Shown here in pieces: positions 1 through 64,000 of a stretch of DNA of 64,000 bases. The DNA lies in NCBI GenBank assembly GCA_000308255.3, contig HG326668.1:62001-126000 (forward strand). Direction: 5' to 3'. How positions within the stretch are numbered: the stretch's first letter is position 1; each line of letters opens with the position of its first letter. The notes beneath the pieces are model-generated. The model saw nothing but the letters and a program-made list of their open reading frames with translations, did not search any database and had not been told where the DNA came from. The translations under genes and the position numbers were made by a program. Origin of the DNA: Anaerococcus pacaensis 9403502. GTDB lineage: Bacteria > Bacillota > Clostridia > Tissierellales > Peptoniphilaceae.

Positions 1-332
1 CCAGATCCTATTACTAATCTATCGGAACTAGTTACATCCTCGAAATTATCTAATTCTTGCTGGTCTTCTTCATTTAAATCTGCGCCAATATCATTACTTT
101 CATCTGTGTCTGTACCACTTGTATCAGCGTCTTCTGTATCAGTGTCATCGTTTACATCCGTATCTACGTCATTAGATTCTGTAGCTGCATCATCAGTTAT
201 TTCTGTTTGTACAGTTGTATCCGCACTATCACTAGCATTGTTGCCTGGTTCGTTTGTATTTCCAGAGCAAGCTGATAGAGTTACTGATAAACTTAGAGCC
301 ATCAAAGATGAAAAAATTTTTTTAATTTTCAT
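1..332 (-). CDS. Oligopeptide ABC transporter binding lipoprotein, N-terminal part (runs off the window)
   Basis: Only the first 110 codons are inside the window; the gene continues past base 1. The ATG at 332-330 follows a GGAGG site with 7 bases between. The product starts with a lipoprotein signal: a basic MKIKK start, a hydrophobic stretch, and the lipobox LSAC with the lipidated Cys at residue 22. About 65 residues rich in Asp, Thr, Glu and Asn follow, a flexible linker. The visible part ends in DRLVIGSG, which resembles the first strand of family-5 extracellular solute-binding proteins. Placed after oppB and oppC, it is most likely the peptide-binding component that delivers substrate to that permease. 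It has its own promoter at 384-412. The family call is inferred from context and a short match, since most of the protein is missing. Confidence 0.7.
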   Translation of the reverse strand, partial: MKIKKIFSSLMALSLSVTLSACSGNTNEPGNNASDSADTTVQTEITDDAATESNDVDTDVNDDTDTEDADTSGTDTDESNDIGADLNEEDQQELDNFEDVTSSDRLVIGS

Positions 333-383
333 AGTTTTACCTCCATATGAATTCCTTAATTCTCATTATTTATACTTTATAGT

Positions 384-412
384 ATTTTATTGTTGTTCCT
401 CTATATTGTCAA
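384..412 (-). promoter_or_regulatory. Sigma-A-type promoter of the binding lipoprotein gene
   Basis: On the minus strand a TTGACA -35 box (412-407) and a TAAAAT -10 box (389-384) are separated by exactly 17 bases, close to consensus. Transcription would start near 376, leaving a leader of about 45 bases. The gap 333-639 between the oppC stop and this gene otherwise holds only AT-rich sequence and the oppC terminator. The separate promoter would let the binding protein be made in excess over the permease, as is common for such systems. Confidence 0.65.
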
Positions 413-620
413 TTATTCTACATATAATTACAATTCAATTTACAATATAGTATCTTTTGAGTCTATTTACCGATTTTTTCTGTTATACTTAGTTTTGTAA
501 CAAAATATATACCGATATCCTCTAGTGCAAAAGATTTTAGTAAACAATATTATTATTTATTTTACAAGATTTCTGCTTCTTTTTTAAGTAATACGCTTTA
601 GTGAAAGACTTTTAACTATT

Positions 621-641
621 AATAAAAGGCATACTTGCCTT
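621..641 (-). terminator. Weak terminator hairpin after oppC
   Basis: A 6-bp stem AAGGCA/TGCCTT with a 4-base loop (626-641) overlaps the oppC stop codon. On the minus strand it is followed by TTATTAAT. The stem is short and the U tract is broken, so termination is probably partial. Confidence 0.4.
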
Positions 642-2625
642 ATCTCTCAGTTACTCTCGGGTCGATAGCATCTCTTAAAGCATCACCAATAAGGTTTATA
701 GAAAATGATACTAAGAAAATCGCAAGGACTGGAAATACCCATCTCCACCAGTAGAACTTAAGTACATATGAACTTTGAGCAGCAGTTAGCATATTACCCC
801 ATGATGGCGTAGGTTCTTGGACACCGAACCCTAAAAATGACAGACCAGATTCAGAAAGAAGATTTCCAGCGTATTCTAAAGTTGCATCTACTATTATTAA
901 AGGCATGATATTGGGTAATATATGGTTGGTTACAATCTTAGAATTTTTTACTCCAAGAGCTCGGGCAGCTGTGATGTAATCACGCTCACGCTCAGAGAGA
1001 ATCTGAGCTCGTACTAAACGAGCAAGTCCTGTCCAGCCAAGTAAACCTAGTAGAACCATTACCAAAGTAATTCGCTCTGTTTGGCTAGCTCCAGGGGGTA
1101 GTAAAGCTGATAGAGAAATAAGCATTGGGTAGAATGGGAATGATGAAATAATTTCTGACATTCTCATCAAAATATTGTCCACACGGCCGCCTGCAAATCC
1201 AGATATCATACCTATAGTTACACCAAGCACTACTGTAAAAATTGTTGATATTAAGGATATAATCATTGAAATACGACCACCGTGGATTAATCTAGTAAAG
1301 ATGTCACGTCCTTGGTCATCAGAACCAAATCTAAATCCATCTAATCCCCAAGTATCTATTTTTGCATTTTCTTTTACTGCATAGTTATTAAAGTATGAAG
1401 TATAAACTTTTTTATATTCACCCTTTGGGCTCTTTAATTCTCCGTAGTTATCCTTACCCCACGAATAAATCTTACCTTTTTCATCAAGGGCTGTGAAAGT
1501 GGTTTCTCCAGCATTGATATCCACTATTGGAGCTTCGAATTCTGGTATGCTATTGCCTGATCTTGATGGTCCCCAAGCAATAACTTCACCTTTGTCTGTG
1601 AGAACTGCCGCACTATCGGAAGTAAGAGCTACATCAGTTACAAATACCGATCCATCTTGTACTTCTTCTGGCATAGCTGTTTCATTCTCAGCACCCATTA
1701 CTCCTAAAAGCTCAACTGTACCGTCAGTTTTGGCAACTAGAATATTAATAGCTGATGTATCAAAACTAGTCACTTCACCTTGAACTGTAGATGGTATGAG
1801 ATCAAGTCTACTTGCTAGAGTTGAGCCCCAAATTAAAATGTTATTTTCGTTGGTAAGTACTACTGAATATTGAACACCTGCTCCAAGTTCTTTGATACCC
1901 TCGCTTCTAATTTGACTTTCTGCAATTGGAGGCATTTGAGTTTGATCGAAAGAATTATTACCCCAGCCATAGATTTCATTATCTTCTGTAGCAACTATAA
2001 TATGTCTATCTCCTGCTGCTATATCTTTTATAGTCTTATCTTCCAGTTTTTCTTTTATATCATCAGGAATATTTAAAACCGATTCTTTTGCTACTGGATT
2101 ATCTTGGCCCCAGATGTAGACGTTGTTTTCATCGGTTAGTCCAATTGCAAATGTACTACCAATAGAAATTTTTTCAGTACCTTCAGTTTCCATCTCATGA
2201 GGGACGTTCATATATTTTCCTCCTGGTGGAATATTTGCAAGATTACCTTGTGAATAGTATTGATTAAAGGGTAGTATAGCACTACCTATAAAAACTATAA
2301 GTACTATAGCTATAAATAATGCTAGACCAATGACTCCTGACGGGTTTCTAAAGAAATTTCTAAGAGCTACTCTTCCAGGTGAAAGGATAGCTTCCTCATT
2401 GAGGTCACGGTCTTCTGTAGTTTTTGGGCCAGGTCCTCCTCCTACATTGGAATTTGGATTATTTAAATTTTCTACTTTATCTTGTATTAGCCTACGATCT
2501 TCAGGAATTCTAGATTCATTAATAATATCTGGAGAATCATCAGCCATATAAGAAAAACCATGATAAAAAAATGAAGTCAGAAAGTTTCTATACGATTTTA
2601 ATGATTTTGATACTTTTTTGCTCAT
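640..2625 (-). CDS. oppC: Oligopeptide ABC permease OppC with an inserted seven-repeat RCC1-like propeller
   Basis: Inner-membrane permease of a peptide importer, 661 residues against about 300 for ordinary OppC. Residues 1-92 are a long hydrophilic N-terminus. The first membrane helix is at about 97-119. The normal OppC core resumes at about 431 with GSDDQGRDIFTRL and runs through the EAA coupling loop (YITAARALGVKNSKIV) to the C-terminal helices. In between, in the loop that should face outside, residues 151-430 carry seven repeats of the RCC1 type. Each ends in a hydrophobic residue-Trp-Gly, or a variant: IWG 171-173, GWG 220-222, IWG 265-267, LLG 306-308, AWG 350-352, SWG 388-390, TWG 425-427. 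The spacing is 37-49 residues, enough for a closed seven-blade propeller. The permease identity is firm. The propeller fold is inferred from the repeats and its function is unknown; it may dock the binding protein or gate access from the thick cell wall. It lies 1 base downstream of oppB. Confidence 0.9.
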   Translation of the reverse strand: MSKKVSKSLKSYRNFLTSFFYHGFSYMADDSPDIINESRIPEDRRLIQDKVENLNNPNSNVGGGPGPKTTEDRDLNEEAILSPGRVALRNFFRNPSGVIGLALFIAIVLIVFIGSAILPFNQYYSQGNLANIPPGGKYMNVPHEMETEGTEKISIGSTFAIGLTDENNVYIWGQDNPVAKESVLNIPDDIKEKLEDKTIKDIAAGDRHIIVATEDNEIYGWGNNSFDQTQMPPIAESQIRSEGIKELGAGVQYSVVLTNENNILIWGSTLASRLDLIPSTVQGEVTSFDTSAINILVAKTDGTVELLGVMGAENETAMPEEVQDGSVFVTDVALTSDSAAVLTDKGEVIAWGPSRSGNSIPEFEAPIVDINAGETTFTALDEKGKIYSWGKDNYGELKSPKGEYKKVYTSYFNNYAVKENAKIDTWGLDGFRFGSDDQGRDIFTRLIHGGRISMIISLISTIFTVVLGVTIGMISGFAGGRVDNILMRMSEIISSFPFYPMLISLSALLPPGASQTERITLVMVLLGLLGWTGLARLVRAQILSERERDYITAARALGVKNSKIVTNHILPNIMPLIIVDATLEYAGNLLSESGLSFLGFGVQEPTPSWGNMLTAAQSSYVLKFYWWRWVFPVLAIFLVSFSINLIGDALRDAIDPRVTER

Positions 2626-2626
2626 A

Positions 2627-3589
2627 TCAAGCCTCTAGTTTTACCCTAGGGTCTACTAATGCATACGCTACATCCAAAATTAGATTGCCTAAAAGTGCTA
2701 GTAGATTATAAAACATTGATAGGGCTAATATTATGTTGTAGTCTTGAGCTATTACTGCAGATATTAGTTCGTTTCCGATACCTCTGTAGGCAAAAATCCT
2801 CTCAGTTATAGCAGATCCTGAGAACATACCAAGGATTGACCATGTTAGGGCAGTAACTACTGGTATTAGTGCATTTCTAAATGCATGGGAATATATAACT
2901 GTCTTCTCACGGAGTCCTTTAGATTTAGCTGTGCGAATGTAGTCTTGATTTAAGGCATCAAGCATAGAGTTTCTAACATATCTAGATAAGCCTGCAGTAG
3001 ACCCAACTGTAAGTGTTATAGTTGGTAGGACAAGGTAACTAACCCATTCAGAAAACTTATGAGTACTAGGCATACCATTAGCGGGAAACCAGTCCATTTT
3101 AAAGGAAAAAAGATAGATGCATACTAGCCCTACAAATAGTACTGGTATGGACATACCGATCAAGGTTATTGTTTGGAAAATTCTATCAAAGAGCCCTCCT
3201 CTATGGGTGGCTGAGCGAATGCCTATAAGTATCGATAGGACAAATGAAATAATGGTCGCACCTATATTTAGATAGATTGTATTTCTAAGTGGTTCCCTTA
3301 AATAATCCTTTACTGGCCTCTTCTTAGTTGTTGACTCACCAAAGTCTCCACGTAGAGACCTACCTAGCCATATGAAGTATTGTTCAGGCAGACTCTTATC
3401 GTATCCGTAGCGTTTTTGCAAAGTCGTATATAATTCTTCTTCCTGTGCCTTACTCATACGACCAGTTCTAGGAATCATAGCCTGTATTGGGTCTCCTGGC
3501 ATGGTCTTGGAGAAAGCAAATAATAAGATAGATATAATAAAAGCAATAGGTATTAAAGTTACGACTCTCTTAACTATATAATGAAACAT
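2627..3589 (-). CDS. oppB: Oligopeptide ABC permease OppB
   Basis: First permease subunit of the peptide importer. It is about 320 residues with six expected membrane helices. The N-terminal helix is YIVKRVVTLIPIAFIISI, followed by the periplasmic-side loop with MPGDPIQAM. The EAA loop near residues 220-240 includes YIRTAKSKGLREKTVIYSHA, which contacts the ATPase. The C-terminal DPRVKLEA is typical of OppB/DppB. An open frame extends upstream to a TTG at 3649, but the start is better placed at one of two adjacent ATG codons near 3589-3592. An AGAAAGG ribosome site lies about 6 bases before the second. It sits directly upstream of oppC. No ATPase genes are seen in the window; they may lie beyond base 1. 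Confidence 0.93.
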   Translation of the reverse strand: MFHYIVKRVVTLIPIAFIISILLFAFSKTMPGDPIQAMIPRTGRMSKAQEEELYTTLQKRYGYDKSLPEQYFIWLGRSLRGDFGESTTKKRPVKDYLREPLRNTIYLNIGATIISFVLSILIGIRSATHRGGLFDRIFQTITLIGMSIPVLFVGLVCIYLFSFKMDWFPANGMPSTHKFSEWVSYLVLPTITLTVGSTAGLSRYVRNSMLDALNQDYIRTAKSKGLREKTVIYSHAFRNALIPVVTALTWSILGMFSGSAITERIFAYRGIGNELISAVIAQDYNIILALSMFYNLLALLGNLILDVAYALVDPRVKLEA

Positions 3590-3680
3590 CATTTTCCTTT
3601 CTATTTGTATTATTTGAAATTGAAATTTTTGCAAATATACAATATTCAATCTGTTAAATTCAATAGTATTTAGCTAATAG

Positions 3681-3698
3681 TGTTACAGTTCAGTAACA
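3681..3698. promoter_or_regulatory. Palindrome upstream of oppB, possible operator
   Basis: A perfect 6-bp inverted repeat TGTTAC/GTAACA separated by 6 bases lies about 90 bases upstream of the oppB start, within the opp leader/promoter region. It has the form of a repressor or activator site, but no cognate regulator is encoded nearby. A possible -35 TTGAAT follows on the minus strand near 3665. Confidence 0.3.
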
Positions 3699-3762
3699 GT
3701 AAATTTCTTAGACATCTTTATTAAAATAGCGTAAATAAAGCTTAATAATATAAACAAGCAAA

Positions 3763-3807
3763 TTAAACGGAATGTTTCCTATATTGATTAGGATGCATTC
3801 CGTTTAA
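3763..3807. terminator. Long hairpin between the hydrogenase and opp genes
   Basis: A perfect 12-bp inverted repeat, TTAAACGGAATG (3763-3774) with CATTCCGTTTAA (3796-3807), encloses a second small stem CCTA/TAGG. It lies 64 bases past the hydrogenase stop and ahead of oppB. Read on the minus strand it is followed by TTTGCTTGTTT, only moderately U-rich. A terminator of the hydrogenase transcript is the simplest reading. The rest of the 281-base gap holds only AT-rich sequence and the palindrome at 3681. Confidence 0.45.
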
Positions 3808-3870
3808 AAGTAGTTTATTATTTATTCCGTATATAAGGTTTCACATAAATAGCTTATTTAATAATTGGAT

Positions 3871-5400
3871 TTATTGTGCTATAAGTTTGCTATCATCTGG
3901 TCTATCTTCTGCTGGAATGTTGGCATTGTCTGCTGGCGATTTGAATTCTGATTCGCTAGCAAAGGCTCTTACCGCCTTGGCAGTCTTTGTTTCAGCTATG
4001 ACTACACCAGGTCCGCCAACACAGCCACCCATACATGCCATACCTTCGATTAGTTTGCCATCCATCTTGCCTAGTTTTGCCATTTGAGCAAGCTTTACGC
4101 AAGCATGGAGTCCTTCTGCGCCTTCTACAGCTATTTCTATCTCTGGTCTAATTTCCTTAGCACGTTTTACTACAGCTTCTGCTACACCACCGCTTACCGC
4201 ATAGTTACGGCCAGTTGTAGATGCATCCATCATCACTTCGTCTACTTCGATTTCTGATGGCTCGATGCCTTTAGCAAGGAACATGCCTAGAAGTTCTTCA
4301 TAGGTTATTACAAAATCTACTACTTCAGCTACTTCTTCTTCGAGAGCTTCTAGCTTTTTAGAAATACATGGGCCAACGAAAACTACTTCGCTTTCTGGAT
4401 TGCGTTTTTTAAGTTGGAGGGCAGTATATATCATTGGTGTAGATGATTCTGAGATGTATTCGTTGATTTCTGGGAATTGGTTACGAACCATCATCTTCCA
4501 TGAGAAACAACAGCTTGTTCCCATAAATGGAAACTCTCCTGTTGGTACTTTTTCTAAGTATTCGTGAGCTTCATTCATTGTAGTAAGGTCAGCACCTAGG
4601 CCTACTTCTATTACATCCTTAAAACCAAGCATTTTTATAGCTTCTCTGATTTGGTCAGGGGATACATTTGGACCAAATTGGCCTACAAATGAAGGGGCTA
4701 TTATCGCATATACATCTCTATTAGATTGGATAGATTTTATAAGTTGATATATCTCCGACTTGTCAGAAATTGCACCAAATGGGCATGTTTGTATACATCT
4801 ACCACAAGCCACACACTTATCTGCGATTATTTCAGCACGGCCTAAGTTATCTGATTTGATTGCCTTTACTCCGCAGCTTTCTGCACATGGGCGTTTTTGG
4901 TGGTTAATGGCGTTGTATGGACAGGCATCCACACATTTACCGCACTTAATACATTTCTCTTGGTCAATGATAGCACCATGAGCAGTGTAGGTCACAGCGT
5001 TTTTAGGGCAGACATTTACGCAAGGGTGGCCGATACATGCCTTACATTGATCGGTCACGGTTACTTTATTTTCAGGACATGCTTCGCAAGCAATTTTTAT
5101 TACTTCAACTAGTGGCGGATGATATATTCTCTTATCCACATCCATTTGTGCAAGCCCTGCTATGATAGCATCAGTCTTATCTGCAGTTCTTGCATCGAGT
5201 CCTATGGCCATTCTTAGCCTCTCGCCCATTACCGCACGTTCTCTAAATATATTTTCTCTATATGTAGCTTCTTCTCCTGGAAGAATATCGTAGACTTCTA
5301 GTCCTATGTCTGTGAGCGGCCTATTTTCGTAGGCAATTTTAGCGATGTGCTCAAAGGCCATCCTTCTGATATTAAGTATATCTATGTATGATTCTTTCAT
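3871..5400 (-). CDS. [FeFe] hydrogenase, group-B-like, with N-terminal ferredoxin clusters
   Basis: Predicted cytoplasmic iron hydrogenase of 509 residues. The N-terminal half has a run of Cys motifs for [4Fe-4S] clusters: CEAC 105-108; C119 to C131; CIKCGKCVDAC 150-160; PCAESC 171-176; CVACGRCIQTC 196-206. The C-terminal half holds the three H-cluster motifs: L1 TSCCFSW (295-301), L2 VGPCISKKLE (342-351) and L3 EGMACMGGC (452-460). The VGPC form of L2, with Gly in place of the Met of classical hydrogenases, and Phe after TSCC in L1, point to the poorly characterised group B of anaerobic firmicutes. It probably disposes of electrons from fermentation, using ferredoxin, as H2, or works in reverse; this is inferred. 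The start is set by a GAGGAAA site 5-6 bases before ATG. It follows the small Cys protein by 21 bases and the two are probably cotranscribed. Confidence 0.88.
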   Translation of the reverse strand: MKESYIDILNIRRMAFEHIAKIAYENRPLTDIGLEVYDILPGEEATYRENIFRERAVMGERLRMAIGLDARTADKTDAIIAGLAQMDVDKRIYHPPLVEVIKIACEACPENKVTVTDQCKACIGHPCVNVCPKNAVTYTAHGAIIDQEKCIKCGKCVDACPYNAINHQKRPCAESCGVKAIKSDNLGRAEIIADKCVACGRCIQTCPFGAISDKSEIYQLIKSIQSNRDVYAIIAPSFVGQFGPNVSPDQIREAIKMLGFKDVIEVGLGADLTTMNEAHEYLEKVPTGEFPFMGTSCCFSWKMMVRNQFPEINEYISESSTPMIYTALQLKKRNPESEVVFVGPCISKKLEALEEEVAEVVDFVITYEELLGMFLAKGIEPSEIEVDEVMMDASTTGRNYAVSGGVAEAVVKRAKEIRPEIEIAVEGAEGLHACVKLAQMAKLGKMDGKLIEGMACMGGCVGGPGVVIAETKTAKAVRAFASESEFKSPADNANIPAEDRPDDSKLIAQ

Positions 5401-5421
5401 TATTTTCCTCTATCTAACTTA

Positions 5422-5700
5422 TTATTTTGGGGTGAATTCGTCAAAGATATGCTCCATCAACACTTCTGGTTTTGCCTTTAATAAGTATGTATCGTCGATT
5501 TTGGCAACTGGTGCAGATCTTTCTGGATCCTCTATTTCTTTCATGATATTAGCATATTCTATATCAATCTCTGGTGCATCACCTAATTCTTCTAGTTGGT
5601 AAGCATAAAACAAATCTTTCGCAACTACATGTGCAGCATCAAATAAGTATTCGCTACCGCTAGCTGTGCATCTAGCACAAGAACAGATAGTAACCTTCAT
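5422..5700 (-). CDS. Small Cys-motif protein paired with the hydrogenase (possible redox partner)
   Basis: A 92-residue acidic protein. Its N-terminus has CSCARCTASGSEYL: Cys 7, 9 and 12 followed by a Gly-Ser turn at the start of a helix. This is similar to the first half of thioredoxin-like [2Fe-2S] or NuoE-type folds, but only three Cys are present and all are at the N-terminus, so a classical four-Cys cluster is absent. The rest is mostly helical and rich in Glu and Asp. It has a strong ribosome site (AAAGGAGGC, 5 bases before ATG) and lies just upstream of the hydrogenase in the same direction, so an electron-transfer or assembly role with that enzyme is reasonable. I do not recognise the family with certainty. 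Confidence 0.6.
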   Translation of the reverse strand: MKVTICSCARCTASGSEYLFDAAHVVAKDLFYAYQLEELGDAPEIDIEYANIMKEIEDPERSAPVAKIDDTYLLKAKPEVLMEHIFDEFTPK

Positions 5701-5745
5701 ATTAAGCCTCCTTTGTTACTTATCTTAATTGTATCAAAAAAACAA

Positions 5746-5783
5746 CCTATAAGCAATGACAAAGATTTGTCATTAATTATAGG
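5746..5783. terminator. Strong intrinsic terminator after phoR
   Basis: A long stem starts right after the phoR stop. The outer arms are CCTATAA/TTATAGG, the inner arms AATGACAAA/TTTGTCATT, with a 2-base tip. On the minus strand it is followed by TTGTTTTTTTG. It should end the pst-pho transcript before the small Cys protein gene. Confidence 0.85.
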
Positions 5784-7439
5784 TCATATTTCGCGGTCTA
5801 GTTGAAGGGGAATTCCAATTATAAAATTACTTCCCCTATCTAGCTCTGATTCTACCTTTATCTCGTAGCCTAAGTGGCTAGCTATGTGTTTTACAATAGA
5901 TAGGCCAAGACCAGTTGATTTTTGATTGCGCTTACGTGATTTATCTGCCACATAAAATCTCTCAAAAATCCTGTTCACATCATGGGCTGCTATCCCAACC
6001 CCAGTATCACTTATAGAAAGGTAGTAGGAATTATCTTTCAGCTCATAATCGACTGTAATAGTCCCACCAATCTTGTTATATTTGATGGCATTTTCATAAA
6101 TATTTGATACCAAATCGTAGAATAAAGACCTAGATGTATTTATTCTGAAATTTTTGATATTGTTGATTACTTTTATATTCTTGTGGCTAGTTTGTCTAGC
6201 AAATTTTTCTATTGTATCATCTACCACATCTTTTATATCAATTTCAGTAAAGTCTCTTTCAAAATTCTTTTCATCTAACCTAGATATCTTTAAGATGTCA
6301 TCTATTATTTCAAGTAGCCTGTTGCCTTCATTGTAAATAATCTCTGCAAACTTACTTACATCATCTTCCTTGGCAATGCCAGTTGCTATTAGCTCCGCAT
6401 AGCCATTTATGGATGTCAGTGGGCTTTTTAGCTCGTGTGTCACATTTGCTGAGAATTCTCTTCTCATCTGCTCAGCCTTTTTATCCTCGGTATTGTCAAT
6501 TATTATCATAGCAAAGGCTTTTTTGGTTGCAGATTGGAGTGGATCTATAAAAATCCTTAGGAAATGGCCATTTAGTTTGATGTCAAATGACTTGCTGCGT
6601 TTTAATATCTTAGCTTCACGTAGGGCTAGGATATATTCTTTATCATTGATAAGATCTTTGATGTTGGTATTGCGGTCCACACCTAGATATCTCTTGGCAC
6701 TAGCATTCATCAGTTCTATGTCCCCATGACCATCAAAAATGATAAAGCCTTCTTTCATGTTTGATGTGATGGTGATAAATTCTGATAATTGCTCAGATAA
6801 ATCATTTGCATCAGATCTATAAGCATCAAGTCTTTCTGTGTATGATTTAAAAAGTGGTCTAATTTCATCAAATTTGCTATCGTTGATATTCTCATAAATA
6901 TTTTCAGAAGAAAGGTCGTCTAAGTAACTATCAACCAGCTTATCAACATATCTATTGATATATAAAAAGCTAATTAAAGCTATGGCAAGCATGAGTAGTA
7001 ATAATGGCCAATTAAAGTAAAAACCTAAATCATTTATCATAGTTACGATTAGATAATTATCAGCTTTATCTAGATAGTATGTCCTGGTCTTAGGAAATCC
7101 AGCACTTTTTACTATCTTTACTAAGTCAGCTTGATTAAGCCTCGCTAAATCATTTTTGCTAAGCTTTCCCAAGGATATTTGATCTGGATTTGCGAGTACC
7201 TTTCTATCCTTATTTATGTAAACTATAGACACATTTTCATAGGTATTATTAAATTGTTCTAATTTTTCATAGAAATCCGACTCTTTTTCATGAAGCAAAA
7301 GAAAGCTCAAAGTATTTTTTGCAAAATCACTTTGAGCCCTATCTTTTTTTATAAAAGATAAAGTATTGCTTAATAAAAAAGTGATAGCAAGTATAAGCGC
7401 TACCAGTCTTTTCCTAGAATTCTTAGCAATTTTTTTCAT
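5784..7439 (-). CDS. phoR: Phosphate-regulon sensor histidine kinase PhoR
   Basis: Membrane sensor kinase of 551 residues. A first membrane helix at about 12-30 and a second at about 144-161 enclose an extracytoplasmic region of about 110 residues. A PAS-like domain (about 215-320) follows, then the dimerisation and phosphoacceptor helix with His335 in THELKSPLTS. The ATPase domain has the N box (YENAIKYN), the G1 box DTGVGIA and the G2 box STGLGLSIV. It phosphorylates the regulator PhoB when phosphate is scarce, and PhoU with the Pst transporter keeps it quiet otherwise. The gene overlaps phoB by 4 bases and is the last of the pst-pho operon. Confidence 0.92.
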   Translation of the reverse strand: MKKIAKNSRKRLVALILAITFLLSNTLSFIKKDRAQSDFAKNTLSFLLLHEKESDFYEKLEQFNNTYENVSIVYINKDRKVLANPDQISLGKLSKNDLARLNQADLVKIVKSAGFPKTRTYYLDKADNYLIVTMINDLGFYFNWPLLLLMLAIALISFLYINRYVDKLVDSYLDDLSSENIYENINDSKFDEIRPLFKSYTERLDAYRSDANDLSEQLSEFITITSNMKEGFIIFDGHGDIELMNASAKRYLGVDRNTNIKDLINDKEYILALREAKILKRSKSFDIKLNGHFLRIFIDPLQSATKKAFAMIIIDNTEDKKAEQMRREFSANVTHELKSPLTSINGYAELIATGIAKEDDVSKFAEIIYNEGNRLLEIIDDILKISRLDEKNFERDFTEIDIKDVVDDTIEKFARQTSHKNIKVINNIKNFRINTSRSLFYDLVSNIYENAIKYNKIGGTITVDYELKDNSYYLSISDTGVGIAAHDVNRIFERFYVADKSRKRNQKSTGLGLSIVKHIASHLGYEIKVESELDRGSNFIIGIPLQLDREI

Positions 7440-8095
7440 ATTTCTCCGAACTTATATCCTAAGTTCCTCACGGTTTTGATGTGTTTACCACCATCTAAAA
7501 GCTTATTTCTAAGGGATGCTATATGAACATCTACTGTTCTAGTTTCACCCTCATAGTCATAGCCCCATATCTTTAGTAAAAAGTCCTCTCTAGTAATGAC
7601 ATTGCCAATATTATTCATAAATAATAATAGCATTTCAAACTCTTTGAAAGTCAAATCGATGAGCTTGCCATTTACCTTTACCGTTCTTTTTCTAGTATTG
7701 ATGGTTATGTTATCGTAGTTAATATGATCACTGTCTTTTTTTACTGACCTTCTAAGGACTGCTTTAACTCTTGATATTAGTTCCAAAATTGAAAACGGTT
7801 TTGTGATATAATCATCTGCTCCTGATTCTAATCCTAGAACCTTATCAAACTCCTCAGTTCTTGCTGTAAGCAAGATGATTGGAATATCAGAAAATTCTCG
7901 TATCTCCTCAAGGATTTCTATACCATCTTTTTCAGGCAACATAATATCGAGTATTAAAAGTTGGCCTCCGTGTTGTCTGATAATTTCAACAATACTAAGG
8001 CCATCTTCAAATGTTTCTACTTCGTAGCCTTTTTCAGTTAAAGCATAGTCAACTAGATTTCTAATCGACTTGTCATCTTCAACTACATATATCAT
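7436..8095 (-). CDS. phoB: Phosphate-regulon response regulator PhoB/PhoP
   Basis: OmpR-family response regulator, 219 residues. The receiver domain covers 1-115, with the acidic pocket (Glu6, Asp7, Asp8), the phosphoacceptor Asp50 in LLILDIMLP and the conserved Lys of ITKPFS. The winged-helix DNA-binding domain covers about 122-219, ending in RTVDVHIASLRNKL and RTVRNLGYKF. It should bind the 11-bp-spaced heptamers upstream of pstS (12444-12483) and activate that promoter. It is translationally coupled to phoR by a 4-base overlap and follows phoU after 1 base. Confidence 0.93.
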   Translation of the reverse strand: MIYVVEDDKSIRNLVDYALTEKGYEVETFEDGLSIVEIIRQHGGQLLILDIMLPEKDGIEILEEIREFSDIPIILLTARTEEFDKVLGLESGADDYITKPFSILELISRVKAVLRRSVKKDSDHINYDNITINTRKRTVKVNGKLIDLTFKEFEMLLLFMNNIGNVITREDFLLKIWGYDYEGETRTVDVHIASLRNKLLDGGKHIKTVRNLGYKFGEI

Positions 8096-8096
8096 A

Positions 8097-8714
8097 CTAT
8101 AACCTCGTGGCTAGATCGCCTATTTTGCCTAAACGATCTCCTAGTCGCTCGAAATATTTGTATAATAGTACTTTTTCAGATAATTCCATAGCATCAACTT
8201 GATGTTGTTTGTTTCTATCAGCTATATAGTTTACTGCCTCAACGAATAGGTTGTTGTTTATTTCATCATCTTCGATAGTCTTTAGACCTAATTCGTTGTC
8301 GTTATTTATAAAACTTGTTATGCCACTTTCTGCCATAAGTCGTTGGTTATCTATAAATCTTTTTACGATAGAATATTCTTCTTCACTTAGGGAGTATTCA
8401 AGCATTATCACAGATGCTTGTGCTAAGTGACTAGCTATTCTCTTATAGTTTGAAGATAATTTGATGCTCATTTGTAAGAAACGAAGATCTTTGGCTACTG
8501 GTTGTTGTAGGGCCAGTAGCTCAAAGCAAAATCTTTCAACATCACCAGCACGTCGTCTGATTTCATCGTTTAGATCGATTACTTCTTCTAGGTTTCTTCT
8601 ATTGTTGTTATCTAAAAATAAGTCAATCTTGTCGTAGCATAGGATGACAAGCTCCATCAGTTCAGCAGATAATTCACGAACATAATCAAGATCTTGTCTA
8701 TACCTTGTTCTCAT
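8097..8714 (-). CDS. phoU: Phosphate transport regulator PhoU
   Basis: Cytoplasmic all-helical protein of 205 residues with two PhoU three-helix repeats. Features of the family are visible, such as DVERFCFELLALQQPVAKDL, RFLQMSIKLSSNYKRI in the first repeat and LYKYFERLGDRLGKIGD in the second. It links the Pst transporter to the PhoR kinase and represses signalling when phosphate is plentiful. It sits between pstB and phoB in the usual firmicute order, 6 bases after pstB. Length is near the usual 215-220. Confidence 0.92.
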   Translation of the reverse strand: MRTRYRQDLDYVRELSAELMELVILCYDKIDLFLDNNNRRNLEEVIDLNDEIRRRAGDVERFCFELLALQQPVAKDLRFLQMSIKLSSNYKRIASHLAQASVIMLEYSLSEEEYSIVKRFIDNQRLMAESGITSFINNDNELGLKTIEDDEINNNLFVEAVNYIADRNKQHQVDAMELSEKVLLYKYFERLGDRLGKIGDLATRL

Positions 8715-8720
8715 TATAGA

Positions 8721-9668
8721 TTAACCGAACCTTCCTGTGATGTAGTCTTCTGTTCTGATATCTCTTGGATCTTCAAAGATTTTACTTGTTTCATCCATTT
8801 CGATAACTTCACCTGTTAGGAAGAATGCTGTTTGGTCAGAGATACGAGCAGCTTGTTGCATGTTGTGTGTTACGATTACGATTGTATATTCTTCTTTTAA
8901 GCTTTCCATTAGCTCTTCTATAGCGCTTGTAGAAATAGGGTCAAGAGCTGAGGTAGGCTCATCCATTAGGACGATTTGTGGTTTAACAGAAAGTGTACGT
9001 GCTATACAAATACGTTGTTGTTGCCCACCTGAGAATGATAGAGCATTTTGATCTAGCTTATCTTTTGTTTCATCCCAGATAGCAGCTGCTTTTAGAGAGC
9101 TTTCTACGATTTCATCTAGTGTATCTTTATCTTTGATACCATCAATTTTTGGACCGTATGTTAGGTTATCATATACTGATTTTGAGAATGGGTTTGGTGT
9201 TTGGAATACCATACCTACGTTACGACGAAGTTTTACTACGTCTACTGACTTTTCATTGATGTTTTGGCCGTTGATCTCGATTAGACCTTCTATTTTACAG
9301 CTATCAACTAGGTCATTCATTCTGTTGAAACATTTAAGAGTAGTAGATTTACCACAACCTGATGGGCCGATAAATGCTGTTACTTGGCCTTTTTTGATGT
9401 CCATATTTACGCCCTTAAGAGCTTGGAAGTCACCATAGTATAGGTCAAGGTCTTTTACAAGTATTGATGTTTCAAGATCTGAATATTTATTTTTCCTATC
9501 TAAGGTATGAACACCATGTTCTGTTTTTTGTGATGAGTTAGTATTAACTGATTGATTGATTAGAGTCTCTTCTCTAGATACATTTTCTGTAGCTACATTT
9601 TCTGTAGTTGCTGTTTTAGTTGTCACAGTAGCATTTGTATCAGAAGAGCCGAATGTTTTTTTATCCAT
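8721..9668 (-). CDS. pstB: Phosphate ABC transporter ATPase PstB, with a long N-terminal extension
   Basis: ATPase of the phosphate importer, 315 residues instead of about 250. The conserved core starts at about residue 68 ([19 protein letters not shown]). It has Walker [10 protein letters not shown], the Q-loop MVFQTPNPF, the PstB signature [11 protein letters not shown], Walker [13 protein letters not shown] and the switch His in VTHNMQQA. The first 67 residues are extra, low in hydrophobic residues and rich in Thr, Asn, Glu and Ser. The ribosome site (AGGAG upstream of ATG 9668) and the absence of a good internal start support the long form. The role of the tail is unknown. Confidence 0.93.
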
Positions 9669-9680
9669 TAATTTCTCCTA

Positions 9681-10493
9681 TTAGTTAACTAGAGATCTAG
9701 TGATTCTTGTAGATATCCAGTTGATTATGATTACAAAGATTAATAGTAATACAGCTGTAGCATAGGCTTCTTTTACGTGGAAACCTTCTGATGATAAAAC
9801 GTACATGTGTACAGCCAGTGTTCTTGCAGATTGTTTTAGACCTGTTGGGATTTGAGGTTGTGTACCCATCGTGTAGATTAGGGCTGCTGATTCACCAACG
9901 ATACGGCCTGTAGCAAGGAAAATACCACCAAGGATACCATCCATAGCTTCTGGAATAACTACTTTAAAGATAGTTTGAATCTTTGTAGCTCCAAGTGCTA
10001 GTGATGCGTGAGCTTGTAGTGGGTTTACTGTTAGTATAGATTCTTCTGTTGTTCTTATGATAGTAGGTAAGATCATGATAGCTACTGTTAAACAACCAGC
10101 TATTAATGAATAACCAAGTCCTCTACCGCCGCCTGTTTGAGCTACGAAGAAAAGGTAACCGAATAGACCGTATACGATAGATGGGATTGATGAAAGAATT
10201 TCAGTTGAGAATCTTACAAGCTTAATAAATGTTTTGTTTTTAGCATATTGTGATAGGTACACTGCGGTAAAGATTCCTATTGGTAAAGCAAATAGCAAGG
10301 TCAATAGGATTGTAAATAGTGTAGCTATTAATGATGGCATAATTGATACGTTTTGAGATGTATATTGCATAGCAAATAAGTCTGTTGAAATATTTGGTAT
10401 ACCTTGTAACAATATGTATGCGATTATAATACCACCAGCAGCATAGCCTAAGATAGTAAATAGCCAAATGAATATTTTATAAGGTGTTGTCAT
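9681..10493 (-). CDS. pstA: Phosphate ABC transporter permease PstA
   Basis: Inner-membrane permease, 270 residues, six predicted helices. It has the hydrophobic N-terminal helix, the SSIPSIVYGLFGYLFF segment typical of PstA/PstC, and the EAA loop around ASLALGATKIQTIFKVVIPEA that contacts PstB. It pairs with PstC to form the channel. It lies 11 bases after pstC and 12 bases before pstB in the operon. Confidence 0.93.
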   Translation of the reverse strand: MTTPYKIFIWLFTILGYAAGGIIIAYILLQGIPNISTDLFAMQYTSQNVSIMPSLIATLFTILLTLLFALPIGIFTAVYLSQYAKNKTFIKLVRFSTEILSSIPSIVYGLFGYLFFVAQTGGGRGLGYSLIAGCLTVAIMILPTIIRTTEESILTVNPLQAHASLALGATKIQTIFKVVIPEAMDGILGGIFLATGRIVGESAALIYTMGTQPQIPTGLKQSARTLAVHMYVLSSEGFHVKEAYATAVLLLIFVIIINWISTRITRSLVN

Positions 10494-10504
10494 TTATATA
10501 TCTC

Positions 10505-11368
10505 CTATGCTTTCTGTTCGCTTCTAGTTCTGATTACATTAAATATTAGGTTGATTAGAAGTATAAAGAAGAATAGAACCATCGCTGTAGCTATAAGTGC
10601 TTGTCTGTGTTGTCCAGAAGCATAGCCCATTTCAAGTACGATGTTTGTTGTAAGTGTACGAGCACCTGATAAGACACCTTTTGGCATTCTTGGTTGGTTA
10701 CCTACTACTAGGTATACAGCCATTGTTTCACCGATAGCACGACCGATAGCAAGAATGATAGATGAGAAAATACCACTTTTAGCATATGGTACCATTACTT
10801 TGTGGATTGTTTCTTCTTTTGTAGCACCTAGGGCAAGTGAACCTGTGTAGAATACTTTTGGTACTTGTCTAAGTGAGTTTTCAGAAATATTTACCATAGT
10901 TGGTAGAATCATAACAGATAATAGGATAGATGCTGTAAGCATGTTCATACCGTTTTTAGCTGAAGTGTAATCTTTAATAATTGGAACAAGTACCATCATA
11001 GCAAAGAAACCGTAAACTACTGATGGGATAGCTGCCATAAGGTTGATTAGACTTTTTAGAGGTTTATAACTTTTATCAGCATAATAGGCCATATAAATAG
11101 AAATTGCAAGACCAAAAGGTAATGCAATTAATGTTGATATGCCGGTAACAATGAAGGAACCAACAATCATTGGTAAAATACCAAATTTGGCATTACCTGC
11201 TGTTGGTCTCCATTCTCTACCAGAAATGAAATTGCCTAGTCCATAGTCGCTTACGAACTCAATACCATTTTTAAAGATGAAATAGATAATGAGTAAGATA
11301 AGGAATATGGACATAGCTGCTGATACAAGAAATATAATCTCACCGATTCTCTCTCTTGTATTTTTCAT
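10505..11368 (-). CDS. pstC: Phosphate ABC transporter permease PstC
   Basis: Inner-membrane permease, 287 residues, six predicted helices. The family segment AAIPSVVYGFFAMMVLVP is present, as is the EAA loop GSLALGATKEETIHKVMVPYA followed by GIFSSIILAIGRAIGETMAV. It pairs with PstA. It starts 22 bases after the pstS stop and is cotranscribed with it. Confidence 0.93.
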   Translation of the reverse strand: MKNTRERIGEIIFLVSAAMSIFLILLIIYFIFKNGIEFVSDYGLGNFISGREWRPTAGNAKFGILPMIVGSFIVTGISTLIALPFGLAISIYMAYYADKSYKPLKSLINLMAAIPSVVYGFFAMMVLVPIIKDYTSAKNGMNMLTASILLSVMILPTMVNISENSLRQVPKVFYTGSLALGATKEETIHKVMVPYAKSGIFSSIILAIGRAIGETMAVYLVVGNQPRMPKGVLSGARTLTTNIVLEMGYASGQHRQALIATAMVLFFFILLINLIFNVIRTRSEQKA

Positions 11369-11390
11369 TGATGTCTCCCGTTATATTTGA

Positions 11391-12386
11391 TTAGTTAAGT
11401 TCAGATGAGCTTACGATTGTACCGTTGAAGATGTTTTTGATTTGTTCAAGTGTTAGGTCTTCAATTGGGTTAGCTGTGTTTACTACTACTGCGATACCGT
11501 CTGTTGCGATAACTACTGGTGTAAGAACTTCTAGTTCTTCATCTTTAAGTTCTCTTGATGCCATTGCGATTTGAGCAGCACCATCGATAACAGCTTCAAT
11601 ACCTGCAGATGAACCTGTTGATTGGATTTCAACTACTGCACCTGGGTTTAGTTCTTTGTATTTTTCAGCCATAGCTTCGATAAGTGGTGTTACAGATGTA
11701 GAACCAGCAACTGTGATGTTACCTTCAAGACCTTTAGCTTCGTAGTTTTTAGTATCTTTAAGTGCAACATAACCGTGTTCTGTTGTGATTTCTTGAGCTT
11801 CTGTAGATAGGGTGAAGTCGAGGAAGTCTTGAGCTAGTTCGCTTAGTTCACCTTCTTTGTAAGCAAGGTTAAATGGACGAGCAATGCCGTACGAACCATT
11901 TTCGATGTTTTCTTCTGTAGCTTCTACGCCGTCTACTTTTACTGCTTTAACTGTATCGTTAAGTGAACCAAGTGAGATGTAGCCGATAGCTGTTTCATCA
12001 CCTGATACTGTTTGCATTACACCGTTTGTAGAGTTTTGAATGATAGCGTCAAGTGTTGTTGTATCGATTTTTTCATCATTTTCGTCTTTTTCTTCAAGAC
12101 CAGTTAGTTCGATGAAAGCACCTCTTGTACCAGAACCATCTTCTCTTGATACTACTGTCCAGTCGAAGTCTTCAACTTCTGCTGTTTCAGTTTCTGTAGC
12201 TTCTTCAGCTGGAGCTTCTGCTGTTTCTGTTTCAGCTGTTTCTGTTTCAGTTTCTGTTGTTTCAGCTGTTTCTGTTTCAGCTGGCGCTGGTTCTTCAGCT
12301 GGTTTATTTGCGTCGTTACCACATGCAGAAAGTACTAATCCCATTGATAGTGCTGCTGCAATAATTTTTGAATTTTTAAGTGTCAT
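11391..12386 (-). CDS. pstS: Phosphate-binding lipoprotein PstS with its two halves in permuted order
   Basis: Cell-surface phosphate-binding lipoprotein of 331 residues. The signal ends in the lipobox LSAC with lipidated Cys22. Residues 23-72 are a Glu/Thr/Ala-rich linker of repeated TETE and TETA units. The binding domain then begins with what is normally the C-terminal half: VVSREDGSGTRG at 78-89, then IQNSTNGVMQTVSGDETAIG and YISLGSLND. What is normally the N-terminal half comes second: ITVAGSTSVTPL from about 224, QSTGSSAG, ATDGIAVVVNTANP and LEQIKNIFNGTI right at the end. All phosphate-contact motifs are present, so it should bind phosphate, but as a circular permutation of the classical protein. 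It is the first gene of pstSCAB-phoUBR, with ribosome site AAGGAG and a Pho-type promoter upstream. Confidence 0.92.
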   Translation of the reverse strand: MTLKNSKIIAAALSMGLVLSACGNDANKPAEEPAPAETETAETTETETETAETETAEAPAEEATETETAEVEDFDWTVVSREDGSGTRGAFIELTGLEEKDENDEKIDTTTLDAIIQNSTNGVMQTVSGDETAIGYISLGSLNDTVKAVKVDGVEATEENIENGSYGIARPFNLAYKEGELSELAQDFLDFTLSTEAQEITTEHGYVALKDTKNYEAKGLEGNITVAGSTSVTPLIEAMAEKYKELNPGAVVEIQSTGSSAGIEAVIDGAAQIAMASRELKDEELEVLTPVVIATDGIAVVVNTANPIEDLTLEQIKNIFNGTIVSSSELN

Positions 12387-12428
12387 GAAAAATCTCCTTA
12401 TAGTTTACATAAATTTGTTTTCTAATAG

Positions 12429-12483
12429 AGTATAACGTCAGTATGTTTAAACGAGATAAAGCTTTTGTAAAATCTATGTAAAA
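12429..12483 (-). promoter_or_regulatory. Pho-type promoter of pstS: four heptamers with 11-bp period plus -10 box
   Basis: On the minus strand four heptamers begin exactly 11 bp apart: TTTTACA (12483-12477), TTTTACA (12472-12466), CTTTATC (12461-12455) and TTAAACA (12450-12444). Nine bases later comes a -10 box TATACT (12434-12429), and there is no good -35 box. PhoP/PhoB boxes are direct repeats of TTAACA-like units with this period placed where a -35 would be, so this is a strong candidate for PhoB-dependent activation of the operon under phosphate limitation. Confidence 0.75.
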
Positions 12484-12504
12484 TTAAGATTTTACAAAAG
12501 CTTT
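12458..12504. repeat. Perfect 18-bp inverted repeat between xdhC and pstS
   Basis: The arms 12458-12475 and 12487-12504 are exact reverse complements (AAAGCTTTTGTAAAATCT) with an 11-base loop. It lies 11 bases after the xdhC stop, so it could terminate the purine operon. The stem is AT-rich, however, and no U tract follows on the minus strand. It also overlaps the two distal Pho heptamers. A dual role is possible. Confidence 0.6.
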
Positions 12505-12514
12505 ACATTTAAGA

Positions 12515-13312
12515 TTAATTTCTACTTAGGGATAAGCCTTCTTTATTATTTTTTACCATAAGTATTTCAGCCAATATTGATATAGCTATTTCTTCTACTG
12601 ATCCATTGTCTATATCTAATCCAACTGGAGTATGAATAGATGACAAATCTTCATCGCTATAACCTAATTCTCTCAGCTTTCCAAATACATCTTTTACCTT
12701 TGCTCTTGACCCTATCATGCCTAAATATTTATAATCCTTATCAATTACTTCTTTTAATACATCTAAATCTGTACTATGGCCCCTAGTACATAGGATGATA
12801 TAAGTGTTTTCTTTATCAAATGTTAATTTTTCTATCGCCTGACTAAGGTTATCGCTATAGTAATTATCTATCTCAGCAAAATCAGGGCTAGTCTTAAATT
12901 CACTTCTATCATCTATTATATCTACTGCAAAACCAGTCTTAACTGCTACTCTAGCTAGCTTTTGGCCAACATGACCCGCGCCAAATATATATAGCCTTTT
13001 ACGTGGCAAAAAGAGTTTTACATAGCCTCTACTATTGCCGCCACAGGACATTTGTAATTCTCCGGATTTTGATAAGTTGTAGTCAAATTCAAAGTCTTCG
13101 TTAGTTTTAAAGGCCTCCATAGTTCTACGCATAATGTCAGCCTCGATTTTACCACCGCCAACTGTACCTAGAGTTTCACCATCCTCTATTATGGCCATAG
13201 CTGAGCTATCCTCGCCTGGTGTAGAGCCCTTGTTTTCTATAATTAATGCTAGTGCTGCTTTTTTGCCAGCAGTATTTGCTTCGTGAATTTTTAATAAAAC
13301 ATCGGATTTCAT
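12515..13312 (-). CDS. xdhC: XdhC/CoxI-family maturation factor for molybdenum hydroxylases
   Basis: Cytoplasmic protein of 265 residues. The N-terminal XdhC/CoxI domain includes IIENKGSTPGEDSSAMAI and TLGTVGGGKIEADI, with Cys in MSCGGNSRGYV. A C-terminal Rossmann domain starts at LYIFGAGHVGQKLARVA. Proteins of this family bind and sulfurate the molybdenum cofactor and insert it into xanthine dehydrogenase-type enzymes. It overlaps yqeB by 4 bases and is the last gene of the operon that starts with the purine permease at 24821. Its partner is likely the Mo hydroxylase at 15370-17988. Confidence 0.88.
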   Translation of the reverse strand: MKSDVLLKIHEANTAGKKAALALIIENKGSTPGEDSSAMAIIEDGETLGTVGGGKIEADIMRRTMEAFKTNEDFEFDYNLSKSGELQMSCGGNSRGYVKLFLPRKRLYIFGAGHVGQKLARVAVKTGFAVDIIDDRSEFKTSPDFAEIDNYYSDNLSQAIEKLTFDKENTYIILCTRGHSTDLDVLKEVIDKDYKYLGMIGSRAKVKDVFGKLRELGYSDEDLSSIHTPVGLDIDNGSVEEIAISILAEILMVKNNKEGLSLSRN

Positions 13313-14112
13313 AGATTTCTTTCTTTCTTTAACATGAGTACTGCCTCAAGGACTCCCCCGCCCACACATCTAGTCTTATCTGATAGGGTGTGAACATTTT
13401 CTATCACTATACGAGGGTCTACATCTCCTACCTTTAGGCCACTAGTTACATGGACACCCTCGGTTATCATCCCACGAACTATACCCTTTAGTTGTGATTT
13501 TATTGGTATACCAGCTACGGTTGCCACCGTCTCTCCCTCTGCTACAATAGAGCCAATATCTCTAATGACATGTATTTGCCCATCGCTAGGTGATCTTAGG
13601 ATACGTTCAGTAGTGTAGCCATCGATATTGCCTGGGTTTCCTGTATTTTTTGCAGCTGGTCCTTCAAAAATTATCCTGCCTAGATTGTGGCCACGGTTGG
13701 TCTCTATTACCAAATCCACGTCATCTCCTGCCACAAAACCAGGACCAAGGCCAATTGTGATAGGGGCCATAGCCCTATTTGTCCCCAGATTTTTCTTAGC
13801 TAGAATTGCATCAACTACTGCTAGGGGTTTTAGTTTATTTATAAATTCGCAGTCAGGGTCAACTATCACAGCTATCTTATTTTTTCTAAAGGCAGCTGAG
13901 ATTTCTTTGCTAGTTTCACATCTGACTGCTATCATATCTTCGATTTTAACTTCATTATCATAGATGGCTTGGGCAATAGAAACTTGTCTTCTGATGCAAG
14001 TTGGTTTTTCAATTTCTAGAACCAATACATCAAAGCCTGCTCTATATAGCTTTTGGATGCTACCTGTAGCTATATCCCCTCCGCCTCTTACGATAATTAA
14101 ATTATCATTCAT
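13309..14112 (-). CDS. yqeB: YqeB, accessory protein of selenium-dependent molybdenum hydroxylases
   Basis: A 267-residue protein starting LIIVRGGGDIATGSIQKLY, the signature of the YqeB family (EF2563-type). It has Cys39 in EKPTCIRRQVSIAQAIYD and a later IDGYTTERILRSP. In genomes with a selenium-dependent molybdenum hydroxylase this gene almost always accompanies yqeC. It is thought to help make or insert the selenium-containing cofactor; the reaction is not established. It overlaps mocA by 8 bases and xdhC by 4, so the four accessory genes are translationally coupled. Confidence 0.88.
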   Translation of the reverse strand: MNDNLIIVRGGGDIATGSIQKLYRAGFDVLVLEIEKPTCIRRQVSIAQAIYDNEVKIEDMIAVRCETSKEISAAFRKNKIAVIVDPDCEFINKLKPLAVVDAILAKKNLGTNRAMAPITIGLGPGFVAGDDVDLVIETNRGHNLGRIIFEGPAAKNTGNPGNIDGYTTERILRSPSDGQIHVIRDIGSIVAEGETVATVAGIPIKSQLKGIVRGMITEGVHVTSGLKVGDVDPRIVIENVHTLSDKTRCVGGGVLEAVLMLKKERNL

Positions 14113-14677
14113 AATCTTCCTTTATTTTATTGTAGGCTTCTATGGTATCTATATCAATTAGCTCTTTTTCATCATCTATATCTACTCTGTTGTTTTCTTG
14201 ACCATAGGCTAAGATCATCCCACCTTGGTCAGCCTCTAGATTCATGAGGCCTTCTCTATATGATGCTGGGAAAATCACAGGAGCTCCTCTTCTATCGTTA
14301 ATTACAGGATAGGTTATGATTTGATTTTCATCAAAGGCTTCTATTAGTTTTCGGCAGGTTTCTAACGTTAGTAGTGGCTGGTCTGCAACAAAATACATAA
14401 GGGCATTGTCAGCCTTAGCTGCATCTGTTCCAAGTCGAATGGTTGTAGATTTGCCTACTTCCGGATTGTTATTAAATAAAGCTTTAAAACCATAGTCTTT
14501 AGCTACGTCTAATACATGGTCAAAGCTTGAAACTATAATAGTTTCATCCAAATCAAGATCTTTTAATAAATCCATAGTGTGCACGAAAAGTTCCTTACCT
14601 TTAAAATCTAAAAATAGTTTATTTTCGCCCATCCTCTTTGATTGTCCACTTGCCATAACTATTGCACTAATTTTCAT
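14105..14677 (-). CDS. mocA: MocA-type molybdenum cofactor nucleotidyltransferase
   Basis: A 190-residue nucleotidyltransferase of the MobA/MocA type. The N-terminal nucleotide-binding loop is AIVMASGQSKRMGENKL; a central metal-binding acidic site lies at MYFVADQPLL. It would join CMP to molybdopterin to give the cytosine dinucleotide cofactor used by xanthine dehydrogenase-family enzymes. In E. coli the corresponding gene ygfJ sits in the same kind of cluster. It overlaps yqeC by 11 bases and yqeB by 8. Confidence 0.85.
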   Translation of the reverse strand: MKISAIVMASGQSKRMGENKLFLDFKGKELFVHTMDLLKDLDLDETIIVSSFDHVLDVAKDYGFKALFNNNPEVGKSTTIRLGTDAAKADNALMYFVADQPLLTLETCRKLIEAFDENQIITYPVINDRRGAPVIFPASYREGLMNLEADQGGMILAYGQENNRVDIDDEKELIDIDTIEAYNKIKEDYE

Positions 14678-15365
14678 AATAATCCTTTCTTATTAACGAA
14701 CCATAGTAGAGAGGATAAGTAAATTCCTTGTTTGCAATGATTTCATTTATATTTTTAAAGTCATTATCTTCTTCTACTTGGTTAAAAAATACGATACATT
14801 CCTTATTAAAGTTTTTAAATAAGCCCATATCATAAGATATGAGCCTATTGAAAGTTTTATAATCAATAACATTTTTACCACAAAACTCGACAAACCCATC
14901 ATAATTATAGATGAATTCTTTATCAGGCACTTTGCCATAAGTTTTTATCGAGAGTATTCCAATGGTTTTATCTGTAAAATCACAAATCACTGGTTCGTGG
15001 TCTTTCCAGAATTTTACTGGCATATTTCTACAACCATCTGCTTCGATGATAGTGAAGTCGAAATCTTTTCTAATCTCATTTAGCTTTTCATAACCAATAA
15101 AGCCTAGCTTTTCTTTGCCAAGAACTTTTTCGCCGAGCACTACTATTTGACCAGGCTCTGGCTTTTGATAGTCATCTGATGATATATAGATTTTATCAAA
15201 TCCAGCATCTGGGATAGCAATCTTGGTTGAGGTTGTGACAAGCACTGACCCATAATTTTTAAGTTCATTGGCCAGGGTAAACATCAAAGTTGTCTTGCCC
15301 CCGGCCCCTGTTATTGATATTATATCTTTCTCTTTAATATTAAAAAGGTCTTTTAACTTTTGCAT
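14667..15365 (-). CDS. yqeC: YqeC, putative selenium cofactor biosynthesis protein
   Basis: A protein of about 232 residues with a P-loop near its N-terminus, ISITGAGGKTTLMF, and VTTSTKIAIP shortly after, matching the YqeC family. Together with YqeB it marks selenium-dependent molybdenum hydroxylase systems and is proposed to help form the selenated cofactor. The frame is open upstream to 15401, inside the preceding dehydrogenase gene. The ATG at 15365, 5 bases past that gene's stop, gives the usual family N-terminus (MQKLKDLFNI). Neither start has a good ribosome site, so translational coupling is likely. Confidence 0.82.
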   Translation of the reverse strand: MQKLKDLFNIKEKDIISITGAGGKTTLMFTLANELKNYGSVLVTTSTKIAIPDAGFDKIYISSDDYQKPEPGQIVVLGEKVLGKEKLGFIGYEKLNEIRKDFDFTIIEADGCRNMPVKFWKDHEPVICDFTDKTIGILSIKTYGKVPDKEFIYNYDGFVEFCGKNVIDYKTFNRLISYDMGLFKNFNKECIVFFNQVEEDNDFKNINEIIANKEFTYPLYYGSLIRKDYYEN

Positions 15366-15369
15366 ACCA

Positions 15370-17988
15370 TTATTTTTTATCTTTTGAATAGTAAGTGTCA
15401 ACCATTGGGAAGTCGCATCTTAGTTTGCCGTCTAGTTTATAATATGCCCCTTGGGCAGCTGAAGCTATTGGTATGGTTGAGATTTCACCTATACCCTTGG
15501 CACCAAAGGCCCTATCTAGAAGCTCGTTATCTTCTTTTTCTACGAAGATTGGGTGGATATGAGGTATGTCTGGAGCTTTGAATAAACCTAGATTTCCAAA
15601 TTTAGCCTTAACATTTGACCTATCAAGTTTGAAGTCTTCTGTTAGAGCATAGCCTAATCCCATGACTACCCCACCATCTACTTGCCCGCCTATAGACTTA
15701 GGATTGATTACCTTGCCAGAGTCATGAGCTGCATAAACATCAATTACTTTACCATCATCGTCTAGAACAACAACGTGAGTTGCATAAGAATATGCAACGT
15801 GGGATACTGGGTTTTCTTTGTCAGAATTTAGTGGGTCGGTTGGATCAAAGTATTCATAGAAATAGTCTTTGCCATTTAATTCCTCTAGGCTGCTTTGATC
15901 GAGGTCCGCTTTTAATAGTTCACAAGCTTTTTTAATTGCTTCACCAGAAAATAGGGTTTGGCGTGATCCAGAAGATGTACCAGAATCTGGTGAATTTTCT
16001 GTGTTTGGTCGGATGATTTCTACCTTATCCGGGCTTATTTCAAGCACATCTGCAGCCATTTGCTTAAAGACTGTTTTAGCACCTTGGCCAAGGTCACTTG
16101 CTGCACAATATACTAATACATTGCCATCATCTACGACCACTTTTGCCCTACCCTTATCAGGAAGGCCTACACCTACGCCAGTGTTTTTCATAGCGCAAGC
16201 TATACCCGCACGGTCTTGGTTTTCTTCATAGGCATCCTTTACTGCTAGCAGAGTTTCTACAAGTGCAGTTGATGAATCAGCTATCTGCCCATTTGGTAAT
16301 ACTTCACCTGGTCTAATTGCATTCTTGTAGCGAATCTCCCATGGTGAGATACCTACTTTCTCTGCAAGGAGGTTTATATTACTTTCTAAGGCAAAATTTG
16401 ATTGGCATACACCAAAGCCTCTAAAGGCACCAGATGGAGGGTTGTTGGTGTAGTAGCCATATCCGTCAATATGTGTATTTTCGTAGTGGTATGGGCCTAC
16501 TGAGTGAGTGCAGGCACGTTCTAATACTGGACCGCATAGAGAAGCATAAGCGCCTGTATCGAGATTTATAGTAGCCTGCATTGCAAGGAAATTACCTTCC
16601 TCATCACAACCCAATTTGAAAGTAGCTTTCATTGGGTGGCGTTTTGGGTGGAATTTGAGTGAGTCATCCCTGCTTAGTTTAACTTTTACCGGCACATCGA
16701 ACTTATATGCTGCAAGTGCTGCTAAGTGTTGTACAGATACGTCTTCTTTACCACCAAAGGCACCACCTATTAGTTTATTTTCTACTACGACTTTCTCAGG
16801 TGTATCTAACCAACCCATCATAATGAGGATTTCTTTTCTAGTATCATATACTGATTGGTCAGTTGAAAATACTTTTACCCCTTCTTTGTAAGGCATAGCT
16901 ATAGCTGCTTCTGGCTCTAAGAAGGCGTGTTCTGTAAAAGGAGTGGTATATGATTCCTCTACTATATGGGCACATTTTTCAAATGCAGCCTCAGCATCAC
17001 CCCTGTATACGTGGCGTTCTTGGCAGAGATTGCCATTTGAGTGGATGAAAGGAGAATTTGGGTCAGCGGCTTCTTCAATAGTTGATACTGTTTCTAGCTC
17101 TTCGTATTCTATTTCTACAAGCTTTTTAGCTTCATTTACTATATCTTCGCTTTCACCTACTACTAGGCAGATAGCATCTCCCTGGCATCTAGTGATATCC
17201 CCTTCAGCTATGAAGACATCCCAGTCTTGCATTATGTGGCCAACTTTGTTGTTTGGTACATCATCTGCAGTGAGGATTCCTATAACACCATCAAGCTCTA
17301 GGGCCTTTGATGTATCGATTTTTAAAATTTTTGCCCTAGGGAATTTGCTTCTTACAGCTGACCCGTGCATAAGGCCATCTATTTCCATATCATCCACATA
17401 TTCAGCTTCTCCTAGGACCTTATCTCTTGCATCTATTCTTACAAAGTCATCGCCAACAGCAATTTTTTCGTAAGCAAAGGAAAGCTCACTAGGATTTTCA
17501 CTTAATATTTCTCCAGCAAGTTTTATAGCATCTATGATTTTTACATAGCCTGTACAGCGGCAAACATTGTGACTAATGGCTGCCTTTATTTCATCATCTG
17601 TTGGATTCTTTGTTTTTCTAAGTAGGCCAATAGCTGAAACTGCCATGCCAGGTGTACAAAAACCGCACTGAACAGCCCCACACTCTTCAAAGGCATACAC
17701 AAGGGCCTCTCTTTCTCTATCAGAAAAGCCCTCTAGGGTAACGATTTCTTTATCTCTAAGTTTCTTAAGTCTTTGGGTACAAGCAGGTTTTGCCTCGCCA
17801 TCAATGAGGACGGTACAAGCTCCGCATGCCCCTTGAGAACAACCGTCTTTAGCAGAGTGGATTTTTAAATCTTCCCTTAAGAATTTCAGAAGGGTTTTAT
17901 CGGTGTAGGTTTCGTAAGTAGAGCCATTTATATTAACCACTAGGCATTCAGCTCCGTCTATCTTTTCGCCTATTAAAGTGTTTGTCAT
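15370..17988 (-). CDS. Selenium-dependent-type xanthine dehydrogenase (fused [2Fe-2S] and Mo domains)
   Basis: Cytoplasmic molybdenum hydroxylase of 872 residues. Residues 1-155 carry two [2Fe-2S] sites: Cys 50, 55, 58, 70 and Cys 108, 111, 143, 145. The two molybdopterin domains follow (from about 178), with GGAFGGKEDVSVQHLA, PSGAFRGFGVCQ and a C-terminal GAKGIGEISTIP carrying the catalytic Glu. No FAD domain is present, so electrons must leave through a partner; the FAD protein at 18680-19564 or YgfK are candidates. The fused layout next to yqeB, yqeC and mocA matches the selenium-dependent xanthine dehydrogenase family, which oxidises purines. Substrate is inferred from the cluster. Its ribosome site is GAGAGG, 5 bases before ATG. 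A copy of the island's 12-bp motif lies upstream at 18033-18044. Confidence 0.88.
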   Translation of the reverse strand: MTNTLIGEKIDGAECLVVNINGSTYETYTDKTLLKFLREDLKIHSAKDGCSQGACGACTVLIDGEAKPACTQRLKKLRDKEIVTLEGFSDREREALVYAFEECGAVQCGFCTPGMAVSAIGLLRKTKNPTDDEIKAAISHNVCRCTGYVKIIDAIKLAGEILSENPSELSFAYEKIAVGDDFVRIDARDKVLGEAEYVDDMEIDGLMHGSAVRSKFPRAKILKIDTSKALELDGVIGILTADDVPNNKVGHIMQDWDVFIAEGDITRCQGDAICLVVGESEDIVNEAKKLVEIEYEELETVSTIEEAADPNSPFIHSNGNLCQERHVYRGDAEAAFEKCAHIVEESYTTPFTEHAFLEPEAAIAMPYKEGVKVFSTDQSVYDTRKEILIMMGWLDTPEKVVVENKLIGGAFGGKEDVSVQHLAALAAYKFDVPVKVKLSRDDSLKFHPKRHPMKATFKLGCDEEGNFLAMQATINLDTGAYASLCGPVLERACTHSVGPYHYENTHIDGYGYYTNNPPSGAFRGFGVCQSNFALESNINLLAEKVGISPWEIRYKNAIRPGEVLPNGQIADSSTALVETLLAVKDAYEENQDRAGIACAMKNTGVGVGLPDKGRAKVVVDDGNVLVYCAASDLGQGAKTVFKQMAADVLEISPDKVEIIRPNTENSPDSGTSSGSRQTLFSGEAIKKACELLKADLDQSSLEELNGKDYFYEYFDPTDPLNSDKENPVSHVAYSYATHVVVLDDDGKVIDVYAAHDSGKVINPKSIGGQVDGGVVMGLGYALTEDFKLDRSNVKAKFGNLGLFKAPDIPHIHPIFVEKEDNELLDRAFGAKGIGEISTIPIASAAQGAYYKLDGKLRCDFPMVDTYYSKDKK

Positions 17989-18032
17989 AAGAACCTCTCT
18001 TATTTTACTAATTTAAATCACTAATATGATAT

Positions 18033-18044
18033 GTAATATATCAC
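18033..18044 (-). promoter_or_regulatory. Candidate GntR operator upstream of the fused dehydrogenase
   Basis: The 12-mer GTGATATATTAC (minus strand) is identical to the one overlapping the dpaL transcription start at 35162-35173, 17 kb away. It sits in the 90-base gap between the Fe-S subunit gene and the fused dehydrogenase, next to an ATCA/TGAT inverted pair (18018-18030). It suggests an internal regulated start for the dehydrogenase-yqeC-mocA-yqeB-xdhC segment. Confidence 0.5.
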
Positions 18045-18078
18045 TCTTGGCAAAGCACTTTCGAAAAAGCGCTCATAG

Positions 18079-18687
18079 CTAGTCTTTTATCATTGGATCG
18101 TGGTAATCGTTATCTGGGTCAACTGGTTGTTCAGTCTCAATTTCTCCCCTAGCAGTAATTTCCATTTCGATAGCATCTTCAACTGCTCTAAGGATATTTT
18201 CGTAACCAGTACACCTGCACATATTTCCTGCAAGTAGTACTTTTAGTTCATCCCTATTGTAGCGGGTAGCTCTTTGGACAATTTCTGTAGCTGTGATAAT
18301 AAAGCCTGGTGTACAAAAACCACATTGAACTGCTGCGTGGTCGATAAATGCTTGTTGTATGAGAGACAGCGACCCATCGCTAGCTTGAAGTCCTTCTGTA
18401 GTCCAAATATCTTTTCCATCAGCCCAGATAGCTAGATATAGGCAAGAGTCAACGCTGTTGCCATCTATAAGTACAGAACAAGCTCCACATTCTCCAACTT
18501 CGCATCCTTTTTTAACAGATGTAAGACCAAAATCATTACGAAGGAAGTCGGTGAGAGATGCTCTCTTATCTACCATTTTTTCGACCTTGATGCCATTGAT
18601 AGTGCATGAGACCCTCTTAAACTCAGGCTTTTGGTAAGCTAGATTTAGGTCCTTGTCAGCAAATGGCCCATACTCTCTACTATGCAT
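18079..18687 (-). CDS. Xanthine dehydrogenase [2Fe-2S] subunit
   Basis: A 202-residue iron-sulfur protein. A plant-type [2Fe-2S] site is seen in GCEVGECGACSVLIDG, and the second, CO-dehydrogenase-type site in AAVQCGFCTPGFI with AGNMCRCTGYENI. Such subunits pass electrons from the Mo centre to FAD. It overlaps the FAD-subunit gene by 8 bases and together with the Mo subunit at 21092-23386 should form the classical three-subunit enzyme. The first 27 and the last 30 residues are extra to the family core; the C-terminal tail is acidic. Confidence 0.92.
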   Translation of the reverse strand: MHSREYGPFADKDLNLAYQKPEFKRVSCTINGIKVEKMVDKRASLTDFLRNDFGLTSVKKGCEVGECGACSVLIDGNSVDSCLYLAIWADGKDIWTTEGLQASDGSLSLIQQAFIDHAAVQCGFCTPGFIITATEIVQRATRYNRDELKVLLAGNMCRCTGYENILRAVEDAIEMEITARGEIETEQPVDPDNDYHDPMIKD

Positions 18688-19564
18688 TGACTAATCCTTT
18701 CTTCTTTTCTAGACAATCTAGTAGGCTGCGAACACAAATTTCATATAAAACTTGAGTTCTTACTTCCTTGGAAGCCCTCCATGAATCCCTAGGTGATAGT
18801 TCTTCTAGGGCTTTTTTGGCAAAAGCCTTGGCAGTATCTTCGTCTAGTTTTTTGCCAGTAAATTCTTCTTCTGCCTTGTAGACTCTAATAGGTGTAGTTG
18901 ATGCTACCCCGTAGCATGCCTTGATACTTTCCATATGAAAATCATCATCTAATTTGACATTTACACCACAAGAGCTTAAGGCTATGTCCATGGCATTTCT
19001 CATAGCGTATTTGTAATAATGGCCCACATAGCCTTCGTAATTTTCTTTTGAAATATAAAAGGCTGTTACCATTTCATTTGGTATCATATCAACTTGGCCG
19101 AGTCCTACATAAAATTCTGTGATAGGAACTTGGCGGTAGCCTTCAGTTGAAGCTACTTCTACAGTAGCATCAAGAGTAAATAGGGCTGGAGCACTATCAG
19201 CTGAAGGAGCAGCGTTACAAACATTGCCGCCTACTGTAGCTGCATTTCTAAGCTGTGGACCTCCTGGTGTTAGACAAGCTTCTGCTAAATATGGGATTCT
19301 TTCAATAATGATATCATTATGGGCTATGTCAGAAAAGGTAGCCAGAGCACCAATTTTTATGGTTTCATCTTCTAATAGCTCAATGGTTTTTAGTTCATCA
19401 ATCATATGGATTGATAAAAGTTCACCATCTGCCATTTTCCCATCCCTGATTTTTACTAGAACATCTGTGCCGCCTGCGATGATACGAAGGTCCGGATTTT
19501 CATTTAAGAGCTTTAAAGCCTCATCGACTGTGAAAGCTTCTTTTATATCTTTTATATCAAACAT
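18680..19564 (-). CDS. Xanthine dehydrogenase FAD-binding subunit
   Basis: A 294-residue flavoprotein of the CO-dehydrogenase medium-subunit type. The FAD loops are visible: IIAGGTDVLVKIRDG near residue 30 and TVGGNVCNAAPSADSAPAL near 110. It takes electrons from the [2Fe-2S] subunit encoded just downstream, and would hand them to NAD or another acceptor. The gene is separated from the upstream permease by 107 bases that contain a hairpin without U tract (19643-19660). It may serve both Mo subunits in the island. Confidence 0.92.
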   Translation of the reverse strand: MFDIKDIKEAFTVDEALKLLNENPDLRIIAGGTDVLVKIRDGKMADGELLSIHMIDELKTIELLEDETIKIGALATFSDIAHNDIIIERIPYLAEACLTPGGPQLRNAATVGGNVCNAAPSADSAPALFTLDATVEVASTEGYRQVPITEFYVGLGQVDMIPNEMVTAFYISKENYEGYVGHYYKYAMRNAMDIALSSCGVNVKLDDDFHMESIKACYGVASTTPIRVYKAEEEFTGKKLDEDTAKAFAKKALEELSPRDSWRASKEVRTQVLYEICVRSLLDCLEKKKGLVNA

Positions 19565-19642
19565 AATCTCTCCTTTTATAGCGAATGTGGCTTATAAAGT
19601 TAAATATAAGATCATCAAATAATTTCCGTAAGGATTGACTTC

Positions 19643-19660
19643 CTAGGGCAATAGCCCTAG
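19643..19660. other. Intercistronic hairpin after the second purine permease
   Basis: A perfect 7-bp stem CTAGGGC/GCCCTAG with a 4-base loop lies 11 bases past the permease stop. There is no U tract, so it is more likely an RNA-stabilising or processing element within the operon than a terminator. Confidence 0.45.
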
Positions 19661-19671
19661 TGTCATTGATT

Positions 19672-21045
19672 CTATAATGTTGTTTTTTCTTCTATTGGCC
19701 TATCTTCTTCCTTTTCTGGGATGATGATATTCATTAGTATTGCGGAAATAGCTGCTAGAACTACTGGGGAAGCACCGATAGCAATTTCAAGTCCCTGTGG
19801 CATAAATGTAACTCCAGCATTATGAGCTGCTGTCACTACAGTTACAAAACCAAAACCTATAGCTACTGATACTCCTACGATTGATGTATTTCTAAGGCTA
19901 AGTGGTTGGCTGGTAATCATTCTGATACCATTCATAGTGATCGCAGCAAAGATAGAAAGTGTTGCCCCACCTATTACTGGCATAGGAATCGATGTAAGTA
20001 GTGCTGATATTTTTGGGAATAATCCTGCTATTAGTATAACTAGAGCCGCTTGGGTAAATACTTTTTTGTTTGTTACCTTGTTGATTGAAACAATACCAGC
20101 GTTTTGTGAAAATGTTGCAGTTGGCATAGTTCCTATTAGAGCTCCAATTACATTAGCAAATCCAAAACCAATTAAACCACCCCTAAGCTCATCATCTGTT
20201 GGAACTCTATTCCAGCCACCAACTGTAGTTGATGTCATATCTCCTATACCCTCAATGGAGGTTACAATAAAGATAATTACAAATGAAATAATAGCCGATA
20301 GGTTAAAGTCTAGGCCAAAGTGTAATGGCCTTACAAATGAGAACCATTGGGCTTCAGATACACCTGATAGGTCTACCATATTAAAGAAAAATGCAAATAT
20401 ATAACCTACTATCATGGATAATAGTACTGACGATAGTGATGTAAAGCCCTTACCAAAGTGGGTAAAGCCAATATTTGCTACTAGAGTAATAATAGCTACT
20501 AACCAATATTGCCAAGATCCCCAACCTGCCATAGTTAGGTCCCCGCCCCCACCCATGTTTTGGATGGCAACTGGATATAGGGAAAGGCCTATACAAAGTA
20601 CTACGGTACCAGATACTAGAGGTGGAAAGTAGGGAAGGATATATTTTAATCCCCAACCAAAAAGAATAGAAGCTAGGCCCCCGACTAGAGTAGCACCCAA
20701 GATCATTCCCACTATACTGGCCCCACCCCTATCAGCAAATTGTGATGCTAGAGCAAGCATTGTAGGTAGGTAGGCAAAACTTACACCGTAAATCATAGGC
20801 AGTCTCGCTCCAATTTTACCTATCGGATAGATCATTAGTAGAGTTGTAAGAGCTGAACCAATAAGAGCCATTTGAACTAAGATTACGCTATCTTCTGGAG
20901 AAAGGCCTAGGGCACCTGCTACTATGATTGATGGTGTTATACAGCCTGCAATCATTGCTATAACGTGCTGGAGGGCAAGCGGAAAGGCTTGACCATTTGA
21001 TACTTCGCCGTCAAAGGTAAATAAATTTTTATATGTATCGCTCAT
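19672..21045 (-). CDS. NCS2-family purine (xanthine/urate) permease 2
   Basis: Membrane transporter of 457 residues with about 14 helices. The family signature is SQNAGIVSINKV, preceded by the substrate-binding VTSIEGIGDMTSTTVGGWNR; the paired helix 3/10 segments are also present. NCS2 proteins of this size carry xanthine, urate or uracil by proton or sodium symport. The position between two xanthine dehydrogenase genes points to xanthine or urate. It is a paralogue of the permease at 23442-24821. The segment VTSIEGIGD replaces VNSIQAVGD of the other copy, which suggests that the two differ in substrate. Confidence 0.9.
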   Translation of the reverse strand: MSDTYKNLFTFDGEVSNGQAFPLALQHVIAMIAGCITPSIIVAGALGLSPEDSVILVQMALIGSALTTLLMIYPIGKIGARLPMIYGVSFAYLPTMLALASQFADRGGASIVGMILGATLVGGLASILFGWGLKYILPYFPPLVSGTVVLCIGLSLYPVAIQNMGGGGDLTMAGWGSWQYWLVAIITLVANIGFTHFGKGFTSLSSVLLSMIVGYIFAFFFNMVDLSGVSEAQWFSFVRPLHFGLDFNLSAIISFVIIFIVTSIEGIGDMTSTTVGGWNRVPTDDELRGGLIGFGFANVIGALIGTMPTATFSQNAGIVSINKVTNKKVFTQAALVILIAGLFPKISALLTSIPMPVIGGATLSIFAAITMNGIRMITSQPLSLRNTSIVGVSVAIGFGFVTVVTAAHNAGVTFMPQGLEIAIGASPVVLAAISAILMNIIIPEKEEDRPIEEKTTL

Positions 21046-21091
21046 ATATATCTCCTATATGTATTAGCTAGGGCCTATCTAGACCCTTATG

Positions 21092-23386
21092 CTATATGTT
21101 GTTATCAATTAGACCCTCTTGCTTAAATGCTGGGATTAGATTGTGAGGGGTAAGTGGTAAGTTGTTAAATGCTACTCCAGTTGCATTTAACACAGCATTT
21201 CTAATAGCTGGAGCTGGAGAACATGTTGGCGGTTCACCCAAGGACTTGGTATTGTATGGACTAGTTGGCTCATGATTTTCGATAAAGTGAACTTCAAAAT
21301 TAGGAGTATCAGTTGTAGTACCTACCTTATAGTCTAAAAGGTTGTTATTTAGGATTTGGCCCCTATCTGATACCTTAAATTCTTCTGATAGGGCAAAACC
21401 AACAGCCATACTCATACCTCCATGGGCTTGAGCTTCGGCTAATTGAGGATTGATGATTCTACCAGCATCATGGATGTTAATCAGCTTTATAATGTCAACC
21501 TTGCCAAGGGGTATATCTACTTCTACTTCAGCAAAACTTGCTCCGAATGAATAAGCATTGGTTCTGATAGTAGATGTTGATTCTGCGGTGAGGTGTTCGC
21601 TATAGTCTTTTAAAGTGTAAAGAGACTCTGTTGCAAGCTCTTCCATGGTGAGTAGGACTTCACCATCCGCTTTTCTGATGATTCTAGACTCAACTATATC
21701 TAGGTTTTCTGATGGCATCCTAGTTTGTAGGTAGGCTTGATGAAGGATTTTCTCTTTTAAAATTTTCGCTGTATTTACAATTGCAAATGAACCCATGTAG
21801 GTCTGACGAGATGCATAGGCCCCTTGGCCAAATGGAGCGACATCGGTATCTTGAGCTGAGATGATATGAACATCTTCGATTCTCATACCAAGGGAGTCTG
21901 CTGCCATTTGTGTAAATACTGTATCTGCCCCTTGGCCGATTTCTGTTTCGGCTAATTGGAGGCTTATTGATCCATCTTCTGATACAATCATACGACAAGA
22001 AGAGCTTTCTAGAGAGATAGGATATACACCTGTGTTGTACCAATACACTGCACAACCTACCCCGCGTCTCTTATCTCCAGTTTGGTTTTTGTATTCTTCT
22101 TTCTTCTTCCAATAGTCCATCTTTTCTGCCCCGAGTTCTAGGCATTGTCTAAAGGAATCGTAATAGTTTTTATTGTGGGTAAATGGATCTTCGAAACCTT
22201 CTGGCATGACATTTTTCATCTTTAGATCTAGTGGATCCATGTCAAGAGCAGCTGCTATATCATCGTGGTGGGCTTCATAGGCAAACATACCTTGTGGGAT
22301 ACCATATCCACGCATAGCCCCCGCTGTAGGGAGGTTTGTATAAACTGTATAAGCATTACCCTTTACATTTGGACATGGGTATAGCTGGTGGAAGCAGTTT
22401 AGAATTTTAGCTGCTATAGAGTGGCCGTGTGATGCATATCCCCCGTTGTTTGAATATAGGTCAAGCTCTCTAGCTACGTAAGTCCCATCAGGTCTAGCAT
22501 ATGTTGTGATATGAAATTTGATAGCATGACGGGTCCTGGTTGAAACGAATGTTTCCTCACGGCTAGGTAGGATTTTAACCGGATGTCCGCCTACTTGTGT
22601 TGTAAGAAAAGCGCAAAGTGGTTCGTATAGGGCATCTTGCTTGTTACCAAAACCACCACCAATATAAGGTTTTACAAGTTTTACCTTGCCCCAACCAATA
22701 CCTAAGGCTTGGCCTATTACCCTTCTGACGATATGAGGAAGCTGGGTAGATGCTACTACACATACTTTTCCTGCCTCTTCATAGGCATACACATCTGGGT
22801 TTTCTAAGTGAGTATGTTGGACAATTGGTGTTTCATACCAACCTTCTATTTTAATAAGCCCTTCTTCTTTGATGGCCTCATCAAAATCTCCCCTTATATT
22901 AGTGGTGTGTTTTAGGATGTTGTTTGGGTTTTCATCGTGGATTAATACACCCTTAGATTCCATAGATTCAAAAACATCAAAGTGAGCTTCGTATTCTTCA
23001 TAGTCTACTTTGATAAGCTTCGCAGCTTGCTTACAAGCTACATCATCTAGGCCAATGACAACAGCTATATCATCTCCTATAAATCTAACATGTTCATTTA
23101 GAAGTTTTCTATCAGCTATGTCTTGGTGGTCTTCTTCTGTCGACCATGGATGGCCTGCTGTTGGGAATGTCCACTCTGGCACATCAAAGCAGGTTACTAT
23201 TTTTACAACCCCAGGTACCTTCATAGCCTCTGTTGTATCGATTTCTTTAACCCTACCGTGGGCTATGGTGGAGTGGATTATCTTAGTTGAGTAAGCTTTT
23301 TTAGGTATTAAGTCTTCGGTAAATTTAGCTCTACCTGTTACCTTATCAAAAGCATCAACTCTCTTAACGCTTTCTCCTACATACAT
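21092..23386 (-). CDS. xdhA: Xanthine dehydrogenase molybdenum subunit
   Basis: Catalytic Mo subunit of 764 residues without an Fe-S domain. Cofactor motifs are GGGFGNKQDALYEP, GAMRGYGIPQG, and ETEIGQGADTVFTQMAADSL. The C-terminal SLGEPPTCSPAPAI holds the catalytic Glu that activates the purine. It should assemble with the FAD (18680-19564) and [2Fe-2S] (18079-18687) subunits, with the second permease gene lying between them. It likely converts hypoxanthine and xanthine toward urate, or runs on urate in the reductive direction; direction cannot be read from sequence. Confidence 0.9.
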   Translation of the reverse strand: MYVGESVKRVDAFDKVTGRAKFTEDLIPKKAYSTKIIHSTIAHGRVKEIDTTEAMKVPGVVKIVTCFDVPEWTFPTAGHPWSTEEDHQDIADRKLLNEHVRFIGDDIAVVIGLDDVACKQAAKLIKVDYEEYEAHFDVFESMESKGVLIHDENPNNILKHTTNIRGDFDEAIKEEGLIKIEGWYETPIVQHTHLENPDVYAYEEAGKVCVVASTQLPHIVRRVIGQALGIGWGKVKLVKPYIGGGFGNKQDALYEPLCAFLTTQVGGHPVKILPSREETFVSTRTRHAIKFHITTYARPDGTYVARELDLYSNNGGYASHGHSIAAKILNCFHQLYPCPNVKGNAYTVYTNLPTAGAMRGYGIPQGMFAYEAHHDDIAAALDMDPLDLKMKNVMPEGFEDPFTHNKNYYDSFRQCLELGAEKMDYWKKKEEYKNQTGDKRRGVGCAVYWYNTGVYPISLESSSCRMIVSEDGSISLQLAETEIGQGADTVFTQMAADSLGMRIEDVHIISAQDTDVAPFGQGAYASRQTYMGSFAIVNTAKILKEKILHQAYLQTRMPSENLDIVESRIIRKADGEVLLTMEELATESLYTLKDYSEHLTAESTSTIRTNAYSFGASFAEVEVDIPLGKVDIIKLINIHDAGRIINPQLAEAQAHGGMSMAVGFALSEEFKVSDRGQILNNNLLDYKVGTTTDTPNFEVHFIENHEPTSPYNTKSLGEPPTCSPAPAIRNAVLNATGVAFNNLPLTPHNLIPAFKQEGLIDNNI

Positions 23387-23441
23387 AGTTATCTCCTTTA
23401 TCTCTCGTAGTTACTATGGCCTGTTACGAATAATTTAATCC

Positions 23442-24821
23442 TTACTTGTCCATTTGAGCTCTTTCAGCTTCTTCTTCTGCAATAGTTTTCTTTGGCAGAA
23501 TTATATTTAAGAAAAGGACTATAAGAGCTGCTAGTACTACTGGACTTGAAGCGAATACCATTCTAAACCAATCTGGGAATTTTTCTATCGCTGTTGGATT
23601 AAGTTGTGTGATACCCATACCAAGTGCTATAGCAAGCCCTGTGATTGTAACATTTCTTGAGCTCATCTCATCAGATGTGATAAGCCTCATACCACTCATA
23701 GTGATTTGAGCAAATACTGTTACAGTAGCCCCACCAATTACAGCTTGTGGTACAGATAGCATCAAAGCTCCAAATTTAGGAATAAAACCTGCAATCAGAA
23801 TCATAATAGCAGTTATCTTTAGTACCGATCTTGCTACTACTTTTGTTAGTGAAACTATACCTACATTTTGGCTGTATGAAGCTGTTGGCAAGCCTCCAAT
23901 AAAGGCTGATAGCATGTTTACGATACCATAGCCTTTGATACCGCCTTCTAGTTCTTCTTCAGTTGGTCTTCTATTCATACCACCTGCTGTTGCAGATGAG
24001 AAATCTCCTACAGCTTGGATGGAGTTTACCACAAACATCACCGCCATGGTTACACAAGCTTCAATTGGAAACTCGAGTTTAAATGGCATAAGTTTAGGAT
24101 ATGTAAGCCATGCTGCATCTCTTATACCGTCAAATGATACAATGCCAAGAAAATATGAAACGATATAGCCTACTACAATTCCAATGAGGATAGCTGATAG
24201 TTTTACAATTCCTTTTCCAAACATATTGCAAGCAAGTACTACAAGTAGTGTAACAATAGCTGCTATCCAGTAAACTCCATCACCTTGGTTAGGGTTACCG
24301 TTACCTCCTGCCATGTAATTTAATGCTACTGAATATAGGGAAAGACCGATGGTTAGTACTACTGTACCTGATACCATAGGTGGGAAATATTTATAGAGCC
24401 TTTTTATATTCATCCCAACTATAAAGGAAACAATACCACCTACAATTTGAGCCCCAAATACTGCCCCTATACCGTATTTTACAGCAATAGAGTTAATTAC
24501 TGGTATATATGCAAAGGATACACCCATGATCATAGGAAGTCTTGATCCAAGACCAAGTTTATAAATTGGATATAGTTGTAATAAAGTTGCAAGTGCTGCT
24601 ACAAACATTCCAGCTTGAATCAAGTAAATAGATTGTTCTGGTGTTAGGGCATATGGGGTGTTAGCTAAGGTATTTTTTAATACAATAGCTGGTAGGGTAT
24701 TGCCCACTATCATAGCTAATAAGTGCTGTAAGGCTATTGGGAAAGCCTTAGCAAAGTCTGGCTTGCCGTCTACATCAAATAATGACTTGTTGACAGTCGC
24801 TGTGTTTTTGTTCTCTGTCAT
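23442..24821 (-). CDS. NCS2-family purine permease 1
   Basis: Membrane transporter of 459 residues with about 14 helices. The NCS2 signature is SQNVGIVSLTKV, preceded by FVVNSIQAVGDFSSATAGGMNR. It is the first gene of the segment that runs down to xdhC: a terminator lies 116 bases upstream (24914-24933), and AT-rich DNA with a TATAAT at 24864-24859 precedes the ribosome site AAGGAG. A convincing -35 box was not found, so an activator or a different sigma factor may be needed. Together with the other permease it supplies purines to the hydroxylases. Confidence 0.9.
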   Translation of the reverse strand: MTENKNTATVNKSLFDVDGKPDFAKAFPIALQHLLAMIVGNTLPAIVLKNTLANTPYALTPEQSIYLIQAGMFVAALATLLQLYPIYKLGLGSRLPMIMGVSFAYIPVINSIAVKYGIGAVFGAQIVGGIVSFIVGMNIKRLYKYFPPMVSGTVVLTIGLSLYSVALNYMAGGNGNPNQGDGVYWIAAIVTLLVVLACNMFGKGIVKLSAILIGIVVGYIVSYFLGIVSFDGIRDAAWLTYPKLMPFKLEFPIEACVTMAVMFVVNSIQAVGDFSSATAGGMNRRPTEEELEGGIKGYGIVNMLSAFIGGLPTASYSQNVGIVSLTKVVARSVLKITAIMILIAGFIPKFGALMLSVPQAVIGGATVTVFAQITMSGMRLITSDEMSSRNVTITGLAIALGMGITQLNPTAIEKFPDWFRMVFASSPVVLAALIVLFLNIILPKKTIAEEEAERAQMDK

Positions 24822-24913
24822 ATGTACTCCTTAATAAAATTTATAGATGCTTTATAATATTATATAAAATAATCGGATAAAAATATAGTTTAAATCAAGT
24901 AATTATAAGAAAT

Positions 24914-24933
24914 TTCTGGGGTTTACCCCAGAA
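24914..24933 (-). terminator. Terminator after ssnA
   Basis: An 8-bp stem TTCTGGGG/CCCCAGAA with a 4-base loop follows the ssnA stop by 3 bases. On the minus strand ATTTCTTATAATT follows. It splits the purine island into two transcription segments: dpaL to ssnA, and permease to xdhC. Confidence 0.7.
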
Positions 24934-24936
24934 TTC

Positions 24937-26256
24937 TTACAATTTTGGCCAAATTTCTCTAGCTCTTTCTCTAGATTTTGCATGAATCATAGGTCTGTCA
25001 ACATTCGTCATTTCCCTATTTCTCATTACAAACTTACCATTGATAATGGAATCGCTTACAAGTCTACCAGTGAGCCCAAATAATACATGTCCACCCCAGT
25101 TGTTGGCATTAAGTGGTGTGACTGGGTCATAGTCTAGCATGATGATATCAGCATAGGCATCCTTTTCTAAGCGGCCTACTGGTTTTTCTAGGTATCTTTC
25201 CATGATAAGTGGGTTGTTTTTAAATTGCATATGGAGGGTTTCTGAGAATCCCTTAGTTGGGTCACAAGAATTATGAGCTAGTAAGATATTGGATACCTTC
25301 ATAGATTCAAACATATCATTTGTAAAAGCATCAGATCCGAGTCCTACTGTGATGCCACGATTTATCATCTCTAGCACTGGAGGGCATCCTACAGCGTTAT
25401 TCATATTGCTCTCTGGGTTAAAGATAGCCACTGCATCGTGATGTTTTAATATATCCATCTCACGCGAATTGATATGGACATTGTGCACTGATAGGGTGCG
25501 TGGGCTAAAGATATCAAAGCCTTCTAGTCTTTCCACACATCTTTTGCCATTGTTCTTTAGTGTAATCCATTGGTCATCTAAGCCTTCTGCTACGTGGATG
25601 TGGTAGCCGTCATATAGGCCATCCATAGTCTCACGAGATTTTTCTAAAGTTTCATCTGATACTGTAAATGAAGCATGGATACCAAAAAGACCACTAAACA
25701 TATCATCTCTTTTTTGACTTTCCTTTATCCAGTTGATATTTTCAGCTATACCTAGATCTCTTTTTTCAAGCCCATCCCTATCTGATACTTCATAGCAAAG
25801 GCTTGTTCTAATACCAACCTCTTCCGCTGCATCAGCTAGGGTAAAGAGTGAGCCTTCGATTGAGTTTGGTCCTGCGTGGTGGTCAATAAGGGTAGTTACA
25901 CCATTAGCCACTGATTCCATATAGGTCACAAGTCCATTTAGTTTAACATCCTCTAGAGTCAAGGTCTTATCAAGGGCCCACCACTGGTTTTCTAGGACAT
26001 GCATGAAATTATCAGTTGGTTTAGAAACAGCCATGCCCCTAGCATAGGTAGAATAAATATGCGAATGAGCACAGATTAGGCCAGGCATCACTACCTTGCC
26101 ACTTGCATCTATGATTTCGTCATCTTCATATATGGATAAAATCTCTGATGTTTCCCCTATATCTACTATTACATTATCTTTTATTACAACCGCCCCATCT
26201 TCGTAGAAATTGTTGGCCTGATCATTTGTAATAACTACACCGCCCTTAATAATCAT
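24937..26256 (-). CDS. ssnA: SsnA, putative purine-pathway aminohydrolase
   Basis: Metal-dependent amidohydrolase of 439 residues, cytoplasmic. The metal-binding HxH pair is His64 and His66 in GLICAHSHIYSTYARGM. Later metal and catalytic residues are in GIHASFTVS, HIHVAEGLDD, SVHNVHINSREM and GLGSDAFTNDM. The SsnA family accompanies ygfK and selenium-dependent hydroxylases. Recent genetic work on gut bacteria places ssnA in anaerobic urate/purine degradation, where it may hydrolyse a purine-derived ring. It follows ygfK by 10 bases. The exact substrate is not known to me. Confidence 0.87.
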   Translation of the reverse strand: MIIKGGVVITNDQANNFYEDGAVVIKDNVIVDIGETSEILSIYEDDEIIDASGKVVMPGLICAHSHIYSTYARGMAVSKPTDNFMHVLENQWWALDKTLTLEDVKLNGLVTYMESVANGVTTLIDHHAGPNSIEGSLFTLADAAEEVGIRTSLCYEVSDRDGLEKRDLGIAENINWIKESQKRDDMFSGLFGIHASFTVSDETLEKSRETMDGLYDGYHIHVAEGLDDQWITLKNNGKRCVERLEGFDIFSPRTLSVHNVHINSREMDILKHHDAVAIFNPESNMNNAVGCPPVLEMINRGITVGLGSDAFTNDMFESMKVSNILLAHNSCDPTKGFSETLHMQFKNNPLIMERYLEKPVGRLEKDAYADIIMLDYDPVTPLNANNWGGHVLFGLTGRLVSDSIINGKFVMRNREMTNVDRPMIHAKSRERAREIWPKL

Positions 26257-26266
26257 AATCTGCTCC

Positions 26267-28849
26267 TTAGTTTAGGTAAAAAGAATATTCTTTTTCTATT
26301 GTTTCAATCAAGGTCTTAGTTGTTTGATCGATTCTCTCATCATCGATATCAGCTTCGATGACATTTTTGTTTGCTAGTCTTATCTTATATTTACCATCAT
26401 CTAGCTTTAAGAAACCAGTATTAGTAGATTCTTCAAAGTCAAAGTTAGTCCAGAATACGGTAAATTTATCCTTGTATGGAAGGCCCACATGTGGACAAAA
26501 TACTCCACAGTTGCCGCATTCATTGCACATGCCATCTAGGTGGATGATTTGATGTGGATTTTTAAATCCTTCTACACTGATAGCTACATTTGCCCTGTTT
26601 GGACATACTTCAGTACATATTTCACATATCTTATCACAAGATAAGCATCTGTTAGCCTCAGCATTCTTGTCATCTCTTGGCTCTACTAGGTCGCCTCGTT
26701 TTTCTATGATTTCTTCATAGCTAGCTTCATAGTCGACTGTGATAAAGTCATTTTCTATTCCTTCTTTTTTGAGGATGTCGATAGCTACATTTTTAGCACT
26801 CGCCATAGCTCCAACTACAGACCTAGGTCCTTTTATAACATCGCCTGCAAAATATACATTAGCTAGACTGCTTTCATTGGTATCAAGGACTTCTACCTTG
26901 CCGTTGTCATCAAAATTGATGCCAGCATTTGCATAGATTCCTATATCATCTGACCTACCTGTAGCTATAACAACGTATTTGTATTCACCAGTTAATTTGT
27001 CAAACTCACCGTCAAATGCTTTGTTATATTCGATTTCAATCCCATAAGCCTTAACTAAGTCTAGGTCTTTTTCGATGATTGATTTATCAACTAGGTTGTT
27101 TACATAGCCGTAAGCTTCATCTGATTTTTCAATGACCTTAACATCCATTCCGTTGCGGCGAAGATATATAGCTGCTGCAAGGCCTGCAGGACCTGCTCCT
27201 ACTATATAAGACTTATTTTCAGTTTTAATCTCAGGTGTTTCGATTTTTGCTACAAAGTCAACTTGGGCATTGTCTGTCACAAGTTTTTTAACATTTCTAA
27301 TTTCAACTGCCTTGTCATAGTCAACCCTGGTACAAGATTTTTGGCAGAAGGCATAGCAGATTTCTGATAATATAGCTGGTGCTGTGTTATCAATGGCTAT
27401 AACTTCCATTGCTTTGGCATAGTCATTTTTAGCTGCATAGTTCACATACGCTGCTACTTGTTGGTTGATTGGGCAACCATCAGTTTGACAAGGTGCATTG
27501 AAACAATCGGTAAGTGGAAGTTCAGTTTTCCATTTGCGGTCTCTGACTTTTTCCTTAGGATTTTTGGCGTATTTGTCAGTATTTAATACTTCTTCGTAGA
27601 ATTTATTGAGCTTTTCAGTATCTACACCAGTGTACTCTCTGCCTAGTAGAGGCTCTGTGATTTCAGCAAGTTGCTTCATTCTATAGTAGCCACCTGGTTT
27701 TAGTAGGGTAGTTGAAACTGTGATTGGTTGGTTGAATATTTCAAATAATTCGTATACATTTAGTGCATCTGCCCCGCCACAGTAGCTCATAGGTAGCTTG
27801 TCGCCAAAGGCATCGGTTAGTTTTTTAGCAACAGCTATTGTTAGTGGAAGTAGCGCCCTACCTGACATGTACATGTCATCAGATGGCAATTCGCCTTTCT
27901 TTTGGAAGACCGGGAAGGTATTTGATAGCTTCACTCCAAAGGTCAGATCATTTGCTTTGCCGAGTTCTAATAGGTTTGTAAAGATACGGATAGCATCTTC
28001 AAATTGTAGGTCGTTTATAAAGTGATGGTCATCAAAGCTTACATAAGCAAATCCAAGTTTTTTAAGTATATCTGTTGCAAATTCGTAGCCTGCAAGTGTC
28101 GGGTTACATTTTACATAAGTGTGCAGGTGTTTTTCTTCGATGAGGTATTTGGCTATAGATTCTATCTCATCAGCTGGACAGCCGTGCATGGTTGATAGGG
28201 TGATAGAATTACATACTTCTGGCCCAATTTTTTCAATATCCTCTAGGGTAACGTTCTCAAACAAATCGATATTAGCTTTTAAATATTCGATAGCATCTTT
28301 GTATACATCAGTATTTGATGCATCTTTTAGAGATTCTAAGAAATTATCGATTTTAGGGCTCTTGATTCCTTCAAGGTTGTAGCCTGCTGACATGTTTAGT
28401 GTGAAATCTTTGCTATCAGCTAGACCCCATTCTTTGGCAAGGACTTGGATAGCTATATGGCTTTTGATGTATTCATCTAGGGCATCAGCTACGGTAAGTT
28501 CTGTAGACCATTCGCAGTTGTAGGCTTCATCTTCGCTTACTATACATGGTTTTGGTATAGCAGCCATGATTTCTTCTCCATCCATGATTTGGACAGTCTT
28601 TAGTTCTATGTACCTACCACCTACTAGATAAGAGGCTATGATGTTTTGAGCTAATTGACTATGAGGTCCTGCTGCAGGTCCTATGGCAGAAGAAATTTCT
28701 TCGTGAAATGTAGTTTTTAACTTAGCTCCGCTAGTATTTTTGTAAAATTTATCTTTTGGTATGGAAAATACTGTCTCAGTAGTCTTATACTCATCCAGCG
28801 CCCATGTTATGAGTTTTTCAAAGCTTATCGGCCTCATGAAATCGCTCAT
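26267..28849 (-). CDS. ygfK: YgfK, multi-cluster iron-sulfur flavoprotein of purine degradation
   Basis: Large cytoplasmic redox protein of 860 residues. The N-terminal half (to about 430) resembles a dihydroorotate/dihydropyrimidine dehydrogenase-type barrel. A GltD-like part follows, with CNAPCQTDGCPINQQ near 450 and CYAFCQKSCTR near 500. It continues with a Rossmann fold (IVGAGPAGLAAAIYLRR near 550) and a second nucleotide site (FAGDVIKGPRSVVGAM). The C-terminus has ferredoxin-like Cys groups between about 735 and 790 (CLSCDKICEIC, CNECGNCGVFC). In E. coli it was once called a selenate reductase subunit. Newer work ties it to anaerobic urate breakdown, perhaps reducing a purine ring with NAD(P)H. 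The ATG at 28849 is chosen because an AGGAG site lies 6 bases before it; the longer frame would start inside that site. Confidence 0.87.
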   Translation of the reverse strand: MSDFMRPISFEKLITWALDEYKTTETVFSIPKDKFYKNTSGAKLKTTFHEEISSAIGPAAGPHSQLAQNIIASYLVGGRYIELKTVQIMDGEEIMAAIPKPCIVSEDEAYNCEWSTELTVADALDEYIKSHIAIQVLAKEWGLADSKDFTLNMSAGYNLEGIKSPKIDNFLESLKDASNTDVYKDAIEYLKANIDLFENVTLEDIEKIGPEVCNSITLSTMHGCPADEIESIAKYLIEEKHLHTYVKCNPTLAGYEFATDILKKLGFAYVSFDDHHFINDLQFEDAIRIFTNLLELGKANDLTFGVKLSNTFPVFQKKGELPSDDMYMSGRALLPLTIAVAKKLTDAFGDKLPMSYCGGADALNVYELFEIFNQPITVSTTLLKPGGYYRMKQLAEITEPLLGREYTGVDTEKLNKFYEEVLNTDKYAKNPKEKVRDRKWKTELPLTDCFNAPCQTDGCPINQQVAAYVNYAAKNDYAKAMEVIAIDNTAPAILSEICYAFCQKSCTRVDYDKAVEIRNVKKLVTDNAQVDFVAKIETPEIKTENKSYIVGAGPAGLAAAIYLRRNGMDVKVIEKSDEAYGYVNNLVDKSIIEKDLDLVKAYGIEIEYNKAFDGEFDKLTGEYKYVVIATGRSDDIGIYANAGINFDDNGKVEVLDTNESSLANVYFAGDVIKGPRSVVGAMASAKNVAIDILKKEGIENDFITVDYEASYEEIIEKRGDLVEPRDDKNAEANRCLSCDKICEICTEVCPNRANVAISVEGFKNPHQIIHLDGMCNECGNCGVFCPHVGLPYKDKFTVFWTNFDFEESTNTGFLKLDDGKYKIRLANKNVIEADIDDERIDQTTKTLIETIEKEYSFYLN

Positions 28850-28881
28850 ATTAGTCTCCTTTCTCAATTTTAAAGTTAAAA

Positions 28882-28928
28882 ATAACCCATATTATGAAAG
28901 TATATTATCTTTTCAAAATATGGGTTAT
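28882..28928 (-). terminator. Intrinsic terminator between carbamate kinase and ygfK
   Basis: A 12-bp stem ATAACCCATATT (28882-28893) with AATATGGGTTAT (28917-28928), plus an inner TGAAA/TTTCA stem, begins 4 bases after the arcC stop. On the minus strand a broken U tract (TTTTTAACTTT) follows. ygfK starts only 32 bases further on, so this element probably sets the ratio of downstream ygfK-ssnA expression rather than blocking it. Confidence 0.72.
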
Positions 28929-28931
28929 AAC

Positions 28932-29864
28932 TTACTTAATCCAAGTTCCTGTGCTGCCTGTTAGGGCGTCTTTTGCATTTTCTAGACTTGTAATAACTGC
29001 TTGTCTACCTTCTTTGGTGTCTACAAAGCTCATAGCAGCTTCTACTTTTGGAAGCATAGAGCCTTTGGCAAATTGTCCTTCTTCTATATATCTTTGGGCA
29101 TCTTCGAGAGTTAGCTCAGATAAATCTTCTTGGTTTTCTTTGCCGAAGTTTATAGCAACTTTTTCGACTGCTGTAAGGATTACTAGTGTATCGCAATCTA
29201 ATAGCTCAGCTAGTTTTGCTGATGAGAAGTCCTTATCAATTACTGCATCCACACCTACATATCTGTCGTTTTCGCGAAGCACTGGTATACCACCACCGCC
29301 GCCTGCTATTACTAGAGCGCCAGAATCATTTAATGTTAGGATGATATCTTTTTCTACTATATCAAGTGGCTTTGGACTTGCTACTACTCTACGGTAGCCA
29401 CGGCCAGCATCTTCTTTCATTACCACGCCTGTTTCTTGCTCGATAGCCTTAGCTTCTTCTTCTGTGTAGAAGGCACCGATTGGTTTGGTAGGATCTTTGA
29501 ACGCTGGGTCTTTTTCATCTACCATTACTTGTGTAACTACTGTTGCTACTGGAACATCGAGGCCTCGAGCTATGAATTCATTTTGTAGGGCATTTTGTAG
29601 GTGGAAACCTATATAGCCTTGGCTCATAGCACCGCATTCAGGAAATGGCATTTGAGGAATTTTGTCATTGTATTGGTAAGCAACATCCATGGCTTGGTTG
29701 ATCATACCAACTTGTGGTCCGTTACCATGAGATAGGACTACCTTGTAGCCTTCTTCAACCAAAGATGCTATAGCGCTAGCTGTCGATTTTACTGCTTGTT
29801 TTTGCTCTTCTGGAGTATTGCCTAGGGCATTGCCCCCTAGAGCTACTAATATTTTTTTATTCAT
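28932..29864 (-). CDS. arcC: Carbamate kinase
   Basis: Cytoplasmic kinase of 310 residues. It has the N-terminal KILVALGGNALGNTPEEQ, the ATP/carbamoyl phosphate site VLSHGNGPQVGMINQA, GAMSQGYIG, VVASPKPLDIVE and IAGGGGGIPV. It transfers phosphate from carbamoyl phosphate to ADP, yielding ATP, CO2 and ammonia. Here the carbamoyl phosphate should come from the YgeW carbamoyltransferase, so this is the energy-yielding step of the purine pathway. It corresponds to yqeA in the E. coli cluster. It follows hyuA by 15 bases. Confidence 0.95.
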   Translation of the reverse strand: MNKKILVALGGNALGNTPEEQKQAVKSTASAIASLVEEGYKVVLSHGNGPQVGMINQAMDVAYQYNDKIPQMPFPECGAMSQGYIGFHLQNALQNEFIARGLDVPVATVVTQVMVDEKDPAFKDPTKPIGAFYTEEEAKAIEQETGVVMKEDAGRGYRRVVASPKPLDIVEKDIILTLNDSGALVIAGGGGGIPVLRENDRYVGVDAVIDKDFSSAKLAELLDCDTLVILTAVEKVAINFGKENQEDLSELTLEDAQRYIEEGQFAKGSMLPKVEAAMSFVDTKEGRQAVITSLENAKDALTGSTGTWIK

Positions 29865-29879
29865 ATATTTCTTTCTCTA

Positions 29880-31241
29880 TTAAAAATGTCTTTTGATAAA
29901 TTCTCCGCAGCCCTTATCGGCTACTAGTTCATTGTCTTTGATAAGGAAATTGCCACGAGATAGGACTGTAGCTACTTTATAGTCTGATGTAAAACCTTCA
30001 TAAGTCGTATAATCTACCGCAGAGTGCCTGTTGGCTTGGGTGATTGTATAAGACTTGTGATCAATTATTACAATATCAGCATCAGATCCTGGTGCTATGA
30101 TTCCTTTTTTTGGATACATGCCAAATATTTTGGCAGGATTGGTACACATTACTTCTATTAGCTTTTCTAAACTAATGCCTCTTTTGAGGCCGTGGGTTAA
30201 AGTTAGCTCGATTCGTTCTTCTACACCTGGTATACCACCTGGGCAAGTAAAGAAATTGTCTTTGTGAGGGAGTTTTTCAGTTTCATAATAAAAAGGACAA
30301 TGGTCGGTGGCAACTACTTCTACATCACCATCGATAATTCCTTGCCAGAGCGCTTCTTGGTCAATAGCTTTTCTTAGTGGAGGAGCACAAATGTATTTGA
30401 TCCCTTCTGCATTGCCCCCATCTATGAGTTTGTTTTCATCTAAGATTAGATATTGGGTGCAGGTTTCACAGTGGATATTTTTAAGGCCTCTCTTACGGGC
30501 AAGCTTTATCTCATCAAGCCCAGCCTTAGTAGAAGTATGGACTATGTAAAGTTCTGGGGCGCCTGCAAGTTCTGATAGGTAGGCTAATCTATTGATGGCC
30601 TCAGCTTCTGTGATATCAGGTCTGGTGTAGGCATGATAGATTGGATCGGTGTGGCCCGCTTTCATAGCCTCATCCCTTAGCTCAAAGATCATTCCATCAT
30701 TTTCACAATGGACACAGACAACTGTGCCTGTTTCTTTAGCTTTTTTTAGGACCTTTAGGATAGAAACATCGTCGATTTTGCCCCCGTAGGTTGTATAAAT
30801 TTTTGTGGAAACGATTCCACTATCAAAAAGTGCTTGGAATTCATCTAAAATAGCTGGGGGTGTTTCTTGAATAGCTCCATGGAAGGAATAATCTATTATT
30901 GAATTACCATTTGCCTTTTCGTGGTACTGGTTAACCATATCAGTAACTGTAGTTCCCCTCTCCCCAAAAGAGATGTGGTCTACATTGCTAGTGGTTCCTC
31001 CAAATGCTGCTGCAACAGATCCTGTATAAAAATCATCCACTGCCACATATTGGCCAAGGTCTAGGGTAAAGTGGGTATGAACATCAATCCCACCAGGGAT
31101 AACTAGGCGATTGTTTGCATCATAAACTTCGCATGAATCAGTGTCTAGGTCTTTGCCTATTTCGGTTATGATTTCGCCATCGATTTTGATATCTACGATG
31201 TTTTCACCATTTAAGTTTGCGTTTTTAATGATTAGGGTCAT
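29880..31241 (-). CDS. hyuA: Dihydropyrimidinase/hydantoinase-type amidohydrolase
   Basis: Zinc amidohydrolase of 453 residues opening cyclic ureides. Metal ligands are His55 and His57 in GGIDVHTHF. The carbamylated Lys is Lys147 in GIVSTKIYTTYGGK, followed by CVHCENDGM, IVHTSTKAG and ATDHCPFYYE. The family cleaves hydantoins and dihydropyrimidines. In this cluster it probably opens a ring such as a hydantoin derived from urate, giving a ureido acid for YgeY/YgeW. The exact substrate is inferred. A hairpin (31271-31299) lies between ygeY and this gene. Confidence 0.88.
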   Translation of the reverse strand: MTLIIKNANLNGENIVDIKIDGEIITEIGKDLDTDSCEVYDANNRLVIPGGIDVHTHFTLDLGQYVAVDDFYTGSVAAAFGGTTSNVDHISFGERGTTVTDMVNQYHEKANGNSIIDYSFHGAIQETPPAILDEFQALFDSGIVSTKIYTTYGGKIDDVSILKVLKKAKETGTVVCVHCENDGMIFELRDEAMKAGHTDPIYHAYTRPDITEAEAINRLAYLSELAGAPELYIVHTSTKAGLDEIKLARKRGLKNIHCETCTQYLILDENKLIDGGNAEGIKYICAPPLRKAIDQEALWQGIIDGDVEVVATDHCPFYYETEKLPHKDNFFTCPGGIPGVEERIELTLTHGLKRGISLEKLIEVMCTNPAKIFGMYPKKGIIAPGSDADIVIIDHKSYTITQANRHSAVDYTTYEGFTSDYKVATVLSRGNFLIKDNELVADKGCGEFIKRHF

Positions 31242-31270
31242 TTAAAAACTCCTCTATCAACATAAGTTTT

Positions 31271-31299
31271 TAGCTAAGCCCCTTCTCGGAGCTTAGCTA
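31271..31299. other. Intercistronic hairpin between ygeY and hyuA
   Basis: A perfect 9-bp stem TAGCTAAGC/GCTTAGCTA surrounds an 11-base GC-rich loop. On the minus strand it is followed by AAAAACTT, not by a U tract, so it is not a typical terminator. It may stabilise the 3' end of the upstream mRNA segment or act in processing. Confidence 0.5.
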
Positions 31300-31307
31300 T
31301 CACTTTA

Positions 31308-32642
31308 TTATTTATTTTCTGTATATACTAGTGGTAGAGCTGCATAAACTGCTGCACATGTTACTAGGTCTTGTTTCCAAGTTACTTCGTTTGGAGCGTG
31401 AGCTTGGTCTTCTGCACCTGGTCCAAAACCGATTGTTGGAATACCATGACGACCCATTGTAGCTACACCGTTTGTAGAGAATGTCCATTTGTCTGTAAGT
31501 GGTCTTTCAGCACGTTTCTTTTCTTCTTTTTCAGATGGTGGAGCTATTCTTTCGTCACCATATAGGTTTTTATATGCATCTTCTAGAGCTTTTGTTACTT
31601 CATGGTCTTCTGGAATTACCCATGTTGGGAAGTAAGAATCTTGTTCGTATTCTAGACCAGTCCAGCTTGCACGTTTGTATGTGTACATAGTAACTTTTGC
31701 ACCCCATTTTTTAACTGATGGTAGGTCTTCGATTTCTTTGATACATGATTCATATGTTTCGCCAGCTGTCATACGACGGTCCAGTGAGATAGCACAAGAG
31801 TCAGCTACAGCACATCTAGATGGAGATGTGAAGAAGATTTCAGATGTTGTTACAGTACCGCGGCCAAGGAAGTTTGCTTCTTTGTATTCTGGGTTGTATT
31901 TTTCATCTAGCATCTTGACAAGACCTTTGATTTCTGTATCATCAGCTGCATCATTTTCGTTAAGGGCTTCTACTTCTTTAAGGATGTCAGCCATTTTATA
32001 AATAGCATTTTCCCCTCTTTCAGGAGCTGAACCGTGGCAAGATACACCTTCTACTTCAACTCTGATTTCCATACGACCTCTTTGGCCTCTGTAGATTCCA
32101 CCATCTGTTGGTTCTGTTGATACTACAAATTCTGGTTTGATATCTTGTTGTTCAATCATGTATAACCAGCAGTTACCATCACAGTCTTCTTCTTGAACTG
32201 TTCCAGTAACTAGTACTCTAAATTTGTCATTTAGGTATCCAAGGTCTTTAAGGATTTTTGCACCGTATACAGCAGAAACTGGTCCACCAAGTTGGTCAGA
32301 TGTACCACGTCCACCGATTGTTGTATCATCTTCGAATCCTTCGTATGGGTCAAAATCCCAGTTGTCGATGTTACCAATACCTACAGTATCGATGTGGCCG
32401 TCAAATGCGATTTGAACATCACCTGTTCCCATTTCACCAAGTACGTTACCTTGAGGGTCAATCCAAGCTTTGTCAAAGCCAAGTTTTTCCATTTCTTCTT
32501 GGATACGACGAGCCTTGTCACCTTCTTCTGTTGATTCACCTTTTAGGCGAACTAGGTCACGAAGGAATGCTACCATGTCATCTTGATAGCCTTTAGCAGC
32601 TTCTTTTATAGCGTCAAAATCAATTTTTAGTGTTTCTGTCAT
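31308..32642 (-). CDS. ygeY: YgeY, M20-family metallohydrolase
   Basis: Cytoplasmic M20 peptidase/deacylase of 444 residues. The first zinc ligand and catalytic Asp are in [12 protein letters not shown]. Other conserved sites are [13 protein letters not shown], the catalytic Glu pair in [18 protein letters not shown], and the dimer-domain [10 protein letters not shown]; the last His is in [16 protein letters not shown]. In E. coli the gene lies between ygeX and hyuA. Here it probably removes a carbamoyl or acyl group from a ureido acid. It overlaps nothing and follows ygeW by 9 bases. Confidence 0.88.
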
Positions 32643-32651
32643 TTTTATCTC

Positions 32652-33848
32652 CTATTTTTCTAATCTATTTGTAGCGTCATCAACTAATCTATTTAGTAAT
32701 TCTTCTGGATTTTCAATTTTTTGTAGGAAGATCATAGCAGCTATGATATATGGTTTGTAGCTAGCTTCTTTGTATAGAGGAACTCTGTATCTATCAAATA
32801 CTGATTCGTCAACTTCACCTTCTTCTGCAGATACACCTGTGATATCAGCTGGTAGGCAGTGCATGTATAAAGCTTTACCATCTTTTGTAAGTTTCATCAT
32901 TTCTTCTGTAGCTGCCCAGTCTTTGTGTTCAGCATTTTGACGAAGTAATCTTTGTTCTAGTTCATCGATACCTTCTTGGTTGCCTTCGCCGTATAGTTTT
33001 GTTCTTTCTTCCATAGCTGCAAATGGTGCCCAAGATTTTGGATATACGATATCAGCATCTTCGAATGCTTCTTTCATGTCATTTGTAACTTTGAATGAAC
33101 CGCCGTATGTTTCAGCGTTTTTCTTAGCGATTTCTTCAACTTCTGGCATGATTTCATATCCTTCTGGGTGAGCAAGAACTACATCCATACCCATTCTTGT
33201 AAATAGGGCAGAGATACCTTGAGGAACTGAAAGTGGTTTACCATAGCTTGGAGAATAAGCCCAAGTCATTGCTACTTTTTTACCTTTAAGGTTTTCAAGT
33301 CCTCCAAATTCGTGGATTACATGAAGCATATCAGCCATAGCTTGAGTTGGGTGGTCGATGTCACATTGTAAGTTTACTAGAGTTGGTCTTTGTTCTAGGA
33401 CACCTTCATCATAGCCTTCTTGTACATATTCTGAGAAGTCTTTCATATATTGATAGCCTTTACCGATGTACATATCATCACGGATACCTATTACATCAGC
33501 CATAAATGAAATCATGTTTGCTGTTTCTTTTACTGTTTCACCGTGAGCTACTTGGCTTTTGCCTTCATCGAAGTCTTGTACTTCAAGACCTAGTAGGTTA
33601 CAAGCAGATGCAAATGAGAATCTTGTTCTAGTAGAGTTGTCTCTAAATAGTGAGATTCCAAGGCCTGAATCAAAGATTTTTGGAGAGATATTTTCTTCTC
33701 TCATAGCACGTAGGATATCAGCCACTTTCCAGATAGCTTCTAGTTCTTCTTCTGATTTATCCCATGTGTGGAAAAAGTCATCTTGGTATAGGTTTTTGTA
33801 GTCAAGTTCGCCTAGTTCGCCAATTAGTTGTTTAATGTTATCTGTCAT
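32652..33848 (-). CDS. ygeW: YgeW, knotted carbamoyltransferase
   Basis: Carbamoyltransferase of 398 residues. Carbamoyl phosphate is held by STRTR (72-76) in SLFRDNSTRTRFSF; HPTQ (166-169) and the later MHCLPADITGVSAEEG complete the site. The protein is larger than aspartate or ornithine carbamoyltransferases (about 310-340), as expected for YgeW. This family is proposed to act on 2,3-diureidopropionate. In the catabolic direction it would release carbamoyl phosphate, used by carbamate kinase. It lies between dpaL and ygeY, 14 and 9 bases away. Direction and substrate are inferred from neighbours. Confidence 0.9.
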   Translation of the reverse strand: MTDNIKQLIGELGELDYKNLYQDDFFHTWDKSEEELEAIWKVADILRAMREENISPKIFDSGLGISLFRDNSTRTRFSFASACNLLGLEVQDFDEGKSQVAHGETVKETANMISFMADVIGIRDDMYIGKGYQYMKDFSEYVQEGYDEGVLEQRPTLVNLQCDIDHPTQAMADMLHVIHEFGGLENLKGKKVAMTWAYSPSYGKPLSVPQGISALFTRMGMDVVLAHPEGYEIMPEVEEIAKKNAETYGGSFKVTNDMKEAFEDADIVYPKSWAPFAAMEERTKLYGEGNQEGIDELEQRLLRQNAEHKDWAATEEMMKLTKDGKALYMHCLPADITGVSAEEGEVDESVFDRYRVPLYKEASYKPYIIAAMIFLQKIENPEELLNRLVDDATNRLEK

Positions 33849-33862
33849 ATTTCATCTCCTTT

Positions 33863-35101
33863 TTATCTTTGAATTGTATATTTGTAATCGCCTTCATTAG
33901 TGTAATACCCATCCCAAACTACTTGTCTATAGTGAGCGAAGTCTGTATCGCCTTCTGTTGAGATTAGTAGGATTACTGAATTTTCATCTAGTTTTAATTT
34001 TTCTTTGATATCAGCTAAGTCTTCTCTTTGAAGGACTTCTGATACTACACCCATAGTAGCAGCACCAGATTCACCTGATATCACGCGTTTGTCATCTTTT
34101 AGAGGGTTACCTAAGATTCTCATACCTCTAGCTGCAGCTGTATCTGGTACAGACATGAATGCATCCGCATAAGAATTTAGTACTGGCCAACCTACTGTTA
34201 CTGGTTCACCACAAGCTAGTCCTGCCATGATTGTATCAAGAGATCCTGTTACATTGTGGATTTCTCCATCATTAGCCTTAGCTGTGATGTAGTTACAATT
34301 TGCTGCTTCTGGTTCTACTACTGTGATAAATGGTTTTTCATCTCCTTCGTATACTGATGAGAAATAACCAGTTACACCTGTTGCAAATGATCCAACACCT
34401 GCTTGAACGAAGATGTGGCTTGGTTTAAGTCCTGCTTCTTTTAATTGTTCGTTTGCTTCTTTAGCAAGAGTAGCGTAGCCTTGGATAATCCATGTAGGAA
34501 TTTCTTCATAACCTTCCCATGCAGTATCTTGAACCATTACCCAGCCCTTTTCTTCTGCATATTGGTTAGCAAGTCTTACACAATCATCGTAGTTTAGGCC
34601 ATCCATGATATCACACTCAGCACCTAAAGCTCTGATATTATCGCGTCTTTCTAGGGCAGAGCCATCAGGCATGATAACTACACATCCTTGTTTAAGTTGG
34701 TTAGCAGTCCATGCTACACCCCTACCGTGGTTACCGTCTGTTGCTGTTACGAATGTTATTTCGCCAAGCTGCTCTCTTATCTCATCAGATATCATTTTTT
34801 CAAATGGTAATTCTTCGATGCTAAGACCGAGCTTTTGAGCTATGTATTTACCTATAGCAAATGATCCGCCAAGTACCTTAAAGGCATTGAGGCCAAATCT
34901 ATATGACTCATCTTTTACAAATATGTCTTTCACGCCGAATTGTTCAGCTAAGTTTGATAGTCTAACTAATGGAGTCACCTCATAGTCAGGGAAACTTTCG
35001 TGAAAGCTTGCTGCTGTGTTAACGGTTTTTTCATCGATAAAATCGAGTGAAGCTTTGCTACCGACATTTTCATTAATTACAATGTTATATGTTTTTTCCA
35101 C
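33863..35101 (-). CDS. dpaL: Diaminopropionate ammonia-lyase (YgeX)
   Basis: PLP enzyme of 412 residues. The cofactor Lys is Lys75 in SYRFGLNAFKVLGGSFAIG. ATDGNHGRGVAW and GVGSFATGVTGYF form the phosphate-binding loop, and GLACGEPVTVGW is typical of the family. It splits 2,3-diaminopropionate into pyruvate and two ammonia molecules, the final step of the pathway encoded downstream. It is the first gene of the first island transcript. The promoter at 35178-35206 matches consensus fully. The start is the ATG at 35101. Confidence 0.93.
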   Translation of the reverse strand: MEKTYNIVINENVGSKASLDFIDEKTVNTAASFHESFPDYEVTPLVRLSNLAEQFGVKDIFVKDESYRFGLNAFKVLGGSFAIGKYIAQKLGLSIEELPFEKMISDEIREQLGEITFVTATDGNHGRGVAWTANQLKQGCVVIMPDGSALERRDNIRALGAECDIMDGLNYDDCVRLANQYAEEKGWVMVQDTAWEGYEEIPTWIIQGYATLAKEANEQLKEAGLKPSHIFVQAGVGSFATGVTGYFSSVYEGDEKPFITVVEPEAANCNYITAKANDGEIHNVTGSLDTIMAGLACGEPVTVGWPVLNSYADAFMSVPDTAAARGMRILGNPLKDDKRVISGESGAATMGVVSEVLQREDLADIKEKLKLDENSVILLISTEGDTDFAHYRQVVWDGYYTNEGDYKYTIQR

Positions 35102-35123
35102 ACCTATACCCTTTCTTTGTTTT

Positions 35124-35173
35124 TATCACATGATATATTCACTTAAAATCATAAGTGGTATGTGATATATTAC
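35124..35173. promoter_or_regulatory. Operator region in the dpaL leader (nested inverted repeats)
   Basis: The region starts with TATCACAT (35124-35131), which is the reverse complement of ATGTGATA (35160-35167). Inside lies CACTTA (35140-35145) with TAAGTG (35152-35157). The 12-mer GTGATATATTAC (35162-35173) overlaps the expected dpaL transcription start. The same core ATGTGATATA occurs at the GntR gene promoter (35247-35256), and the full 12-mer recurs upstream of the fused dehydrogenase. This is the layout of a repressor operator, presumably for the divergent GntR protein. Confidence 0.65.
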
Positions 35174-35177
35174 TACC

Positions 35178-35206
35178 ATTATAATTTGAAAGACAACGTT
35201 TGTCAA
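35178..35206 (-). promoter_or_regulatory. Consensus sigma-A promoter of the dpaL operon
   Basis: On the minus strand TTGACA (35206-35201), a 17-base spacer and TATAAT (35183-35178) match the housekeeping consensus at all twelve positions. The start point would fall near 35171, inside the putative operator. A perfect promoter with an overlapping operator indicates strong, repressible expression. Confidence 0.88.
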
Positions 35207-35246
35207 TAAGATTATTATGGTTATTGTGCTCATATTATCATTTAAA

Positions 35247-35258
35247 ATGTGATATAAT
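35247..35258 (+). promoter_or_regulatory. Promoter -10 and operator copy of the GntR gene
   Basis: ATGTGATATAAT contains a TATAAT -10 box (35253-35258) merged with the ATGTGATATA motif of the island. An upstream TATCA at 35236-35240 makes an inverted pair with TGATA. Binding of the regulator here would block its own transcription. No good -35 box was seen at the right distance. Confidence 0.5.
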
Positions 35259-35292
35259 ATATATGACGCTTATACAAGAAATGTGGTGTAAA

Positions 35293-35946
35293 ATGACTGA
35301 TAATAATTTTCAAATAAAAAGAACTTTTATAAAGGACGAGGCCTACCATATTTTAGAAAAAGAGATAATTAGTGGTAAGCTTAAGCCAAATACAAGGATA
35401 AATATAAATGAAATTAGCGAAAGACTAGGCATATCTAGAACTCCTGTTAGAGAAGCTATCTTAAGGCTTGAAAACGAAGGTCTTGTAATATCTAAGCCCA
35501 ACCAATGGACCATTGTTGCACCAATCGACCTATCCGATGTCGTCGATATCTATCCATTAATCTCCGTGCTAGAAGCCTACGCCCTAAGAGATGGATTTAA
35601 AAATGTTGATCAAGTATTTATTGATACTCTTACTGAAATCAATGAAGATATCAAAATATCTTTTGATAATCACGAATTGGTCCATCTGATAAGTCTAGAT
35701 AATGAATTCCATCGCATGATAATTAACCTATCTAGTAACAATGCAATTTTACCAATTATAACTGACCTTAAGAAAAGGCTAATTAGAATAGAAATGTATT
35801 ATTTTGAAAACTTAGAAAATAGGTTTTCCTCCTACGATGAACACAAGGAAATCATCAAATTCTTAAGAGAAGACAATCTGGATAAGGCCGAAGAAGCCTT
35901 AAAGGCAAATTGGATTAACACACTAAATTCAATAGATATTGAATGA
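35293..35946 (+). CDS. GntR/FadR-family transcription regulator of the purine island
   Basis: DNA-binding regulator of 217 residues. The winged helix-turn-helix is at about 12-75: DEAYHILEKEIISGKLKPN, NEISERLGISRTPVREAILRL and NEGLVISKPN. The C-terminal helical FCD ligand domain has Asp/His metal or ligand positions in LDNEFHRMI and YDEHKEIIKFL. The open frame extends to 35200, but the -10 box lies at 35253-35258, so the ATG at 35293 is the sensible start; its ribosome site is weak (GTGG). The gene is divergent from dpaL and shares 191 bases of control DNA with it. It likely senses a purine or pathway intermediate; the ligand is unknown. Confidence 0.85.
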   Translation: MTDNNFQIKRTFIKDEAYHILEKEIISGKLKPNTRININEISERLGISRTPVREAILRLENEGLVISKPNQWTIVAPIDLSDVVDIYPLISVLEAYALRDGFKNVDQVFIDTLTEINEDIKISFDNHELVHLISLDNEFHRMIINLSSNNAILPIITDLKKRLIRIEMYYFENLENRFSSYDEHKEIIKFLREDNLDKAEEALKANWINTLNSIDIE

Positions 35947-35947
35947 A

Positions 35948-35989
35948 AAAGGCTGGATAGCCAATAGTTTACTATTGCTTCCAGCCTTT
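35948..35989. terminator. Bidirectional terminator between the GntR gene and mog
   Basis: A 10-bp outer stem AAAGGCTGGA/TCCAGCCTTT plus an inner CAATAG/CTATTG stem lies between two convergent genes. It touches the mog stop codon on one side and follows the GntR stop by 2 bases on the other. Runs of A and T flank both sides. Confidence 0.82.
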
Positions 35990-36467
35990 AGTGTTTGTCG
36001 CGCCCGTTTATTGTATCTAGTCCGTGCTTTAAAAATGGGCTAATTATTTCAAAATTTTCCTTACAAGCCTTTGGAGATCCAGGGAAATTTATAATAAGAG
36101 ATTTTCCCCTAATACCCGCTGTGGCTCTAGATAGATAAGCCATAGGGGTAATCTTTGCACTTTCTACTCGCATAGCCTCTGATATACCTGGAACTCTCCT
36201 ATCAATGATAGCCTCAGTTGCTTCTGGAGTTATATCTCTAGGAGAAAATCCTGTGCCGCCAGTGGTTATAACAAGCGAAATTTTTTTATCAGCAAAACCT
36301 ACTAACTCTCGTTTTATTTTATCATAGTCATCTGCAATAATTTTGTAATCAATGACTTCCAATCCATATTCACTTAGCAAATCTTTTAATACAGGACCTG
36401 ACTTATCTTCATACAGCCCCTCACTTGCTCTATCGGATATGGTAAGTATTGCCGCAGTATAGCTCAT
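35988..36467 (-). CDS. mog: Molybdopterin adenylyltransferase, MogA/MoaB family
   Basis: A 159-residue MoCF-fold protein. It starts AAILTISDRASEGLYEDKSG, with the cofactor-binding ITTGGTGFSPRDITPEAT and the substrate loop INFPGSPKACKENFE. It activates molybdopterin by adenylation before metal insertion. It overlaps the MoeA-like gene by 4 bases and is the last gene of the mod/moa transcript on the minus strand. Confidence 0.92.
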   Translation of the reverse strand: MSYTAAILTISDRASEGLYEDKSGPVLKDLLSEYGLEVIDYKIIADDYDKIKRELVGFADKKISLVITTGGTGFSPRDITPEATEAIIDRRVPGISEAMRVESAKITPMAYLSRATAGIRGKSLIINFPGSPKACKENFEIISPFLKHGLDTINGRDKH

Positions 36468-37441
36468 AATAGGCCACCTTCTGCCATTTCTAAAAAATCT
36501 TCTTTTTTTAAATCAATGTCTGCTACTATCCTAGGTAGGAAATAGTCAAAGCTTGTAATAGGTGCATGGATAGTTGCTCCTGGGACTCCCATGAGATATC
36601 TCCTCTTATCCTTTGCAATTGTTAGCATATTGCCCGGCTGCATGGGAATACCTTGGATAATAAGCTCTGCGCCGGTTTTTTTAATTGCTGTTGGGGTTAG
36701 GTCATCAGGATCAACGCTCATTCCACCAGTAAATATTACTAAGTCTGCACCTCTTTCTTTAAATCGGCCATAAGCTTCTAATAGCATATCCAAATCATCT
36801 CTACAAATTATATAGTCTATGACATCTGCATCAAATTCAGCTAGTTTCTCACTTAAGACTGGTTTAAACCTATCTTCTATCCTTCCGTAATAAACTTCAT
36901 CCCCAGTTATGATGACTCCTACTTTGAGTTTTTTGTATGGTAAGACTTCAAAAAGCTTATCATTTTCTGATAATATTTCTTTGGCCTTATCTACTTTACT
37001 TCTATCAGTCCAAAGAGGTACTATCCTGATTCCAGCAAGATTATCCCCCACTTTAACCTTAGTATAAGATCTTTTAGTTACTACAGTATAGTCGCCTATT
37101 TCATTGAGAGATTTTAAAAGTGGTCTGTTTAGCACGAAAACTCCATCTATACTTGACTTCATAGAGATCTTACCCTCAGCAGGGCCAGTGATATTTATAT
37201 AGTCATTTTCTAGATAAGGAATGAGTTCTAATATCGCATCTTCCTCGTGGACTTCATTTGCTTCAAGCTCTCCTACATAGATATGGTCTTTACCAATATT
37301 TTTTAAATCTTCTATGTCATCTGCCTCCACGATATGGCCGCGTTTAAATCTCACTCCCTTAAAACCATCTGGCATAATGGCTGTAATATCGTGTAGGAGG
37401 GGCTGGCCTATGGCATCCTCCACTTTAATTTTCTCAATCAT
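36464..37441 (-). CDS. MoeA-like molybdopterin-binding protein, short form
   Basis: A 325-residue protein with a C-terminal MoCF domain: VGVIITGDEVYYGRI, IFTGGMSVDPDDLTPTAI and LMGVPGATIHAP. The N-terminal part is shorter than in true MoeA (about 400 residues) and does not show the usual MoeA domain I-II motifs; it begins IKVEDAIGQPLLHDI. Related proteins are found beside molybdenum hydroxylases and may insert molybdate or a modified metal centre into the cofactor. It overlaps mog by 4 and the MOSC gene by 8 bases. Function is inferred from fold and place. Confidence 0.82.
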   Translation of the reverse strand: MIEKIKVEDAIGQPLLHDITAIMPDGFKGVRFKRGHIVEADDIEDLKNIGKDHIYVGELEANEVHEEDAILELIPYLENDYINITGPAEGKISMKSSIDGVFVLNRPLLKSLNEIGDYTVVTKRSYTKVKVGDNLAGIRIVPLWTDRSKVDKAKEILSENDKLFEVLPYKKLKVGVIITGDEVYYGRIEDRFKPVLSEKLAEFDADVIDYIICRDDLDMLLEAYGRFKERGADLVIFTGGMSVDPDDLTPTAIKKTGAELIIQGIPMQPGNMLTIAKDKRRYLMGVPGATIHAPITSFDYFLPRIVADIDLKKEDFLEMAEGGLL

Positions 37442-37886
37442 TTGCTATCACCCTTATTGGATCTCCAGGGAAAATTTCTCCCTCTTTTTTTACAATAGCA
37501 AATATCCCCTCAGTAGGCATGATACATTCACCAGTTATAGTTCTAATTTCACAGCCCTTGTGACATTCTTTGCCAATTTGGGTGACCTCTAGTTCCGTTT
37601 CACCCACAGTAATAAGAGTTCCTACTGGAAGGGTGTGAAGGCTTATCCCTTCAGTCATGATATTCTCAGCAAAATCTCCTGGTTTTAGGCTAGGGATTTT
37701 TTCTTTCATTTTATTTAATGACTCTATGGCAAGTAGGCTTATCTGCCTATGCCAATTACCAGCATGGGCATCGCCTACTATGCCGTGGTCGATTTTAACA
37801 TCTATTTTATCAACAGGGGTTTTGATTGTACCTTTTTTTGTACTAATATTTACAGATACCACTTTAGGATCTTTCGTATGTTCCAC
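37434..37886 (-). CDS. MOSC-domain protein
   Basis: A 150-residue single-domain MOSC protein. Conserved parts are [32 protein letters not shown] and [10 protein letters not shown], whose Cys pair holds the conserved MOSC cysteine. MOSC domains bind sulfurated molybdenum cofactor and carry sulfur to the Mo centre. This matches the need of xanthine dehydrogenase-type enzymes for a sulfido (or selenido) ligand. It overlaps moaC by 23 bases and the MoeA-like gene by 8, so it is tightly coupled to cofactor synthesis. Confidence 0.9.
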
Positions 37887-38340
37887 TTTTTCCTCCTGTC
37901 TTTTTTTCTAATTTGATGTCAGTAATCTCTATATCTTTTTGAACTGCCTTGGCCATATCATATATGGTAAGGGCTGTAACTGTGACAGCAGTTAGTGCCT
38001 CCATCTCGACTCCAGTCTTTGCATTAATCTTCACTTGGCCAAGGATTTTAATAGTATAATCTTCATCATTTAATTCAAAATCAATATTTATTCCAGTAAT
38101 ATTTATAGGATGACACATAGGTATGAGATTTGAAGTATTTTTAGCTGCCATAATGCCTGCTACCTTTGCTACTGTGAGCACATCACCCTTTTTTATACCA
38201 TTGGTTTTGATTAGATTGTAGGTGTTTTCATTTAAGATGACCTTGGCACTTGCAATTGCTAGTCTATCGCTAGTTTCCTTTTCGGATACGTCGACCATTT
38301 TTGCATTGCCATTCTCATCAATGTGACTTAGTTTGTCCAT
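37864..38340 (-). CDS. moaC: Cyclic pyranopterin monophosphate synthase MoaC
   Basis: A 158-residue enzyme completing the first step of molybdenum cofactor synthesis from the MoaA product. Family motifs are [27 protein letters not shown] (with the catalytic His region) and [20 protein letters not shown], ending KKTGGKSG. It lies 2 bases after moaA. MPT synthase genes (moaD/moaE) are not in the window. Confidence 0.95.
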
Positions 38341-38342
38341 AG

Positions 38343-39275
38343 TTAGCCTCCTATCTTGTTCATATTTCTAAGGCTATGAGATTTCTCTTCGTTTAAATTA
38401 TGAGCTCTTGGCTTATTAAATATAGCACTTGTTATTACTTCATCTTTTTCTTCATAACTTAGGCCCTTTAGATTAATCTCATCTTTGCTGTGTAGGCATG
38501 GTTTTAATTTACCATCTGCAGTTAGCCTCATCCTATTACAGGTGCTACAAAACTTGCATGACATAGGGGAAATGAGGCCGATTTTTCCCTTATGGCCTGG
38601 AATTTGATATAGCCTTGCCACCCCATCTGAAGATACTTCTTCCAGTCTATAATCTTTTATTAAACTTTCGGTTGATACAAAGGACTTCTGATCCCAATCC
38701 GCAGCTATACCGATTGGCATAAGTTCTATAAATCTAACCTCGATGTCATTATCTTTAGTAAGATTAATAAAATCTTCTATCTCGCTATCATTAAATCCAC
38801 CGATTACTACAACATTTATTTTCACTATAAAGCCCATCTCAATTGCCTTGTTTATAGCATTTATAGTAGAATCTATTTCTCCCCTTCGAGTAATCTCAGT
38901 AAATTTATCCCTATTCATAGTATCTAGGCTAAAATTAATACGTTTAAGTCCCGCCTTTTTTAGGGTGTCAATTTTTGGCAGCAAAAGAGAGCCATTGGTT
39001 GTAATCCCTATATCATCAATTCCCTCTATGGCGTTTATCCTTGCTATTAATTTTTCAATATCAGGGCGAACTAAAGGCTCACCACCTGTTATTCTAACCT
39101 TATTTATCCCCTTAGCTGCAAATATTTCTGTAATCTCTACTATTTCATCAAAGGATAAGATATCATTTAGGAAGTTATCCTCATCTTCTGTCATACAGTA
39201 CTTGCACCTAAAGTTACACTTATCTGTCACAGAAATTCTCAAATAAGTAATTTCTCTGCCAAATTGATCCTTCAT
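38343..39275 (-). CDS. moaA: GTP 3',8-cyclase MoaA
   Basis: Radical SAM enzyme of 310 residues. The SAM cluster Cys are 20, 24 and 27 in CNFRCKYCM. The second cluster uses Cys 243, 246 and 260 near the C-terminus. The SAM-binding GGEP is at 64-67, and the C-terminal Gly-Gly tail (309-310) needed for activity is present. It converts GTP to the cyclic intermediate used by MoaC. The gene follows modC by 11 bases in the same transcript. Confidence 0.96.
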
Positions 39276-39286
39276 TAAATCACCAT

Positions 39287-40312
39287 CTATCTATCAAAAA
39301 ATATCAGCTTGTCCTCGCTAATATTAAAATATATTCTATCTTTATCTAAGGTATTCCACTTATTTTTGTCAATGTTTATTCTAATATCATTATACAATAT
39401 AGAATCGCCTTTGACTATTATAATAAATTTATCAATGTCTTCAATGATACCATAGTCTTCTATCAAATACGAATTGTCATATCTTTGTTCATCCCTTATT
39501 ACTATATCATCAGCACTTATGCCTACATACGCTGGTGATATATCACATGTAATATTTAAATCTATTCCCCAGTCTAAGGCTTTTAAACAATTATTTGTAC
39601 ATTCGACTTTAGAAAAATTCTCTATGCCTATAAGTTTTGCACTTGCAAGGGATTCAGGTTTGCTAAAATATTCATCCTTGCTTACTTTCCCACTTGATTT
39701 TCCCTTATCGATAGTCACTATACTATCTGAGAACCTATAGGCTTCATTTTTATTATGGGTTACTATTATAGCTTCTGAGATGTATTTATCAATGACTTCT
39801 TTGACTTCTTTTTCAATTTTTATCTTAAGATATGTGTCAAGGGCTGCGAAGGGCTCATCTAAGAGTAAGATTTCCGGCTGATTTACAAGTATTCTAGCTA
39901 TCGCCACTCTCTGCCTTTCCCCACCAGAAATCACACTTGGGTACTTATTTTTGATATGAGAAATGTGCATCTCTTCTAAAATTCTATCAATCATTTCAAT
40001 AGAATTATCCCTAAGGCCAACTTTAACGTTCTCATAAACAGTGAAGTTGGGGAAAAGAGCGTAGTCTTGGAAAAGATAACCTACCCTACGATCTTTTACT
40101 GGGAGATTAATATTATTATCCGAATCGAAGAGCACCCTATCATTTAAAATAATTTTTCCTGAATCTGGGGTGATGATGCCAGCTATTGATTTAAGGGTTA
40201 GGGTCTTGCCCATGCCGGACTGGCCTAGTAGGCCAAGGGTTTCGTGGTCGACCTTAAAGTCTACATCTAGGTTAAAGCCCTTAAATTCCTTTTTTATTTG
40301 GCAAATTAACAT
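39287..40312 (-). CDS. modC: Molybdate ABC transporter ATPase ModC
   Basis: ATPase of 341 residues. Walker A is GQSGMGKT, the signature VISGGERQRVAIAR, Walker B ILLLDEPFAALD and the switch IVTHNKNEAYR. The part after about residue 225 is a C-terminal domain with weak similarity to the molybdate-binding TOBE domain of ModC. The gene overlaps modB by 32 bases. It energises molybdate uptake for the cofactor made by the downstream genes. Confidence 0.92.
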   Translation of the reverse strand: MLICQIKKEFKGFNLDVDFKVDHETLGLLGQSGMGKTLTLKSIAGIITPDSGKIILNDRVLFDSDNNINLPVKDRRVGYLFQDYALFPNFTVYENVKVGLRDNSIEMIDRILEEMHISHIKNKYPSVISGGERQRVAIARILVNQPEILLLDEPFAALDTYLKIKIEKEVKEVIDKYISEAIIVTHNKNEAYRFSDSIVTIDKGKSSGKVSKDEYFSKPESLASAKLIGIENFSKVECTNNCLKALDWGIDLNITCDISPAYVGISADDIVIRDEQRYDNSYLIEDYGIIEDIDKFIIIVKGDSILYNDIRINIDKNKWNTLDKDRIYFNISEDKLIFFDR

Positions 40313-40967
40313 AAGCCCCCTCCCTGTGTTCGATTATATTTATGGCAAGTAAGACCACAAAGGATATTAACACATTAATCACCACCCATTTATAGGCCAA
40401 AGCATCCTCACCTATGCGCCACATCTGGTAGACTGTAGTAGAAATGGTGGCAGTTTTGCCTGGAGTATAGCCTGCTACCATGGATGTAGCTCCGTATTCA
40501 CCGAGAGCTCTTGCAAAACTTAATATAACCCCAGCTAGGATCTCTTTTTTACAAACTGGCATGATGATTCTCCAAAATATCCACGAATCACTTTTTCCAA
40601 GTGTTTGTGCGGCGTATTTTAGGTTATAATCAAACGCTTCAAAAGCCCCTCTGGCAGTCCTATACATCAGCGGAAATGTAACTATAACTGTTGCAAAAAT
40701 TGACGAATACCATTTCATAATAAGCGATATATTGTGGCTGGCTAAAAATTGCCCGAGGGCACTATTGACCCCCAGAGACTTTAATACAAAGAAACCAACA
40801 ACCGTTGGCGGGAGCACTAGTGGCAGAGTTAATAGCACATCTAAGACTCCCTTGGTTATTGGTTTCATTTTTTTTATTTCATAGGCTAAAAATATACCGA
40901 TAAAGAAAGTGATAACAGTTGATATCAGTGCAATCCTTATCGAATTAAAAAGTGGGAACAAATCCAT
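40281..40967 (-). CDS. modB: Molybdate ABC transporter permease ModB
   Basis: Inner-membrane permease of 228 residues with five to six helices. It has the family segments LTLPLVLPPTVVGFFVL and the EAA loop KYAAQTLGKSDSWIFWRIIMP, then SFARALGEYGATSMVAGY. Its start codon overlaps the modA stop by one base, and its end overlaps modC by 32 bases. Confidence 0.94.
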   Translation of the reverse strand: MDLFPLFNSIRIALISTVITFFIGIFLAYEIKKMKPITKGVLDVLLTLPLVLPPTVVGFFVLKSLGVNSALGQFLASHNISLIMKWYSSIFATVIVTFPLMYRTARGAFEAFDYNLKYAAQTLGKSDSWIFWRIIMPVCKKEILAGVILSFARALGEYGATSMVAGYTPGKTATISTTVYQMWRIGEDALAYKWVVINVLISFVVLLAINIIEHREGAYVNLPNKKGI

Positions 40968-41746
40968 TATTTAACTACCTTAAAACCATATTTTTCAAAT
41001 ACCTTGCTAGCTTCATCTGTTTTTAAATAGTCGTAGAAAGCTTTTACCTCGTCCTTATTTTCACTATCTTTTACAATTCCCATTGGATATAAAATTCTGT
41101 TCTCAAACATAGATGGATCAGCCCTATCAACTACCTTAAGGCCAGCAGTATTTGCGTCTGTAGCATAGATAATACCACACTCAACTGCACCCTCATTGAT
41201 CCAAGACGAGACTTCTTTTACGTTTGAAGCAAAGGTAGCCTTAGCCTTAATTTCATCCCAAACACCCATTTTAGTAAGAAGTTCTTCTGAATATTGGCCA
41301 ACAGGTACATCAGCATTACCGAGGGCAATTGTAGATACCTTTTCAGTATTTAAGTCATCAAAGCTATTTATATCAAGAGTGCTATCTTTACGAGTAGCAA
41401 GAACCACTTCATTTTCTAATAAGTCTACATGGTTACTAACATCGATCTTATCTCCCAATTCGTCCATTTGCTTTTTAGCTGCTGAAATGAATATATCAGA
41501 AGGAGCACCCTCTTCGATTTGGGTTTTTAGTGTCCCTGATGAATCAAAATTGAAAGTTAATTTGGCATTTTTATACTGGTCAGCTATTTCATTTAATGCT
41601 TCTGTCATAGAGGCTGCTGCGAAAATTATCACTTCTTTTTCATAGGTACTTTGATCTGTATTACTTGGAGCATTGTTATCCACCCCACAGGATGAAATTG
41701 ATAAAGCCATTAGGCCTAGGATAATTACTAGTAATGGTTTTCTCAT
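40967..41746 (-). CDS. modA: Molybdate-binding lipoprotein ModA
   Basis: Lipoprotein of 259 residues. The signal ends SISSC with lipidated Cys20. The binding domain starts IIFAAASMTEALNEIA and includes FNFDSSGTLKTQIEEGAPSD and VPVGQYSEELL, which contribute the oxyanion ligands. The ATG at 41746 has a GGAGG site 5-6 bases upstream, so the longer open frame is not used. A TATAAT box lies upstream at 41780-41775. It starts the modABC-moaA-moaC-MOSC-moeA-like-mog transcript. Confidence 0.93.
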   Translation of the reverse strand: MRKPLLVIILGLMALSISSCGVDNNAPSNTDQSTYEKEVIIFAAASMTEALNEIADQYKNAKLTFNFDSSGTLKTQIEEGAPSDIFISAAKKQMDELGDKIDVSNHVDLLENEVVLATRKDSTLDINSFDDLNTEKVSTIALGNADVPVGQYSEELLTKMGVWDEIKAKATFASNVKEVSSWINEGAVECGIIYATDANTAGLKVVDRADPSMFENRILYPMGIVKDSENKDEVKAFYDYLKTDEASKVFEKYGFKVVK

Positions 41747-41835
41747 AATAACCTCCGGATATAAACTATTAATTATTATACCATCTTTCATATTAATAGA
41801 ATATAAAGTATGATAGATTTATTAAGGAGAAAAAA

Positions 41836-42849
41836 ATGAAAAACATTGTTATACCAGAAGGATACCAATCCGACCCAGACTTATACACCACACAATTACT
41901 CATAAAAGAAATCAAAGATTATTTTCAAATAAATCTTGCCAACAACTTAAATTTAAAGAGAGTATCTGCCCCACTTTTTGTATCAGTGGAATCAGGGCTT
42001 AACGACAACTTAAATGGTTTTGAAGGTCCTGTAATATTTGATGTACCAAATGCAGACAGGGCTGAGCTTGAAATCGTCCATTCGCTTGCCAAATGGAAGC
42101 GCTACGCTTTAAAGAAATACAATTTCAAAGCCCACGAGGGCCTATATACGGACATGAACGCTATCAGACGCTGTGAAGAACCAGATAATACCCACTCATT
42201 TTACGTCGATCAATGGGACTGGGAATTAATCATGGATGAGGCCGACCGCGATGAAGTTTATCTAAAAAGAGTGGTAGAAGTAATTTATAGAACTCTCAAA
42301 TCGCTTGATGAATATCTCTGCACCCTTGTGCCAGAGCGCCACAAGCTATTGCGTGATCATATAACCTTTATCACTAGCCAAGAGCTCCTAGATAAGTACC
42401 CAGATGTCAAAGACAGCACCGAACGCGAAAGACTAGCTGCAAAAGAATACGGGGCAATATTTCTCATGCAAATAGGCGGTAAGCTTTCAAATGGAGAAAA
42501 GCACGACAACAGGGCCCCAGACTACGACGACTGGCTATTAAATGGCGATATCATAGTCTATAACCCAATCCTAGATGACCAGCTAGAATTATCTTCTATG
42601 GGCATTCGCGTAAATCCTCATAGACTAAACGAGCAATTAAAACTTACTGGCAACCTTGATAGACTAAAATACGACTACCACAAGATGCTACTAGATGGCA
42701 AGCTCCCACAAACTGTTGGTGGTGGTATAGGCCAATCAAGGCTATGTATGTTCTTTTTACAAAAGGCTCACATTGGCGAAGTTCAAGTATCATATTGGCC
42801 AGATGATATGAGACGAGCACTTGAAAATAAAGGTATATCACTTTTATAA
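41836..42849 (+). CDS. asnA: Aspartate-ammonia ligase AsnA
   Basis: Ammonia-dependent asparagine synthetase of 337 residues, the usual length (about 330). Class II aminoacyl-tRNA-synthetase-like motifs are visible: NLKRVSAPLFV, DVPNADRAELEIVHSLAKW, LYTDMNAIRRCEE, YVDQWDWE, and near the end VGGGIGQSRLCMFFL. It makes asparagine from aspartate, ammonia and ATP, and could use ammonia released by purine breakdown. A ribosome site AAGGAG precedes the ATG. It stands alone on the plus strand between two minus-strand transcripts and ends in a terminator at 42856-42890. Confidence 0.96.
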   Translation: MKNIVIPEGYQSDPDLYTTQLLIKEIKDYFQINLANNLNLKRVSAPLFVSVESGLNDNLNGFEGPVIFDVPNADRAELEIVHSLAKWKRYALKKYNFKAHEGLYTDMNAIRRCEEPDNTHSFYVDQWDWELIMDEADRDEVYLKRVVEVIYRTLKSLDEYLCTLVPERHKLLRDHITFITSQELLDKYPDVKDSTERERLAAKEYGAIFLMQIGGKLSNGEKHDNRAPDYDDWLLNGDIIVYNPILDDQLELSSMGIRVNPHRLNEQLKLTGNLDRLKYDYHKMLLDGKLPQTVGGGIGQSRLCMFFLQKAHIGEVQVSYWPDDMRRALENKGISLL

Positions 42850-42855
42850 AACATC

Positions 42856-42890
42856 ACCCCTTAGAGGATAACCTATAAGGGGTAATTTTT
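42856..42890. terminator. Terminator between asnA and the thiamine-precursor ATPase
   Basis: A 12-bp stem with one mismatch, ACCCCTTAGAGG/CCTATAAGGGGT, loop ATAA, is followed on the plus strand by AATTTTT. It lies between convergent genes, and probably serves both. Confidence 0.82.
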
Positions 42891-43626
42891 ATGAGTTTTC
42901 AAGTTTTTTAGCTATGTCCCTTTTGTATGCTAAAAATTCATCAGATAACTTGAAATCTTCATTTCTATTTTTTTCTTTAATAACTACATCATCGTGGAGC
43001 TTGCCATCAGTCTTTAATATCAATACCCTGTCTGACAGATATATGGCCTCATCTATATCATGCGATATAAAAATGCCTGTCATCTCGTATTTTTTTATAA
43101 TATCTAAAAACCAATCATGGAGCTTATCTTTGGTAAGCTTATCTAGGGCAGAAAATGGCTCATCGAGGAGGATTAGTGGTTCCTTGTTAAGATAGGTACG
43201 TAGGAGAGCGACTCTTTGTCTCATCCCACCTGATAGTTCTCTAGGAAACCTATCTTCTTGTCCAGCTAGACCAAACTCTTCAAAGTAAGAGCTAGCCACT
43301 TCTCTAGCTTCTTTCTTATCCATCCCCTTGACCCTTAGAGCAAGGCCTGCATTATCTACTACTTTCATATGGTCAAACAAGAGGTCTTTTTGTAGCATGT
43401 ATGATACATGCCCTGTTTCTCCCGTGGTGTTTTCACCATTTATATATACCTCTCCGCTATTTGGCATGAGGTTACCGGAGATGATATTAAATATAGTTGA
43501 TTTACCAGTACCACTTACCCCTAATAGACCAACAATTTCGCCCTTCTTGACCTCAAAAGATATGCCATTAAGCACATCTTTATCGCCAAATGACTTGTAT
43601 ATATCAGTTAATTTTAATACATTCAT
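42889..43626 (-). CDS. ABC transporter ATPase for thiamine precursor (ThiZ-like)
   Basis: ATPase of 245 residues. Walker A is GVSGTGKST, the signature RELSGGMRQRVALLR, Walker B ILLDEPFSALD and the switch FISHDIDEAI. The sequence fits the nitrate/sulfonate/taurine-type group to which ThiZ belongs. It is the last gene of the TPP-riboswitch operon, overlapping the binding protein gene by 4 bases. Confidence 0.85.
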   Translation of the reverse strand: MNVLKLTDIYKSFGDKDVLNGISFEVKKGEIVGLLGVSGTGKSTIFNIISGNLMPNSGEVYINGENTTGETGHVSYMLQKDLLFDHMKVVDNAGLALRVKGMDKKEAREVASSYFEEFGLAGQEDRFPRELSGGMRQRVALLRTYLNKEPLILLDEPFSALDKLTKDKLHDWFLDIIKKYEMTGIFISHDIDEAIYLSDRVLILKTDGKLHDDVVIKEKNRNEDFKLSDEFLAYKRDIAKKLENS

Positions 43627-44714
43627 TCTACAAATTCGTTAGTAAAGCCAGCATTTATATCAAGGGCTTCGTCTACTAATTCATTTTCATTTAACCAATT
43701 AAAGTATTTAGCCCAGCGCTCTCCGACAAATACACCCCAAACAGGAGCATCAGCTTTATATTCATTTGCTAAAAATTCTTGAGAGGCATATACTAGGTCG
43801 CTATCAAGTGAGTTGTCTGCAGCTAGAAGGATATCTGCAGCTTCTTTTGGATTTGCTATAGCGTATTCATAGCCTTCTCTAGTTGCTTCGATAAAGTCTT
43901 TGATGAAGTCTTTTTCATTTGCAACTAGATCGTTATTTGCAATTAGCACTGGAGTGTAGAAATCAAATGTGTCATCGATATCTTTAAAGTTCCAATAATC
44001 TACGGCATAATCTTGTATATCAGCACTTACCTTACCCCAACCTTCAAATACCCATATAGCATCTGTTTGGTCTTCCCTAAGGGCTGCTACTTCATCTAGT
44101 GGTGTAGCTGGAATGAGGCTAAGCTTTTCAAAATCTCCCCCATCTTCTTCCATTACCTGTCTGATTGTATTTAACTCAACAGGTGAGTTCCATGTAGAAT
44201 ATCTCTTGCCTTCAAGGCCCTTAGGAGTATCGATTCCTTCGCCAGCGCGAGCCATGATACCAGATGTATTGTGTTGTAAAATTGCTGCTATAGCTGTGAT
44301 TGGCATAGCCGCTTCACCTGATAGGACGTTAGCCATAGAGTCTTGGTAAGAAACACCGAAGTCAGCTCTGCCAGATGCAACTAAGGCTTCAGCTCCATCT
44401 TCAGGTGGTTGTACAATTTCAATATCTAAACCCCTAGCTTCATAATATCCCATATCTTTAGCTACATAAAGGCCGGTGTGGTTGGTATTTGGAGTGTAGT
44501 CTAGAACTACAGTTACTTTTCTTAGATTTGCATGCTCTGCTACTTCTTCTTCGGCATTATCTTCAGTTGTTGGCGCATCAATATCTTCGTTTGTTTTCTC
44601 CTCTACTGTTTCTACAGGTTGACTTTCAGTATTTTGAGCCTCTTGTGATGATTGACCGCATGCTGTAAAGCTAAATAGAGCTGCTACAGCTAAAGTTAAA
44701 ATTTTCTTGTTCAT
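43623..44714 (-). CDS. NMT1/THI5-like binding lipoprotein (ThiY-like)
   Basis: Lipoprotein of 363 residues. The signal ends FTAC with Cys19, followed by a Glu/Thr-rich linker of about 50 residues. The NMT1/THI5 domain starts KVTVVLDYTPNTNHTGLYVA and has RADFGVSYQDSMAN and HNTSGIMARAG. Such proteins bind the pyrimidine part of thiamine (HMP or a formylaminopyrimidine). The ATG at 44714 has an AGGAA site 6-7 bases upstream, which excludes the 7 extra codons of the longer frame. It is controlled by the TPP riboswitch at 45808-45885. Confidence 0.88.
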   Translation of the reverse strand: MNKKILTLAVAALFSFTACGQSSQEAQNTESQPVETVEEKTNEDIDAPTTEDNAEEEVAEHANLRKVTVVLDYTPNTNHTGLYVAKDMGYYEARGLDIEIVQPPEDGAEALVASGRADFGVSYQDSMANVLSGEAAMPITAIAAILQHNTSGIMARAGEGIDTPKGLEGKRYSTWNSPVELNTIRQVMEEDGGDFEKLSLIPATPLDEVAALREDQTDAIWVFEGWGKVSADIQDYAVDYWNFKDIDDTFDFYTPVLIANNDLVANEKDFIKDFIEATREGYEYAIANPKEAADILLAADNSLDSDLVYASQEFLANEYKADAPVWGVFVGERWAKYFNWLNENELVDEALDINAGFTNEFVE

Positions 44715-44715
44715 A

Positions 44716-45507
44716 TTATTCCTTTCTTGATACATAATTCCATTTTAAAACTGATCTTTCAATCAGTGCCACTATTCCTACTAGGACCATACTTAGTATG
44801 GAAGTGATGATTATTACAGCAAACATCTTATCGAGGGCATAGGCCTTGCGGACCCTAGTCATATATACTCCAAGCCCCTTGAAACCGCCGAGCCATTCAC
44901 TTACCACTGCTGATATGACAGCATATGATGTCGATATCTTAAGCGAAGAGAAAAAGCTTGGACCTATCATAGGTATTTTGGCATACTTATATTTTTGCAG
45001 TTCACTAGCCTTCATACTGTCTAATAGTACTAAATAATCCTTATCTATTTGCTGGAGAGCATCATAGACCCCCATGGCTATTGGATAAAAAGTGGTTAAG
45101 ACTATGAGGATGACCTTAGGTAACATCTCGTAACCAAACCATATTACTAGTATTGGCGCTATTGCCACAGTAGGTATGGTTTGTGATAAGACTATAAAGG
45201 GATAGAAGGCAGATCTAATTAGCCTAAACCTATCCATCAGTATTGCTAATACAAAACCCAAGACAACCCCAATAGCAAGCCCTACTATCGTCTCTTTCAT
45301 GGTGACTAAGGAATGGTCAAATAAAATATCCGCCTCCCTAGTTAGGACATGTAAAATATCAGTGGGTGAAGGGAGGATGTATCTTTCCACCACTCCGGTT
45401 TCAACCACAAATTGCCAGATTACTAGCAGTATGATAAGTAGGCCTAGGGGAACTAACTTATTTTCTAAATTTCTTTGTCTTTTTTTCACTTGTCCAAGCT
45501 TCCGCAT
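44716..45507 (-). CDS. ABC permease for thiamine precursor (ThiX-like)
   Basis: Inner-membrane permease of 263 residues with six helices. The EAA loop is LDSMKASELQKYKYAKIPMI, and SYAVISAVVSEWLGGFKGLG follows, both typical of the taurine/NMT1-type permeases. It overlaps the upstream gene by up to 50 bases. The annotated ATG has AAGG immediately before it, which is too close, so a downstream GTG at about 45489 is possible. It pairs with the ThiY- and ThiZ-like products. Confidence 0.86.
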   Translation of the reverse strand: MRKLGQVKKRQRNLENKLVPLGLLIILLVIWQFVVETGVVERYILPSPTDILHVLTREADILFDHSLVTMKETIVGLAIGVVLGFVLAILMDRFRLIRSAFYPFIVLSQTIPTVAIAPILVIWFGYEMLPKVILIVLTTFYPIAMGVYDALQQIDKDYLVLLDSMKASELQKYKYAKIPMIGPSFFSSLKISTSYAVISAVVSEWLGGFKGLGVYMTRVRKAYALDKMFAVIIITSILSMVLVGIVALIERSVLKWNYVSRKE

Positions 45508-45751
45508 CCTTCATAAAACTAATTTTGGTATAGCACATAAAGCCATCTAGGTCTTCATCTAGCATAATCTTGTTGCACTCCTTGATAAGATCCATAAGCT
45601 GATCGAACTCACCTTCGACAGTAGTCTCAAATGGACCTACTTCGTATGATAAGCCTGTACTCTCGATATAATATATCACCTTATCCACTTTATCAGTGAT
45701 ATCGTCTACTTCCGTAAATGGCAATACTTGTATTGCAACAGAACCTTTCAT
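45458..45751 (-). CDS. Thiamine-binding protein of the MTH1187/YkoF family
   Basis: A 97-residue cytoplasmic protein of the MTH1187/YkoF-type fold. It has VAIQVLPFTEVDDITDKVDK, then YYIESTGLSYEVGPFETTVEG with the typical Tyr-x-Val-Gly-Pro-hydrophobic-Glu-Thr motif. Family members bind thiamine or its precursors. It is the first gene behind the TPP riboswitch, with a perfect GGAGG site. A soluble binding protein at the head of an importer operon may buffer or sense the imported precursor. Confidence 0.85.
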   Translation of the reverse strand: MKGSVAIQVLPFTEVDDITDKVDKVIYYIESTGLSYEVGPFETTVEGEFDQLMDLIKECNKIMLDEDLDGFMCYTKISFMKDAEAWTSEKKTKKFRK

Positions 45752-45766
45752 ATGTCCTCCTTATAT

Positions 45767-45792
45767 AAAAAAATCCTAGGCAAAACCTAGGT
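45767..45792 (-). terminator. Riboswitch-linked intrinsic terminator
   Basis: On the minus strand an AACCTAGG/CCTAGG-type stem with a 5-base loop (45792-45774) is followed by seven T (45773-45767). It sits between the TPP aptamer and the first gene, so thiamine pyrophosphate binding would favour termination. Confidence 0.8.
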
Positions 45793-45807
45793 TAGTAAAT
45801 AATTACT

Positions 45808-45885
45808 GCTTCCTTACGACGGTCTTAGCCGTATCAAGTTTGAAGGGTTGATCTAATGATCTCTCAGCTATCGCACCCCTAGCCT
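45808..45885 (-). ncRNA. TPP riboswitch (THI element)
   Basis: On the minus strand, GGGGTGC begins the P1/P2 side, followed by GCTGAGA (the pyrimidine-sensing loop), AGATCAACCCTTC, then CTTGATACGGCTAAGACCG and CGTAAGGAAG. These match the conserved TPP aptamer in order and spacing, with CTTGAT in the place of the usual CCTGAT. A terminator follows. It controls import of thiamine precursors by the four genes downstream. Confidence 0.93.
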
Positions 45886-45894
45886 TATAAGTAG

Positions 45895-45922
45895 ATTATA
45901 GTCTTAAGAATCCTTTTTGCAA
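45895..45922 (-). promoter_or_regulatory. Promoter of the TPP-riboswitch operon
   Basis: TTGCAA (45922-45917), a 16-base spacer and TATAAT (45900-45895) lie on the minus strand just before the aptamer and just after the recQ stop codon. Transcription would start near 45888, immediately ahead of the aptamer. Confidence 0.75.
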
Positions 45923-45926
45923 ATTA

Positions 45927-47723
45927 TTAGCTATCTGCCATATATTCACTAATCTCAGCTATGAATATATCTCCATACTGCATAAATTTCTTATCCCCTA
46001 CCCCCTTGATTTGTAAGAATTTCTCTTCAGTATCCGGCTTATAGGTAGCCATTTCCTTTAAAGAAGCATCTGAGAATATAATAAAGGGTGGGACGTTTCT
46101 TTTTCTGGAAAGCTCTAGCCTTACTTTTTTTAGCTGGCTAAAGAGCTTGTCATCGTAGCCCGCTTCATTATCTTTTAATGAATTAGCATTAAGTTTTGAT
46201 CTGTCCTCAATTGTTTTACTTACAAATATTTTTGTTTCGTCATATAGGATTTCTTTAGACTTTTCAGTTAGTTTTAAAACTGGATAGGTCCCTCCAGATA
46301 CTCTAATGTAGCCGTCTGCTACTAGAGTCCCTATTAGGTCTTTGATGTACTTATCTGATTTGTCTTTCATAATCCCGTAGGTAGAGACCTGGTCTAGGTT
46401 TTTCTCCATAGCTTTTTTGCTGGTAGAACCTCTGAGACATTCAGATATGGTTGATGACCCGTATCTTTGGTCTAGCCTATAAATGCATGAAAGGATTTTC
46501 TGGCTATCTATAGTGGCGTCGGTTTTCGTGACATCAGATAGGCAATTGCTACAGTTATCGCAATAAGTCATCGATTCTTGGCCAAAATAATCCAGAATAA
46601 ATCCACGCAGGCAGGAGCTAGTGTTTACGTAGTTTGTAATTATTTGTAATTTCTCAAGTTGATAAGCCCTATATTTAGGGTTTTGGGTTTGGTTGATGAG
46701 AAACTTATTTAATACTATGTCTTGGCCATTATAAAGTAGGATACAGTCGGCATTTTCACCATCGCGACCCGCACGACCGGCCTCCTGGTAGTAGGATTCC
46801 ATGTCCTTGGGCATGTTATAATGGATTACAAAGCGGACATTGGACTTATCTATGCCCATGCCAAAGGCATTAGTGGCTACAATTAGCTTTTTCCTGTCAT
46901 AAATAAAGTCATCTTGGTTTTTATTTCTAGCTTCCTCTGTCATCCCTGCATGGTATTTGGCAACTGGTATACCCAAGTTTTTGATAAACTTAGCCAGTTC
47001 ATCTACTCTCTTTCTTGTCCCTGCATAGATGATGCCTGCCTCATCTTTGTGGTCGGTGATATAAGTTTTGATAAATTTTTGCTTATCTTTGGGTTTTTCT
47101 ACTAAAAATCTTAAATTTTCCCTATCGAAACCTGTTACTTTTACAAAGGGATCCAATAGGTCGAGATTTTTTATTATGTCATCTCTAACTTCCTTGGTGG
47201 CTGTAGCTGTGAAAGCTGCTACAGGGATATCACCCAGTAGGTCGTATATTTGAGGAATAAGCTTATAGCTTGGTCTAAAGTCATGGCCCCATTGGCTGAT
47301 ACAGTGGGCCTCGTCTACTGCTATAAAGCTTACATCAATATCTGAGATAAAGTTTAAGAAAAAGTCACTGTCTAGTCTTTCTGGAGATATATAAAGAATT
47401 TTTACATCACCACGTTTTATTTCACGTAAGGTCTCTGTGTATTCTTCCCTAGACTGGCTGGAGTTTAGGTATGATGCAGCTATCCCGTCTTCATTTAGGG
47501 CATCGACTTGGTCTTTCATAAGAGATATGAGCGGAGAGATGACTAAAGTTAGCCCATCATTCATCAGGGCTGGGAGCTGATAGCAAATAGATTTTCCTCC
47601 GCCTGTTGGTAAGACTCCAAGCACATCTTTGCCAGCTAAAATCTCCTCTATGATTTCAGCTTGGCCTTCCCTAAAGGAATCGTAGCCGAAATATTTTTTT
47701 AGATTTTTGACTAATTTGTTCAT
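45927..47723 (-). CDS. recQ: ATP-dependent DNA helicase RecQ
   Basis: Helicase of 598 residues. Walker A is LPTGGGKS (38-45), motif II DEAH (137-140), and motif VI YQEAGRAGRDG. The zinc-binding RQC Cys are at CLRGFILDYFGQ and YCDNCSNC. An HRDC domain closes the protein (FSDASLKEMATYKPDTEEKF, QIKGVGDKKFMQYG). It unwinds DNA during recombination and repair. The ATG has no ribosome site within range; GGAGG lies 40 bases up, on the far side of a hairpin (47733-47764). Frames downstream offer no better start. Confidence 0.95.
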   Translation of the reverse strand: MNKLVKNLKKYFGYDSFREGQAEIIEEILAGKDVLGVLPTGGGKSICYQLPALMNDGLTLVISPLISLMKDQVDALNEDGIAASYLNSSQSREEYTETLREIKRGDVKILYISPERLDSDFFLNFISDIDVSFIAVDEAHCISQWGHDFRPSYKLIPQIYDLLGDIPVAAFTATATKEVRDDIIKNLDLLDPFVKVTGFDRENLRFLVEKPKDKQKFIKTYITDHKDEAGIIYAGTRKRVDELAKFIKNLGIPVAKYHAGMTEEARNKNQDDFIYDRKKLIVATNAFGMGIDKSNVRFVIHYNMPKDMESYYQEAGRAGRDGENADCILLYNGQDIVLNKFLINQTQNPKYRAYQLEKLQIITNYVNTSSCLRGFILDYFGQESMTYCDNCSNCLSDVTKTDATIDSQKILSCIYRLDQRYGSSTISECLRGSTSKKAMEKNLDQVSTYGIMKDKSDKYIKDLIGTLVADGYIRVSGGTYPVLKLTEKSKEILYDETKIFVSKTIEDRSKLNANSLKDNEAGYDDKLFSQLKKVRLELSRKRNVPPFIIFSDASLKEMATYKPDTEEKFLQIKGVGDKKFMQYGDIFIAEISEYMADS

Positions 47724-47732
47724 ATAGCAAAA

Positions 47733-47769
47733 AAATAATTAAGCTCATAAGAACTTAATTATTTCCTCC
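47733..47769 (-). promoter_or_regulatory. Hairpin and ribosome site ahead of recQ
   Basis: On the minus strand GGAGG (47769-47765) is followed directly by an 11-bp stem (47764-47754 with 47743-47733, loop 10 bases), then TTTTGCTAT and the recQ ATG. The U-rich end makes it look like a terminator. If folded it would also bring GGAGG to 9 bases from the ATG, so it could be a bypass-type ribosome site. Confidence 0.5.
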
Positions 47770-48903
47770 CTCTGTTTCTGTCTGTTGTTCTTCAGTCGGG
47801 ATGTTACCCACATCTCCTGGGTCTACTTCGATTGTTTCTTCCTCTTCTTCAGTGTCTTCTACATTTATATATTCGTATTCTGATTCTTCTTCCTTATCGA
47901 GCAGGGTTTCGTTGGTGATGTATTCTTCCTCATCTAAGATCGCACCCTCGCCCTTGTTAAAGATGATATCGCCCACCTTGGTACGGACTTCTATATCCTT
48001 TTGGCCGTCAGATTCTTTTCTAAATCCGTCTTTGATATTCCTATATGAAATATTTCCAAGGATGAAGTTTCCTACATCTAGGCTTGCTCTAACATTATAG
48101 TTATTTATACTATCATCAGCTGAAATGATAATGTCCCCACTTTGGGTCCTAAAGTCAGATCTAGCCCCTAGGGTTCCATCAGTTATAATGATATCACCCA
48201 CAGTTGTCTGTAAGCTGGTATTTAAAAGTTCGGTCTTATTTAAGATTATATCACCTATCTCATTTGAAACCGCCCCACCAAAGAATGAGTTGTCAAAGCT
48301 AATATGACCTGATTTAACCTTTAGATCTAGGTGTCTGGCTTCAAGGTCTGTAATCTTTACATCGCCTGCACCCACACTTGCCTTTATCTCATCTATAGGA
48401 CTATCAGCAGGCAAAAATATCCTTACTATTTGAATCTTGTTGCGCATATTTAGCTCTTGGCCTCTGATGTCTGATTTTAGGGTCAGTTCACCATTGTCAT
48501 AGGATACATCTAGTGTATAAACATCCTCCTCACCCCTATATAGGTGGGTGTATTCGATATACGGATTGGTGTTTGATTTTTGTATCCTGAGGTCGGCTGT
48601 TGCAAGGTCTATATTTATTTTTTTGATTTGATTGAGGTCTACTCTCATTATATTTGACCCAGTATACGAATTTTGATCTACTTCTTCGCTAGTTAAAGTG
48701 ATTTCATTTCTGGAAGACTTTTGGTCATTGTAAAAATATAAGGCGATTGCTGCTATTGCAGCTATAATAACAAAAATAGCAATATTTCTGTTTCGTTTTC
48801 TGTGAGAAGTCTTTTTTCTCTTTTTCGCCTTAGGATTTATCTCATCATCTATTATTTCTTCGATTTCTTCATCATATTCTAAATTTTCATTATTGTCTGT
48901 CAT
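47755..48903 (-). CDS. Membrane-anchored DUF4097-type beta-repeat protein
   Basis: A 382-residue protein. The N-terminus is acidic then strongly basic (KKRKKTSHRKRNRN), followed by one membrane helix (about 42-59). The outside part has short beta repeats such as VGAGDVKITDLEA, VKSGHISFDNSFFGG, VGDIIITDG, QSGDIIISADD and VGDIIFNKGEG, as in the DUF4097 (putative adhesin-like) fold. The last 60 residues are very acidic. The ATG at 48903 has a GGGGAAG site; the longer frame is not used. Its stop lies next to the recQ hairpin, and it overlaps the membrane protein gene upstream by 14 bases. Function is unknown; similar proteins are linked to cell-envelope stress. Confidence 0.72.
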   Translation of the reverse strand: MTDNNENLEYDEEIEEIIDDEINPKAKKRKKTSHRKRNRNIAIFVIIAAIAAIALYFYNDQKSSRNEITLTSEEVDQNSYTGSNIMRVDLNQIKKINIDLATADLRIQKSNTNPYIEYTHLYRGEEDVYTLDVSYDNGELTLKSDIRGQELNMRNKIQIVRIFLPADSPIDEIKASVGAGDVKITDLEARHLDLKVKSGHISFDNSFFGGAVSNEIGDIILNKTELLNTSLQTTVGDIIITDGTLGARSDFRTQSGDIIISADDSINNYNVRASLDVGNFILGNISYRNIKDGFRKESDGQKDIEVRTKVGDIIFNKGEGAILDEEEYITNETLLDKEEESEYEYINVEDTEEEEETIEVDPGDVGNIPTEEQQTETEGGNN

Positions 48904-49303
48904 GCTCTTCCCCACTAGGTCTACCAGTTTTAAGCCCAAAAATAAGTATGAATAAGCTAAGGACAAATATCCAAATCACATATGAAAAATTGATAGCTCC
49001 CTCATTTATGAATGGATATAGGGCATACTGGTAGATTCCGCCGTTAACATTTCTATCTCCAACATATTGTACCATATAAAAAAGGCTAATTACATTATAT
49101 AAAGCCATTATTATATAAAATATATTTTTGGAGAGCCTTAAATTATTGGTATTTATGTAGCTTGATAGCAAAATAACTAGGCCCGTTACAAGTAGAGCAT
49201 ATATAAATATTCTCTCTGTTGGGATAAATAAAAAGCCCAATATAGCAAAGGCAAGGATAAAAATCGCCTTAAACTCTGATATTTTTTGAGTTTGTTTAGT
49301 CAT
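48890..49303 (-). CDS. Small membrane protein of unknown function
   Basis: A 137-residue protein with four predicted membrane helices (AIFILAFAILGFLF, IFIYALLVTGLVILLSSYI, IFYIIMALYNVISLFYM, VIWIFVLSLFILIFGL). I do not recognise the family. The ATG at 49303 is preceded by GGAG at 8 bases, which is better than the longer frame that would overlap truA more. It overlaps truA by 8 bases and the DUF4097 gene by 14, so the three are probably cotranscribed. Confidence 0.7.
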   Translation of the reverse strand: MTKQTQKISEFKAIFILAFAILGFLFIPTERIFIYALLVTGLVILLSSYINTNNLRLSKNIFYIIMALYNVISLFYMVQYVGDRNVNGGIYQYALYPFINEGAINFSYVIWIFVLSLFILIFGLKTGRPSGEEHDRQ

Positions 49304-50039
49304 AATTGATACTCCATAAATAAAGGCCCTGAGGCCCAAGGGCTGGGTTGGCCCTTTTGCTATTCGCCTGATCAAAAAATCTCTTGTAATCTTCTATGCT
49401 TAGCCTGCCTCGGGCAAGTTCTATGAGGCTTCCCACCATGATTCTCACTTGATTGTGCAAAAAGCTATTGGCCCTAAAATAAATCTCTAGCCTATCCGCA
49501 TGGTCCTCATAATAGCAATCATCAATAGTCCTTATGGTATTTATCGCAAGTTCTTTATCAGCCCTCATAAAGGCCTTAAAGTCATGCTCGCCTTTTAAAA
49601 GGTCAAGGCCTCTCTGAAGTTGCTCTAAATCTAGGGGATAAGTCACATGTTCCATATAGTTTCTATAGACAGGATGCATGATTTTTTCAGTGTAAATGAT
49701 ATACTTATAGGTCTTATCTACTGCCGAAAATCTAGCATGAAAGTTTAAGTCCACCTCTCTTGCCTCAATTGCTTGGAGGTCATCTGGAAGCAAGGGGTCT
49801 AGATGAAAATTAAAGGCCCTGGGACTAATATTAGATGCAGTAAGAAAATTCACATATTGGCTTACAGCATGGACTCCACTATCAGTCCTACCTGCTGCAA
49901 TTATCCTATTGTCTTCGCCTGTAACCTTATTTATAGCCGCCTTTAATACATCCTCTACTGTCCTTAAGTCATCTTGGTGCTGGTAGCCGTGGAAGTTTGT
50001 CCCATCGTAGGCTATTTTTAATAATACATTTTTTACCAT
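49296..50039 (-). CDS. truA: tRNA pseudouridine synthase TruA
   Basis: A 247-residue enzyme that makes pseudouridine at positions 38-40 of tRNA. The catalytic Asp53 is in AAGRTDSGVHAVSQ. Other motifs are KIAYDGTNFHGYQ near the N-terminus, NFHARFSAVDKTYKYII and FRANSFLHNQVRIMVG. The ATG at 50039 gives the usual N-terminus. It overlaps ecfT by 7 bases; the order ecfA1-ecfA2-ecfT-truA is common in firmicutes. Confidence 0.95.
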   Translation of the reverse strand: MVKNVLLKIAYDGTNFHGYQHQDDLRTVEDVLKAAINKVTGEDNRIIAAGRTDSGVHAVSQYVNFLTASNISPRAFNFHLDPLLPDDLQAIEAREVDLNFHARFSAVDKTYKYIIYTEKIMHPVYRNYMEHVTYPLDLEQLQRGLDLLKGEHDFKAFMRADKELAINTIRTIDDCYYEDHADRLEIYFRANSFLHNQVRIMVGSLIELARGRLSIEDYKRFFDQANSKRANPALGPQGLYLWSINYD

Positions 50040-50830
50040 AGGATATATTTTATTATTATTGCTGCGCAAAATATAAGGAACACGAAGAGGGTAATGTAAT
50101 CAACTCTAGTCATTGCTATATCATTAAGCCTTGTTCTCTCTTCTCCAATCCTATACATACGTGCTTCCATGGCAGTGGCAAGGTCATCAGATCTCTTAAA
50201 TGAATTTATGAAAAGTGGCACTAAAAGAGGAATCATATTTTTCGCTCTATTTATGATATTGCCTGACTCAAAGTCTGCACCACGAGCCTTCTGTGCCATT
50301 TGTATCTTTTGAGCCTCCTCAAAGAGGGTTGGAATAAATCTTATAGAAATACTTATCATCATAGCAAGCTCTCCTGCAGGAAAACCAAAGCGTTTTAGTG
50401 GCCCAAATAGCTTTTCTAGACCATAGGTCAGCTCCATTGGACTTGTCGTATAGGTTAGGACAGATGTTGATATAATGATCAGTATCAGCCTTAGGACTGT
50501 AAATGCAGTTTTATATATCCCTTGGTCAGTGATTGTAAAAGGCCCTAGCCTAAATACAGGATTTCCCGGGCTTGTAAATAAGTTTATGATTGCTGTGATT
50601 AATATTATAAATAAAAGTGGTTTTAAAGACCTAATTATACTCTTAAAAGGGATTTTAGCTGTATAAAGCATAGCCGCTAGTAATAATACAAAAGGTATGA
50701 AGGTCACAAAATCAGTTACAAAAAATATAGTAATAATGTAAGCAAACACGGATATAATCTTTACCCTAGGGTCGAGCCTATGGACAAAGGTGTCATATGG
50801 TAGGTATTGGCCGATCGTTATCTTATTCAT
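50033..50830 (-). CDS. ecfT: ECF transporter transmembrane subunit EcfT
   Basis: Membrane scaffold of 265 residues shared by vitamin importers. It starts TIGQYLPYDTFVHRLDPRVKI. It has four to six helices and the two coupling motifs AQKARGADFESG and TAMEARMYRIG (the Ala-Arg-Gly type) that contact the ATPases. The ATG at 50830 follows a GGGGGTGG site. It overlaps ecfA2 by 8 bases. No substrate-binding S component is encoded in this window. Confidence 0.93.
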   Translation of the reverse strand: MNKITIGQYLPYDTFVHRLDPRVKIISVFAYIITIFFVTDFVTFIPFVLLLAAMLYTAKIPFKSIIRSLKPLLFIILITAIINLFTSPGNPVFRLGPFTITDQGIYKTAFTVLRLILIIISTSVLTYTTSPMELTYGLEKLFGPLKRFGFPAGELAMMISISIRFIPTLFEEAQKIQMAQKARGADFESGNIINRAKNMIPLLVPLFINSFKRSDDLATAMEARMYRIGEERTRLNDIAMTRVDYITLFVFLIFCAAIIIKYILW

Positions 50831-51680
50831 GGCCCACCCCCAAATATCTAGATAGCTCTCTAACGGCAGCATCTACAGTGTATATATCATCGCGGATATC
50901 TGCCCCAGATTTTTTATAAGCTCTCATAAATTTGGCTATTTGTGGGATATCAAGGCCGATTGCCTCAAGGTCTACTTTATTGAAAGTATCATAGGTCGAT
51001 GCGTCAGAATAAAGTTCGCCACGATTTAGGACTACTACCCTATCCACATATTCAGCCACATCTTCCATAGAGTGGCTAACGAGTACTATGGTAAGCTCAG
51101 GGTCGTTGTTATATATATCAATAATTTCTGCAAAAATTTCCTCGCGCCCTGCTGGATCTAGGCCTGCTGTAAGCTCATCTAGGACAAGGACTTTTGGATT
51201 CATTGAAATAATCCCTGCCACAGCTACTCTTCTTTGCTGGCCGCCTGATATTTCAAAGGGGCTAACATCCTTGTAAGTTTCATAATCTAGGCCTACCTTA
51301 TCCATAGCAAGCCTTACTCTTTTATCTATTTCTTCATCAGATAGACCCATATTTTTTGGTCCAAAGGCTATGTCTTTTGCAATAGTTTCTTCAAATAGTT
51401 GATGTTCTGGATATTGGAATACTAGTCCTACCTTAAAGCGAACGTCACGTCTTGTTTCCTTATCACGAGTATTGATTCCATCTATGATTACATATCCATG
51501 ACTTGGAATCAAAAGCCCATTTAAAAGCTGCACCAAGGTTGATTTACCAGACCCAGTTTGGCCTATCAGTCCTATTATTTCATGACTTCCTATATTTAAA
51601 TTGATGTTTTTTAGAGCGTAGACTTCGCCAGGGGCGCCTTCATTATATATAAAATCTACATTTTTTAATTCGATATTCAT
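50823..51680 (-). CDS. ecfA2: ECF transporter ATPase EcfA2
   Basis: ATPase of 285 residues. Walker A is GQTGSGKST, the Q-loop VFQYPEHQLF, the signature EISGGQQRRVAVAG, Walker B LVLDELTAGLDP and switch LVSHSMEDVAEY. The Q-loop with PEHQLF and the DELT Walker B are typical of EcfA2. The ATG at 51680 has GGAG 6 bases upstream; the GTG two codons earlier is less likely. It overlaps ecfA1 by 4 bases. Confidence 0.93.
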   Translation of the reverse strand: MNIELKNVDFIYNEGAPGEVYALKNINLNIGSHEIIGLIGQTGSGKSTLVQLLNGLLIPSHGYVIIDGINTRDKETRRDVRFKVGLVFQYPEHQLFEETIAKDIAFGPKNMGLSDEEIDKRVRLAMDKVGLDYETYKDVSPFEISGGQQRRVAVAGIISMNPKVLVLDELTAGLDPAGREEIFAEIIDIYNNDPELTIVLVSHSMEDVAEYVDRVVVLNRGELYSDASTYDTFNKVDLEAIGLDIPQIAKFMRAYKKSGADIRDDIYTVDAAVRELSRYLGVGHE

Positions 51681-52498
51681 ATGCACTCCAATAATTCATC
51701 AATAGTAAGAGGTAGATTGTCAAAATCTACCCCTTTTTGTGCTAATTCATATGCAACTTCTGTCACTTGTGGGACTGATAGGCCCAAGGCCTTCATAGTT
51801 TCTACTTGAGAGAATACTTCACGGCTAGACCCTTCTAGGGCCTTTTTGCCCTTATCTAAGACTACGATTTTATCAGCTATTATGGCCTCTTCCATGTAGT
51901 GGGTGATGTAGATGACAGTTTTACCATGGTATTTGTTTAGATCTTCAATCAACCTAATTACATCTTTGCGGCCTTGTGGATCTAGCATGGCGGTTGGCTC
52001 ATCAAAGATAATGTAATCTGAATACATGGCCACGACACCTGCTATGGATACTCTTTGCTTTTGCCCACCCGATAAGGTCGATGGGTTTCTAAGCTTATAT
52101 TCATCCATACCAACAAGACTTATAGCATTATCCACTCTCTCACGGAGTTCTGGATTTGGGATTTGTAAATTTTCCACACCAAAAGCCACCTCTTCTTCTA
52201 CGGTGGTGGCTACCATTTGGTTGTCAGGATTTTGGAAAACCATAGAGCACTTTTCTCGCACATCCCATATTCTATTTTCATCCTTCGTATTTAAGTCATC
52301 TATCCAGATATCTCCTGAGGTTGGGAATATTTGGGCATTAATTAGCTTAGCCAAAGTTGATTTCCCAGATCCATTGTGGCCAAGGATAGCTACGAAGTCA
52401 CCTTTTTCTATATCAAGGCTTAGCCCATCAATGGCCAGATTGCCCTCTTCTCCCTCAGGGGCTCGGTATCTATAACTTAAGTTTTCAATTTTTATCAT
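51677..52498 (-). CDS. ecfA1: ECF transporter ATPase EcfA1
   Basis: ATPase of 273 residues. Walker A is GHNGSGKST, the Q-loop MVFQNPDNQMVAT, the signature TLSGGQKQRVSIAG, Walker B IIFDEPTAMLDP and switch ITHYMEEA. NPDNQ in the Q-loop marks EcfA1. It starts 8 bases after the L,D-transpeptidase stop, forming the head of ecfA1-ecfA2-ecfT-truA. Confidence 0.93.
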   Translation of the reverse strand: MIKIENLSYRYRAPEGEEGNLAIDGLSLDIEKGDFVAILGHNGSGKSTLAKLINAQIFPTSGDIWIDDLNTKDENRIWDVREKCSMVFQNPDNQMVATTVEEEVAFGVENLQIPNPELRERVDNAISLVGMDEYKLRNPSTLSGGQKQRVSIAGVVAMYSDYIIFDEPTAMLDPQGRKDVIRLIEDLNKYHGKTVIYITHYMEEAIIADKIVVLDKGKKALEGSSREVFSQVETMKALGLSVPQVTEVAYELAQKGVDFDNLPLTIDELLECI

Positions 52499-52506
52499 TA
52501 ATTTTC

Positions 52507-53931
52507 CTAGTATGTCATTGCTGGTGAATAATCTGTAGATGATTCGTATACAACAACTGGTGTCATGTAGTCTACTTCTTCAAAAAGTTTCTTAGCCACT
52601 TCTGGTGGTAGGTTGTAGCAGCCGTGAGATCCATTGGTTAGATATATATCTCCACCAAAAGCTGACCTCCAAGGCGCATCGTGGAAGCCTTCTCCATCCC
52701 AACCTGTAGGCATCCAGTAGTCTACTTCGGTTTCGTATTCATTTTCTTCATCAAATTCTAGCCCCTTTAAGACAGTATCTTCTACCTTGTGTAGGATAGC
52801 CCCTACACCTACATTACTAGCCCATTTTTCTTCTGGCAGACCAGTTACTACATCAGTTTCGATTAAGAGAGAACCATTCTTGTAATACCACATCTTTTGG
52901 CGAGATAAGTCTAGCTCGATGTAGGTATCACCTATGTCTGTACCATCAGCTGTTCTGGTGAAACCTACGTTTGAATAAACAGGCTCTACCATCCCACTTG
53001 TACGAGAATTTACTAGTTCATATATTTTATCAATTGTCCCATCGATATCTAATTTAAAACCATATACGCCAGGTCCAACTATGATTTGACCTAGGTCTGT
53101 AGCATTAAACTTTCTTTGTCTGCCGTAGGTATTGGTCTCCTCTGCTAATAACTCTACATATTTTCTGACCTTATCATAGTTTAATTCAAAACCTGTTGGC
53201 TTTAGGTCAAATAAAGCTAGTAGTGAGTCGCCCTCTAGCTTGAAGTCGTAACCATTGAAATTAAAGCCTATAGTCATTTCTGCTACATGCTTAGAGTCTT
53301 CAACTATAGCTTGTAGGGCTTCTGAATCAGACTTAATTTTTGGATGATAGTAGAAATCATCATCTAATTTAATTTCTTTTTTCTTGGTATTGATTCCATT
53401 TATGATTTCTTCTTTAAGCTTGGTTTCATTTATCTTGTTGCCTTCTACTTCCTCTTCGATTTCAAATTGACCATTTTTTATCACAATTTGAGCATCTTTT
53501 GGAGCTGTTACTCCATTTACAAGCTTAGATTCATTGATTAGCTTATCTAGCTTGTTTTGATTGTAGAAGATTTTATATTCAAAATCATAATATTCCTTGC
53601 GGTCAGTTAGCATTGATACTGGCCACATGAAAGGATTTTGGTCAATTTTCGCCTTACTTGGTAGTTCTTGCTTATAATCTATGTCTTTAGGGGTGATTTC
53701 AAGGGTCTTTCCATCACGACCTACCACCTCTAGACCAAAGTCGTCTCTAGCTGTCTTTAGGGCATCTTCCTTTGATGCAAATGATATGTCCCTACCGTTC
53801 AAAAAAGTACCAGGCAGGGCAATATAAGAAAATATTACTGTGCCAAGCAAATATATGGCAATTAGTAGTGTCAGGATAAGAATCCCTATTCTCTTTCCAT
53901 TTGATTCTTTATTATGAGCCTTTTTGATAAT
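52507..53931 (-). CDS. L,D-transpeptidase (YkuD) with N-terminal membrane anchor
   Basis: Cell-wall cross-linking enzyme. The C-terminal YkuD domain has FHDAPWRSAFGGDI and the catalytic SHGCYNLP. The middle resembles the putative peptidoglycan-binding region found before YkuD domains. A start at the TTG of 53850 would cut the membrane helix in half. The frame stays open back to the TAG of the methyltransferase gene (53947-53949) and encodes a basic KKAHNKESNGKR followed by the full helix (GILILTLLIAIYLLGTVIF). No ATG, GTG or TTG lies there. An ATT at 53931-53929 or an ATC just after it, behind AGGAGAAAGAGAGG, is the best start, giving about 474 residues. The enzyme call is firm; the start is inferred. 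Confidence 0.85.
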   Translation of the reverse strand: MIKKAHNKESNGKRIGILILTLLIAIYLLGTVIFSYIALPGTFLNGRDISFASKEDALKTARDDFGLEVVGRDGKTLEITPKDIDYKQELPSKAKIDQNPFMWPVSMLTDRKEYYDFEYKIFYNQNKLDKLINESKLVNGVTAPKDAQIVIKNGQFEIEEEVEGNKINETKLKEEIINGINTKKKEIKLDDDFYYHPKIKSDSEALQAIVEDSKHVAEMTIGFNFNGYDFKLEGDSLLALFDLKPTGFELNYDKVRKYVELLAEETNTYGRQRKFNATDLGQIIVGPGVYGFKLDIDGTIDKIYELVNSRTSGMVEPVYSNVGFTRTADGTDIGDTYIELDLSRQKMWYYKNGSLLIETDVVTGLPEEKWASNVGVGAILHKVEDTVLKGLEFDEENEYETEVDYWMPTGWDGEGFHDAPWRSAFGGDIYLTNGSHGCYNLPPEVAKKLFEEVDYMTPVVVYESSTDYSPAMTY

Positions 53932-53946
53932 TAGCCTCTCTTTCTC

Positions 53947-55071
53947 CTAGTAACTTGGTCTATCTCCAAAATACTGATAAAAATCTACCTTTACCCCACC
54001 ATTGTAGAGCTTTCGTTTCTTTGAGAGTTTTCTCTTAAAGTTTTTATCAAAATCTGTATCGCTAGTTATAAAATACAAGGACCAAGTGTCCATGTTACTA
54101 AATTTATCATTGATTTTTTTATAAATCTCATCAACATCAACCCTGGAAAGTCTCTCTCCATAGGGAGGGTTGCTGATAAGTATTCCATAATCATCTGCTA
54201 GAGCAACCGATCCGATATCACGCTTTATAAAAGAAATATCTTCTTCTACACCTGCATTTACAGCATTTTGCTGGGCAAGGGAAATGGCTCTACCAGATAT
54301 ATCAGAGCCTAAGATATGAAGTTTCGTATCATAGTCTATTGCAGCTAGGGCATCCTTTTTTGCCTGGTCGAAATGCTTGCGGTCTATAAAGATAAAGTCC
54401 TTAAAGTCAAAGTCCCTATCGATGCCTGGGGCAATATTTCGAGCAATTCTTGCTGCCTCAATAAGGATTGTCCCAGACCCACAAAAGCCATCAAATAAGA
54501 ACCTATCAGGCTTATAAAATGATAAGTCCACTAGGGCTGCTGCTAAATTTTCACGCAGCGGTGCCTTGACAGTATCTTCCCTGTATCCGCGCTTGTGAAG
54601 CCCATCGCCAGATGTGTCTAGGGCAATGGTAGCTATATCATTTTCAAACATCACTTCTACCATGACTCTTTCTGCAGATTTCTTGAAGTGATTGATATTA
54701 TAAACACTTCTCATAGACTCTATGATAGCTTTCTCTGTGACTGACTGGATGGTCCTTAGGGCAAAGAGCTTAGACTTATGAGTTCTAGCATTTACAATGA
54801 AATTTGCATCCTTAGACAAAAAATCCGGCCAAGGTAATGCTTTGACATTTTCAAACAGCTGATCAAAATCAGTTGCTTTAAACGAATCAAGTACTAGATA
54901 CACTCGGTCAGCTTCTCTTAAATTTATATTTAATTTTGCTACATCAGCGAGTTCGGCAGTAAGTGTTATCATTCCGTCATTTACAGAAAAATCCTCATAG
55001 CCCATATCCATAAGCTGTCTTTTAACTAAAGCCTCCAAGCCAAAGCTTGTGCTTATCAAAAATTTGTACAT
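53947..55071 (-). CDS. THUMP-domain RNA methyltransferase (RlmL/TrmN-like)
   Basis: SAM-dependent methyltransferase of 374 residues. An N-terminal THUMP-type RNA-binding region (about 1-160) starts KFLISTSFGLEALVKRQL. The UPF0020 catalytic domain follows, with FDGFCGSGTILIEAA for SAM and ISNPPYGERL as the N-methyltransferase motif. It corresponds to B. subtilis YpsC/E. coli RlmL N-terminal half and should methylate guanine N2 in 23S rRNA or tRNA. Its TAG stop is directly followed by the L,D-transpeptidase frame. Confidence 0.88.
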   Translation of the reverse strand: MYKFLISTSFGLEALVKRQLMDMGYEDFSVNDGMITLTAELADVAKLNINLREADRVYLVLDSFKATDFDQLFENVKALPWPDFLSKDANFIVNARTHKSKLFALRTIQSVTEKAIIESMRSVYNINHFKKSAERVMVEVMFENDIATIALDTSGDGLHKRGYREDTVKAPLRENLAAALVDLSFYKPDRFLFDGFCGSGTILIEAARIARNIAPGIDRDFDFKDFIFIDRKHFDQAKKDALAAIDYDTKLHILGSDISGRAISLAQQNAVNAGVEEDISFIKRDIGSVALADDYGILISNPPYGERLSRVDVDEIYKKINDKFSNMDTWSLYFITSDTDFDKNFKRKLSKKRKLYNGGVKVDFYQYFGDRPSY

Positions 55072-55222
55072 AGTATTATTATAATACTTAAAAGTTCTTA
55101 ATCAATACATTTATCTAATTTGTGTAGAGAGAAAATCCATATCTAGTTCTTATACTTTTCTTTGTTGCTTATGTACATATAAATTAGTCCAAGAGTACAT
55201 CCTGGCTCTATACTAGTTAGAC

Positions 55223-55253
55223 TTGATAGCAAAACTATGGATTATTTTATAAT
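55223..55253 (+). promoter_or_regulatory. Promoter of the toxin RNA (RNA I)
   Basis: TTGATA (55223-55228) and TATAAT (55248-55253) are 19 bases apart on the plus strand, with the -10 perfect and the spacing long. Transcription would start near 55260. The bases 55072-55222 before it show nothing else I can support. Confidence 0.5.
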
Positions 55254-55263
55254 TTAATTATCT

Positions 55264-55285
55264 CCTTTTGTAGACAGAAAAAAGG
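55264..55285 (+). promoter_or_regulatory. 5' leader helix sequestering the toxin ribosome site
   Basis: CCTTTT (55264-55269) pairs exactly with AAAAGG (55280-55285), which is part of the ribosome site AAAGGTG for the small ORF. Such a helix at the 5' end of the toxin mRNA, hiding the ribosome site, is known for Fst-type systems. Confidence 0.55.
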
Positions 55286-55292
55286 TGTTTTC

Positions 55293-55388
55293 ATGGGGAC
55301 AATCTCATATCTTATGGAAAATTTATTTTTTCCCTTGTTCGTCTCACTGCTTGTAATCCTCATAAGCAAGAAGTTAGAAAACAAGTAA
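55293..55388 (+). CDS. Fst-like type I toxin peptide (31 residues)
   Basis: A short ORF not found by normal gene calling. ATG at 55293 follows AAAGGTG with 5 bases between. The product starts MGTISYLMENL, has one membrane helix FFPLFVSLLVILI, and ends in the charged tail SKKLENK. Aligned on the Pro it matches the Fst toxin pattern: Pro-hydrophobic-Phe-Val-small-Leu through the helix, then Ile-Ser-basic-x-Leu-acidic after it. Fst-type peptides insert into the membrane of their own host when the antitoxin RNA is lost. The gene ends 4 bases before a bidirectional terminator, and an opposing promoter lies beyond. Similarity was judged by eye from memory of Fst; no search was run. Confidence 0.72.
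   Translation: MGTISYLMENLFFPLFVSLLVILISKKLENK
55302..55313 (+). repeat. Direct repeat copy 1, inside the toxin ORF
   Basis: ATCTCATATCTT occurs here in the 5' part of the toxin coding region and again at 55441-55452 beyond the terminator. In par-type loci such repeats let the opposing antisense RNA pair with the toxin mRNA near its start. Confidence 0.75.
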
Positions 55389-55392
55389 AAGA

Positions 55393-55424
55393 AAAAGACA
55401 GTAGTAACGGCTACTGTCTTTTTT
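55393..55424. terminator. Bidirectional terminator shared by toxin and antitoxin RNAs
   Basis: A perfect 12-bp stem AAAAGACAGTAG (55393-55404) with CTACTGTCTTTT (55411-55422), loop of 6. T-rich runs follow on both strands. Both opposing transcripts would end here, which leaves their 3' ends complementary. Confidence 0.9.
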
Positions 55425-55440
55425 GATTCCATGAAGAATC

Positions 55441-55452
55441 ATCTCATATCTT
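55441..55452 (+). repeat. Direct repeat copy 2, beyond the terminator
   Basis: Second exact copy of ATCTCATATCTT, 139 bases after the first. It lies within the sequence complementary to the putative antitoxin RNA. The bases before it (ATGAAGA) also resemble those before copy 1 (ATGGGGA). Confidence 0.75.
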
Positions 55453-55513
55453 CCTTGTGATGTGGTTGTTCAAGGGCTTTTTTAGATGATAAGAGGTTGC
55501 TTCTCTTACTTAA

Positions 55514-55541
55514 ATTATATCATTTATTGAAGTATTTTCAA
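55514..55541 (-). promoter_or_regulatory. Promoter of the antitoxin RNA (RNA II)
   Basis: On the minus strand TTGAAA (55541-55536), a 16-base spacer and TATAAT (55519-55514) form a good sigma-A promoter pointing toward the toxin gene. No coding sequence in that direction needs it before the RNA methyltransferase, which starts 440 bases further, past the terminator. Confidence 0.68.
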
Positions 55542-55574
55542 TCTAGTATATATTATTGCATATTTGATATGTTA

Positions 55575-56393
55575 TTACTTATTATTCTCCAAAAACTCAT
55601 ATACCATTTCAAAAAGTATCGCTCTATGGTCCTCATTTTTAAATGAGTGGTCTGCTCCATCGATTTGTTCATACCTAGCATGAGGGTATGCCTTTTCGAG
55701 TTTTACATTGGAATCGTGGAAGACTGCATCATCCTTAGTCCCACGTATGATAAGGACATTTCCGTCATATTTTTTTGCTGCCCCGTAGATGTCTATTTTT
55801 AGAAAATCTATGAGGAAGTTTTTATGAAGCTTCACTCCGCCGATATCGACATCCTCTATCTCACGAGCTTTTTTGATGATATCTTTTTCGCTAGAAGATT
55901 CTATTCCATCCATACCATCTAGCAGTTCAGATCCAACTATCTTTAGATAATCAGGATTATTCATATCGCTTGCTGGAGCAAGCAATACAACAGACTTCGG
56001 ATCAACTTCGTGTGCTATAAGGGTTGATACCACTCCACCCAAAGAATGGCCTATGATATAAATCCTATCCCTATCCACGAACTCGCGCAGCTTTGTGAAA
56101 TCATATATCATCTTGGCTTCTTCTACTTCACGACTTACTGTCATATCATAAAAGCTGCCATCTGATTCATTGGTCCCAGAAAAGTCAAATCTTACTGTGA
56201 CATACCCCCTATCTGTGAGGTAGTCCGAGTGCTGGCTCCTAAACCAAGTCGACCCATTCCTATCCCCACCAAAGCCATGGTAGAAGATAGCTACTGGATA
56301 CTTTTTACTTGCGTCAAAGTCATCTGGAGTATTTATAACACCCCTAAGGGTGATTCCATTTTTCTTTGTGATTTGTTCGTAAATATATTGCAT
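55575..56393 (-). CDS. Alpha/beta hydrolase (esterase-like)
   Basis: A 272-residue cytoplasmic serine hydrolase. The oxyanion-hole region is FYHGFGGDRNGSTW. The nucleophile Ser is in IIGHSLGGVVS, the acid in RGTKDDAVFHDS and the His in IDGADHSFKNEDH. It resembles cinnamoyl-ester or acyl hydrolases of anaerobic firmicutes. The start ATG is adjacent to the stop of the flavoprotein gene (1-base overlap), so they are cotranscribed. Substrate is unknown. Confidence 0.85.
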   Translation of the reverse strand: MQYIYEQITKKNGITLRGVINTPDDFDASKKYPVAIFYHGFGGDRNGSTWFRSQHSDYLTDRGYVTVRFDFSGTNESDGSFYDMTVSREVEEAKMIYDFTKLREFVDRDRIYIIGHSLGGVVSTLIAHEVDPKSVVLLAPASDMNNPDYLKIVGSELLDGMDGIESSSEKDIIKKAREIEDVDIGGVKLHKNFLIDFLKIDIYGAAKKYDGNVLIIRGTKDDAVFHDSNVKLEKAYPHARYEQIDGADHSFKNEDHRAILFEMVYEFLENNK

Positions 56394-57772
56394 TAATTAG
56401 CTCCGTTTAATATACGAGCCATTTCTACACCTGAGGCAGATGCTTGTGATAGGGAGTGGGTCACACCCGAACCATCACCTAAGCAATATAGGCCTTTTTG
56501 GCTGGTTTCAAATTTATCATCAACATCTACTACAGAGTTGTAGAATTTAACTTCGATACCATATAAAAGTGTATCATCATTGGCCATACCTGGAGCTATT
56601 TTGTCTAATTGATAGATCATTTCTATGATATCATCAAGTTGTCTTTTTGGCATAACTAGTGATAGGTCGCCAGGAGTTGCATTTAGTGTTGGAGTTGTGA
56701 ATGATTTGGCCATACGTCTATCAGATGAACGGCGGCCTTTTACTAAGTCTCCAAATCTTTGCATAAGCACTCCACCACCTAGCATGTTTGATAGTCTAGC
56801 TATAGACTCACCATATTCATTAGAATCCTTGAATGGTTCTGTGAATTTATTGGTTACAAGGAGGGCAAAGTTTGTATTAGGTGTACGTAGGGCTGGGTCA
56901 GTATATGAGTGGCCGTTTACAGTTTGGATTCCGTTGGTATTTTCAACTACGACTTGGCCATATGGGTTCATACAGAATGTGCGGACTACGTCATTATATT
57001 GCTTGGTTTGATACATAATCTTGGCTTCATATACATCGTCTGTAATATGCTTAAATACTTCTGCTGGCACCTCTACACGAACACCAATATCTACCCTATT
57101 TTTTTGTGTAGGTACTTCAAATTTATCGCAGATTTCAGATATCCACTTAGATCCAGATCTACCTGCAGCTAGCACTAGGTCTTTACAGGTAAATTCATCA
57201 CCATCTTCAGTCTTTACTGTATAGCGACCATCAGCATATTCTACATCTGTTACCATAGTCATAAATTTAAAATCGATAGTGTCTTTTACATAGTCATATA
57301 TTCTTTGTAGGATGACTTTGTTTCTTTCAGTACCAAAGTGGCGTACTTTCGCATCTAATAAGTGTAGGTCATGGCGTAGGCACTTGGTCTTTAGGTCGTT
57401 TTTGTCTGTCGAATAAAGCTCAAGGTCATAGCCACCATCAAATTCCATTAGCACTTCATCGACATACTCCATTAGTTCCATCGCTTTTGGTTCGCCAATG
57501 TATTCATGAAGGTCACCACCGAAGTTGGTTGTGATATTGTATTTACCATCAGAAAGTGTTCCAGCTCCACCAAAGCCATACATGATATTACATGGGTTAC
57601 AGTGGATACAATGGTCTACTTTACCCATAGTGATAGGGCAAGCCCTATTTGCTACCTTACGGCCCCCATCAATAATTAGTACTTTCTTTTCTGTGTTTAA
57701 CTTCTTAAATTCATATGCCATAAAGGCTCCGGCTGCGCCCGCCCCTACGACTACTACATCATAATCTGTCAT
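56393..57772 (-). CDS. FAD-dependent oxidoreductase (COG2509-like)
   Basis: A 459-residue flavoprotein. FAD binding is at the N-terminus (DVVVVGAGAAGAFMAYEF, then LIIDGGRK) and near the C-terminus (GLYCLGDGSGVTHSLSQA). A conserved Cys group CIHCNPC near residue 55 may hold a cluster or disulfide. It resembles the COG2509 group of putative dehydrogenases, distantly related to thiazole and geranylgeranyl-reductase-type proteins. Substrate is unknown. Confidence 0.82.
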   Translation of the reverse strand: MTDYDVVVVGAGAAGAFMAYEFKKLNTEKKVLIIDGGRKVANRACPITMGKVDHCIHCNPCNIMYGFGGAGTLSDGKYNITTNFGGDLHEYIGEPKAMELMEYVDEVLMEFDGGYDLELYSTDKNDLKTKCLRHDLHLLDAKVRHFGTERNKVILQRIYDYVKDTIDFKFMTMVTDVEYADGRYTVKTEDGDEFTCKDLVLAAGRSGSKWISEICDKFEVPTQKNRVDIGVRVEVPAEVFKHITDDVYEAKIMYQTKQYNDVVRTFCMNPYGQVVVENTNGIQTVNGHSYTDPALRTPNTNFALLVTNKFTEPFKDSNEYGESIARLSNMLGGGVLMQRFGDLVKGRRSSDRRMAKSFTTPTLNATPGDLSLVMPKRQLDDIIEMIYQLDKIAPGMANDDTLLYGIEVKFYNSVVDVDDKFETSQKGLYCLGDGSGVTHSLSQASASGVEMARILNGAN

Positions 57773-57831
57773 ATATCCCCCTCTTTTCTCAACTAAAGTA
57801 TTATACGAACAAATCTTTGAAATTACAAGTC

Positions 57832-58377
57832 CTATTCATACTGAGCTCTCTGTCCACCGATAAGTTTTGGGCGAGACCTTAGCGCTGTCACTCTGGCCTT
57901 ACCTATGTATTTTTCAGATAACCTTAGAGGCACTTGAACAAACTTTACATGCATGCCAATCTCAGTATCACCTATGTCGATACCCGCATTTGCTACAATG
58001 TGTTCTACAACTACTGGATCTCCCATTTTTTCAAAAGCAGCCACACTTAGGGCCCCACCAGCATGTAGGGCTGGGATTACTGATACTATTTCAAACTTGT
58101 TCGCAATAGCTACTTCTCTTTCAATAGTAAGCGCTCGATTGATATGCTCGCAGCCTTGGATAGCTGGGCTTATCTTGTGTTTTCTACATACAGCAAGTAT
58201 TTCATCTATCACTGCGCGCCCTATTTCAAGTGACGAATCCTTACCAATTTGGCCGCCTCCTATCTCACTAGTTGAACAACCTATAACAATAACATCGCCT
58301 TCACTAAGATTAGCTTCGGCTATCAATTCTTTTAGTGCATTTCTCGTTTGTTTCTTGATTTCTTCTATATTTTCCAT
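57832..58377 (-). CDS. DUF436/TIGR01440 family protein (YwlG-like)
   Basis: A 181-residue cytoplasmic protein. Conserved parts are [39 protein letters not shown] and [18 protein letters not shown]. The family (YwlG of B. subtilis) has no proven function. It is divergent from azlC, with a 12-bp palindrome between them. Confidence 0.88.
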
Positions 58378-58434
58378 GATTCTCTCCTAAAAACATTATA
58401 CAATTTTTACAAATATTTCATATTCTCTTTTAAA

Positions 58435-58446
58435 ATTTGTACAAAT
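58435..58446. promoter_or_regulatory. Palindrome between ywlG-like gene and azlC
   Basis: ATTTGTACAAAT is a perfect 12-bp palindrome in the gap between two divergent genes, about 34 bases before the azlC start codon. It has the form of a dimeric repressor site. Promoter-like TATAAT (58399-58394, minus strand) and TAAAAT (plus strand, near 58451) flank it. Confidence 0.4.
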
Positions 58447-58479
58447 CTGCTAAAATATAGACAAAGTAAGGAGTCTATT

Positions 58480-59163
58480 ATGAAAAAAGCTTTCAAACAT
58501 GCCCTACCATTTACAATTCCAGTTGTGCTTGGATATATGTTATTAGGCGTAACTTACGGAATAATGATTAGTCAAATGGGCTTTGATAGGTGGCTGGCGC
58601 CCTTTATATCTCTGACTGTCTATGCTGGCAGTATGCAATTTGTTTTATTACCTTTATTACAAACAGATATTTCAGTACTTGCAATAGTATTCTTGACAGT
58701 ATCGGTCAATATCAGAATGATATTTTACGGCCTGCCGCTACTTAGCGAATACAAAAATTCTAGGTCTAAGTTTTTATTTATTCTTACCCTATCTGATGAA
58801 ACTTTCGCCCTAGATACTACAATAAAAGCACCAGCTGATGTGGATAGGTCAGATTTTTATTTATCTATCGGAATAATAAATTATATAGTCTGGGCCATCG
58901 CATCTTATATTGGTGCTGTTATTGGCGATGCCATTAGCTTTAATACTTATGGATTGGATTTTGTATTAACGGCGCTCTTTTTAGTCCTCACTGTCGAGCA
59001 ATACCAAGCCACTACAAATCACAAGCCACTTATGATGGGCTTTGCTATAGCTATTATTGCCCTACTGATATTTGGACCAAATAATTTTATGATCCCAGCC
59101 CTACTACTGATCGTGATGTCACTACTTATTACAAAAGAAAAAATGGAGGTTACAAATGACTAA
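58480..59163 (+). CDS. azlC: Branched-chain amino acid exporter large subunit AzlC
   Basis: Membrane protein of 227 residues with about six helices. It starts FKHALPFTIPVVLGYMLLG and has FISLTVYAGSMQFVLLP, then LSDETFALDTTIK, typical of AzlC. With AzlD it exports branched-chain or related amino acids. The ATG at 58480 has an AAGGAG site 7 bases upstream, so the earlier open frame is not used. Confidence 0.92.
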   Translation: MKKAFKHALPFTIPVVLGYMLLGVTYGIMISQMGFDRWLAPFISLTVYAGSMQFVLLPLLQTDISVLAIVFLTVSVNIRMIFYGLPLLSEYKNSRSKFLFILTLSDETFALDTTIKAPADVDRSDFYLSIGIINYIVWAIASYIGAVIGDAISFNTYGLDFVLTALFLVLTVEQYQATTNHKPLMMGFAIAIIALLIFGPNNFMIPALLLIVMSLLITKEKMEVTND

Positions 59164-59476
59164 TACTCTAGCTATCATATTAGCATCAGCCCTTACCACC
59201 TTTATCATAAGGGCGACTCCATTTGTATTTTTGTCAAAAAAAGAACTGCCAGATACGCTTATGTATTTAGGGAAAGTCTTACCCTTTGCTCTAATGCCAC
59301 TACTGGTAGTATTTGCCTTTAGAAATATTAGCATGCTAAGCTATCCCTACGGGCTTCCCGAGCTCATAGCAGCAGCACTTGTGATTATCTTACACGCGAA
59401 ATTTAAAAAAATGTTTGTAAGTATAGGTGTGGGCACCATCGTATATATGTTATTAGTTCAGTTTATTTTCATTTAA
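59156..59476 (+). CDS. azlD: Branched-chain amino acid exporter small subunit AzlD
   Basis: Membrane protein of 106 residues with three to four helices (LAIILASALTTFIIRATPF; FALMPLLVVFAFRNI; ELIAAALVIILHAKFKKMF). It overlaps azlC by 8 bases, as usual for this pair. It ends in the terminator at 59475-59505. Confidence 0.9.
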   Translation: MTNTLAIILASALTTFIIRATPFVFLSKKELPDTLMYLGKVLPFALMPLLVVFAFRNISMLSYPYGLPELIAAALVIILHAKFKKMFVSIGVGTIVYMLLVQFIFI

Positions 59477-59505
59477 AAATCCTAGGTTTCCCTAGGATTT
59501 TTTTT
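59475..59505. terminator. Bidirectional terminator between azlD and the DNA glycosylase gene
   Basis: A 12-bp stem AAAAATCCTAGG/CCTAGGATTTTT with a 4-base loop is followed by further T on the plus strand. It lies between convergent genes and overlaps the ends of both. Confidence 0.85.
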
Positions 59506-60402
59506 CCCTATTTTTTCTTCCCTACCATAATAGAAAAGGTATTGTTGGACATAGCCAGCATTGTCACCAAAATACTCTCTGGCATAGTTATCTACTAATT
59601 TTTTTGGTACTTCATGGCCGATAAATAAGGTCTCCATGACTCTTTTGATCCACACATCCACAGGGAAGGTTTCTCTCCTGTGATAGGTGAAAAGTAAAAT
59701 ACAATCTGCTACCTTTGGACCAATGCCAGGTAGCTCCATTAATTTTTTCTGTAAGTCCTTTGTCGCAAGCTTTTGGTCCATTTCCCAATCGAGGTGGCCA
59801 TCAAGTATCATTTGGCTAGTGCCTACGATTGACTTATCCCTGTATCCCACTCTCACATACTCACGGAGCTCAGCATGGTCTAGGTGGGCTAGGTCTTCTG
59901 GTCTTGGGAATGAGTAATAAGGCCTACCCTTATATTCACCAATATACTTACCATAGCGCTCACTTAAGATTCTAATAGAGTTTTTAATTCTCGTGATTCC
60001 ACTATTTTGTGAAATGATAAAGGAAATGATAGTTTCAAAATTTTCTTGATTTAATATCCTAATCCCATCCCCGTATTCACTTGCAGTTTTTAGGATGTCA
60101 TTGTCAGCAATATCAGCTTTGATCTGACTATAATCAGTGCCTAGGTCAAAATAATCGTAGAAATATTCGTAAAAATCTTCGATACTGATATTTCTTATTA
60201 GGGCACCTGCATCAGTTTCTAGTAGATTTACTATCTTATCTAAAAACACTGCTGTATATGAGCCGTCATCTTCGATATGAAAGTTGAAGGCTTGGCCGCA
60301 TTCAAAAATATGGGTTGGATTGAAAGAGTCTGCTTTTAAAAGCAGACCCTCAGTTGTTTCAGTTATATTTACTTCTTTTTTCTCATCTGTAGTATAACGC
60401 AT
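59482..60402 (-). CDS. 8-oxoguanine DNA glycosylase (OGG1-like)
   Basis: DNA repair enzyme of 306 residues. An N-terminal OGG domain has HIFECGQAFNF (31-41). The helix-hairpin-helix and GPD region is LMELPGIGPKVADCILLF with the catalytic Lys230, and FPVDVWIKR with Asp249. SQNSGITRIKNSI (131-143) also fits OGG. It should cut 8-oxoguanine from DNA and nick by beta-elimination. It lies 1 base after the sortase gene. Confidence 0.88.
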   Translation of the reverse strand: MRYTTDEKKEVNITETTEGLLLKADSFNPTHIFECGQAFNFHIEDDGSYTAVFLDKIVNLLETDAGALIRNISIEDFYEYFYDYFDLGTDYSQIKADIADNDILKTASEYGDGIRILNQENFETIISFIISQNSGITRIKNSIRILSERYGKYIGEYKGRPYYSFPRPEDLAHLDHAELREYVRVGYRDKSIVGTSQMILDGHLDWEMDQKLATKDLQKKLMELPGIGPKVADCILLFTYHRRETFPVDVWIKRVMETLFIGHEVPKKLVDNYAREYFGDNAGYVQQYLFYYGREEKIGKKNPRET

Positions 60403-60403
60403 A

Positions 60404-64000: not shown

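Follow-up and report, generated by a model that had tools for sequence, protein, structure and literature searches.

A three-cysteine MOSC protein as a likely substitute for molybdopterin synthase in the urate island of Anaerococcus pacaensis

How does an island for urate fermentation, equipped with its own molybdate import and cofactor genes, complete the molybdenum cofactor without the genes of MPT synthase? This question is raised by positions 12515-41746 of a 64,000-nt stretch of Anaerococcus pacaensis 9403502 (hereafter the window). Taken alone, the island is a good example of a familiar type; its interest lies in the gap that it contains. Profile matches (NCBIfam, Pfam) located every gene named in an earlier sequence-only reading where that reading had placed it, which confirmed a 29-kb island (Table 1). 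Curated NCBIfam cut-offs were passed by YqeB, YqeC, the selenium-dependent xanthine dehydrogenase (TIGR03311), the XdhA/B/C subunits, both NCS2 permeases, SsnA, YgfK, carbamate kinase, D-hydantoinase (HyuA), YgeY, YgeW, diaminopropionate ammonia-lyase, MoaC, MoaA, ModB and ModA. The XdhC-type maturation factor, the MocA-type cytidylyltransferase and ModC scored below their own cut-offs, and Mog passed a domain model and missed the equivalog. The genes form two minus-strand units, 41746-35988 and 35101-12515, separated by a divergent GntR-type regulator. The end coordinate 41746 is right for ModA, since a start at this position yields a lipoprotein signal peptide.

Table 1. Features of the island, in window coordinates (bits are profile scores)
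Feature	Position	Strand	Evidence
XdhC-type Mo hydroxylase maturation factor	12515..13312	-	NF045664 231.6 bits and TIGR02964 121.4 bits, each under its cut-off
yqeB, selenium-dependent Mo hydroxylase maturation marker	13309..14112	-	TIGR03309 361.9 bits, cut-off 220
mocA-like Mo cofactor cytidylyltransferase	14105..14677	-	TIGR03310 146.9 bits, below cut-off 186.45
yqeC	14667..15401	-	TIGR03172 171.2 bits, cut-off 73; PF19842
Se-dependent xanthine dehydrogenase-type Mo hydroxylase, a single polypeptide with Fe-S and Mo parts	15370..17988	-	TIGR03311 1192.5 bits; 22 models matched, none for a FAD subunit
Mo hydroxylase Fe-S subunit	18079..18687	-	NF043084 242.9 bits
Mo hydroxylase FAD subunit	18680..19564	-	NF043083 395.1 bits
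NCS2 purine permease 1	19672..21045	-	TIGR00801 292.9 bits
Mo hydroxylase Mo subunit (XdhA)	21092..23386	-	NF043082 1162.9 bits
NCS2 purine permease 2	23442..24821	-	TIGR00801 300 bits
ssnA	24937..26256	-	TIGR03314 535.1 bits
ygfK	26267..28867	-	TIGR03315 1018.8 bits
Carbamate kinase	28932..29864	-	TIGR00746 383.8 bits
hyuA (D-hydantoinase)	29880..31241	-	TIGR02033 475.6 bits
ygeY	31308..32642	-	TIGR03526 618 bits
ygeW	32652..33848	-	TIGR03316 775.6 bits
dpaL/ygeX	33863..35101	-	TIGR03528 610.9 bits
Putative sigma-70-like promoter ahead of dpaL	35178..35206	-	TTGACA-17-TATAAT, perfect; consensus match only
GntR-type regulator, divergent, between both units	35200..35946	+	Models below cut-off
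mog	35988..36467	-	TIGR00177 133.4 bits, cut-off 85.35; PRK09417 153.7 bits, just under 158
MoeA-like molybdopterin-binding protein, 325 aa	36464..37441	-	PF00994 89.1 bits, sole model passed
Three-cysteine MOSC protein (C108, C112, C121), proposed substitute MPT synthase	37434..37886	-	PF03473 46.8 bits, cut-off 22.7; MOSC domain is the only Pfam match
moaC	37864..38340	-	TIGR00581 199.9 bits
moaA	38343..39275	-	TIGR02666 365.6 bits
modC-like ATPase, between modB and moaA	39287..40312	-	TIGR02142 181.5 bits, below cut-off
modB	40281..40967	-	TIGR02141 200.6 bits
modA	40967..41746	-	TIGR01256 172 bits; start at 41746 gives lipoprotein signal

The catabolic half belongs to a familiar type, namely the reductive urate cluster, which has already been reported from Peptoniphilus and Anaerococcus: PMC12507026 names Peptoniphilus asaccharolyticus and Anaerococcus prevotii as carriers of variants. 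All of ssnA, ygfK (or uacX), hyuA, ygeW (or uacY), ygeY and ygeX (dpaL) occur together here, as in the ygeW-ssnA region of E. coli, with which the island also shares carbamate kinase and a Mo hydroxylase. The presence of YgfK, YgeW and carbamate kinase, and not UacX/UacY, supports the proposed purine and urate catabolism and indicates the reductive E. coli type. In such clusters an XdhD-type Mo enzyme reduces urate to yanthine; either of the two Mo hydroxylases of the island (the TIGR03311 type and XdhABC) is a candidate for this part, the sequence not being decisive. It had also been proposed that YgeW passes carbamoyl phosphate to ArcC for ATP formation, and homology to E. coli YgeW, whose released carbamoyl phosphate can support ATP formation according to PMC12507026, suggests the same here. 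The difference from the known cluster is the attached mod-moa-MOSC-moe-mog operon.

This attachment is not peculiar to the window. Comparison with related genomes revealed cofactor and molybdate-import genes joined to the catabolic set in five relatives (G083, G054, G037, G035 and G090), which share the order modABC-moaA-moaC-MOSC-moeA-mog-(GntR)-dpaL-ygeW-ygeY-...-ygfK-ssnA-...-xdh, the regulator keeping its position in all five. The island order is full or nearly full in four of them and partial in the fifth, and this recurrence indicates that the arrangement is not due to chance. The far end, SeXDH-yqeC-mocA-yqeB-xdhC, continues in G083, in G054, in G035, whose mocA is not resolved, and as far as mocA, where the view stops, in G037; in G090 other genes come next. 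Among the six genomes compared, only the window genome and G090 have carbamate kinase within the island, and hyuA was not seen between ygeY and ygfK in G083, G037 and G035. Four further genomes (G075, G020, G031 and G050) have Mo genes without an adjoining catabolic set in the stretch read.

The island also resembles the selenium-dependent Mo hydroxylase system (Haft and Self 2008) in that yqeB (TIGR03309), yqeC (TIGR03172) and mocA/ygfJ adjoin Mo hydroxylases and that selD, yedF and an EF2568-type desulfurase are present in the genome. When selD was sought elsewhere in the genome, it was found at G000:C1:53675-54577 (342.7 bits). In contrast to the known system, this module of selD, yedF (Se/S carrier) and desulfurase lies on another contig than the island, and mocA and the desulfurase score below curated cut-offs. 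A selD set adjoins the island, with equal lengths and order, in G083, G054 and G035, where selD was confirmed. The island had been described as a nearly self-contained module: this holds less well for selenium, with selD, yedF and desulfurase elsewhere, and holds for molybdenum even more than was thought, because a likely substitute for MPT synthase, the MOSC gene, lies inside it.

The absence of MPT synthase from the island, already remarked upon, stands but is not a local gap. Genome-wide searches for moaD and moaE found neither, with no MoaE match and no MoaD/ThiS match at E <= 0.001 in the window's own genome. For MoaE the gap extends to the sampled family, where it was found in 0 of 100 genomes and MoaC in 42; the same search gave matches in 11 of 14 control genomes. 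The missing enzyme was noted for Geobacter in 2009 (PMC2700814) and in 2016 for acetogens (PMC5039349) and Dehalobacter (Tang et al. 2016, PMC4751268); one of these papers left the gap open, one guessed at a cysteine desulfurase and one at MOSC. PMC5039349 reports MoaE for none of 14 acetogens. PMC2700814 calls the nitrate reductase of G. metallireducens without moaE unexplained and lists two mosC genes, and it lists G. sulfurreducens with both moaE and mosC and without moaD and moeB. The Dehalobacter authors, who did not find moaD/moaE and noted MOSC proteins in the Moco cluster, suggested in one sentence that these possibly fulfil the moaD/moaE function. Where that suggestion concerned one genus, the present evidence spans two phyla and consists of a near-exclusion of classical MoaE, of gene fusions, of neighbouring sulfur genes and of a signature of three cysteines.

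The best explanation, to which we assign a probability of about 0.64 from sequence evidence, is that the cofactor pathway of the urate island runs without MoaD/MoaE and that the MOSC protein inserts both dithiolene sulfurs. In this reading the island joins a reductive urate/purine fermentation operon to a second one that serves molybdate uptake and the making of the cofactor, and in the latter the MOSC protein, encoded beside moaC, would take cPMP from MoaA/MoaC, insert the two sulfurs in place of MoaD/MoaE and hand molybdopterin to Mog and the MoeA-like protein. The proposed step, cPMP to MPT, is that of the classical enzyme, from which the MOSC protein differs in that the best fold matches of its model are other MOSC proteins. 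We infer the catalyst from the absence of MoaE and MoaD/ThiS, a near-complementary distribution, fusions, sulfur-gene neighbourhoods and the three cysteines. If true, this fills the cofactor-pathway hole behind acetogen formate dehydrogenases and gut urate use, and surveys in which MOSC proteins figure solely as molybdoenzymes would have to be corrected.

The distribution was profiled with cut-offs chosen after the score lists were seen and not equal in both phyla, and the Fisher tests on it carry no correction for kinship among the genomes. Across 199 genomes of the window's phylum (strong MOSC-A1, E<1e-36; classical MoaE, E<1e-20), strong MOSC matches occurred in 124 of the 141 genomes that start the cofactor pathway with MoaC, each time without the classical sulfur-insertion enzyme, and in 0 of 58 without MoaC. 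Classical MoaE was found in 11 genomes, all with MoaC and none with strong MOSC; by family, 62 had MOSC and 6 MoaE, with none in common. Put differently, 124 of the 130 MoaC genomes without classical MoaE carried MOSC, and 117 of these 124 had no MoaE-type match of any strength. A ThiS/MoaD match was missing in 15/124 MOSC genomes, the window's own among them, and present in 11/11 MoaE genomes. In a second phylum (n=148), 83 genomes with strong MOSC and 14 with MoaE at E<1e-30 did not overlap. When the cut-off of the first phylum (E<1e-20) was applied, 3 of 18 MoaE genomes also had MOSC (G338, G355 and G366), as did 4/9 in the band from 1e-30 to 1e-18 and 21/48 with weaker MoaE. Strong MoaE was present in 34 of the named-locus genomes, and 2 of these, both MAGs, had MOSC as well. 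Two MoaC genomes (G141 and G155) had neither a three-cysteine MOSC nor classical MoaE, and one MoaC-negative genome (G202) had a truncated MOSC match (E 1.5e-18) where a contig begins; these co-occurrences and exceptions count against a substitution. The small MOSC protein appears to have replaced the sulfur-insertion enzyme across much of one large group of anaerobes.

Fusions join MOSC to the enzymes that flank the missing step: MoaC-MOSC at 12 loci in 11 genomes (two of the loci being one contig), MOSC-Mog at 16 loci in 15 genomes and Mog-MOSC at 2. A moaA, moaC, mog or moeA-like gene was present at 94 of 109 MOSC loci, and 7 of the other 15 had nifS, nifU or cysK on the same strand at most 3 kb away; no MoaE-type ORF was seen at any of 169 loci read. 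Three cysteines are invariant in 167/167 MOSC domains, a set that excludes domains weaker than E 1e-30 and in which 80 came from a scan with two cysteine-holding patterns and 87 did not. The predicted structure has a MOSC fold (Foldseek, 1oru, E 4.4e-9), with PDB matches to YuaD (Z 16.9, the highest; rmsd 2.5, 142 residues), YiiM (Z 14.8, rmsd 2.5, 132 residues) and mARC (Z 13.8, rmsd 2.6, 135 residues). It differs from YuaD and YiiM in weak profile similarity (E 1.6 and 0.0014, respectively) and from all three by a further two invariant cysteines, which lie in CH..C and C.MP. Those MOSC proteins whose function is known (YiiM, mARC) act as molybdoenzymes, which counts against an MPT synthase. 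More speculatively, the three cysteines might bind a [4Fe-4S] cluster, with sulfide carried on its open iron. Three conserved cysteines are shared with the [4Fe-4S] non-redox sulfur transferases TtuA, NcsA and TudS, from which the MOSC protein, known here from sequence and model, differs in fold; in NcsA three cysteines bind the cluster and leave one iron open (PMC10067955). It is possible, though we consider it doubtful, that MOSC is an oxygen-sensitive, iron-sulfur-dependent molybdopterin synthase unrelated to MoaD/MoaE, which would need no ubiquitin-like carrier, would draw sulfur from a cysteine desulfurase or sulfide and would form the dithiolene of Mo and W cofactors in the majority of clostridia-like anaerobes and in numerous sulfate reducers, with acetogens and the urate fermenters of the gut among them.

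Alternatively, an unlinked enzyme might make MPT, with MOSC in a neighbouring role such as Moco carrier or sulfuration of finished Moco. Our profiling covered candidate families only, in other settings MOSC domains are parts of molybdoenzymes (PMC6147048), and MOSC and MoaE do co-occur in some genomes; a carrier or sulfurase, however, should not exclude MoaE, and the overlap is 0/11 and, in the second phylum, 0/14 (3/18 at the looser cut-off). XO-family enzymes are absent from 48 of the 124 MOSC genomes, and MOSC occurs in small Mo sets whose flanking genes were not identified (modABC-moaA-moaC-MOSC at L200 and L202; moaA and MoaC-MOSC at L201), and both observations also count against this rather unlikely alternative. 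MOSC could itself be a small molybdoenzyme, an N-hydroxylate reductase of the YiiM/mARC type travelling with the cofactor genes, as its best fold matches and the counting of MOSC proteins as molybdoenzymes in PMC6147048 would suggest. Yet an enzyme that merely uses the cofactor is not expected in 124/130 MoaC genomes without MoaE and 0/11 with it, and the weak YiiM profile match and additional cysteines also render this improbable.

That the step is performed by a remotely MoaE-like protein, mostly of 130-145 aa, and that the link to MOSC is coincidental seems very improbable. Weak matches exist in 11/199 genomes (48/148 in the second phylum, by score only) and are the sole MoaE-type match in G141 and G155, but the 117 MOSC genomes mentioned above and 100/100 family genomes have none, the 11 short proteins read stop before the PIWKKE block of classical MoaE, and no MoaA, MoaC, Mog or MoeA-like ORF was found within 5 kb of these 11 (some contigs ending earlier). 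Finally, eight XO-positive genomes in the sample are without MoaC, so Mo hydroxylase genes without Moco synthesis do occur; that the present lineages make no Moco, their genes being relics or serving import, is nonetheless hardly credible given intact, overlapping gene sets kept across genera and given that C. difficile reportedly requires selD and yqeB to grow fully on xanthine and urate (PMC11448449, strains other than CD160). C. difficile CD160 itself lacks MoaE and carries MOSC.

Profile searches found no match to MoaE (PF02391) or MoaD/ThiS (PF02597) in the window's own genome, a draft of 2.37 Mb that is 97% complete and whose contig 6 provided the window (bases 62001-126000). The sequence-only reading had described MPT synthase, the MoaD/MoaE enzyme that inserts sulfur into cPMP to yield molybdopterin (MPT), as missing from the island. 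The absence was borne out but it is not a local gap, since MoaE was detected in none of 100 genomes of the family, 83 of them high quality. MoaC was present in 42 of these genomes, several of which consist of a single contig (e.g., G083, G037 and G050), so that the absence of MoaE is not an assembly effect. Because the genome has neither MoaE nor MoaD, another converter of cPMP to MPT is needed, provided that the Mo hydroxylases work. The lineage as a whole lacks MPT synthase, for which there is a strong and testable candidate replacement: we propose, with a probability of roughly 0.64, that sulfur insertion is performed by the three-cysteine MOSC protein encoded in the island.

All genes that had been named in the island are present according to profile libraries, a few of them scoring below curated cut-offs. 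Their arrangement is listed below together with the other features discussed.

Features of the window and of individual loci (L numbers) from the sampled genomes
Feature	Position	Strand	Remarks
Island with the genes named by the sequence-only reading	12515-41746		
Mo set: modA, modB, modC, moaA, moaC, MOSC, MoeA-like, mog	41746-35988	-	gaps of -32 to 11 bases
MOSC gene	37434-37886		23-base overlap with moaC
GntR-type regulator	between the two minus-strand sets	+	
Perfect sigma-70-like promoter	35206-35178	-	faces dpaL; window scan at chance level overall (32 matches, 29 expected)
Catabolic set, dpaL to XdhC-type maturation gene	35101-12515	-	gaps of -32 to 115 bases
Peptide ABC transporter permease	640-2625		by eye
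pst phosphate transport operon, PhoU-like protein, two-component system	5784-12386		by eye; immediately downstream of the island, at its low-coordinate end
Thiamine_BP gene and ABC transporter	42889-45751		
TPP riboswitch	45794-45890		precedes the Thiamine_BP gene; sole Rfam match in the window at gathering scores
Selenium set of the own genome	contig 1, L187 7570-10583		selD 342.5 bits; YedF 215.9 bits; Pfam Se_S_carrier 53.5 bits
EF2568-type desulfurase	L187 selenium set		356.6 bits, below the cut-off of 377
nifS-nifU-MOSC	L114, L105		L105 by similarity to L114
cysE-like, cysK and MOSC	L111, L160		cysE below its cut-off
cysK near MOSC	L139, L145, L175		L175 cysK by similarity only

The adjacency of MOSC and moaC could have been a quirk of the window, and this was rejected by comparison with other loci. 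The family search for MoaC gave 43 matches in 42 genomes, and MOSC lies beside or is fused to MoaC or MoaA in 28 of the 30 loci that were read. At locus L027 the contig ends just after the start of MOSC (by eye), and in the genome of loci L007 and L255 MOSC is found some 6 kb from moaC, with moaA on one side and mog on the other. Across the phylum, MOSC was in view in 24 of 30 MoaC loci; among the other six genomes, five carry MOSC elsewhere (G131, G140, G167, G209 and G219) and no MOSC was found in the sixth (G141). Judged by the MOSC protein (78% identity), Anaerococcus tetradius is the window's closest named relative among the loci fetched, and the organism is probably an Anaerococcus-like member of the Peptoniphilaceae.

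MPT synthase acts on the product of MoaC, and Mog acts in turn on the product of MPT synthase. Fusions of MoaC to MOSC were identified in 12 of 169 loci (11 genomes; L116 and L029 are on one contig), MOSC continuing in frame into Mog in 16 (15 genomes, including two Chloroflexota-labelled MAGs), and Mog fused ahead of MOSC in two; no MoaE-type ORF was detected in these 169 loci. Through these fusions MOSC is tied to the enzymes that precede and follow the missing step. A moaA, moaC, mog or moeA-like gene accompanies MOSC in 94 of 109 loci, which were viewed with flanks of 1.5 or up to 8 kb, several of the remaining 15 being short contigs. Seven of these 15 have sulfur genes on the same strand within 3 kb.

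We then compared the distributions of MOSC and MoaE across 199 genomes sampled from the phylum, using a profile (MOSC-A1) built from an alignment of 24 of the 28 family MOSC proteins. MoaC was found in 141 genomes, MOSC-A1 in 131 (124 strong, E<1e-36; 7 weak) and MoaE in 22 (11 classical, E<1e-20; 11 at only 29-40 bits), with MOSC and MoaE cut-offs that were set after viewing the gaps in the score lists. All 124 genomes with strong MOSC possess MoaC. Strong MOSC was absent from all 58 MoaC-negative genomes, one of which (G202) presents a truncated match where a contig begins, and from all 11 genomes with classical MoaE (Fisher p 3e-35 and 2e-12, respectively, ignoring kinship). Counted by family, 62 have MOSC and six have MoaE, with none shared. 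A ThiS/MoaD match is present in all 11 classical MoaE genomes and lacking in 15 of the 124 strong-MOSC genomes, the window's own among them, which suggests that a ubiquitin-like carrier is probably not needed. The possibility that MOSC serves XO-family Mo hydroxylases was rejected: 48 of the 124 genomes have no XO-family enzyme, so MOSC is more than a sulfurase for these enzymes. Eight other genomes of the sample present XO-family genes without any MoaC match (G108, G128, G134, G152, G170, G171, G251 and G257), G108 and G257 being of one genus and 97-98% complete; these may have Mo enzymes without cofactor synthesis or, alternatively, a decayed pathway.

Six MoaC-positive genomes have neither strong MOSC nor strong MoaE. 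Two are limited by the data (G118 is 78% complete, and the contig of G181 ends just after moaC), two present a diverged MOSC of 104 and 92 bits together with a short MoaE-like protein (G231 and G296), and two present the short MoaE-like protein only (G141 and G155). The 11 weak MoaE matches (L207-L217) were rejected as MPT synthase because they form a short paralogue that lacks the PIWKKE block, and no MoaA, MoaC, Mog or MoeA-like ORF was found within 5 kb of them. These proteins are mostly 130-145 aa long and end before the position of that block in classical MoaE. We nevertheless retain the short protein as a rival to MOSC since G141 and G155 have nothing else. It is also possible, but in our view unlikely, that another unlinked enzyme makes MPT and that MOSC acts as a Moco carrier or in the sulfuration of finished Moco. 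A second phylum, which we take to be Desulfobacterota, bears on this alternative. Strong MOSC was found in 83 of 148 genomes centred on that of Dethiosulfatarculus sandiegensis. None of the 14 genomes with MoaE at E<1e-30 has strong MOSC; at the first phylum's cut-off of E<1e-20, three of 18 do (G338, G355 and G366), as do four of nine in the band from 1e-30 to 1e-18 and 21 of the 48 genomes with weaker matches, the latter defined by score only. The two proteins exclude each other cleanly where MoaE scores best, but not at lower scores. The overlap of three in 18 at the same cut-off makes the unlinked enzyme slightly more likely and MOSC as the substitute slightly less so. Among public MOSC loci (80 listed, 35 taken), 34 genomes were searched for MoaE. 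No match was found in 29 of these, including A. tetradius, C. difficile CD160, Clostridium drakei, Caloramator quimbayensis, Carboxydothermus islandicus and Dethiosulfatarculus; three have a weak match (a Desulfobulbaceae MAG, a Soehngenia MAG and Oscillibacter valericigenes) and two MAGs, of Geobacter and of a deltaproteobacterium, present strong MoaE alongside MOSC.

The MOSC protein presents a well-defined signature. All 167 MOSC domains compared have C108, C112 and C121 (numbered as in the window); 80 of the domains came from a scan with patterns containing these cysteines and 87 were independent of it, domains weaker than E 1e-30 being left out. H41, R47 and K106 are likewise invariant, and W45, H46 and H109 are conserved in at least 98%. 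The AlphaFold model (mean pLDDT 86) matches the folds of YuaD, YiiM and mARC, with the cysteine loop among its weaker parts (pLDDT 73 for block 101-110 and 71 for block 111-120). In a profile alignment, C108 aligns with a YiiM cysteine, presumably the one that binds Mo in that family, and C112 and C121 are additional to it. The named lineages are strict anaerobes. Together with the invariant cysteines and the nifS-nifU neighbours, this leads us to suggest a three-cysteine [4Fe-4S] site in which the cluster would carry sulfide. Such a site is described for NcsA and TtuA in a passage of PMC10067955, and the likeness of MOSC to these proteins consists of the three cysteines, the cluster being what we infer. 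We regard this iron-sulfur version of the sulfur-inserting enzyme as tentative and somewhat doubtful; the three cysteines would be equally compatible with zinc binding or with a persulfide relay.

Our search of the open-licence PubMed Central literature found no systematic study or test of MOSC in relation to MoaE absence or MoaC fusion. PMC2700814 states that how the nitrate reductase of G. metallireducens works without moaE is unknown, and lists two mosC genes with locus numbers next to those of moaA copies; for G. sulfurreducens it lists moaE as well as mosC, but neither moaD nor moeB. One sentence in PMC4751268 suggests MOSC for Dehalobacter. Other papers count MOSC as a molybdoenzyme family and accept a Moco pathway that has most of its key genes, with every step covered by one gene or more, including MoeB (PMC6147048), or place MOSC proteins at terminal cofactor steps (PMC1779556).

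The interpretation of the other half of the island as purine/urate catabolism was supported: ygfK, ssnA, hyuA, ygeW, ygeY, dpaL and carbamate kinase would constitute an E. coli-type reductive urate pathway, for which PMC12990295 notes a dispute over the order in which ureido groups are cleaved. This adds nothing new beyond one further cluster of known type with Mo genes attached. The own genome has three MoCoBD_2 matches and the island two Mo subunits; the third match may belong to a further molybdoenzyme or result from splitting. The comparison of gene order proposed earlier showed that the order from modA to the yqeC end is kept in G083, G054, G037 and G035 (the view of G037 ends at mocA, which is unresolved in G035). 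G090 keeps it from modA to the XdhABC genes, and the SeXDH-yqeC-mocA-yqeB-xdhC end, SeXDH being the Se-dependent Mo hydroxylase, does not adjoin. Carbamate kinase lies inside the island in only the window genome and G090 among the six islands compared, and no such catabolic set was found beside the Mo genes in the stretches read of G075, G020, G031 and G050. Apart from these exceptions, the island is conserved as a module.

Selenium supply exists in the window's own genome but outside the island, as revealed by the search proposed for selD and selenium genes. In G083, G054 and G035, the XdhC gene is directly followed by selD and by three genes that match yedF, the Se/S carrier and the desulfurase in length. 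According to a passage of PMC11448449, growth of C. difficile on xanthine and urate depends on selD/yqeB; PMC2276186 gives the definition of the selenium markers and, for the Eubacterium barkeri enzyme, cites the identification of molybdopterin cytosine dinucleotide. Many selD genes of the family present an in-frame TGA, possibly encoding selenocysteine, and that of the window genome does not.

Around the island, the lack of a ThiS match in the own genome makes thiamine import a better fit than synthesis for the genes behind the TPP riboswitch. In the pst operon, the PstS-type protein is the member checked by profile. Finally, the peptide transporter permease presents apparent RCC1-like repeats, seen as repeated WG motifs, after its first membrane segment.
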